Below are positions 1-64,000 of a DNA stretch of 64,000 nt, one piece after another. This stretch comes from Heterotrichella gracilis (taxonomy: Eukaryota > Sar > Xanthophyceae > Tribonematales > Xanthonemataceae): positions 57,902 through 121,901 of the forward strand of contig JAULBX010007329.1 in the NCBI GenBank assembly GCA_032358255.1, given 5' to 3'. Every line of letters starts with the position of its first letter. Positions within the stretch are counted from its first letter, which is position 1. The notes beneath the pieces are model-generated. The model saw nothing but the letters and a program-made list of their open reading frames with translations, was not told the DNA's origin and searched no databases. Both the position numbers and the translations under genes were made by a program.

Positions 1-132
1 ACAACCCTGCGCCCATCACCCTCCTCGCCCCCTCCCCAGGAACAAACCCTAAACCCTAAACACAGGCCCTCTACGGGGCTCCCAGCACCCCTTACCCCCT
101 CCGCACTAACCGCCTCCTCCCCTCTCCCGCAG

Positions 133-333
133 CAATACGAGCGCCAGCTCCAGAAGGGCCTCCTGGCAGACAACACCATCATGCTGTGGAACGACTCAGC
201 ACTGCGGGAGGTGCGCATCCCCCCCGGCCCCCGCCTCCTCATCCTCCACCACCTGGACCAGTACCGCCACCTGCTCAAGCCAGCCATGCCCCTGCCGGGC
301 GCGGTGGCACCGCCCCAGCCGACGTACAAGTGA
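133..333 (+). CDS. Last exon of an unrecognised gene (5' part outside window)
   Basis: A pyrimidine-rich acceptor ending in AG at 131-132 is followed by an open frame of 66 codons ending in TGA at 331-333. The peptide begins QYERQLQKG, has a middle HHLDQYRHLLKP and ends PPQPTYK. GC-rich third positions and the intact acceptor support a real terminal exon. The preceding intron (1-132) contains the telomere-like word AAACCCTAAACCCTAAA, as do most introns in the window. I do not recognise the family, and the rest of the gene lies to the left. A decayed second copy of this exon's 3' part follows about 60 bp downstream, which supports the frame because the copy keeps the HHLDxYRHLL stretch. Confidence 0.65.
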   Translation, partial: QYERQLQKGLLADNTIMLWNDSALREVRIPPGPRLLILHHLDQYRHLLKPAMPLPGAVAPPQPTYK

Positions 334-390
334 GCGGCGCGCGGTGATGGTGGCGTGGTGGTGGTGGTGGTGACAGGCGGGCGGGTGATG

Positions 391-513
391 TTGCGGGTGG
401 CGGGCCAGAAGGCGCTCATCCCTCACCATCTGGACGAGTACCGCCACCTGCTCTAGCCAGCCAGGGCCGCTGCCAGGCGTGGTGTCACCCCCACAGCCAA
501 CGTACAAGTGAGC
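391..513 (+). repeat. Decayed echo of the upstream terminal exon
   Basis: The segment repeats the 3' part of exon 133-333 (the HHLDxYRHLL stretch through PTYK-TGA) but has an in-frame TAG after the LL codons, and its frame drifts afterwards. It lies directly 3' of the functional copy. This matches the window-wide rule that copies of an exon's 3' part sit downstream. Confidence 0.85.
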
Positions 514-3154
514 GGGCGCTTGATGGTGTGTGTTCTGGGGAGTGGTGGGTGGGGTGGGGTGGGTGGGGGCAATACCGGCGGAGGGGCGTTAGGGCGTTAA
601 AAGGGGGTGTGGTAGTGCTGGTGCTGGTGCTGGTGCCGTCACCACAGTCAGCGTTGGGGTGGCGAGCGGTTGGTACTCCAAGCACTTCCATAGTCTTTGC
701 ACTGGTGGGAGGCTGGTGGTGTTTGGTTAGAGTGAGAGGATTATATCAGTACCCAAGGGTGATGCTTCGGGGGTTACGTGGGTTGCTATATGTGGGGACA
801 TGGTGCATCCCGGGGAGGGTTCATGCTTATTGCGGTATCAGCCTGGCAGCACCACTGGGCTGGGGGCCGACTTAGTTGACCCGGTGCTTGCAGGTGCCTC
901 TATTGGGTGCAGCTTTGTGTTTTAACATGCTTGTGGCTTTGTGAGTGTATCAGTTGCTTTGGGACAAATGTAGCGTGGGCCAATTTGCTGGGCGGCTCTT
1001 CCACAGTTAGTTTTGGCACCAGTTTTATATGCAGTAGGGTTGCAGTAGGGTTGCAGTAGGGTTGCAGTAGGAGCGGAATATTAGGGGGGCTGCTTTGTTT
1101 TGCACTCCCGTGTAAAAACACACTTGCCAGATTGGTCCCTGCGGCCCTATAAGCCCTTTCCAAATCCAGCTGTACGTCACGGTACACTGCTTGGGTATAT
1201 TCGGCAACTGCTGAATGAGTGGTACGCAGACTGCACTACACTGGAAGTGTTGTAACCTGTTTCATGGCCTGTGTGGCACACTTGAACACGTAAGTTATTC
1301 TTATAGGATTCTCTGCGGCGGCGGGGTTTGTGTCACACAATGTGTGCAACCTAGTGCTTGGCAGTGCACCAATCCAGGGGACAGTAGCACCACAGAACAG
1401 TCGAATATGCTACTGGACTGCATGGTCCACCAAGGTGTACAGCCTACCATTCCCCACTGGTCCATTAAAACGTACAGCCATTCCCCTTTATACAACTTTG
1501 GTTACCACAGCCCCTTCAACCCTTCGTACTGCTGCGTGTTGGGCCATGCTACAGTTTTTCCCGCGGCACACGAGTACATTCTAGTAACAGGGGCTCCGCG
1601 CCCTTCGCTGCTGGTACGTTCAAGGCATGGCGGCATGGCACTTGCATGTACCAGAGAGTGTGACTAGTAGAGTGTGACTGGTCTGTACATGCCTCGACCA
1701 AGACGTCTTCGTATGCAAGCGCAAGTTATGCGGGCGGATTGAGGTAGCAGCGCTGCTTGGTGCTCCTGAGGAGGCAGCGGGGAGTGAGCATGCATGCCAA
1801 AGTTTCCCGCCCACTTTGCACTCGAGTCTCGGATGCCTGCTGGTAAAAGCTTGTGAAAATATCGCACTCCCCTGGCGATGCCAGACGAACGCTTCGTTTC
1901 ATCTCGGACGCATCATCAATAGAGCGCCACGTCAGGGCCACCTTCCCCCCATTTCTTGTCCCATATTATGTTTTTACGCACGGGGCCCCGCACCTGTTCA
2001 GGTTTCCTGCACACAACTCGAGCTTGCATTCCCTCTTTCCGTTGATCAAGATGCTCTGGTGTCGCATAGTATCGCCTCAAGCTGGAGCGTCGTGGATTGC
2101 AAGGACAGTCCTAGCCTTGTAAGCGTCGGGTTATCTCCGGTAAGTGTGCACATGGGCGGGCGGGCGGGCGTTAAAACCGTGCACAGTACAGTACCACATC
2201 GGGAGTAGGCGGGTAGGAGTAGGAAGGTTCCTGCTGGGTGTGTACGGTTGCTGCACTTGCATCCCGCACCAGGTGTGCTCGCTGTCGCTCTTGCTGGTAA
2301 ACCCTGGCCATCTGCACTACTGTCGGATTGCTAGCGCAATCCACTAGCACGTCCCGTGCCGTTCCAAATGTTATGCGGCGTAGTGTCACACTTAGGGTGC
2401 TGGCTACCCGGTAGCCTGGTGAAGACGTGGGGAGCTTGAAGTTGCGGGTTGTGGGTCAGCCATGGCTCTCTCTGGGTGATCATGCGGCCACTTAATCACC
2501 CAGCTGGGACCCATTCAACATCCTACTTTGCGCACCACGGCTGACGTCTAAACGCTCTGCCCACTGTCGCAAAGTGTCGCAGCTACTGGTAGATACTAGA
2601 TAGGACACGAGGTAACCACTTACGATGTGCGTTGGTAGGGCTAGGACGCGACGAGTTTTGCTGTAGCCGGTTCCTTAGTGATGGCAGCTTCCTCCACCTG
2701 CCTCGCATCATGCCGCTGCGTTGCTGAGTCAGCTGCAGTCTAAAAAGCTTGAACAACTTGCAACAGTTGACCGGCACTCAGCTGTCGTAGTTAGTAACCC
2801 AAGTGTCTCGCCAGCTGTGGTTTTTAAACATTTTCCTCCGTCACACCACGTATGCAAGATGTATGCACACTCTTGGCTTTCATACACACCCTGACAAGTT
2901 CCTGGACCCTTGCAGGACTTCACCCTCTGCACAACAGTGGATCTATCCAGGGCCTGCCCACAACCTGTAAGCCTAGTACTTTATCAGAGGGGGCTGTCAA
3001 CACGCAACCACCTTCTAATGCTCCATAACCTCCAGCTCCTTGCCAACCTTCTACACCTCCAGTCCCACCAGTAACTCTTCCCTGGACAGCTTTGCAAGCA
3101 CAGCTAGACTTATACCAACTGCCACTGCCCCCTGGAACATCATCAGCAGCCATC
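514..3154. other. Intergenic stretch without a supportable gene
   Basis: Short overlapping frames occur on both strands but none has codon bias, splice context or a recognisable domain. The first few hundred bases are GT-rich. A short minisatellite lies at 1031-1070. The last part is the probable promoter of the gene at 3155; I saw no clear TATA box. Confidence 0.5.
1031..1070. repeat. 11-bp tandem repeat (GCAGTAGGGTT), about 3.6 copies
   Basis: Four successive GCAGTAGGG words are spaced 11 bp apart. The unit contains the AGGGTT core of the telomere-like motif common in this window. No coding function is suggested. Confidence 0.85.
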
Positions 3155-3790
3155 ATGGTCTCCCAGCTCTACCTGTTGGTGCCACTAGCGCTGGCCCTGT
3201 TGGCCCATCACACCACCGCCCAAACCCCTTCCCTGCCCGCCGACCAAGGCGTGCCCGACAAGCCCAGGGGGTGGTACAACGCACAGTGCTCCGACAAAGG
3301 GGATGTCGACTACTGCCGCTACGTGGGCAGCGGCAACGCAGAGTGGTTCTCCTGCGCCTTGGCCACCCACCCAGACAACGAGTTCACCTCAGAACTGGCG
3401 GGTTTCAACGAGACCACGGTGGGCAAGTGCCCACTTAGACGCATCGTGGTGCAGAAGACCCTATCCAATGGCCTCCTGCTGGTGGCGTTTGTGTCCCGCC
3501 CGCCCTACCCCCCCGGCCAGTTCCAAGGCGGCCTGCCCACCTACCCACCACCCCCACCCCTCCTGGAGACCCTGTTCAAGAAGCCGCCACCCCACAAGGC
3601 AGGCGCCAAGCACCCCCCACCCCACAAGACTGTCAAGCACCCCCCACCCCACAAATCGACCAAGAAGCCCCCTCCCAAGAAGTCCAACAAGAAGCCCCCA
3701 CCCAAGAAATCAACAAAGAAGCCCCCGCCCAAGAAGAGCACCTTGCGGCCCCCACCCAGGAAGCTCTCCCCCAAGAACACTGGGCGATGA
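3155..3790 (+). CDS. Secreted Lys/Pro-rich (hydroxyproline-rich type) wall protein, single exon
   Basis: The frame encodes 211 residues. I chose the ATG at 3155 because it is followed at once by a classic signal peptide (MVSQLYLLVPLALALLAHH, cleavage probably after TTAQ). An upstream in-frame ATG at 3092 would bury that peptide. Residues about 25-140 form a compact region with four cysteines (QCSDKGDVDYC, SCAL, GKCPL). From about residue 140 the protein is built of PPPHK and KKPPPKKS repeats rich in Pro, Lys and Ser, as in extensin-like or pherophorin-like algal wall proteins. Such proteins are normally secreted, hydroxylated and glycosylated; that is family knowledge, not visible here. The globular part was not assigned to a family. 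There is no intron. The 3' end is echoed about 120 bp downstream. Confidence 0.85.
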   Translation: MVSQLYLLVPLALALLAHHTTAQTPSLPADQGVPDKPRGWYNAQCSDKGDVDYCRYVGSGNAEWFSCALATHPDNEFTSELAGFNETTVGKCPLRRIVVQKTLSNGLLLVAFVSRPPYPPGQFQGGLPTYPPPPPLLETLFKKPPPHKAGAKHPPPHKTVKHPPPHKSTKKPPPKKSNKKPPPKKSTKKPPPKKSTLRPPPRKLSPKNTGR

Positions 3791-3870
3791 GCGTCCCCAG
3801 ACAACGCCCTTGTGCAAGGATCTCACTAGGTGGATGTACAGCGGAGCCCACCTTTCAAGGTTTCCAAGAG

Positions 3871-3909
3871 GCCCCGCCCAGGAAGATCTCCCATAAACAA
3901 CACAGGGCG
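3871..3909 (+). repeat. Echo of the 3' end of the Lys/Pro-rich gene
   Basis: The segment repeats bases 3751-3788 (the codons for PPPRKLSPKNTGR) with several substitutions and small gaps, and it lacks a clean reading frame. Even this intronless gene therefore shows a downstream copy of its 3' edge. Confidence 0.75.
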
Positions 3910-6565
3910 TCGCACCACTGAAGTGCTGACAAGCACCAATTGACGGCAGCTGGTTTGCCTTGTACATTTACCCGGCACACATAGTACAGCACGCCACCGT
4001 CATGCGCTATCAGATGTTACTTTCCAACTCTTGCTGCAGTGCATATCGTTGTCCATCCACGCTTTTGGTGTCCCTTCACTCGCAAAAAGACCCTTCCTTT
4101 TTTCTGTGCTGCGCTTCCACAGGCCCTTGGCCCTCTGCTTTTTATGTGTCTCATTTTAATGTCGTTTCTACGCCTTGACCCACGTTGTTGTGCCCTGCCA
4201 CCCCCGGGATGAAGGCTGCATCCCTGCCCTGGACTGATTTTGAACTCACAGGCTGGTATCGATACCCGCTAGTACTCTGTGGTCCTTAGTACTTGCAGCG
4301 CGGTCCCAGTACATCCCTGTGTTGTACCGCTGGTTGTGCCTGTGGCATTGAGCCGTTGCAGGCTGGGAATACCTTTCTTTTTTTTCTTTTTTTTTACGTG
4401 CCTAGGCTTTTTTATGTGCCTGTGTTCGCCTGCGCTTGATGGCTAGTTTGTGTAGTGCCCTACCCATGCCACGCCGTGCTGACAGTTTACCAATTAGCCA
4501 AATACGCCCTTTAACTTGATGATCACCTTTGTTTCTTTATCACCTTTTTATGAGTGCTGCAACGCACTGGCTGAGCAGCTTTGCTCTACTTCAACTGAAT
4601 GAAGTTCTTTGTGATTATCGGTGGAAGGGAGAATGTCACAAGTTGGACTGAACTGTGTTAAGTGTATAAAGAGTGAACAGTTTTAGGTGGACACCAAAGC
4701 GTCACATGCTGCAGAATCCTTCCTGAGGCTAAGGATTGCCTGTCTGACTGCAGTACTGCTATCAAATGGTATTCTATCACTGACGGTGGAGAATAAGATA
4801 GTGCTGAATCACAATGGATGCCAACCCCAGTGGCGGCGGTCAGTGGCTTTCTGCCCCCAGCACCCACCGGCCGTATTCTACTTCCCCGTTCGCACAAAAT
4901 ACTCCCCTGATATGTTGTTCAGAGTCTATCGTATAAAGAACACACACAGAGACCTAGTGTAGCATAAATCTACAGTGCTCCTTGTTGATAAGCGGCTGGT
5001 GATCGCTGGGTTTGTCTTGAGGACCTCAGTGGTATCAAACCAGCGAATACTTGCCGGTGGTTTGCATTCTACGTCGAGTTGTGCCACACCCACCAATACA
5101 TGCACAAGTCTTTGTCGGTGCACCGTGGCCTGGTTACAAGCGCAGCAACTGTTAGACAAGAGTGTAACCTAGCATTGGGTAGCCTTCTATCGTTCCCTGC
5201 CAAAGAGTTTGCCAGCTCCATGCACTGGCATTGAAGGGGAGGTTGTGGTTAGCTGGCATACCCCCAGCCAGTTCAAGGACCCCCATTCGATCACAAGGTA
5301 AGCAGAGGCGCCAGACGCCGACCCAAAGTAGTATTTATCATTGCAAACTCCTCGTTAAGTGCACCTGGGTGCTGGTTAGACCGGCTATCGTCTTGTGGCC
5401 TGCGTTTTTCCGGCCAACACATGGCGAGCTGTCAGTACTCCTTCAAACTTTGAACAATACTTTTCTTGCCGGACGTAACGCCACACATGTGCCAAGCGTT
5501 GACCCAAAGGTAGTCCAAGGATGTTTTGCACTGGAGACCCTTGCCACTACCCTGTTTTTCCCGTGTGTTGTGACACCATCTTTTGCACCGCATCGAGGAT
5601 CCTGGGCGAATCACGGCATGTGGGTCAGTGGCGTTGTTCGGACCAAGCAGTACCCGTCCGCTTGTTCATCTATCACCCACAGCAGTATTTTCCAGCAGCA
5701 TTCGACGCATACCAGTGATTTTCCTTCCGATTCCTTGCATTGATATGGGCTGCTTTTGCTCCCCTTCGAGTTACGACCCCCCTTTGACGGCACGCCAGGG
5801 GAAACAGCCACCACAGATCTTGTCCGCTCACCACCTCTAGTCTCCTGCTGCCCACAGCACTTATATTCCTGTTCACGGCATTGTCTTGTTCAACCTAGGT
5901 ATAGTGCTGCAGTACGTTGCACACAACATTACTGGCACATTTCCACGAGTTGGTTAGCACGACCCCCCATGCCGGAACTTCATCGACGGCTTCGTCTCCT
6001 GTCTGGCTATGAACCCCTAAACCTGCGTAACCCCTCTACAACACCGTTTATTTTCACCATATCCCAATACAGCCGGTAGAGTCTTCGTCTCTTTCTGCCG
6101 TTGTAGTTTGTCAACCCTGTTTTGCAAAGATTCTGCTGGCGGGAGTGTCACTTGTTGCCATTCACGGCTTCTGGGCGTTTGTGTCCGACCCACAGCTTCT
6201 CGCACGATGCAGGATCTCGCTGTTGCTTAGCCGCCACCTGATCTCCGGCCTTTCTGGCTGAACTCTTGACTTGCAAGCCACGTTTCTGCTAGGTAGCAAA
6301 GGTCTTACACCAGCATTGCCACGAGGCACCAAGGCCCATCTTTGTGCTTCCCTCCCACTCTCGCCTGTTGAAACCCACTCTTGCCCACATGTTTCTAACC
6401 AGTTCTGCCCCCCTCCTTCCACAGAGTAAGGGATCACAACAACCCCGCGCCAAGCGTTCCACAAACCAAGGCTAGAAGCTGATTGGAAGCACAACAGCGC
6501 TCCTCCTCTCTACACCTCTGGCGCTGGTACCACCTTTGCAGCCACAGCGTGCACCAAGGGGAGCG
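3910..6565. other. Intergenic stretch without a supportable gene
   Basis: A T-rich tract lies near 4377-4396. Several open frames reach 60-170 codons, but none has splice context, domain content or the strong GC3 bias of the neighbouring genes. The 3' end (about 6200-6565) is the probable promoter and 5' UTR of the metalloprotease. Confidence 0.5.
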
Positions 6566-9500
6566 ATGGAGTCGGTGCAGCGGCAGGGGAGGGCACTGCG
6601 GGTGGTGGCGTGCCTGTGCATGCTGCTAGGTGCGCACCATCACACACACGCCTACCCCTTGCTACAAGACTCCCCTCTTTGCAGTGTCCATAAACCCTAC
6701 CCCTTGTTGCAAGGGTCCCCTCTTGCAGTGTCCACAAACCCTAGACCCTAAACCCTCTGCAGTACCTGAGCCGTGAGCCCTGGACCCCTCGCACTGTGCC
6801 CTTCATACCCTCAAACCCTAGACCCTGCAACCTGAAACAAACCCTAACCTCCACCCCCGCCCTGCCCGCAGCCTGCCTACCCTCCACCAAAACCAGTGCA
6901 CAAGCAACAGGCATGGGGGAGGTGACCGTGCAGGGCAACATCATGGTGCTCAACAAGCACGCGGGGAACCACTCTGTGTTCCAGTTTTTCCTCGAGTATG
7001 ACGCCGGCTCAAACGGGGACGTGGACACCGAATACTACCTGGATTTTGGCAAGGAAGTGCGCGAGCTGCCGGACGGGTTTGGCTTCATGGGCACGCCGGC
7101 GGTGGTGACAGGTAAGGGTTTTGGTAGGGTTTGCTAGGGTTTTGGTGGGTGTGGGATTGTGCAGGGAATTGTGGGGTGTGGGCTTGCAATACCAACTGGG
7201 TGACTTCTGCACGCACAGCTGCCCTTGGACGGGAAGGCCAGGACCCTAAACCCTCATTCCTAGACCCTAAACCTACTCCACCCTCCAGGCCATTTGAACG
7301 GGAAGACCCTAAACCCTAATCCCACCCTCCAGGCACCTTGGATGAGAAGACCAAGACCATCTTTGTGCGTACCTACCAGCTCATCGCGGCATATGACGAA
7401 TCCCAAGGCACCCCACCAACCGACGCCAAGTACCTGTTCTTCGCAATCACCATATGCGGGAGCAAGCCCAGCGTGCCAGACATGAGTGTAAGTTTGGGGG
7501 TTTAGGGTTTATGTTTACAAGATGGATAGGGTTTTAGGACCGTCATCTGCAGGATTGTAACAAGTAGTTTGTGACTTGAATTCCCCTATCTGTCAGCTGC
7601 TCACGCTGCGGTGTCCCCACTGCATTCTGGTCGGCTTGCAGGTCAAGGGTTCATGTTATAAAAATCCCACTCCTCTGCTTGTTTTGCATGGTATAGAATA
7701 TCCACTGTCCTGGGTGCACTTTCCCAATTTCTTACCTAAGTGCGATTCCCAAATGTGCAGAAATGGCACGACATGCTCATGGGCCCTGACAACCCATCCT
7801 CCATCGCCAACGTGTGGGGCCAGTGCTCTCATGGCAAAACCATCCTCTCGCCAGAGTCAAAGGTCATTGGCCCGGTGGACGTGGGGTGCAAGTGCGTGGC
7901 CATAACCCTACACTAAAACCCTACTCTGAAACCCTACTCCCAAACCCCTGCACCAATACCATCTGTCGCCAGAGTCAAAGGCCATCGGCCCGGTGGATAT
8001 GGGGTGCAAGTGCATGTACAAAACCCTACACCAAAACCCTACAGCACAATCACAATAGGAGAGTGTGCTGCTTGTTTGCATGGCGAAGAAGTGCACTAAA
8101 CAATAAAGTGTATGGATAACCATGTGGCGCACGCATGCGGCTAATGCATCTGAACCCATGGGCCCTAAACTCGGCTGCTGAAGCGCCACCAATACATCCA
8201 TCAGCGCCACCCCTGGACTACCTCGATGCAGACCGCCATGGACCCTAAAACACCCCCCTGAAACCCTAAAAAACACCAGAAAAAAACCTGAAACCCTAAC
8301 AACCAGCTAAGCCCCATGTGAATTGACGCTCTGGCCTCCCACCCTAAGAAAAATTCCTGGAACCCTACCAGACAGCCAAACTCCATGTTTGACACCCACC
8401 CTCCCATTTCCCATAGGTGGAGCGCCAACGACGCCTCCATCTGCGCCTCCTGGGGCGACCCCTGGACCACCTGGATGCAGACCGCCATGGACTATGCCCG
8501 CAAACAGGGCATCAACCCCGACGACTATGGCTACAAGCTCTTTGCGTGGCCCCAGCTGGCCTGCGGCTGGGGCGGCATGGGCTGGGTGGGCTGCGGCAAC
8601 CAGAAGAACTGCTGGGCCTGGTACAACGGCAAGTGGGCAAATGTGCCCCCCGTTGTCATGCACGAGATGGGGCACAATTTGGGCCTGGCGCACGCGAATT
8701 CGCCCACCATGACGTATGGGGATCAAGGCTCCGCCATGGGGTCCGCCCCTACAGCTCAATGCTATAATACCCCCCAGCAGCACCAGCTGGGATGGGCCAA
8801 TCCCCAGGTGTACAACGGGGACAGCCTGCCTCCCGGCAAGCCGCTGGTGGTGACCGTCGCAGGTGAGCAGGGGGTTGTTGAAAATTGGTGGATGGGGGGG
8901 TGCAGGTCTGGGTTGCCATGGGCGCATGTGGTGATATGCACTTGACTGCGTGGCGCTGTAGCTATAGCTGTGGATATTGCATGATCACCCCATGGATGAC
9001 GAGTATCTTACAGCACCCATCACAGCATATCACAGCCCACCATTGCCAAACCCTCAGCGGTGATGCCTGAACCCTTGAAACCATAATTCCCTGGAGTAGC
9101 AAAGGCTTACTTCAAACCCACCTCACCTAAGAAGCTAACCCGCCCTCAAACCCCCCGCAGGCCTATCTGTATCCTCAGATTCCGGGGTTCGCATCGAGCC
9201 CGACTGGTCCCCGGGAGCCGCCAACGTGTACGTGGGGTACCGCTACGCGTCGGGTGGGGATGCTAACATCAAGGTTGACTACAGCATGGTCTCCCATGTG
9301 CATGAATGGCGCGGAAACAAGTACACCGACTACTTTGACACCAACATGATGGCAAGGCTGGGGACAGGGCAGAGCTACTACGGGGTAGGCCCTGAACCCT
9401 AAAAAAGGAAACCCTAAACCCTAACCTCAACCCTAATTGGTGCGGGCACAAGTACACCAGCTACTTTGACACCAACAATGATGGCACGGCTGGGCACGGG

Positions 9501-10978
9501 CCAGAGCTACTACAGGGTAGGCCCCAGAACCCTAGATCTGCACCCAGACAACATGCACACTGCCAGTGAACCGTCAGCAGTCTGCATGATCAAAACCCTA
9601 CCTTGTGGTGAAAACCCTGATATGTGCCCAGTACCCTAACATGTGGTTTCCTTTTACCTTGTTACTCAAGGCCTCAGCGCTGCCACAAGGCTTCGGTTGC
9701 CAAAACCCTAATGTATTACCAAGACCCTAACCTGTAGCTCCCTTTGCAGGCCACCAACAGCCATGTGATGAAAACCTTCAAAACCCTAACTTGCCATCAA
9801 TACCCTAACTTTGTGGTTTCATTTCCTTGTGCAGGCCACCAACAGCCTGGTCATCAAGCAGCTTGGCCTGAGCGACGACAAGAAATCATCGGTGGTCATG
9901 ATCTGCCGCAAGGTCTCAGACTCTGAAACCAACTGTGGGGATGGGTTGGACGACGACTGCAACGGGCTGGTGGATGGGGCGGATCCCGCCTGCAAGGGGA
10001 AGGACTCGGGGCCAGGCAGGGTGATCGGCACACAATCGGTATCCAACCCCACCACGCCCGCGCCCAAGCCTAGCCCAAAGCCTGCCCCCAGCCCCAAGCC
10101 TTCCCCCAAGCCCAAACCTAGTCCCAAGCCTAGTCCCAAGCCCAAGCCTAGTCCCAAGCCTAGTCCCAAGCCCAAGCCTAGCCCCAAGCCCAGCCCCAGC
10201 CCCAAGCCTAGTCCCAGTCCCAAGCCTAGCCCCAGTCCCAAGCCTAGTCCCAAGCCCGAGCCTAGTCCATCACCTAGGCCCAAGCCTTCTCCCAAGGCCA
10301 GCCCCAAGCCTAGTCCGAGCCCGAGCCCCAAACCCAGTCCCAGCCCCAAACCCAGCCCCAAACCCAAGCCAAGTCCCAAACCCAGCCCCAAACCCAGCCC
10401 CAGACCCAAGCCGAGTCCCAGCCCGGAGCAAAACGCATCCCCACCCACGCCCACCAGCGGCTCCAGGACCACCTATGGCATCGTTGGGGATCCCAGCACA
10501 ATGAAACCAGATCCCCTCCCGACCGACCTGGAGACACCCAGCGGTGTTTGCTCCTCGGCATCCTGCTACACGGCAGGTACGGCATGCATATAAACCCTAG
10601 ACACTACACCCTAAACTCTGCCCGCTTCACAGCGATGTTATCATGCCCATGCTCTCAGCCCTCTACTACACTGGCAGGATAAACATAAAATCCCTAATAC
10701 AGGCTTATATCGCGTGCGCCTCGCCTGCTTCCATATTTGTCCCGCCCTCATCAGTGTTGCCCCCCCTCCAAGCACTGGCCGCCATCCCACACCCCATTAA
10801 ATGTACTTGGTCCATTTGGGACATTAAACTTAACTTGTTCATTTATTTATTTGCGTCTTTGTGCACTGCAGCTGCCTATCAGAGCGTGAAGGCTGTGGGC
10901 CAAGTGGTGGAAGCATTCATCCCCGCAATGGGTCGTAAGCTAATGGCGACCGGGCGCCAGGCGGCAGCCAGGCATTAG
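6566..10978 (+). CDS. Gametolysin-like M11 zinc metalloprotease with Ser-Pro/Lys-Pro-rich region
   Basis: Exons 6566-6629, 6872-7111, 7333-7487, 7761-7891, 8417-8862, 9161-9384, 9835-10576 and 10872-10978 join in phase to 702 residues. The signal peptide is split over exons 1-2 (cleavage probably after TSAQA). Exon 5 carries the zinc site [11 protein letters not shown] at about residues 279-289 and a Met-turn (SAMG) near 304, the hallmark of peptidase family M11, which in Chlamydomonas digests the cell wall. Exon 7 has a Cys/Asp-rich [11 protein letters not shown] motif near 454-464. Then comes about 120 residues of SPKP/KPSP repeats (about 497-617), a short Cys-containing tail and a terminal exon ending GRQAAARH. 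Introns hold CCCTAAA words and echoes of exons 4, 5, 6 and 7. The protein is probably secreted to the wall; its substrate is unknown. Confidence 0.92.
6661..6749 (+). repeat. Two diverged ~45-bp direct repeats in M11 intron 1
   Basis: The sequence CTACCCCTTG...TGCAGTGTCCA..AAACC occurs twice in a row, and the second copy ends in a telomere-like AAACCCTAGACCCTAAACCC tract. It lies in the intron between the two signal-peptide exons and has no coding role. Confidence 0.75.
7972..8012 (+). repeat. Echo of the 3' part of M11 exon 4
   Basis: The segment repeats the codons for [15 protein letters not shown] with two amino-acid changes and a nearby GT. It lies in intron 4, downstream of the functional exon end at 7891, and is followed by CCCTACACC words. 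Confidence 0.85.
8174..8243 (+). repeat. Echo of the 5' part of M11 exon 5
   Basis: The segment is a diverged copy of the start of exon 5 (codons for WSANDASI through MQTAMD); the last 18 bases are almost exact. It lies upstream of the functional acceptor at 8415-8416 and is followed by CCCTAAAA words. Confidence 0.75.
9441..9516 (+). repeat. Echo of the 3' part of M11 exon 6
   Basis: The segment repeats the codons for [23 protein letters not shown] up to the donor. A one-base insertion in the NMM region breaks the frame. It lies about 55 bp downstream of the functional exon end, beyond CCCTAAACCCTAA words. Confidence 0.9.
9750..9770 (+). repeat. Echo of the 5' edge of M11 exon 7
   Basis: A TTTGCAG acceptor and the codons for ATNSHVM copy the start of exon 7 (TGCAG then ATNSLVI at 9835). 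It lies 85 bp upstream of the functional acceptor. Confidence 0.8.
10080..10430 (+). repeat. Coding 12-bp minisatellite (CCCAAGCCTAGT) for SPKP repeats
   Basis: About 350 bp of imperfect CCCAAGCCTAGT/CCCAGC units within exon 7 encode the SPKP/KPSP region. The antisense strand reads as a long open GLGLGL frame, which is a by-product of the repeat. Confidence 0.9.
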
Positions 10979-11260
10979 AGACCACCAGCCAGGCACTCAT
11001 CCCCGCAATGGGCCGCAACCCATCGACCGGGCATGAGAGACCACCGACCAGGCATTCATCCCCTCCATGGGCTGCAAGCTAATGGCGATCGGGCGCCAGG
11101 CGGCAGCCAGGCATTAGCGACACCAACCAGGCACGCATCCCCGCAATGGGCCGTAAGCTAATGGCGATCGGGCGCCAGGCGGGAGCCAGGCATTAGAGAC
11201 ACCAGCCAGGCACTCATCCCCGCCATGGGCCGGAAGCTAATGGCATTTGGCCGCCCCCAG
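10913..11260 (+). repeat. Five tandem copies of the end of the last M11 exon
   Basis: Units start at 10913 (functional, containing the stop at 10976-10978), 10993, 11052, 11131 and 11210. Unit lengths are 80, 59, 79, 79 and 51 bp. Each repeats the codons for (E)[21 protein letters not shown]-stop plus a short 3' UTR linker. The last unit ends in a new CCCCCAG/GT. The array lies in the 3' UTR or just beyond it. Confidence 0.92.
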
Positions 11261-13070
11261 GTACCATGCGGGCAGTAGGGATCAGCAGTGATACTAGGAT
11301 GGGTTTGGAAAAGCAGTGTTTGAGAGTCACAAGACCCTATCTGAGGGTTTTGTTTGTCAGGCGTCCGTGGCAGAATGGGATCGGCGTGGCAACATATAGG
11401 GATGCAGAAATTACAAGCGCGGGCTATCCAATGGATTGGGCAGCGGGGGGACCCATGGGGTTGCGAAGGAAGGCGGGAAGGAGGCTAAAAGGGGGGTATT
11501 GATCAGGAGAAACCCTGGTAGGGTTTTCGCACGCAGGGTGGCGGGAAACCGCAGCAACCATTTGATTGGCAGCTGATCATCATGCATGTCAACTTATTTT
11601 CCTCAGTTGTTTTTCTCCATTTTCCACCGTATGGTATGATATGTTTCAACAGTATGTGACGAAGTGGATGAGGTCCTATTGCAGTCACATATGCCAGTAG
11701 CCACATTTTTAGCGGGCCACAATTACAGCTGCCCAGAATAATACTTACATTGCACAACAGTGCGGTGCTGACTTAAAAGAGTGTTGTTCTTGTGTTTCCG
11801 TGTGTTTTGAACCAGCCTGGGCGTGTTGACAGCAACCCTTTTGAACTCAATCAAACATAACAGATACAGCGTGCTTTACCGACTGTACAAGTCGTGCACA
11901 CAAAACGCTTCCAAACCCAAAACAGTTTACCCTGTGTGCAAATCGACCTGTTTGACATTTCCTTTCCTGCTTGACTAGTGTCACGTATATTTTGTAGGCT
12001 CACCACAACAACACTTAGTATTTTCACACGTTGGAACACCCCCATTGCATGTGTGTCTGTAGGTATTAGCTAGGTACCGTATTGTACACTTTAGTCGAGA
12101 TCTTCATGGGTCACTGACGTTTTCCCTCCTTGGGCTACCATAGCCAAAGGGCTGGGAAGCCACTTATGTAGTGCGAAATGCAAACTCCTGCGGTCTAGGC
12201 ACTCAGTGCAATAAGCATTGCTGGACAGCGAGCGCGCTCCTGTAACTGCAACAACTATTCAATTTGTCTGTGACTGGCTATCGGCACTGGAAGCCTAGAT
12301 TTGCATGACAGCCTGTACGCAAGGGTTCACGTAATTCCTGGGAGTTCATGTCGGACATGAAATTGGAGTCAACTCTGGACCCTTGCGTTGACAGTTGAAC
12401 TACCAATGGCTTGGAACGTGCGATTAATGGGACACATGGTACGGCATGCTACATGTCAGGTGAGGGGCTTTTGCGGCGCATCACTGCAAGTTATTGTCCC
12501 ATGAGCATCAACACGCCGCCGTGAGGCACTTGTTGCGACTTTTACATGACGTCTTGCTGGTTACAATGTGCACAACAGGCACCAAAATGCCAACCACCAG
12601 CACAGCACAGCATGTGTTCACCCGACAACACCCCCCCATAGCCGGATTCTGCACACCTTTCTGACTGCGTACAAAGGATACACAACAGGAATATTGGCTG
12701 TGCTAGGTGAGTACACACACAACTAGCGGGCAGGGCGTAATCCCTGTATCTTCACAGGCTTGCAAGGAAAGCCAAACAAAGCTGACAGTTGACCACAGCT
12801 AACGACAAAGGCACAAAGCACAATGACCCATCACTCACTTTCCAAGCTGACAGGCTGTCTCGCTAACGCCTTCTGGCACAAACCCACCCTGCACCCACAA
12901 CGCCTAGGCAAAACCCTGTGCTGTTCCTTCCTCCCCACCCTCCCAGACATCAACATCCACATCCACATTTGCCCTGCCACCAAACCCCTACACCAATGCC
13001 ACCACCCGCAGGCTTCCGCCGTGTCCCTCAAGCCGCCATCCTCCCACGCGCTGCGCAACCCTACTAGGGT
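11261..13070. other. Intergenic stretch, 3' flanks of two convergent genes
   Basis: The stretch separates the 3' end of the + metalloprotease from the 3' end of the - bL31 gene. Scattered short frames lack bias or domains, and I found no RNA gene or element in it. Confidence 0.5.
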
Positions 13071-14294
13071 CTATTTCCTCCTCTTCTTGCCTGCCTGGGC
13101 CGCCTTCTGTTGCTTCTTGAAGTCAGCCACCAGCGAGGCGCCTCCAGTGTTGTTCAGCGCTGCGAGGGACTCGAGTCCAGCAAACCGCTTGTTGAACCTG
13201 TGCAAAGGGGCAACAGGGTCAAGGTGGATTAAGATGTAGGTGGGTTCAAAGGCTCAAAAGTGAGGCGCCCGAGAAAGGGTAATTGCCAGAACTCGTGTTC
13301 ATCTGCACCTGACCCCACTTTGGAGGGAATGCAAGGTCATTAACCAACCAAATACTGCGTCAACTGTCTACGAACCGTGTGAACCGCCACAGCTGTTGCT
13401 AACTCACCTCGACACCTGGCCCTCGTCTGTGATCAGCTGTGCCCCCGAGCCCAGGTAGAAAGGGTGGTTGCCTGACCACACGTCCACCACATACTTCTCC
13501 TTGGTTCCACTGGTCACCAGCACCTCCTCGCCGTTGCAGAACACCTTGGACTCCTCAAAAAATACTGGGTGGATGTCCTTGCGCATGGTCACGCGGGCAG
13601 GCCCAGAGTTCACCTGTGGCAGAGGTTTGGTAGGCAATTGGAATAGGGCAGGGAGGGGTGGCGGTGCATGCGTGGTGTCGAGTGACTTTGATGTTAGCTA
13701 GAGGCAGCTAACTGCAATGCATGGTCCTGGAGAGCACAGTGGCTGTGTCTGTCCACCGTTTAAAAGCCCCCAATTTGAGCCCTGGTGGAGTGCATTGCGT
13801 ATCACTGCTGATAAGAAGACGCTGCTGCCTTCCTATAGAGTTTAGAAAAGAGTTGCCAGCCACTTCACTCCCGGTATGGCTGCTTTGGGGAGCCCCCCGC
13901 AACCCTCCGATGCTGAGCTTTTGTGCAGTGCAACGGTGGTACACTGCTGACAACAAGATACTGCTCTGCCGTTCTCTATGGGTCTTGGGAAATAGTTGCT
14001 GCCGTTTGCGCTGTCATGGGCTGCCTTGCTGACCTTGGTGCCCTTGACTGTGTACGCTGGGTTGGCTGCACTGAGGAGGTTTTGTGCAATGCCCTGCTGC
14101 TGCCGTGAAGACACTGCTGCCGTTCCTATGGTTTCTGGCAAGGGGATTCCTGAAGCTACCCTCACTAGTTGCTGCAGTTTTGCTGGAGTGAGTTTTACCT
14201 TGCTGAGTTGTGTGCCCTTGAAGGATGAGGGCTGTGTTGCCTGTAGTGCAACGCCCTGGAAGGGCGTGCTCCGGCAGCTTGCAAGGCTCTGCAT
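13071..14294 (-). CDS. PRPL31: Plastid 50S ribosomal protein bL31
   Basis: Minus-strand exons 14294-14199, 13613-13408 and 13197-13071 join in phase to 142 residues. Exon 1 is a chloroplast transit peptide (MQSLASCRSTPFQG..., Ser/Thr/Gln-rich with few acids). Exon 2 carries the bL31 core: MRKDIHPVFFEE and VDVWSGNHPFYLG, the latter aligning with the bacterial VDxCSxCHPFYTG. Exon 3 completes SRFNKRFAGL and adds a basic tail ending GKKRRK. Three of the four zinc-binding cysteines of C+ type bacterial L31 are replaced here (only FCNG remains), as I recall for plant plastid L31. The product should enter the plastid large subunit. Intron 1 is made of degenerate copies of the exon 1 region. The gene is head to head with the RING ligase at 15061. 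Confidence 0.93.
13795..14255 (-). repeat. Three diverged ~150-bp tandem units in and around bL31 exon 1
   Basis: Units at about 13795-13945, 13946-14090 and 14091-14255 share, on the + strand, CTGCTGA(C/T)AA.AAGA, CTGCCGTTC.CTAT and TTGTGCA(A/G)TGC blocks. The rightmost unit includes the end of functional exon 1. The middle unit keeps a VKGTKVSK-like copy of the exon's KGTQLSK donor edge. On the minus strand these copies lie downstream of the functional exon, as the general rule predicts. Confidence 0.7.
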
Positions 14295-15060
14295 TGTGCT
14301 TTCTGCTACCCCTGATAGGGCTGGGCTTTCTTCTTTATTCGTTCACAGGCCTGCAGCAAACAAACTGTGTGTCTTGGGCAGGGACCAGGGGCTTTGCTTC
14401 AAGGGTTCTGCTTCCGAAAGCGTGCACCCAGGCTCGTGTACCATGAGGGATAAATGCAAGCCCACGAGAAGATAAGCAGGTTGTTTGAGGCCACGAGAAG
14501 CTTCAACACCAGTTTGCTTATGCTTCACAGGTTGCCTAGACAATGTGGGCCAATGACCGCGCACGGCGGCCTTACCTTCCAGCCAGGGATCTCACGGACA
14601 GCGTGCAGCAACCTAGTTCAGCGTTGCCAGCCTGAAATGCACTGTTTTGGGGACGGCTTGAGCCAATTTACTGCTGAAGTCTTGCAGACCACGCGCCGCA
14701 AAGCCACCCCAGTTGACGTGGCACGAAATGTGGGGCAAATGTCCGAGGGGATGTAATTGTAATCCAGTGGAAATGACCCTTAATTTCGAACATATTGCAA
14801 GGCCCAATATCGGGGTCCAAAAGAAGTAAAACATGCCCATAAAGAAGGGCGAAAAACAGCAAGGAGAAAACAACTCCTCGCGACAGCGGTTTGGGTACAA
14901 GTTGTTGAACCGATTGCACAGTTGTGTCGGGAAGCTATCACACATAGGTGTCGCGTTCCAAGGGTGGGGTCATCGGCTGCGTGCTGAGTACCTGGCAGGT
15001 TTTTGCACAGGTTTAAAAACAGCACTTCTCTGGTTTCGGTGAAACGGGATTTCTGGCAGG
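14295..15060. promoter_or_regulatory. Shared intergenic region between two divergent genes
   Basis: The 766 bp separate the start codons of PRPL31 (-) and the RING ligase (+), so both promoters must lie here. I see no convincing TATA box. Assignment as a bidirectional promoter is inference from gene order only. Confidence 0.5.
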
Positions 15061-18000
15061 ATGGGTTCTGCTCAGAGCCGTAACAGGCGCAACCCACAGC
15101 AGGCCCAGCAGACAGACCCCAACCAGCAGCCATACCCACCTCCGCAGGTTGTGCAGAACGCACCAAACGTAAGCCTTGCGTGTACCTGGAAGCGCCCCTG
15201 TCCTCTTGGATGTTAGACGAGAAATGCCCACCAAAGACCTAACACACACTTCTGTCCTTGTTTTGCAGTACTCTGGCCCCTACGCTCCCAACAACGCACC
15301 TCCACACGGGTGGAGAAACCCACCTGTAAGTGACAGCATGTGGGGTGGCAAAAGCAGCTGATTGCGTACAAGAAAGCCACACCAGACACCAGACCTGTGC
15401 TAAAGCCTGTAAACCTCTTGCAGGGACAGCCTCTGCCCCGTCCTGGCTCACAGGATGGCGCTCAGCCACAGGAATTCACTACCACTGCCACCATTCGGAA
15501 TGCTGTGAATCTGAAGAAGAACACGCTCAAGGTCACACCCGTGCCAGGCAACCCCAGCTTGCTTCAAATCAGCTTCAGCTTTGACGCCTCTGCCCCATGC
15601 TGGTGAGAAACTGCTCCTGCCCTGTGCTGTTTGGTGTGCAATTACTTTGCCTTGCCAGCTGGAACGGTCAGATGCCAGCTGGATGCTGTATATATGCCAT
15701 TGATTGACAACTGACTGGTGTTTTCCTCTCTCCAGTGTGTCCACTTTTGTGATGTCAAGCGAGGAGCCTGTGAAGGGGTGCCGGCTGACACCCCAGCGCC
15801 AGCCCGTCGCCTCCTACGCATTCTACGAGAAGGGGGTAGGTCACTGCCACCTGTTGCCCAATTGATAGAGAACTGTCCTGATGGAGGAACTGGGTCCAAG
15901 GCTTCTATTGTCACATGTGCGCACTGCTGCAGGCACACCCTCTGTGCAGAAAGACAGCGGCACCGGCTCCAACCCTGCACACTTGCTGCACTTCAGCACG
16001 CTGCTGTACCCGCTATGTAGAAAGGCGACTATTATTGACACCACCCCTGCGCACTGCAGCTTGGCCACAGGTTCCCCAAGGCGGGGGACCCCTCGGGCCA
16101 ACAACACGTGCTCGACCTCTCGCTCTACCCCGAAGCAGCGCTTCTGACCGACAAGGATGGGGTCTTCCCCCTTGTGGTGCGCCTGGAGACGATTGCTGAC
16201 AAGGGGGTGAAGGAGGGGCACTCCCTGCAGGTATGCAACCATGAAAATTGAACCCACGGGTGGGGTGCATGCTGGCGGGGGCGGGGGTGGAATAGGATGG
16301 GGATGGAAGGGAGAACGGGTGAGCAGGTACTCTGTGTTGGGTTGGCATTTTCGGCCCTGGGTAGGTGCGCCTAGAGACTTGCTGGTAAGGGGGGAAAGGA
16401 GGAATTTACTGCAAGTCGCATGCCCAGTGCAGGAAAGGAATTCATGGTGGTGGCTGTGGGGTGCATGCTGGTGGGATGGTGGGGAGGGGTGGAGGTGGGG
16501 TTGGGGGCGCACCCTTGCGTCATATCAGTGCCACATACGTGCCAAGGCGTGAAAGTGTATCGTCGGCGGTGGGGCGCGTGGGACCCAAAACTCCTAACAC
16601 CCAAACCTTAACCTGTTGCTTGCGCTGCTCAGAGCTGCGGCCGGTACGCTAGCAGCCATCGCCTACCCTGAACCCTAAACCCTGGACCCTAAACCCTAAC
16701 ACAGGCCTGCCCCGCACAGGAGCTGCGGCCGGGCCATGAGCAGCGGCTGTGGGTTTAGTCCCAAACCACCTATGCGGTGCTGCGCAGGGAGGAGAGTCGC
16801 CTTTAGGAAACCCTAATCTCAAAACCCTAAACCATAAAAATGTATTGCTCTGCACAGGGAGGAAAGCCACCTTGTAAACCCTAAATCATAAAATAGTACT
16901 TGCCCTGCACAGGAGTTGCGGCCGGGCGATGAGCAGCGGCTGTGGATCCAATCCCAGACCACCTACGCAGTCCTGCACAGGGAGGAGAGCCACGTGTGGG
17001 AGCCGCGCGTGCAGAAGCAGAAGATATGGGTGGAGGGGATCTCCTACGAGCTGCAGGAGATCTACGGTGAGTGGGTGCACCGCATGGGGTTCAGGGTGTA
17101 GGGTTTTCATGAGCTGCAGGAGATATACAATGAGTGGGTGCACCGCATAGGGTCTAGGGTTTTTGGTGTCTAGGGTTTCAGGTCTAGGGTGGGGCGTGCA
17201 GAAGCAGGAGATATGGGTGGAGGGGATCTCCTACGAGCTGCAGGAGATCCACGGTGAGGGGCGCACCGCATGGGGCTCAGGGTTTTTGGGTCTAGGGTTT
17301 TGGGGTTAGGGTGCAGAAGCAGGGGATCTGGGTGGAGGGCATTTCCTACGAGCTGCAGGAGATCTACGGTGAGGGGGCGCACCACATAGGGTTTTAGGGT
17401 TTTGGGTCTAGGGTTTTGGGTCTAGGGTTGTGCGTTTAGAAGCAGGAGATATGGGTGGAGGGCATCCATACGAGCTGCAGGAGATCTACGGTGAGGGGGC
17501 GCACCGCATGGGGTTTAGTGTTTTTTGTGTCTAGGGTTTTGGGTATAGGGTTGCGTGTGCAGAAGCAGAAGATCTGGGTGGAGGGCATCTCCTAGGAGCT
17601 GCAGGAGATTTACGGTGAGTGTGTGCACAGCATAGGGTCTAGGGTTTTTGGTGTCTAGGGTTTCAGGTCTAGGGTGGGGCGTGCAGAAGCAGGAGATATG
17701 GGTGGAGGGCATCTCCTAGGAGCTGCAGGAGATCCACGGTGAGTGGGTGCACAGCATAGGGTCTAGGGGTTTTGGTGTCTAGGGTTTCAGGTCTAGGGTG
17801 GGGCGTGCAGAAGCAGGAGATCTGGGTGGAGGGCATCTCCTAGGAGCTGCAGGAGATCCACGGTGAGGGGGGGTGCTGTATGGGGTTTAGGGTTTGGATG
17901 AGCTGCAGGAGGTCTATGGTGAGGGGGGGTGCTGCGTATGGTGTAGGGTTTTGGTGTCTAGGGTTTTGGGTCTAGGGTTGCATTGCATAGGTCTAGATGG

Positions 18001-19388
18001 TTTGGTCTAGGGTTGCGCGTTGCGCGTCCAGGAGGAGAGGTTATGGTTGGACAGCATTACCTAGGAGCTGCAGGAGGTGGATGGTGAGGGGTTGCAGCGC
18101 ATAGGGGTTCAGGGTTTTGGGTCTAGGGTTGCGCGTTTAGAAGGAGAGGTTTCGGGCGCTGGGCAAGTTTTATGAGGAGCGAGTGTGCGTGGCCTGCTTG
18201 GCGAATACCAAGTCACACCCATTCTGACAAACTCTACACTGTACTTTGTTGAGGGCTACCTTCCTGATAACCCCCCCGTTCCTACCCCTTTACATGAACC
18301 CCTCTCCCCCCCGCAGGCATGGAGCAGGCGGGCGCCAAGCCCACCACCGAGGAAGACCTCGAGGAGCGCCTGTGCGTGATCTGCCTGGTCAACGACAGGG
18401 ACACCACAGTGCTTCCCTGCAGGCACATGTGCATGTGCCACGAGTGCGCCCAGGAGCTGCGCAAGCAGACCAGCAAGTGCCCAATCTGCAGGTGCGGGGT
18501 TTGATTAAATAAAGAAAATATGCTGGGTAGTACCGTAATGTAAATACCGTAATGCAAATAAAAGAGGGTATTTTTGGGTACCATGTGTGATGGGTGCGCC
18601 CAGGAGCTGCGGAAGCAGACCAGCAAGTGCCCAATCTGCAGGTATGTGAGGCTGTGTGGGGCTTGATAGTAAAGGGAATATGCTGCGTAGGAATCCAAAA
18701 ATAAGGAAATGGCTAGGATGAGGGTCTAGAAAGGACCCTGTGGGTAAAAAAAGGTAGGTTTGTTTGGGTAGCGTGTGCCACGGGTGCGCCCAGGAGCTGC
18801 GCAAGCAGACCAGCAAGCGCCGGATCTGCTGTATGGGGCAGTTTGCGCCTGGGTGCTGCGATGTGGCAGGGGAAGTGGTGGAATTGAGGGCATCGATTTC
18901 ATTTGCCGTGACTGCAGACTACCATGTGCAGTCGCTGCCGCATTTCACACTATCTGTCATTCAATTGTAGATCTATGTATTATATCTCTCTATTTTCTCA
19001 ATCTGCCGCACCTGCACAAACCATGGAAACGGTGGAAAGGCGCTGCTGCACATCACTTTTTCTATCTTAATTGTATATTTGTTCACTTACTTAATTGTAT
19101 AGTCATTCAATCCGCCGCACCTAGAAACCACGTCGAGTCGCTGCTGCACCTCATCACATTTACTGTATATGTGGATGTTGATTTCATCATATATACGTTT
19201 ATTCATTATCCCGCCGCACCTGCAGAAACCACGTGGAGTCGCTGCTGCACATCAAGATCGCGGGCAAGGCGGGCCTCAAGGCAACCCCCAAGCCCCTGGG
19301 ACCCTCCCAGAGCAGCGGTGGGCAGCAGATGGCGCCAGACGCGTTCAAGCCCACCAGCAGCGCAGGCGGGCGCGCCCCAATGGTGTAG
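15061..19388 (+). CDS. LOG2/MGRN1/RNF157-like RING-HC E3 ubiquitin ligase
   Basis: Exons 15061-15168, 15269-15325, 15424-15602, 15736-15835, 16060-16230, 16913-17066, 18317-18491 and 19226-19388 join in phase to 368 residues. The N-terminus MGSAQS fits a myristoylation signal, as in Arabidopsis LOG2. A Pro/Gln-rich stretch (1-75) is followed by a beta-rich region (about 75-255: [44 protein letters not shown]) matching the domain that precedes the RING in the MGRN1/RNF157 family. The RING (about 276-314) has Cys/His spacing C-x2-C-x11-C-x-H-x3-C-x2-C-x10-C-x2-C. Members ubiquitinate membrane or endosomal partners; the target here is unknown. Exons 6, 7 and 8 are heavily echoed in the introns. 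Confidence 0.94.
16627..16876 (+). repeat. Three echoes of the 5' part of RING-ligase exon 6
   Basis: Fragments at about 16627-16650, 16718-16806 and 16849-16876 copy the start of exon 6 ([24 protein letters not shown]). The middle one has an in-frame TAG in place of a codon after LWV. All lie upstream of the functional acceptor at 16911-16912 and are separated by CCCTAAACCCTAA words. Confidence 0.85.
17100..18180 (+). repeat. Nine-copy ~123-bp array of the 3' part of RING-ligase exon 6
   Basis: GAGCTGCAGGAG occurs at about 17111, 17235, 17350, 17472, 17596, 17719, 17844, 17900 and 18065, usually 115-125 bp apart. It sits within units that copy codons for [19 protein letters not shown], the GTGAG donor and a TCTAGGGTTTTGG tract. 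Copies at 17596, 17719, 17844 and 18065 share TAC-to-TAG in the SYE codons, so they descend from one mutated copy. The array fills most of intron 6. Confidence 0.92.
18589..18835 (+). repeat. Two echoes of the 3' part of the RING exon
   Basis: Segments at about 18589-18641 and 18775-18832 copy the codons for [16 protein letters not shown]. The first retains the GT donor. The second has TGC-to-CGC, losing a zinc ligand. Both lie downstream of functional exon 7. Confidence 0.9.
18908..19157 (+). repeat. Three echoes of the 5' edge of RING-ligase exon 8
   Basis: Acceptor-plus-exon fragments at about 18912-18950, 19009-19056 and 19114-19157 copy CTGCAG followed by the codons for NHVESLLHI. They are spaced about 100 bp apart, upstream of the functional exon at 19226. 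Confidence 0.85.
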
Positions 19389-19512
19389 GCAGCAGCGGTT
19401 CTTTCTGGCGGGAAGTGCGGCAGCACATGTAGCTTCATCGCTGCTTCACATCAGGTCTGCGCGCGACGGCACAAGGTGGTCGCAAAAGCGCTATTCCCCT
19501 CGCAACGCGGCG

Positions 19513-19600
19513 CAGCATCGGGCAGCAGATGGCAGGGGAGTTGGTCAAACCCACCAGCAGTGCGGGCATGCTCGCGCACAATGTGGTGTCGACTGCTGGC
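19513..19600 (+). repeat. Echo of the 3' part of RING-ligase exon 8
   Basis: The segment repeats the codons for [22 protein letters not shown] with substitutions and small indels. It lies in the 3' flank, 125 bp beyond the functional stop. Confidence 0.8.
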
Positions 19601-21241
19601 GGGAGGGTGTGCATCAGCAGGAAGGGCCTTGCAGCTGGATCCTGGCAGGGTTGGGGGGGGGGCGTGACCGGCGGAGGAGGTTGTGTGTGGTGCGGGGATT
19701 AACTCCGTGGTGAGTCTGGGGGCACCAGAGTTTGGTTGGCGGGGACACAATAGGGTTAAGGTGGTTGGGCGGGCGAGCATGGTGAAGGGTGTACTTTTTT
19801 CCTTTTCTGGGTTTTCTTGGGTTGGGATCAAATATTGCAAGGCTGGGGTTGGCGAAGGCCAAATAATTCAAGGATGGGGGCGGCGAGGGTCGTGAAGGTC
19901 TGGTGGCAGTTCCATGGCTGATCGTTTTTTGTATTTCCTGCTATGTAGAACACGGGGTGCGGGGGATGGGAACCTTTTGGCACAGCACAGCGCATGGTTT
20001 CACCTGTGCAAGTGACTTTGAAGAATTGGGGATTCGGCCAGTTGCTGCGTCTTGCAGCTGGCTAGGGTTATAGGGTTTGATCAGTGACTGCCGTCCAGCT
20101 CGTAGGGTGCACCCACGGTGGGGTGGGTGGACGGAGGCATGCTGCGCTGACTTTTCTCCAAAGGCTGCAACAAATTACTGGCACAGTACTCGTTGTAGCG
20201 TTTGTGTACAATTAGAAGATAACGGGGGGTGTACAGTGCCTGGGTTGGGCCACATGGCCCTGGTACTACCTACTAGACAGTCACTGCTTGGAACACTGGG
20301 CTTGCCATGACTGCAGCTTCAAGCACGGGGCCCCCAGGCTGGGCAGTTCCACTTGGCGGGGTATCGTCGTCACTTGGCCTGCTGGGTCTCGGGCTGGATC
20401 CTGATTCAAACAAATTGCAGCTCCTTGAAAACTTGAGTGGACAAACGGCGAGGGTCCTCCGACCGTGGAGGCCGACCGCAGTAATTGAACTGCGCATCCG
20501 TGTTGCAGTTGAATACCCTCTATTCAACGAAGAATACAAGGAGCGCAAGGTGCCCATGGGCAGGCAGAAGCCACGCATGAAGCCACATCCACCACCACAC
20601 CCACCACCACCGTCAACTCCTGTTTGTCCTGGTAAATGTGTATGTACGTACTGATATATACTGATGCTTTGAATCTAACAATGCCACCTCCTCTGTCGAA
20701 CTCTTTGACTATTCACTCAGAGTCTCTGCTCATGGCATCTAATGTGATTAACAATTTAAAAAACCACATGTTGCTGGCGAAATCCTGATATATCCGACGC
20801 CGTCGGATCATAGGCTATTGCAAACAAATCAAACTCGTCTTAGAAGTATCACACGTCACAATATTCCTGAAGCACCAACCCTCAGGCTGACGCAAATCAG
20901 AGCATTGCACGCACAGTATGTGTGACAGAGCAAACACGTCTTCTCAATCAAAACACTTCTCATGAATCAAACGACGACAAACACTCGCCTGGGCGTTTAT
21001 ATGCCCATTAAACCGTTCGCCTGTCTGCAGTCCGGCATGTGCTGCTGTGCCCCTGCCGGGCAAACCATTCCCTGGGGCCCACAACGAGTTTGGCCATCAC
21101 GCCACCGCTGCTTGCTCGTGAATGACCACTGCTGCAGTACCACCTGATCGTGCCAGCAGCCTGCCAAGTTGGAAAGCAAGGTGGGTGGGGACATAACTCA
21201 AAGGGTGTTCACAGACTTTCCATCACCTGTTGCATGTTGCT
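19601..21241. other. Intergenic stretch between convergent genes
   Basis: The only notable frame is 20307-20654 (+, 115 codons, ending in a His/Pro-rich stretch). It has an ATG and modest codon bias but no recognised domain and no evident introns, so I do not call it a gene. The stretch is otherwise featureless. Confidence 0.4.
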
Positions 21242-24200
21242 CTAAACACCCATATTATCACCCTCCTCGGTGCCTGCATCCCCCTTGGCACCTGCATCTA
21301 CGGCATCCCCCCTATTCCTACTCTTCCCCCTTGGTGCCTGCATCCCCCTTTTCCCCCTTGGTCCCTGCATCCCCTCTTCCCCCTTAGTGCCTGCATCCTC
21401 CTTGGTACCTGCACCCCCATTGGTGTCTGCAGCCCCCTCTTCCCCCTCGCTGCCTGTGCTTCTTGAGCGCTTGGTGGTCCATTCCGGAAACTCCTTGGCA
21501 AAAAACTCCAAACTGCGCTCAAGCGGCGTGGGCGGCAAGACTTTTGGCTTCAGGACGCATGCTCGGGAGATCCTGGTGACGTGATACCTATCACTTTCTT
21601 CTGTCTCCCAGGAGTTGTCCACGTTGGAAGCGTCGAGATCTCCAGAGAGCGCTGGGAGATCCTTGCATATCTTCCTCGCCAATGCAGGGAGGCCGTGGAT
21701 GGGGGCAAAGGGGTACTTCTCAAGGGCGGCAGCATACGCAGACTCATTGCCATAGCCTACGCGGATCTGAATCACCCAGAGGCAGATGTGCAAGTGCGCC
21801 ACCAAATGCTCCGCTGGCTTGCCCTCCTCTGCCATGTCGCAGAACTCTTCAGCTTTCATGTAGCAGTCTGGATGGCACAGGATGCGCTGCGCCCACTCCG
21901 CCTCCCACCAGCCCCGCCCAGGGCACTCTGCGGCGCCTATGGCAATTGCCTGAGCCCCCATCCCCTGGGTTTAGATCACATGTTAGCGGACTTGGGGCTA
22001 AAGATTCAACTTTTAGCATGGCATGCAAACGGTTTCAAGCCATCTAAACATGTAAACCAACATGACGCTTTGGACCATGGGTGCATGCACTACATGCACA
22101 CGTGACCAGCTATCCCAGGGATAGCTGGACCTATAGGCACCCACTAGGCATGTAGGGCCTATAGGAACCCACTGCACCCACTAGGTATGTTGGACACCCA
22201 CAAATGTGAAGAAACCTTGCACATAGGCCCGGGCATATCAACGCTGGCGCACTCCAAACGTGCATTCAAGTCTTCAGAGACAATGATAAGGCTAGCACGT
22301 GGGGTGAAATGACCTCCTTAGTCCTCAACCAACTTCATTTCATGTATTTCATGCCCATTTGAGGAAGCATTGAGAAAAGAGCAATATTTGAAGCCTTTAA
22401 AAAATGATACATGTAGGTGCAGCTTACATGCATGCAACATACCTTGAGAGTGGGGCCAAGATCAGCGCTGCCATCCCTGATTGATGTGCCCAAATGGTAG
22501 TGCAGGCAACACCCGATATCCCTGATCTTCAAGGTGCAGTAGGCGAACCAGGTTTGAAACCCCAAATCTGACACTGCAAAACCACAGATGTACAGAAAGT
22601 CCGCAAGCCGTTTCCTGTGCAACAACCGGATACCATACACCATACAGTCTCAAAACATGCAGAAAGGAATTGCAGGCACCACATCAAGCTTCAAGCAACT
22701 GCTGACTAAGTAGAATAAGCAAGGGTGAACACCTGTGAGCAGACACAAACCTAAAACCCAAACGCCAGCGGCTGACAAACCACATTGGGATGGAGCAAAT
22801 TGCAAGGACTGCGGTGTCAATGAGCACATGCTTCAAAAGCTCCCTAAACGCACACGTTAGATGTTTTATATAAATTAAGAGGTTGCGGGGCAAAAAAGCA
22901 GTACTCGTGGGGCGGGCCCCACCAGGCTCCCATAATGAGGCGTGGAGTCATTGCATACAACATAGTATTACGCGCCATGCCGCCGCGATTGTTTCGGCCA
23001 AAACAGTGTTTTCGAAAACAATTCATCCGGATGATTGTACAAAATGTTTGGGCTCTCGGTCAAAGTTGTTGAATCTAAATGGCCTCTTCAGCAACATTGG
23101 CGAGGATAACTTGTGAACAAGGGGTACAACTGACCGCCTGACCAAATTGTAAACCCAAATTCTGTCAAAAATTCAAAACAATCGAGGTATGATCAAATGC
23201 TCAAAGTGATCAAATCCGTACAGTAATGTGCCGTATTGTGCTTTGAACATTGTGTAATTATGTGGTTGGCAATGCAATGCGCAATGATTGCAGAAATGAT
23301 ATCATATTTATTATGTAATTTGGCATTCCAATGCCGCTGGTACCTGCAAGTCCGTTTATTATTGCAATTATTGCGCAATTATAATTGGTTTGCTCCAACG
23401 TAGCCTAGGCCTACGTTGATAACAAACCATGATGGGATTGCATCCTGTGCACTCAACGCGTTCATCGTCCCCTAACCTTGCATGAGCCCTGAACTATGGC
23501 AATAAAGGCATGTAAGGCATGCTGCTGTGGAAGGTATCACAACACAAGATTTTGACATGATTGCACTAGAATCAGTTTCATTCCCAGGGTGCTGTTGCAG
23601 GTGCTGCAGGTGCTGAGGTGCTGTTGGATGTGCAGACACAGTTTGCAGAAAGTATATTAGTTGAGACTTGCAGATTCTAGCAGCGACAGCCTTCACTGTG
23701 CACACAGGCAGCTTGCCAATAGGGGGTTGCTGGAGCCTCCAACGCAATGGTAGTCCACGTACCTTTATGTAAGAAAGCCAGCTGCTCCTTCTGAGCCTTC
23801 CATTCTTTATCAAGGTCCTCAAGGCGTGCTTTGCAGGCCGCCTGCAACCCTTCATCGCCAGCCCTGTCCGCCTCGTCGCAAGCACGGTGTGCCTTGTAGA
23901 GGTCATCTTCGAAGGCACAAAAGTCTGCGTACGCCTTCTTCCTTTGAGCAGAGAGGACCTCTTGCACGTCATCTGTCACCTGCAAGCCTCGCTGGAGGCT
24001 CAAACAGCCAAGTTACTGTATGAACAGCTAAGCTTAGAGTGCCCCGTTCTATATTGCATGCCATGGGAACAGAAAAGCTAGTTCAGTGTTGGTGATCAAT
24101 TATGGATGGAAGGAATAGGGAGGCTCAATAATGGATGCACAGTAGCATGACAACAACTATAACAACGAGGATTAGCTTGATTACCTGGGGACCCACTTTG

Positions 24201-24782
24201 GAAGAGGTTGATTGTGCACCCCCTCGGGGACTGCTTGTTTCAATCCCGTGGGGCACTGCCGTTTTTTGGTATTGTCATACGGTATTTATTTCACATGCGC
24301 CGTACCACAAACGCCCCGTTGCTAGATGTATGCATATGCACTTGACAATTGCTCATCACAACGGCAAGCGTAACAATGGGACATCGATAGCAACAGGTAT
24401 TTTGTAAGTAAAACCAAAATTGAAAAGTCGGGCATTTGTTGTGCAACTCTCACTTGCCAACAGGCTTAAATTGAGTTAATTTACTTTGTTAAACACTCAG
24501 CAGGATGGACCGGGAGATCAACTAATGTGCCCACCACCAAAAATTGAACCAATAAAAGAGTCCTTTCACAGTCCTTATAATCCGCACCAGTATGTCGGCT
24601 TCGTAGCCTGAGTAGCCAAAGAGAGACTCATCGCCTAAGTACTTCGAGAGGGAGGCACCGGCTGGAGCTGCGCGATTGCCCTGGCTCCTGCGATTGCTGA
24701 TCATTGGTGCAAAGCTCTTGCCCTTGCCTGGTGCTGAGCAGCGCAGGTGGGTGGCAGATGGGGCTAGAGCAGCGGTAGCTAC
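21242..24782 (-). CDS. Unrecognised multi-exon gene with hydrophobic segments and Gly-rich tail
   Basis: Minus-strand exons with matching phases are 24782-24588 (VATAALAPS..., basic and Ser/Ala-rich, plausibly part of an organelle presequence), 23979-23763 (charged helical, QEVLSAQRKKAYADF), 22843-22751 (hydrophobic, HVLIDTAVLAICSIPMWF), 22614-22443 (hydrophobic, FLYICGFAVSDLGFQTWF) and 21950-21242 (C-terminal, WAQRILCHPDCYM, YAAALEKYPFAPIHGLP, then a Gly-rich EGEEG/KGEEGMQGPRGKRG tail, TAG stop). The 23763 and 22843 junctions do not match in phase, so at least one exon between 22844 and 23762 is missing from my model, as is the start codon. I do not recognise the family. A membrane protein is suggested by the hydrophobic exons only. 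Confidence 0.55.
21262..21440 (-). repeat. Coding minisatellite behind the Gly-rich tail
   Basis: Imperfect repeats of about 18-27 bp (on the minus strand, ACCAAGGGGGA.GATGCAGGC) encode the GTKGEEGMQ/APRGK-like tail. Glycines recur with collagen-like spacing in places, but the repeat is short and interrupted. Confidence 0.75.
22106..22128. repeat. Perfect 11-bp inverted repeat with 1-nt spacer
   Basis: CCAGCTATCCC, A, GGGATAGCTGG. It lies within an intron of the - gene. Short CCTATAGG.ACCCACT direct repeats follow immediately. Confidence 0.85.
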
Positions 24783-27164
24783 CTGCAAGGGGAGAGGGCA
24801 GCATGGCAGCAGGTGTTTGTGTGTCCTCCCATACAGCATATAGTACATATACAGCCTGTGATTGAGAGACATCACTTTGATGTGTTAGATGTGCTAAAAA
24901 GCTAGCTGTAACGACTTTGCCAGGAAGGAACAAGCAGTAGGCAATAGGCAGGCATCCAGCAAGGTTGTCTAATTAGCTGATCAGTCAACTCTGTAAAGCT
25001 AATTAGAGCAATATCCTAGTAAAGCCAGGGCAACAGGCCAACCAAGGAAACAACTGGTGAGTCAAAAGCTTGATAAAGGTTAAAGGTAGGGTTGACAACG
25101 GGGCCAGTTTAGCCAGTTGGGAACAGACTTTCACCAGTGCCTGCAAATACGCTGTGTTTAACACAGGAACCGACTTGACCAACTGAACTTTAGGCCTGTG
25201 AGGCCATACTGTTACAGGCCTGTGCGCACATGGGAAAACTATGCATGCACAGGTGGAAAACTAGTGGAAGTAGCTAGCAAGCCCAACGTTGCCACACAAC
25301 GCACCTGGGAGCTCGCTGCCGGATATATCCTTCTGGGTTCTTTTCCGATCCCCTGGAACCTGCACAAAAGCGTGGCACCTCAAGCTTGGCGTCAGCTATG
25401 TGAACGCCAATATAGGGAGCTGGCAAAACTAGTGCAGCAGGAGTGGGTTTGAACACGTTTCGGTCCGTTGAACTGGACTGTGGGTTAGCAAAGCCTTGTA
25501 CACCTTTCCAGTCTACCTGTTCCTCTGTCCAGGAGAGCCCGTGCACAGAATATTGGACACGGCAGTCGACATCTTGTTGTTGGAAGGCGGGTTGCAACTG
25601 CTGTAGTTGCTGAGGTGCTCTAGGCCCACCTGCAGTTGCATAGTCAGCTGATGGAAGGTGTCACCAGCACAGAACCAGGCACGCCACTGACTGGACGTGC
25701 AGGAACACAGTGATGGGAATGAACAGCCTGCAAATAGTCTGTTGCCTGTACTCGCAGTGCATGCATGCAGAGGCTGTCAAGTGCACGCAGACCCGTACCT
25801 GAAAGAGGTTCAACCACCAACTGCTGGTCCGGTTGAGCGGTGGTTTGTGAACAATAATCCGTAGTGGGCTTGTCTCGTGCCTAAAACAGCACTGCAGCCT
25901 GTTTCGTGTCTTCATAATCCCCATAGCAGCGATTTGGGCCAAAAGTGCACATGTGCTCAAAGCTTTTTGGTAAATCCCCATGTGACATCCCCCCGGGACG
26001 ACCACAAAAAAATCCCAATAAAGGGAAAGGATAGTAACGCCCACATATCTGCCCATGGTCTTCGATCGGACTGCGGCGGGCTTTTCACCATTATTCTGTT
26101 ATTTTGCCAGAACGGTTAACGCCCACATATGACAGCCCACTGGCAAAAGAGTTATGGAAGACTTGCAAGGACGGTTTGTCTTTGCAAAATGATAGTTACA
26201 ATGTGTCACCTGAGCACGCACTGCTTGAATTTGGCAAAGGTCCAAGCTTGCCATCGCTTGAGCTGCTGCTGCTGCAAGTTGTAAAAACATGTATTGCCAC
26301 TATATACGGTAAATCTTGTAATCTTTTAACTTAAAGTAAGGTAGCGTGTATGAGGGAAGGCGCCAACAGAGTATCATGCCGTACGTTGCAATGTAGTGCA
26401 CAACACAGGTCAATGACATCTTAAACGCGCGCGTAGGTTGGCACTGCTGGGCTGGCAGGCTGCTGAGCGTGTTGCTAGTATTGCAAAAAGCAGAATAATT
26501 TAGGTACTCAGCCTGAGGCTGCTTGAGCAAAAACGCAGGGTACGTAGGGGTAGCAAAATACTGCTGCTAAACAACCTTGTGATATAAGAAGTAGCTGATG
26601 GGGGGGTGCAGTGTGCTGCAGAGTGCAACACACATACATCATGTGACATGCGCATGTATGTGTATTCCGAATACTTAGTAAGACTTGAACGTTGACGGTA
26701 TGACCAATACTGTAGTACTAATTGCGCAGCCTGGACTGAGTATTGCCGTGGCGCTATATGATGCTAAAATAGCAGTTTTAACCTAGTATGGTCCGATTTG
26801 ATCTGAATTGATCTGTCGTCCACAAAAAGAGTGCAACACGTTGCATTATGCATAGCAATAAATTGCAAGCAGAATAAGGTAAGTCTTAGATCTAAGAGGG
26901 AAATTTGGCTTGGCAAAAGTACCTGGTAGTAGCAATCATTGCTAGATTAGAAAGAAAGGGAAGGCATTATGCCTGTATGGATATAGATCTAAATGTCTTA
27001 GAATAAAATGTGACTGTGACCGGCCCGGTGAGTGTGTGTTTTTGCTGCGCATGCGCATCAGCAGAACACAACCTCTTCATAAAGCCTTAATGGGTATGGT
27101 CACTATGGTCACCAGATTTGTGACATTTGCTGGAGGACAGTCGTGCGTAGGGTTGTCAATGGCA
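24783..27164. other. Region with no supportable gene; may hold the 5' end of the - gene
   Basis: The start-codon exon of the gene at 21242-24782 should lie here on the minus strand, but I could not identify it. Other frames have no codon bias or domain content. The right half is relatively AT-rich. Confidence 0.4.
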
Positions 27165-28356
27165 TCAGCGCAAATACCATGTGGAGCCCTCAGCCAGAGG
27201 TGAAACCTCATCCTGCGCAGCCAGCGACATTGCCTGCATGACATTTTCCATGGCCATGCGCCGAGGCACGCTGCTTGATCCCGACTTCTTGCCCGCGGCT
27301 CCTTCATCAAATAGCACGAAGGGACCTGCTGTGCCGAAGCGGCCGTCGCTCACCACGTAATCGCCTGCAAAGCATCTGGAACAGTGGATGAGTAGGTGAA
27401 TCGGTGCCAACGAGGGCTGTGACCAGGTGGGTAAAAAGGTATGGCAATCCCTGATTAATGGTTTTTTTTTAGTAGTAGTATATGCCTGATTATTATCCCT
27501 GATTATTATAATTATTATGATTGGATGGCTATGATCAATGTACTGTAGTCCCCTGTGGTGCCAACCCACTGCGCTAGACCATCCCATAACGGTGGGGTGT
27601 TTAGGGTTTAAGGTGTAGGGTTTAGGGTTTGCTCACCTGTGGCGCCAGCCCACTGCGCCGGTTCATCTACCACTGGGAGGGTGTTTAGGGTTTAGAACTA
27701 CGGATTTAGGGTGAAGGACTCCTCGTTTAGGGTTTGCTCACCTGTGGCGCTATCCCACGGGTAGGGTGTCTAGGGTTTACACCTTAAAAACCTTATCAGG
27801 GTTTAGGGTTTGCTCACCTGTGGCGCCACCCCGTCCACCATGAGTAAAATGTGGGGCTTGCCGCTACGCCAGGTCTGGTAGGGTGTTTAGGGTTTTAGGG
27901 TGCAGGGTTTAGGGTTTGCTCACCTGTGGCGCCTTCCCACTGGGGCACTCCGTCCACCACCGGTAGGGTGTGGGGCTTGCCGCTGCGCCAGGTCTGGCCA
28001 ATCACCCCATGCATGTCGGTCACTGATCGGTCGAAGATGGCGGTGCGAATGTTGACCCACTGCGGGAAGAAAACACAATTAATGGGAAACAATGGGCACA
28101 ACATAAAAACCCATGAATTGGAATTGTGGGAAAATGGAAATAATTGCTTACCCTAAATGGTAGACCCATACACCCAAAACCCTTACCTGGGGTTCGGCGG
28201 TGACTGTGAATGACATGAGGGAGGTGCGCAGGGTGACGCTCTGGTGCCCCCCTTCCTCCCCACCGGCCAGCACCACATCAGCCCCCTTGATGCGCATGGG
28301 CTGAGCATGGGTGAGGTAGGACAGGTAGGCTGTGATGTCCTGATCCTGAACGTTCA
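27165..28356 (-). CDS. Root-cap/LEA-like protein, three 3' exons (5' part unresolved)
   Basis: Exons 28356-28187, 28059-27924 and 27364-27165 (minus) join in phase and end in TGA at 27165. They encode NVQDQDITAYLSYL, a beta-rich SVTLRTSLMSFTVT stretch, WVNIRTAIF, then HGVIGQTWRSGKP followed by GDYVVSDGRFGTAGPF and a Ser/Met-rich tail. From memory, the GVxGQTxR...DYxVxxxxFG pattern resembles the C-terminal part of the plant Root_cap (PF06830) domain; I could not run the comparison. The first exon here begins mid-codon, so upstream exons exist, probably within 28880-29220. Introns contain repeated echoes of the donor edge of exon 28059-27924 and of the acceptor edge of exon 28356-28187. Function in an alga is unknown. 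Confidence 0.7.
27546..27900 (-). repeat. Four echoes of the 3' edge of a root-cap-like exon
   Basis: The words CACCTGTGGCGCC..CCCAC (minus-strand donor edge of exon 28059-27924) recur near 27551, 27637, 27739 and 27818. From the second on they follow a TTTAGGGTTTGCT tract, as does the functional edge at 27910-27935. All lie downstream of the functional exon on the minus strand. Confidence 0.88.
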
Positions 28357-28600
28357 CTGCGCAAGGAAGGCAAGTGATGGGGATTAGGAAAAAAACAAGG
28401 TATTATGAGAAATGATGATGAGATCAAGATAGGTGTCCTGATCCTGGACGTACACTGCGCAAGGAAGACAAGTGATGGGGACTAGGAAAAAAACAAGGGG
28501 ATTATGAGAAATGATGATGAGATCAAGATAGGTAGGATGTGATGTCCTGATCCTGGACGTACACTGCACAAGGAAGACAAGTGATGGGGGTTAGGAAAAA
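28330..28600 (-). repeat. Three-copy ~105-bp tandem echo of the 5' edge of exon 28356-28187
   Basis: TGATGTCCTGATCCTG.ACGT.CACTGC (exon start and acceptor on the minus strand), followed by CAAGTGATGGGG.TTAGG and an AAATGATGATGAGATCAAGATAGG block, is repeated. Copies start near 28334, 28433 and 28541. Only the first is in the functional exon; the other two lie upstream of it on the minus strand. Confidence 0.9.
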
Positions 28601-28879
28601 TGCAAGGGGATTATGAAAGTTTGAGGGGATCAGGGCACCGCTGGGCTGACGCAACAGGCGCTGTGGGTAGAGGGGATACAGGGTGGTGGTGGTTGGTGCA
28701 GAGCTTATGCCCTAGGCTAGGGTCTTCCAGGATGAAGCCCATATGGCCAGGCATGCACATATTGCAACACCTGATCTTATCTCTGGTTGAAGTGGCACAT
28801 ATTGCCAATTTGACACATATTGCCAGGGGCCCTAAACCCTATACCCTAAACCCCAGTCGGCAAAACAGGGTTTAGGGTT

Positions 28880-29220
28880 TCAGGGTGCGCATGAGCGCAG
28901 CGCAGTTGAGTGTGTATCCCATCAGCAGTGCGCAGCATCTGCCCATCTGCCACATTGGAAACAGTGTCAGTTAAGCCCTGGCTCTAGGACTGGGGTGAGG
29001 CATACCCAGACATGCTAACCTGGCAAAAAAAGCTGGAAAGCAAGTACTGACTTCGTGCGCAGCATCATTAAGGAAGGCAGCGTAGCTGGCTGAACCAACA
29101 CACAGATCAGCAAAGTGCAGGTGTGCAGGCGAAGCAGGGGCATTCCCCAAAGCTAGGCGCTGGTTGGTTACACTGATCACTTCCAATTGCCAATGCGGCA
29201 TCGCAAGGTCACTTCACATT
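28880..29220 (-). other. Possible upstream exons of the root-cap-like gene
   Basis: Two minus-strand stretches look coding: about 29210-29045 (WQLEVISVTNQRLALGN...YAAFLNDAAHE, followed by a GTCAGT donor) and about 28957-28890 (GQMLRTADGIHTQLRCAHA after a GTGGCAG acceptor). I could not find a donor for the second that restores phase into 28356, so they are not joined to the gene. Confidence 0.4.
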
Positions 29221-29392
29221 GCATGACAGCTTTCACGTTAAACCCTACACCCTGACCCATAATCCCTAAACCCTAACTTAGGGCCTACGGCCTGAACCCT
29301 ACACCGTGCGGCTCCGCGGTGACCGTAAATGACAACCCTAAGAGTACACTGCCTTAGGGTTCAGGGTTGAGGCTCTAGGGTTGATGCTAAAC

Positions 29393-29592
29393 CCTTACCT
29401 GGGGCTCGGTGGCAATTGGGATTCTTGTGAGGATGACTGAGTGAGGTGCGCAGGGTGTGGGCCCCGCCTCAGTCACGGCGGCTGTTGGCAGCATTACGTC
29501 AGTCCCCTGATGCGCATGGGCTAGGTTGTTGGGACAGGTAGGATGGCGTGTCCTGATCCTCACCGAGACACACTGTGCACCCTGCGCAAGGG
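29393..29592 (-). repeat. Nearly full-length decayed copy of exon 28356-28187
   Basis: The segment aligns along the whole functional exon, including both splice edges (CTTACCTGGGG.TCGG at one end, GATCCT...CTGCGCAAGG at the other), but has indels and substitutions. It lies about 1.05 kb upstream on the minus strand. Confidence 0.85.
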
Positions 29593-30850
29593 TCACAAAA
29601 CGTAGGGATACAAATAATAGGCCCTCAAAAAGTAAGGATCAGCATATAAACTGCTAGTCAATTCATCACCCTTCATAGGTCGACAAGGGGGGAAGCGCAG
29701 AGCGCCAGGGGATTTATGGAACTTAGTGAGTTTCATGCAGTAGGAGGTCAATAATTGCGAGGAGTTAGAACTGCTTGTGGGTTGGATGCTGATGCAGTGG
29801 ACTCGATGGACAGAGGCATTTGAAATGTTGCGTGCTTTTTCTGCAGGTTGGGAAACTCTATTTCAGAAAGTGGTGCAGGGGACTGTCATTTAAACCAGGG
29901 GTGTTAATATATAAACCAGGGTTAAACCTTTTAGTCCCCCCTGAGAGGCTCGTGATGGTGATGTTCCCCACGCCACATCAGTGCGTTCGCTATAGCAGCA
30001 CAGGCCTACTCCAGATTTGTTATCCAAGCACCTCGTCCCTTAACCCACACACGCAGTTACCCCAAAGCGGTGCCAAGCTTTCTTCGGGACATGGACATAT
30101 GTGTATATGCATGCATTGATCATTCGCGACACCTGCATGATCCTCGCGTTTCTCGTGATACCAGGCTGTCTTGAGCATCGCCACCACTATTAAGGAGCCA
30201 TTCGACGGCAGTGATCGCGAGGATTGGCCTGGACCTCGAGTCGAGCACCCCAGCAGTGGGGTGGGCTGGTGAATAAGTTGGGACCATAAACACGCAGTTT
30301 TGAGAGCTGACGGAGCATCACACGACCTGTGCAAGGCAAGTCGTGGTGCACCTTTCCCTCAAAAAGGCCTTTTTCGTGAAGTGGGCTGGCGCGCTTGCAG
30401 TTTGCCACTTGCCATTTGGTGCATGCTTTGCATAGCCATAGTGGACGCAGGGACAGCCAGCAGTCAGGCCTGCACAAGGGGCGCCCAGAAGCCCAAACCT
30501 GGCACTGGTTACACCACTCGAAGACCTAGCGAGTTGTGAAGGGGTTAGCCCAGTTGATGTGACCGCAAAGTAGCCTTTTGTGGCGGGGCTTGCATGCCCG
30601 CTGAGGCCACAGCCACAGTCCAGGGTAGACCTGCCACAATAGAACCACGCTGATCCCTTGAAACCCACCCCAACTTGCCTCTCATCAATATACGCTGAGC
30701 CTGTTGGGTTGCAGCCTCCAGGCTGCGAGCTAGCACTTCTGCGAGCTCAGCACCACTGCACTGCACCCCACAGGCTTGGCCCCAGTGTGTCACCAATACA
30801 CTCCACACCGCTGCAGGCGGGCGCCCGCCTCTACCCGCCTCTACACAGCT
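29593..30850. other. Intergenic stretch between divergent genes
   Basis: It lies upstream of both the root-cap-like gene (-) and the alpha/beta hydrolase (+), so it should hold their promoters. Overlapping frames at 30300-30800 lack bias or domains. No element was recognised. Confidence 0.45.
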
Positions 30851-33800
30851 ATGCAGCCGTCACGGCACGGGCGCCGGGGGGTGGGTGTACCCCACGCGTG
30901 GCGGGCAGCGCTTGCCTTGCTCCTTGCAACCCTGCAGCCGGCGCTCTCCGCCCCAGTCTATAAGGTATGTACGCTGCTTGTGAAAGGGTGTGGTTGCCGT
31001 GCTTCCATGTTGTGGAGGTGTTTCTGTAGTGAGCGCCAAAAATCACTGCTGCTATACCTCACATGTACTCTATGAAAGAGGAAAAAGAATGTGTGCACCT
31101 CCCTACACCCTTTGATGTCCCTTGCACCCACTCGAAACCCTAAACCTTCCACTGCAAACCCTAAAGCAAAACCCTGTTGCGTGTCCCTCCTGCAGCCCAT
31201 TGATGGCAGGGGTTTTATGTATGAGAAGCCAGCAGGGGAGGCTTCCTTGCACGCAGCTGCTATACCTCACAATGTACTGTTTGAAAGAGGGGAATAAATG
31301 TGCATGCGCCTCCCTACACCCTTTGATATCCCTCGCGCACACCCTAAACCCTCAACCTTCAACTCCAAACCCTAATGACAACTCTACTGCCTGCAGCCCA
31401 TTGATGGCAGGGATGTGATGTACGAGAAACCAGCAGGGGAGGTAAAGGGGGTGGTGTTTTTGGCGCACGGCTGCTCGCACGCTGGGACCGACTTCTGGGA
31501 TGCATCCGACGCCTGCCCCCAGTGCCTAGGTACAGGAAAACCCTTAGAAAATGACCCAAACCCTTGTATAATGGGACCAATCTTACAGCTGCCATAAGTG
31601 CCTAGGTACGGTAAAACCCTGAAAGGGAACCGAAAAGTTTAGTCCCTGAATCTGGCGCACGACTGCTCCCACGCGGGGACCGACTTCTGGGATGCATCCG
31701 ACACCTGCCCCCAGTGCCTAGGTACGATAAAACCCTAAAACCTAACCCTAAACCCTGGGCCCTGAACTCTGAACCCTGAACCCTAGGCTGGAGACCGCCT
31801 TTGCTTCCAGCATATGCCCTAAAGTTTGAGCGGCTAGGTATGGTAAAACCCTAAGGAGAGGACCCAAACTCTTGTCTCATGGGACCAATCTTACAGCTGC
31901 CTCGAGTGCGGTGAAACCCTGATAGAGGACCCCAATGTCCAGTCTTTGTTGTCAACACCCCATTTAGGGTTTCGAGGCCCGCCAGCGTAGCGCTGCCCGG
32001 GGGAAAGCGCATGGTGCAGCGATGCCCGGCGCAGCGCCCCACCTGTGCAGTGTGTAGGGTTCATGGTTGAGGTTTTGGGGTGTTGAGCGGCACAGCTCCA
32101 TCCCTGGCCAACAAGTGGCCCACACACTGGTTTCCACTGTGCAGGGCTGCCCAAAGGAACACGCATCGTGCAGCGGCTACAAACCCTAAACCCCAACCCC
32201 AAACCCTAAACATATTCCCTGGTTTCCACTGTGCAGGGCTGCCCGAGGAAAAACAGATTGTGCAGCGGCTGCTTGCGCGCGGCTATGTGCCCCAAACCCT
32301 AAACCCTAACTATACCCTGGTTTCTCCTGTAGGGCTGCCAGAGGAAAAGCGCATCGTGCAGCGATTGCTGGCGCGGGGCTATGTGCCCCTGGCCATCTCC
32401 AGTGCGGACCGAGCTGGTACCCGGTGCTGGGACATCCAGATACCGCTGTCAGACTCCGCCGACGTGCCCTTTGTGAGTGAATGGTACAAAGGCTAGCACA
32501 TCATTGGGACTTGAATGAACTGCGTAACGCTGGTGTCAAGAACCTGAAATTGCTCAAAATGGTGGGGAATTGGTGCATGGCAAGGTACCCGTGGCCATCT
32601 CCAGTGCAGACCGGGGGGGCATGAGTTGTTGGGACATCCAGCTGCCTCTGTCGGACCATGGTGCGCCCAGCGCATACAGCGGCGGCCATCATCCATGGTG
32701 GTGGATGATGATCCACCACCATCGTCAGGTGGTGGATTCAGGTGAATCCACCACCTGAATCCACAGGGACAGGTGGATTCCCTGTGCCACAAGAATGATG
32801 AGAACGTAAGACACAACCCTACCTAAAGCAGAACCCTATTTAATACCCTAATCTGCATTGTGGCTCTACAGGTTGTCAAGGTGCTGAAGCAGATACGCGC
32901 AGAGGAGTCTTGGGAAGCGCTGCCGCTGTATGCGCTGGGCGCCTCTTCGGGTGGATACCTGGTCATGGCGCTGCCATTTGCCATACACCTGGATGGCGTG
33001 TGCCCGCAGGTAGGGTTTTTTGCCTTTTCATTTTAGGGTAATCTCTATTAGGGTATACCTCATTGGGTGGGTATCTGGTCATGGCGCCGCCCTTTGCCAT
33101 ACTGCTGGATGGCGTGTGCCCTCAGGTAGGGTATTTGCCTTTCACCCCTTTGGGTAATGTCTGTTAGGGTAATTCCCCCTTAATACCGGCATGCTGTCCT
33201 TGGACTAGTTCCACTGGATTATACACCATCCAGTGGACCCAGACACCGGAGGTAACTAAAGGTATGCAGGGTACGTCGATCTGCCAACGCACCTTATCAA
33301 TATCATCATTGCTCTGTTGTTTATCTGGAAATCTCATCCATCTTTTGTGCCCGAGGATCGCATGATCGTCATGCCCGCCTCGAGGCTCGATTGCGCGGGG
33401 GAGAGGAATCATAGTTTTTAAATATCATTGTGTCTCCATTTTCAAATATATATCCAAAATCTGATCTTTTTTTGTGCTTGCAGATTGCCGCCATGCCTGC
33501 CTCGGGCCTGGAGCGCGCGGGCGACATCCGCACCTACCCCCCCACCCTGTTTGTGCACATGCCGCGGGACCAGAAGACCCTGCACGCGGTCAAAATGGTG
33601 CTGTCGGTGTTGAAACACAAGGTGAGGGAAGTGGAGGCGCCTCGCGATGTAGTGAGTGTAGGAATAAGAACAAAACGCGTCCTGTGCTCTATTGCCTGGC
33701 ATTTTCAAGGGGATGTAACATTGAAGGGAAAGCCCAGAAGCCAGGGGACTAGCCCCTTCTTGTGACATTGTCTGCCCCACCCTTTGCACAGCATACCAGT

Positions 33801-36800
33801 TGCCGAGGTTGGAAGTGCGGCCCTGCCTCGCAACGCCGCCTACTTTTCAGATTGTAAGGATGCCTCCCTCCCCCGCTTTCCCATGTCTTAAAACATGTAA
33901 TGGGGTAGAAACCCTTCCGGCAACCCTTTGCAATGTGCGTAACCCCATCATTGGCCCCCCTTCCCCACCCCCTGCAGTCCATCCCAGTTGGGAGATCGAG
34001 GTGCGGCCCCTGGCCATCAACGCCACCTACGTTTCAGGGGGAAAAAATGAAATTACGCTCTATTGAGCGTGAAAAAATACCATATAAATGGTACAATGGA
34101 ATGGGGCTGGAATTTTAAGCATGTTAAGTCTCAGAGTACCCACCTTGCCCGGCCCTCAACACCACCAACTCCACCCCCTCGCCTTGCAGAGCATCCCCGT
34201 TGCCGAGATCGAGGTGCGGCCCCTGGGCATCAACGCCACCTACTTGGCGGACCGCATCGATGGTTTCCCCCCTGAGAAATCCAAGGCAATTTTCGACATC
34301 TTCATGCAATCCCACATGCTGAACGAGGACGGGACCCTCATCGAAAACCCTAGGTGCGGTGAGAAAACCCTAAACCCGCTGCTGGGGGAGAATGGAACCC
34401 GATGTGCGTCCTGGGTGCATTGGCGTGCGCTGGATGAAAACCCTACAACCTAGACATGCAGAACATGTCAACAGGCCGCCACGACAAGGTGCTGTGGGGG
34501 GTGCCGGTAGTAAACTCTAAAAATAAAATAAATAAATAATAAATAATAAATAAACAAAAATAATGAAACTAATAAAAAATTGGACGGGCACAGGGGGGTC
34601 AGCGCCTGCACCTGACTCTCACCCTGCACCTACAAGCCTGCCAGGCCTGCTGTTGCCAACCCCGAGACCCTAGACTTTGAACCCTACACATTATGTAGTA
34701 AATACCCCCCAAACCCTAACCTGGGGCCTTGTTGCGCACAGGGCCGTGGCCACCTACTGGCAGACCACGATCAAGGACATAGTGCGACCCTGGGCGCAGT
34801 GTTTTGGCAACCCTAAACCCTAAACCCTAAACAGGCAGTTTCAAACCCTACACCTTACACCCAAAACCAACACCCTTAAACCACCCAAAACCCTAACCTG
34901 GGATCTACTGAGTCCAGGGCCTTGACCACCTACTGGCAGACCATGATCAAGGATATCGTGCCACCCTACACCCGAACCCTATACCCTAAACTGCCCCAAA
35001 ACCCTAAATTGGGGTTTGTTGCACGCAGGGGCGTGGCCACCTACTGGCAGACCATGATCAAGGACATTGTGCCCCCCGGGATCAGCCTGGTTGCGGATGG
35101 CAGTGCAATCTTTGAGGAGCTGAACGTGGCATATGCAAGTGCGTGCCCAAACCCTTAACCCTAAACCCTGAACCCTACACAGCCCTTTCACGTATATGCA
35201 AGTGCGGTCGGGTGGTAAACCCTAGACATTAAACCCTTGAATCCTAAGGTCAGCCTGATTGCGGATGCAATCTTTGAGGAACTGAACGTGGCGTGTTCAA
35301 GTACGTGCCAAACCCTCAAACCCTAATCTCTAGACCCTGCAATCCTGAACCCTAAACCCTAGGGTCAGCCTGGTTGCGGATGGCAGTGCAATCTCTGAGG
35401 AGCTGAACGTGGCATATGCGAGTGCGTGCCCAAAACCCTTAAACCCAAATTCCTATACTATAAATTCCAAACCCTAAACCCTAGGGTCAGCCTGGTTGCA
35501 AATGCCAATGCGGAGCTGAATGTGGCATATGCAAGTGCGTGCTTAGAACCTAGTTTCTAGACCCTAAACCCTAGACCCTAGGGTCAGCCTGGTTGCGAAT
35601 GGCAGTGCAATCTCTGAGGAGCTGAACGTGGCGTTTGCAAGTGGGTTCCTGAACCCTAAACCTAGTCCACACCCTGAACCCTACTCAGCCCTTTCAGGTA
35701 CATGCAAGTGGGTTGGGGTTGTACACCCTAAGCTGTGCATTCCAAACCCTAATCCCTAAACCCTAGGGACAGCCTGGCTGCGGATGCGACCTTGAAGCTT
35801 TGCTAGAGGGGGACCTCAAATGGTGGAGCGCGACCACCCATAATCCCCAAGTATGAATGCATAACCCTAAACTTTAACCTTGAGATCTTGTAAATTCCCC
35901 CTGTTTTCTGTGTATTATTTGTTAAAGGGCCTCAACCAAATCCCGCAGGCCACGAGATAGTGAGCGACTACACTGAAGACATGTTGGATTTCTTTGAGGC
36001 AAAGGGGGATCTGAAGATCGTGGAGCGGGACCACCCCGAGTCGGTCCTGGTGGCACACGGCGCCTTCACGTACGGCCACATGCACACAACGGCATACTGA
36101 CCAGGCACGTTGACTAATGTAATCAAGGCGCTAAAACGCGGCCCTTTGCATTAGCGGCCAAGCGCCCGTTACATTGCCTTTTTCTGTGTCTCAACACTGA
36201 AAATTCTGCGAGAAAGGCGTTTTTTCTTGGCCCACGGCGCCTTCACGTACGGCCACATGCACACAACGGCATACTGACCAGGCACGTTGAACCGATGTAA
36301 TCAAGGCACCAAAACGCGGCCAAGGCATGAGTGGCCAAGCGCCCCGTTGCATTCCCGTTTTTTTTGTGTCCCAGCGCCGTCTCTACCAAAAATTGTGCAA
36401 AAAAAAGGTTATTTTCTTGGCCCACGGCGCCTTCGCGTAAGGCCACATGCACACCACGGCATACTGAACAGGCACGTTGAACCAATGTAATCAAGGCGCC
36501 AAACGTGGCCATTGCATTACTGGCAGCGCACCCTCCACATCGCTGTTTTTTCTCCCTTTACTTTGGAGATTACTCAAATATCGCCATTTTTGGCACATGG
36601 CGCCTAACCGTACGGCCACATGCACACAACGGCTAGTGTGGCTAATGTTTTAACATTAAAATGCCATTGCCGGGGGGCAGCAGCAGCTTCAGTAAATTAC
36701 AAGATTACAAGATTCATTTGACAGTCACATTCAGTGCAACATAAATACTACAAGATTTTTTGATGCATGTATTGATATTCCCCTTACTTTTCCCTTGATA

Positions 36801-37219
36801 TTCCTCTAATTTCCTCTTTCCCCCCCTGCAGCTCAGAGCGGCGACTCGGCGAGCTGAGCGCCGAGTCCGAGTCGGCCGACGCCGTGGTCAATGTTAATGC
36901 CATTGCCGGCGATGGCGGCGGCGATCCCGATGTCGATGGGGATGGCCTGGATCCCGATGCCGACGGCGGGGATATGGGTGGGGACGCCCGGGGCCGTTTG
37001 GGGCGCAAGCGGCGGGGGCGCAAGCGGCGCGGGGGAAACATGCAGCGGCGGCGCAGGGGGGGTAAGCGGGGACCGGGGGGCAAGAGGCGGCGGGGGGAGG
37101 TGGCGGAGGGGGAGGGGGAGGTGGAGCCTCTCGAGGAGGGTGGTGGTGGTGGTGGTGGTGTGGGGAGAGAGGGGAGGAAGCAGCGGCGCAAGAGGCGCAA
37201 GCGTGCGCCTATAGGCTAG
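30851..37219 (+). CDS. Secreted alpha/beta hydrolase with acidic/basic C-terminal tail
   Basis: Exons 30851-30964, 31397-31529, 32333-32472, 32872-33009, 33484-33621, 34190-34353, 35029-35138, 35949-36069 and 36832-37219 join in phase to 481 residues. Exon 1 is a signal peptide (cleavage probably after PALSA). The fold is marked by FLAHG (59-63, oxyanion strand-loop) and the nucleophile elbow GASSGG (Ser about 154). RDHPESVLVAHGAF near 339-352 supplies candidate catalytic histidines (341 or 349). From about 354 comes a tail unlike the domain: Asp/Gly-rich, then Arg/Lys-rich (GRKRRGRKRRGG), a Glu/Gly run and QRRKRRKRAPIG. If the donor at 36070 is not used, translation stops at 36098-36100 (...TYGHMHTTAY), giving a 362-residue form without the tail. 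Substrate is unknown. Echoes of several exons fill the introns. Confidence 0.88.
31191..31920 (+). repeat. Echoes of both edges of hydrolase exon 2
   Basis: Upstream of the functional exon (31397-31529), about 31191-31245 copies its 5' part (PIDGR..MYEKPAGE). Downstream, about 31590-31614, 31655-31722 and 31890-31912 copy its 3' part (LAHGCSHAGTDFWDASDACPQCL or just the last codons). CCCTAAACC words separate the units. Confidence 0.9.
31993..32290 (+). repeat. Three echoes of the 5' part of hydrolase exon 3
   Basis: Fragments at about 31993-32020, 32145-32182 and 32237-32288 copy GLPEEKRIVQRLLARGYVP. The third keeps 16 codons in frame with its own acceptor. All lie upstream of the functional exon at 32333. 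Confidence 0.88.
32580..32680 (+). repeat. Echo of the 3' part of hydrolase exon 3
   Basis: The segment repeats codons for VPLAISSADRAGTRCWDIQIPLSD with several substitutions, about 110 bp downstream of the functional donor. Confidence 0.88.
32687..32787. repeat. Cluster of overlapping perfect inverted repeats
   Basis: Four hairpins overlap or abut: CATCATCCA/TGGATGATG (32687-32710); TGGTGGTGGAT/ATCCACCACCA (32696-32721); CAGGTGGTGGATTC/GAATCCACCACCTG with a 4-nt loop (32726-32757); and CACAGGGA/TCCCTGTG (about 32762-32787). They lie in hydrolase intron 3 directly after an exon echo. Confidence 0.9.
33058..33128 (+). repeat. Echo of the 3' part of hydrolase exon 4
   Basis: The segment repeats codons for SGGYLVMALPFAIHLDGVCPQ and the GTAGGG donor. 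The start (SLGGYLVMAPP) is altered. It lies 50 bp downstream of the functional exon. Confidence 0.9.
33210..33237. repeat. Hairpin with 10-bp arms in hydrolase intron 4
   Basis: TCCACTGGAT, an 8-nt loop, ATCCAGTGGA. It stands in a part of the intron (33180-33420) that shows no exon echo. Confidence 0.8.
33788..34045 (+). repeat. Two echoes of the 5' part of hydrolase exon 6
   Basis: Fragments at about 33790-33842 and 33976-34035 copy SIPVAEIEVRPLGINATYL, each with an acceptor-like AG. The first is more diverged. Both lie upstream of functional exon 6 (34190). Confidence 0.88.
34515..34567. repeat. AAATAAT-type microsatellite
   Basis: A run of AAATA/AATAAT words in hydrolase intron 6, clearly AT-rich against the GC-rich surroundings. 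Confidence 0.85.
34733..34970 (+). repeat. Two echoes of the 5' part of hydrolase exon 7
   Basis: Fragments near 34740-34795 and 34918-34968 copy R(G/A)VATYWQTMIKDIVPP with a preceding AG. CCCTAAACCCTAAACCCTAA words lie between them. The functional exon starts at 35029. Confidence 0.92.
35190..35850 (+). repeat. Six or more echoes of the 3' part of hydrolase exon 7
   Basis: GTCAGCCTG(A/G)TTGC..ATG units at about 35250, 35365, 35487 and 35586 copy ISLVADGSAIFEELNVAYA and the A/GTGCGT donor. Shorter donor-edge remnants lie near 35195 and 35695. Most units begin right after CCCTAAACCCTAG. The last unit (35768-35840) fuses an exon 7 fragment to a piece resembling exon 8 (GDLKIVERDHP). Confidence 0.9.
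36070..36640 (+). repeat. ~185-bp tandem array of the 3' edge of hydrolase exon 8
   Basis: The block TTGGCCCACGGCGCCTTC.CGTA.GGCCACATGCACAC.ACGGC plus about 100 bp of intron recurs near 36228, 36418 and 36592 after the functional edge at 36050. Divergence increases with distance. Confidence 0.9.
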
Positions 37220-38861
37220 ACCTGGTGCGATAGGAAGAGATAGTGTCTACAGGGGCGCCGCCACCAGACACCTTACCCAGGGCAACGCCACACCCTATCC
37301 CCAGGCAGCTTCCTCGCTGGTACAGAACCCACGACTGTAGCAGTGCAGTTTCCAGTGTGTGGTGTGGCGTGCATTTTTTGGGCCTGTGTATGGTGTGCCT
37401 TGCCGAACCCTTGGGTCCCAAGGGTTCCAGTGCATCTCTAGTGAGGAAGCTGCTCCTGCAGTGGGGAGACACCCTAGGTACCAGGCAGTGCCATGTCTAG
37501 TGTTGATGTGGCGGTATTATTTTGTCGCAAGAAAACCCTGAACCCTATACACATCCCAACCCTAAACCCTAAGCACGCCCCACTCAGCTGCATTGCGGTA
37601 ATGCAAAGGGGCCACCTTTACAGCGACGTGTGTGGTGCACCCAAAAGACCCTGCCATTGTGCACCAGGGGGGAAATAGAGAGCGTTAGGCTTAGCATTAG
37701 GCATTGCCAAGCCCTATTTTTGTTTGCCTGGATGGCGATGTTTAGGCTGGTAAGTTGGAGCCTGAGGTGTGGGTAGCACTGCAGCTGTCCTGGGTGCTTG
37801 GTTTCTGTGGTTCTGTTTGCGTAATAATAGCACCCTGTCGGGGCGTCCCAGTGCAACCTTCTTGTCGTGTTGCCCTAATTTTGCACCTTTTTTCCATGCT
37901 ACCATTATGGATAGTAGTAGTAGTACTGCAACGTTGTGGTCCTTTTGCAATTCAGGGGGCTAGGGTCACATCTGCGAGTCTCGCAGCATGGGCTGCTTGA
38001 CACTGTGTGCAGTACCCTTGGGTGTGGCAAGCTGCTAAGCTTGGCAACGTGACCATTTTCAACGTGCGTGTGCAGTTATGCAGCAAGCTTTTTGCAAGCT
38101 CGGCGAGCTATCGTGAACTCCTAAATTAGGGATTAGGGTTGTGAGGCAGAGAACTGTTCTAAGGTGCCACCACTGGTGTAAATTTACTTGTATTATTTCT
38201 GTATGACATCATGATGCAGCTGGCCTCCGCCCTACCACTGTGGGACATATGCATGCAAGGGACATGACAGGACGTTGCACATTTGGGAGGCAAATTGCCA
38301 AGCATTGAACGGTTGGCAGGGATTATCACCTGTTGATGGTCATTAACCATCAGGTGCGATACTTCCCGTTATTTAGGGTGGAACCCAGGATCCAGCTTCC
38401 CAAATGAGACTAGTACAACCTTGCTGTCCTTTGCCATGCAAGTTGGGGAGGCATTGCCCTTGGGACGTCGAAAAGTTCGGGGATAGCACAGCCATAAACC
38501 GACCCCAGGACATCACAATAATATTCCCTCCCCGTTTTCTCCAACCATGTACACGTCTCACCCAAAGGCAAGGTGCTTTCAACACTGGCTTTGTTCGACA
38601 ACAAGTTCTTGAGGCCGTGTAGCGATAGCGCTGCAAGTAGTTGAAGGATAGGTAGCAAAGGAAAACCCTCCACAATCCTGTACTAACGCTAGGTCAGGCC
38701 TGGGTCACTCCTTACGTTGCACTGCAAGACAGCCCAGTTGAAAGCGTGAGTGGTGTGGGTAAGGTTTGCTCAAGTCCGAACTCTTCACACACCACCATGT
38801 CAACACGACTTTCACCAATCTCCAGTTGTAGCTGACGTCGTGAGGGAGGGCTGGTGGTGCG
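37220..38861. other. Intergenic stretch, 3' flank of the hydrolase and promoter side of CHD1
   Basis: No gene is supportable. Short frames lack bias, and two telomere-like words occur (around 37539-37572). The last few hundred bases should contain the CHD1 promoter; no clear core element was seen. Confidence 0.5.
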
Positions 38862-59191
<20,330 letters not shown>

Positions 59192-60131
59192 CAGGGGTGT
59201 GTGGGGGCGAGCATGTGGGGAGGGACGTAAAGGTCTGGCTGTGGATATGCTTGGTGCAGAGTATAGTAGGGTATAGGTATCCTTGTAGAGGTCACGACTT
59301 CACACCTGCCCCGCACCAGTAGGGTTTCCTGTAGGGTTTTCTGTAGGCGGCGTCCTGCCAAGATTGCTGTAGGTTTACTGGGGGCTGTCGTTGACCTTTC
59401 TCCACTCTCGAGGTAAATTCTTGTGTTACATCATGATGCTGCAATGGCTCCATGTGTTGTTCATAGATGAGTACCACGGTAAGGATGGTCGAAGCCCTGC
59501 AGTTGTGTGCTGGACCCTAGACCCTAGACCCTAGACCCTAGACCCTAAACCCTAGACCCTAGACGTTAAGTTAGACAGACACACACGATGAGAGCTGTAT
59601 TCTTGGGGCAGACTGGGCTACCTGTATTATATTAGAAAGCACGACGGGCGGAACGGTTGTTTGCTTGACAGGGGTTGGAAAGCCGCTTTGTGTTGTTGCA
59701 CGCCGCCCCTCCCCCTTCAAAATATGCCTATTTACATGTCCCAAGTTGTAAGGGATACGGCAAGTCAAGTTATTGACAAGCTGCCCTTGTGCCATTTCAA
59801 GGTCGTTTCAGAAGCACTGGCAGCATTTCTGAACGGACCTGGTTCAAAGCCGGTTTATATCGTTTTGAAAGTTGGTCAACTTTGTGCGAATGCGCTACCT
59901 TACCCTTGTAGAGGTTGGCTTGCTCCAGTGTTTGTACATCTACAGAGATGTTCACAGTTGTCCTCCCGAAGGTTGTTAGGCAATTAGTAGGTAATACCGG
60001 CCCACTTAAGACGGGTTTTCTGGCCACTCCATCCACTTATGCCAGTTGTTGAGCACGTGGCACTGTGGGAGTATAAGCGCAATTAATATGCTGCCGACCA
60101 TCGGAAAGTGAAATGGTCTCTCATCGACGAA
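59192..60131. other. Intergenic stretch, 3' flank of CHD1
   Basis: Contains a telomere-like array (59513-59564) and a possible algal TGTAA poly(A) signal near 59746. No coding sequence was recognised. Confidence 0.45.
59513..59564. repeat. Interstitial telomere-variant array (CCCTAGA)n
   Basis: Seven consecutive heptamers GACCCTA with one canonical CCCTAAA inside. It is the longest run of telomere-like heptamers I found and lies outside genes. Confidence 0.93.
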
Positions 60132-60203
60132 GTCGGTGTAGTTTAGTGGTTAGAACACTGCGTTGTGGCCGCAGAGACCTGGGCTCGACTCCCAGCACCG
60201 ACA
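60132..60203 (+). tRNA. tRNA-His (anticodon GTG), no intron
   Basis: The 72 nt fold as a full cloverleaf: acceptor GTCGGTG/CACCGAC, D arm GTTT/GAAC, anticodon stem CTGCG/CGCAG with loop TTGTGGC (anticodon GTG), T arm CTGGG/CCCAG with loop CTCGACT, discriminator A. It closely resembles plant nuclear tRNA-His. The base at -1 is A, so the G-1 of mature tRNA-His would be added after transcription, as usual in eukaryotes. CCA happens to follow in the genome (60204-60206). Confidence 0.97.
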
Positions 60204-60206
60204 CCA

Positions 60207-60224
60207 TATTTTGCCCTTTTTTGC
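60207..60224 (+). terminator. RNA polymerase III T-run terminators after tRNA-His
   Basis: TTTT begins four bases after the tRNA, and a TTTTTT run follows within 20 bp. This is the normal pol III stop signal. Confidence 0.8.
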
Positions 60225-61220
60225 CTATCACCACAGTATCTTTTTTGCTCTCCACTCGCTGTTTGTTGCTTCAACCACTCCTTTCGTTGCGTATAGTGTG
60301 GTATGTTCCCAATACTGTGTAGCCTGCATCTCGCACCCGCGTCGATGGGACATGCCGTTGCGCATGGGTGTCATGCCTTCTGTTCTATCACCTTCGTGAC
60401 AAGGGCCGGTGGTGTGCCTTACCAAGCAAACAACAATAACCTAATAAGCTAGTACTTTGAATGAGTGTTGGCTCCCTGGTGCGAGTGCGGGTGTCCAGGC
60501 TGTCGACATTGCAATGGTTTGCCTGTAGGCATCAGGGCTGGGGTTGTGTCTACAAGGTTAGCGGCATAAAAGGCTAGAAAGGCAAGTCTGTACGGTTTGT
60601 GTTTGTGGCTAGAAACCTCCAACGTGAGCGCCCAAGTGCTGATGGGCTATGTCTGGGCTATACTTTGCAAGGAGAAACGTGGCAGCCGAAAAAAGAAAGT
60701 TGCACTCAAACCACTAAACAGGAGACAAAGAACGTCTGCTCGCTTTTCAAAGGTGCTGAAGCAAGTCAGGCGGATTACATGGGGAAAAGGCATCAGGTCT
60801 TGTGGTGATAAATATAGCTGGCACACTAGGCAGTAATGAACAACACTGCCATAGCTGGCACACTAGGCAGCAATGAACAACACCAGCGTATATGTATACA
60901 ACACCAGCTGACCTGCGCTGGCTCCAGCATAGGGCTGTGTCAAGTATATCAGCCACGCGCACCCAGATCGTGAAGGCCCTTAGGGCACCCATGGTGGGGT
61001 CATCGGGTCTTTCCGGGCAGCTTTTCCATAACCACTTTGGCGAGAACCACAACTGCGGGTCCCCAACTGCAGCCAGGCAGGGTACTGGCAGCCTCCCAAA
61101 CCGCAAAGCTGTGGCAGGCTCACTGCTGGGTTGTGCGGTGTAGGGTTTAGTCACGCTTGCTAGGCACTGCCTGGTGTCTCTAGGGCAGGCAGCGTCCTTC
61201 CGGAAACCCTAGGGGGTTGC
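60225..61220. other. Intergenic stretch between tRNA-His and the - CRAL-TRIO gene
   Basis: No supportable gene. A short direct repeat (ATAGCTGGCACACTAGGCAG.AATGAACAACAC) occurs twice at about 60816-60885. Confidence 0.5.
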
Positions 61221-63983
61221 CTAGGGTAATCCCGCGTCGTAGTCCCACACGTGCTGGGGTATGTGGGCCTTGAGGGCATCGGGGAACATACCCCACAGCT
61301 GGGCGATCCTGCAAGGGGAGGTTGATTTTAGGGTTTAGGGTTTAGGGAGCCACCTCAAATCCCCCACAGCTGGGGGATCCTGCAGGGGGCAGCCAACTGG
61401 TCAAGGCGTGTTGGACGGGGAAGTGCCACCCACACCAGGCACACCCCACAACCCACCCTCTCCACACCGCCTTCTCCACACCATACACCGCACACCACAT
61501 GCCCCCAGACCCACCTGTCAAAGTAGTCCACGCCCCCATACACCGCCGGCTCATGCAGCGCAAGCACCCACGCCCACGCCTTGAGCCTTGCGGTGGGGTG
61601 CAACGCCCGCACCCCCCGCAGCCGGGAGCGGTGCCCGGGGGCTAGCGCCGCGTGCAGTTCGGCGAACCACACCGCAGAGGGTAGGAGGGTCATTGGGGCG
61701 TGGGCGTGCAGGTAGAGGATGGTGAAGCTGGCCCCCTTGGGCACCTGCTCCATCTCCTGTGAGAGAGGTGCAGGTTTAGGGTTTACTTTAGGGTTTAGGG
61801 TTTACTTTAGGGCTCTGTGTGTTTGCAGGTAGAGGATGGAGAAGTGGGCCCCCTTGGGGACTTGCTCCGTCTCCTGTGAGAGGGGCCCAAGGGGGTTGCT
61901 TAGAGTTACTTCGGCAGCACTCGTGGGTTTCTGGGGGTTGGGAGTAGGGCGTAGGGAATTTTGGCGCGCAAGCTCAGCAACCGCCATGAAGGAGGATCAC
62001 GGGCGCGTACGCATGCAGGCCCACCCACCAAATTGCAACATCACTTCAAGCACCACCAAAAGCACCACCCACCACCCACCTGCACAATGTGTAGCAGCAG
62101 GTCTTCTTGGCGCAGGGCCTGCCCCCGGTAGTGGCCACCCACCACCAGCACCACCACACTGCCGCTGGCGTCAACCACATCCGGAAGCACCTGTGGAGAA
62201 GAAGGGGAGTGGAAGGGGTGGGTGGGTGCGAGGGGGTCAAACCATGCTAGTAGGGGGAATATGGCTAGACCGAGGTGTGCGATGCATTGTGCCATGGCCT
62301 CGCAATGCAATGGAGTAGGGAGTGGGGATATGCCGTGGACGATGTGGCACCACCACCACCACCCACCCTCACATGCTCCAGCAGGCCGCGCCACGCCTCC
62401 TCCAGTGGCCACCACCACCACAACCACGACCACCACAACCACCACAACCACAACCACCACAACCACCACAACCATCACCGCACCACCACCCACCTGCACC
62501 ACGCGCATCTCCCTCACATGCTCCAGGTTGCGAGAGGCAGACACAGCCAGGCACTGCTGGCGCCACGCCTCCTCCAGTGTCCGCCCCGGCCGCCGCCTGA
62601 GTCGCTGGGTGTCGGGTGATGGCAGGGGGGTGGTGAGGTCGGGGGCGCGGCTGCGGGGCCTGGAGGGGAGAGGGGAGGCGGAAATGAGGATTGGATGTGC
62701 TGCTGCTGCCTGCGTGTATGTGCACTTGCACACAAACCCCTCCAGCAATGCCTGGCCAGCACCCATCCCTGTCCACCCACTCCCAGGCAACGGAAGCTCC
62801 CATTGCCATCCCAACTGATGAAAGGCAGCTGCATGCACATACTCCCCTTGACACCAACGGGCACACACTCACACACCCTCTCGATGCCCAGCGGCCTTGC
62901 CCTGAAATTCAACATGAAAGCAGATACCAATCACCCACCTGCTGCTTGATCCCCGGCCATGCATGCTGCCATTGCCATTTCCATTGCCACCCCCACTCCC
63001 GCTGGTGCTGGGCAGCGCCCCCCCTGCGCCTGTGTCGAACCAGTGGCGCACATCTGGGAGCCAGCCCTGTGTGGGGAGGAAATGGGGCTGATGTTTCAGC
63101 CAGCTTAGGGTTTAGGTTTTAGGGTTTACACCTTTGGGAGCCAGACCAGTGTCGAACCAGTAGTGCACATCTGGGAGCCAGCCCTGCGTGCACGGGAGAG
63201 GAGTGTTAGCTAGTAGCTTAGGGTTTAGGGTTTAGGGTTTACACCTTTGGGAGCCAGACCAGTGTCGAACCAGTGGCGCACATCCGCGAGACAGCCCTGT
63301 GTGCACGGGGGCGTAGTGTTAGCTAGTAGCTTAGGGTCTAGGGTTTAGGGTTTACATCTTTGGGAGCCAGACCAGTGTCGCACCAGTGGCGCACATCCGC
63401 GAGACAGCCCTGTGTGCACGGGGGCGTAGTGTTAGCTAGTAGCTTAGGGTCTAGGGTTTAGGGTTTACATCTTTGGGAGCCAGACGAGAGTCGACCCAGT
63501 GGCGCACATCCGGGAGCCAGCCCTGTGTGGTGGGGCCGCGGCGTCACGTACGATTCTGGCGTTGTAAATGTATTCCTTTCTATTCTTTCCATTGTTATTT
63601 TATGCAAGCAGGGACTCGATCAGCCTTGCACAGGGACCAGACTACCCACGAAACCATAGGGCAGGGTTAGCCGTGGGGGGAGTGGCTTCATAGCCGGACC
63701 ACATGCTGCCAACCTAAACCACATGTTTTGAACCCTCATCCCAAACCCTGCACTCTGCTTTTCCAGCTCGCCATGCTAGTGAATCACACCTTGTTTCCCC
63801 CTCCGCTGCTGCTGCCGCTGCTCCCGGGGCGCTGTGAGGGCCCCGGTGCGGATGGCCCGGGGGCGTAATCGGGGGTGGGGGGGCTCCAGGGCCTGTCTAC
63901 ACCCTGCTCTGGCCGTGCGGTAATATGTATTTTCCGGTCCAGGGTTTCGGCTGTGCGTGGCTGCAGGGGGGTTGGCTTCACAT
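61221..63983 (-). CDS. CRAL-TRIO/BCH-domain protein, 3' six exons (5' part outside window)
   Basis: Minus-strand exons 63983-63790, 63066-62939, 62659-62494, 62190-62080, 61756-61515 and 61308-61221 join in phase and end in TAG. The first two encode low-complexity Pro/Ser/Gly sequence with WLPDVRHWFDTG. The third has TLEEAWRQQCLAVSASRNL. The last three form the domain: VLPDVVDASGSVVVLVVGGHY, FTILYLHAHAPMTLLPSAVWF, LRGVRALHPTARLKAWAWVL and VDYFDRIAQLW. This follows the CRAL-TRIO_2 (BCH) pattern seen in GDAP2, BNIP2 and ARHGAP1/8 (xVYxH..., L...YVVHPT.WLK). Such domains bind lipids or small-GTPase regulators. The N-terminal partner domain, a macro domain in GDAP2, would lie to the right and cannot be checked. 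Confidence 0.85.
61345..61390 (-). repeat. Echo of the 5' part of the last CRAL-TRIO exon
   Basis: CCCCACAGCTGGG.GATCCTGCA copies the start and acceptor of exon 61308-61221, upstream on the minus strand and beside TTTAGGGTTTAGGG. Confidence 0.85.
61815..61880 (-). repeat. Echo of the 5' part of exon 61756-61515
   Basis: The segment copies codons for (E)MEQVPKGASFTILYL with its acceptor (TCTCCTGTGAGAG), preceded by repeated TTTAGGGTTTACTTTAGGG. It lies upstream of the functional exon on the minus strand. Confidence 0.9.
62358..62412 (-). repeat. Echo of part of exon 62659-62494
   Basis: CTCACATGCTCCAG joined to GCGCCACGCCTCCTCCAGTG copies two parts of the exon (SNLEHVRE and TLEEAWRQ) with the middle deleted. 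It lies downstream on the minus strand, followed by a CCACCACAA microsatellite (62413-62480). Confidence 0.88.
63124..63530 (-). repeat. Four-copy ~115-bp array echoing exon 63066-62939
   Basis: Units beginning near 63131, 63246, 63359 and 63474 contain GTGTCG.ACCAGT.G(C/T)GCACATC.G.GAG.CAGCCCTG (codons for GWLPDVRHWFDTG plus acceptor) and a linker TTAGCTAGTAGCTTAGGGT.TAGGGTTTAGGGTTTACA. All lie upstream of the functional exon on the minus strand. Confidence 0.93.
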
Positions 63984-64000
63984 CTGGGGGGAGGAGTGGG

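Follow-up and report, generated by a model that had tools for sequence, protein, structure and literature searches.

The window analysed here, a stretch of 64,000 nucleotides, holds three genes that were modelled exon by exon, two of them anchored to homologous proteins and one modelled by eye. As judged by protein homologs, the organism is a trebouxiophyte green alga. The GC content of the window is 0.50–0.57 per 10 kb, and excerpts from reports on published Trebouxia genomes give approximately 50%. Ten open frames searched against Pfam gave a chromo domain and, below its cut-off, one collagen match.

The conserved part of a CHD1-type remodeller gene lies at 45191..53725 on the plus strand, delimited by homologs, exon-by-exon tblastn, an open joined frame and AG/GT edges. 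Its functional exons are A (45191-45431), B (46050-46195), C (46481-46666), D (47097-47258), E (47735-47905), F (49075-49280), G (50242-50556), H (52025-52178), I (52888-53011) and J (53562-53725). The introns contain partial copies of these exons in the same orientation, hereafter echoes (match percentages in brackets). Exon A is preceded by a 5'-part echo at 45014..45079 (92%, exon bases 1-66) and followed by a 3'-part echo at 45482..45602 (88%, exon bases 125-241). Two 5'-part echoes belong to exon B (45803-45866 and 45926-45997, 92-93%) and one to exon D (46925..47014, 96.7% over 90 nt), the intron half of the latter being visibly homologous as well, though more diverged than the exon half. 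Exon E has a 5'-part echo at 47544..47638 (91.6% over 95 nt) and two 3'-part echoes at 47995-48083 (91%) and 48168-48261 (96%). Upstream of exon F, three 5'-part echoes (48537-48608, 48717-48788 and 48897-48967, 93-97%) form a tandem array with a period of 180, and a 3'-part echo follows at 49377..49444 (92.6% over 68 nt). Exon G has a 5'-part echo with an in-frame TAG at 50059..50157 (92.9% over 99 nt) and four 3'-part echoes at 50648-50743, 50859-50938, 51059-51138 and 51253-51330 (85-89%). For exon H, 5'-part echoes lie at 51559-51627, 51722-51740 and 51858-51926 (91-100%) and a 3'-part echo at 52261..52358 (94.9% over 98 nt); for exon I, a 5'-part echo lies at 52702..52764 (82.5% over 63 nt) and 3'-part echoes at 53105-53168 (92%) and 53242-53308 (85%). 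Internal fragments occur upstream of exons D (46817-46841), E (47384-47445) and H (51420-51458 and 51739-51754), and downstream of exons B (46352-46382) and H (52437-52492).

The second protein-anchored gene, at 30851..36000 on the plus strand, is alpha/beta-hydrolase-like, with an open joined frame and 155 homologs, including those of green algae and plants. Its functional exons are 1 (30851-30964), 2 (31397-31529), 3 (32333-32472), 4 (32872-33009), 5 (33484-33621), 6 (34190-34353), 7 (35029-35138) and 8, of which only the start was placed (35949). The 5'-part echo of exon 2 (31196..31241, 89%) is accompanied by intron sequence that is homologous from 31048 onwards, and a 3'-part echo of the same exon follows at 31653..31721 (94%). 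Exon 3 has three 5'-part echoes (31992-32032, 32145-32175 and 32237-32293, 83-88%) and, downstream, an internal fragment at 32571..32656 (76%, exon bases 37-122 of 140), while the 3'-part echo of exon 4 (33058..33125, 87%) is a contiguous tandem copy with a period of 116. Single 5'-part echoes were found for exons 5 (33367..33402, 78% over 36 nt) and 6 (33980..34030, 92%). Exon 7 has two 5'-part echoes (34742-34793 and 34923-34966, 88-91%), four 3'-part echoes at 35250, 35362, 35484 and 35581 (75-97%, region 35250..35786) and an internal fragment at 35766-35786, all on the plus strand.

The gene modelled by eye, without a protein anchor, lies on the minus strand at 27.9-28.4 kb. Echoes of the 3' side of its exon at approximately 27923-28059 lie at 27636-27684 and 27827-27878 (78-85%), and 5'-part echoes of the exon at approximately 28187-28359 at 28434-28457 and 28527-28566 (90-92%). 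A decayed copy of the latter exon, which the first-pass annotation had described as full-length at 29393-29592, does exist at 29426-29560 (71%), but it is only near-full, covering exon bases 13-155 of 173. The placement in this gene agrees with that in the other two, as both 3'-side copies lie downstream, and the two 5'-part copies and the near-full copy upstream. At 62358-62412, where an internally deleted copy had been noted, two short matches besides the sequence itself were obtained.

To classify the echoes, the introns on either side of each exon fixed by homologous proteins were searched for copies of that exon; an exon edge was taken as reached within 6 nt. This gave 46 plus-strand matches in the CHD1-type and hydrolase-like genes; one further match of 24 bases, on the minus strand, was set aside from these. 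All 21 copies of 5' parts lie upstream of the functional exon, all 17 copies of 3' parts lie downstream, and each of the 8 internal fragments lies on the side of the nearer exon edge. A complete exon copy that keeps both splice sites is absent from the 46 matches. The partial exon copies claimed in the first-pass annotation are real; in these two genes, each of the 38 strict echoes lies on the side that was predicted. Beyond the window, sides were called on other stretches with a coding-score classifier, and 24 of 24 calls agreed (34/35 at margin 4). Inside it, agreement was 38/41 at margin 6 and 53/57 at margin 4. Two of the three discordant calls at margin 6 are echo–echo pairs of CHD1 exon E or H; in the third (plus strand, 83%), closer inspection showed that 415-548 is a downstream copy of the 3' part of an exon whose matching part is 238-370, both copies ending at the same GT, so that this pair conforms. 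On contig C804, an exon of an RNA polymerase second-largest-subunit gene has its 5' echo 186 bp upstream. The assembly is fragmented and includes bacterial-looking contigs, which would favour an artefact; however, most copies differ from the functional exon by 3-25% and have distinct intron parts, which misassembly does not make, and the classifier calls come from ten contigs (C75 included), so that we give this explanation a negligible probability.

That copies of 5' parts lie upstream and those of 3' parts downstream thus holds, but not as the independent rule that had been proposed. It is the geometric outcome of tandem duplication, because one breakpoint lies in the exon and the other in the intron, combined with the loss of exon-disrupting events. 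The same placement is also expected from the intron-gain model of Rogers, in which tandem duplication of exon sequence creates a new intron, a mode that a review treats as prevalent (PMC3443670, in excerpt) and for which Drosophila cases have been reported (PMC2891723, in excerpt). In that model, however, an intron should open with the 5' echo of its downstream exon and close with the 3' echo of its upstream exon. Seven introns hold both kinds of echo, and in all seven the order is reversed (0/7 in the Rogers order). Moreover, splice sites are part of the echoes, many of which also include intron sequence, and we regard this origin as highly improbable.

Self-comparison of the window gave 95 same-strand local repeat pairs, 94 of them spaced by less than 1 kb, versus 2 inverted pairs. 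Summed over 27 algal stretches of 10 kb each (6 in the window and 21 elsewhere, with telomere-like hexamers masked), 250 near-direct pairs were found versus 14 near-inverted pairs; three stretches from contaminant-like contigs, with 0 direct and 2 inverted pairs, are excluded from this sum. In the window and the 27 stretches, the copies thus adjoin their originals in the same orientation, as local tandem duplication requires. Repeat spacing is bimodal, at approximately 109 and 196 bp, and the median repeat length is only about half of the spacing. Contiguous, period-long repeats are present at 32942-33171 and 47811-48273, but homology over the whole repeat period is not the general case, the ratio of repeat length to spacing reaching at least 0.85 in 7 of 134 pair clusters.

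Repeat pairs have higher coding scores than random positions. In the window, 68 of the 95 pairs overlap a coding-like segment (circular-shift mean 40, equally high in 1/2000), and 3 lie more than 700 nt from one (shift mean 17, equally low in 38/2000); the coding model, trained on the CHD1-type and hydrolase-like genes, recognised 15 of the 18 exons in them. The other stretches showed no coverage gradient with distance, except beyond 2 kb, and contig C804 contains one clear intron-only duplication, for which reasons we do not claim exclusive targeting of exons. Intron-only pairs make up 3 of 63 in the two protein-anchored genes; two are intron parts of echo units, and the third, which starts at the edge of exon 2, may be independent. 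Simulated gene-blind duplication gives 5% to 59% intron-only pairs, depending on the starting intron length, so a gene-blind process fits only if the introns were once short. Exon-derived copies now account for 2,839 of the 10,827 intron bases in these genes, a share that would rise if the intron parts were counted.

The first-pass annotation had ascribed the echoes to local tandem duplications of which one breakpoint lies inside the exon, and this is corroborated by homology that crosses the splice site into the intron. Among the 38 strict echoes, intron-flank homology was supported by a shuffle test at p<=0.05 in 22 and was not significant in 16. On the truncated side, homology was absent in 36 of the 38 (p>=0.06) and reached p=0.05 in one; the sole clear case is the exon H echo at 51722, next to which the following fragment starts. 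Because unrelated introns reach 0.73 identity in gap-rich global alignments, these were given up as a measure for the intron parts in favour of tests of flank homology, divergence and simulation. It is also conceivable that no more than an exon part and a few bases were copied and that approximately 100 bp of new, often telomere-like DNA was inserted between the copies. Similarity indeed falls steeply at the exon edge (ungapped on the intron side), repeats are at the median about half as long as their spacing, and telomere-like sequence is enriched within 40 nt beyond the truncated ends (0.279 versus 0.149, p 0.002, with copies that are non-independent). Nevertheless, intron homology stays, in the overall comparison, above the level of unrelated exon flanks for 70-100 nt, falls in the top decile in about half (49%) of 35 pairs, and is clear beside echoes of CHD1 exons D and E and hydrolase exons 2, 4 and 7; we therefore regard inserted filler as improbable.

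Boundary-crossing duplication followed by simple neutral decay does not fit, because the intron-derived halves have diverged several-fold more than the exon-derived halves (model-based divergence 0.45 and 0.5 versus 0.09 and 0.15). The neutral-decay simulation, which scored pairs whose homology covers 80% or more of the period, expects such homology in 84-95% of pairs at 85-94% identity, where it was observed in 12% (90-94% identity, n=16) and 30% (85-90%, n=27). At 75-85% identity (n=61) it was observed in 31% versus 52-67% expected, and at 94% identity or above in one of three pairs, where the simulation expects all. The ratchet of the first-pass annotation is accordingly not supported as a purely neutral one. 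The foremost candidates for keeping the exon halves more similar are gene conversion from the functional exon and very rapid turnover of the introns. Selection, maintaining echoes as functional decoys, alternative exons or RNA-pairing elements, would likewise conserve exon halves relative to intron halves, and 57% of echo–exon differences are synonymous versus 26% expected without constraint; all 32 edge-reaching echoes, moreover, retain their splice dinucleotides. The latter result carries little weight, array copies being related, and part of the synonymous excess reflects repeated counting of changes in the functional exon itself. In line with boundary-crossing duplication, 8 of 10 sites at which all echoes of an array agree against the functional exon are third codon positions. 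A third-position bias suggested selection on the echo coding sequence, but the repeated counting weakens it, and this reading was not adopted. A partial copy also lacks one splice site, and among the 38 matches of at least 40 nt a stop by substitution is present in 4 and an indel in 11, which renders selective maintenance very improbable.

The first-pass annotation had regarded the pattern as a property of the genome, which is not borne out. The density of the pattern varies more than tenfold between contigs and tracks the density of telomere-like motifs (rho 0.79), not coding density. Beyond the window's contig, at least 10 pairs were found in 3 of 18 ten-kb algal stretches and none in 5; all three dense stretches are on contig C300, and two of them were picked because C300 was already dense. 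Of ten 3-kb pieces, 2 reach the level of the dense stretches and 5 lack any pair. The presence of two algae in one assembly was judged an unlikely cause of this patchiness, because CHD1-level similarity occurs at one place only among the 54 matches listed (52 of 114 candidates scored), and because RNA polymerase second-largest-subunit genes occur as three intron-bearing loci and three without introns. With regard to introner elements, one 200-base echo searched as a single query against the whole genome matched only itself and one local sequence. Ku-family matches were found on two contigs, algal or bacterial; a Stn1 model search gave no match, nor did it in any control.

The copies, their placement, the homology running through the splice site into the intron and the divergence were seen directly, and we consider it quite probable that they arose by recurrent, short, boundary-crossing tandem duplications, tolerated because the copies would be spliced out, although this does not account for the uneven decay. 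Short segments, with repeats approximately 110 or 195 bp apart, would be duplicated over and over, and breakpoints in an exon and its neighbouring intron would leave an intact exon and a copy missing one of the two splice sites. Since splicing would remove this copy together with the intron and leave the protein unchanged, the duplication could persist. Copies of exon fronts would then necessarily lie upstream and copies of exon backs downstream, and later duplication of units or unequal exchange would produce arrays and lengthen the introns. The copies may stem from staggered breaks that were filled in and joined, for which telomere-associated CST/Pol alpha-primase fill-in is one published route (PMC8355091, in excerpt), and telomere-like repeats may mark or promote the sites. 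A more far-reaching reading, which we hold to be doubtful, is that parts of the genome are duplication-prone through a coupling to telomere-like repeats (telomerase or CST/Pol alpha-primase acting at breaks) with preferred spacings of approximately 109 and 196 bp, and that conversion from the living exon refreshes the echoes, so that introns would carry a refreshed partial coding copy.

The echoes bear on the open question of what lengthens introns when transposons are not responsible. With copies of many ages in one genome, duplication-driven intron growth and conversion between exon and echo become testable in sister strains. The echoes also hold a warning for gene prediction, as they resemble coding sequence and retain one splice site.

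The comparisons with known systems draw on excerpts of the cited reports. Among the papers listed, judged by titles and abstract openings, no genome-scale description of the pattern was found. The kind of event is not new, as one case has been published, a tandem duplication across an exon-intron boundary in the RdRp gene of potato (PMC4974935), whereas we found no report of such a density; the number, patchy distribution and uneven decay of the echoes are unusual. In potato, one event led to a new intron and a piece was kept as an exon (PMC4974935), while the alga has tens of copies, of 5' and 3' kinds, seemingly spliced out whole. The cases of PMC2891723 share with the alga a local tandem duplication that includes exon sequence and is tolerated via splicing, but in the alga the copies stand in the reverse order within the intron and include splice sites that already existed. 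Tandem exon duplication giving mutually exclusive exons (PMC9013439) likewise places local copies beside the original; those copies are whole exons, in contrast to the two algal genes (0/46 full length). CST-guided Pol alpha-primase fill-in, a repair route that yields small tandem duplications via a telomere complex, has been demonstrated at Cas9 breaks in cells of mouse and human origin (PMC8355091).

The window's self-comparison yielded 95 local pairs of repeat copies on the same strand versus 2 inverted pairs. Exons were anchored by proteins in two genes, encoding a CHD1-type remodeller (45.2-53.7 kb) and an alpha/beta-hydrolase-like protein (30.9-36.0 kb), and every anchored exon was compared with its own flanking introns. 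Among the 46 plus-strand exon-intron matches in these genes, from which a single 24-base minus-strand match was left out, five-prime-part copies lay upstream of the functional exon in 21 of 21 cases, three-prime-part copies downstream in 17 of 17, and internal fragments on the side matching the closer exon edge in 8 of 8. These counts uphold the observation in the first-pass annotation that introns contain partial copies (echoes) of adjacent exons, and both the duplications and their placement are observed directly. Echo placement in a minus-strand gene, modelled by eye, agreed with the rule. A classifier that uses only the extension of coding score past the repeat also agreed in the window (38/41 at margin 6, 53/57 at margin 4, 19/20 at margin 8) and in other stretches, which take in further parts of the same contig (24/24, 34/35 and 13/13, respectively), with the majority of pairs receiving no call owing to small margins or low coding scores. 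Two of the three exceptions in the window at margin 6 were echo-echo pairs, and the third was mis-scored. At the exon edge that each retains, all 32 edge-reaching echoes have an intact splice dinucleotide (AG or GT), which is weak evidence as array copies are related. Several introns (at 45.4-45.7 kb, 49.3 kb and 53.1-53.4 kb) carry GGT simple repeats after the 5' splice site.

A segment that starts within an intron and ends within the following exon would, on tandem duplication, leave a truncated copy upstream; one that starts within an exon and ends within the following intron would leave it downstream. Because this geometry fixes the side of the copy, the placement rule tests tandem duplication and is no new regularity; the pattern itself holds, but as a consequence of tandem duplication. 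In all seven introns with both kinds of echo, the 3' copies of the upstream exon preceded the 5' copies of the downstream exon. Homology through splice sites is likewise observed: it extended significantly past the exon into intron sequence in 22 of the 38 echoes that reach within 6 nt of the exon edge, and not significantly in 16, and intron homology exceeded that of unrelated exon flanks up to a distance of 70-100 nt (35 pairs). Repeat spacing was bimodal (109 ± 22 and 196 ± 26 bp; 182 pairs), two components outperforming one by 28.6 BIC units, with the reservation that array members are not independent.

In the 38 matches that were 40 nt or longer, differences between echo and exon fell at codon positions 1, 2 and 3 in 46, 60 and 140 cases, and 57% were synonymous, versus 26% expected. 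This excess arises partly because the functional exon's own synonymous changes are recounted for each echo; sites at which all echoes of an array agreed against the exon were distributed 2/0/8 over the codon positions. Differences between adjacent echoes were distributed 27/44/59. The codon pattern is no proof of selection on the echoes.

Were the copies simply decaying, young units should be homologous over the full period, and 84-95% of the duplications simulated at 85-94% identity indeed reached 80% of it. Real pairs did so in 12% of cases at 90-94% identity (n = 16), in 30% at 85-90% (n = 27) and in one of three above 94%; at 75-85% identity the share was 31% (n = 61), versus 52-67% in simulation. 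Neutral decay of echoes, as first proposed, therefore fails as stated. Divergence was observed to differ between the two halves of a unit: its simulation-calibrated medians, which hinge on the indel rates and unit sizes assumed, and on alignments hampered by telomere-like and simple repeats, were 0.09 for exon halves and 0.45 for intron halves of echo-functional pairs (n = 20), and 0.15 and 0.5 for echo-echo pairs (n = 14). Intron halves were more than twice as divergent in 16/20 and 8/14 pairs, respectively. Across 32 pairs, the difference rate was 0.07-0.11 within the exon part up to its edge and rose steeply outside, in a comparison that was ungapped on the intron side. Both halves had decayed alike in single pairs with well-aligning intron halves, such as those of remodeller exons F (48717/48897) and E (47817/47995). 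We conclude from the two halves that there is an asymmetry, either in the making of the units or in later events; gene conversion from the functional exon, junction filler and fast intron turnover are candidate causes.

The assembly comprises 903 contigs (68.5 Mb), and the window corresponds to bases 57902-121901 of contig C75. The host is a trebouxiophyte green alga, because the named protein relatives of the window's clearest gene include Trebouxia (76% identity, 76% of the query covered), Auxenochlorella (73% identity, 73% covered) and an Astpho2-tagged record (72% identity, 82% covered), which we read as Asterochloris. The window also carries a tRNA-His gene (60132-60206). Open frames on the plus strand of approximately its first 10.6 kb encode a zinc-metalloprotease-like motif and, at 10062-10424, a Pro/Lys/Ser-rich repeat; these frames may be gametolysin-like. 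Some contigs look bacterial: C1 (stretches L003 and L004) by low GC and bacterial-type proteins, C100 (L016) by its 37% GC only, and C371, C331 and C180 by intronless long open rpoB-type or chaperonin genes.

The supposition that the pattern is uniform throughout the genome does not hold as stated. At least 10 pairs were found in 3 of 18 ten-kb algal stretches outside C75, all on contig C300, where two were fetched after the first had proved dense; five of the 18 had none. Two of ten 3-kb pieces attained this threshold density, and five lacked pairs. On C804, a 5'-part echo lies 186 bp upstream of its source exon in a gene for an RNA polymerase second-largest subunit, and the same gene contains, within the same 1.5 kb (C804:115701-117200), a purely intronic tandem duplication of about 80 bp by eye. 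In the two protein-anchored genes, one intron-only pair may be an independent duplication. Echoes are rarer elsewhere: a chaperonin-family search, of low sensitivity to short copies, gave no obvious echo among the 58 matches listed.

Pair density correlated with the density of telomere-like motifs (Spearman 0.79; 37 stretches, 12 from C75 and C300), and in the same stretches it showed no such tie to the fraction of coding sequence (-0.14) or to how many coding-like segments there were (-0.02). Exceptions were stretch L006 and the window's first 10 kb, with much telomere-like sequence and few pairs. Between contigs of apparently one alga (C75 and C300 versus C10, C12 and C20), both densities co-vary more than tenfold. 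Genome-wide, a telomere-like 15-mer has 5,117 occurrences, versus one for its reversed control. In the genes at 30851-36000 and 45191-53725, telomere-like sequence makes up 16.6% of non-echo intron bases, predominantly as CCCTAAA on the sense strand (1194 versus 171 nt). It is most abundant in the interval 21-60 nt before functional exons, which in our own view may coincide with the branch-point zone.

The duplications may have arisen from staggered breaks that were filled in and joined, and the echoes would be removed by splicing. Schimmel and colleagues describe CST-guided Pol alpha-primase making small tandem duplications at 3' overhangs (PMC8355091). As CST is a telomere complex, a link between the duplications and the telomere-like repeats of this alga is a testable idea. 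Ku-family matches were found on two contigs; a Stn1 search gave no match and is uninformative. The density and patchiness of the echoes, their telomere-like coupling, the two spacings and the uneven decay deserve further work.

The intron-gain model of Rogers from 1989 reportedly places the 5' copies of the downstream exon before the 3' copies of the upstream exon, opposite to the order in the seven introns here. Further background includes work by Gao and Lynch from 2009 and work on paired nicks in plants. Among the open-licence papers listed by literature searches, we saw none that resembled a genome-scale description of such echoes. The closest published case found is the potato RdRp gene, with one duplication across an intron-exon boundary (PMC4974935); whereas that duplication is single, this alga has many echoes.
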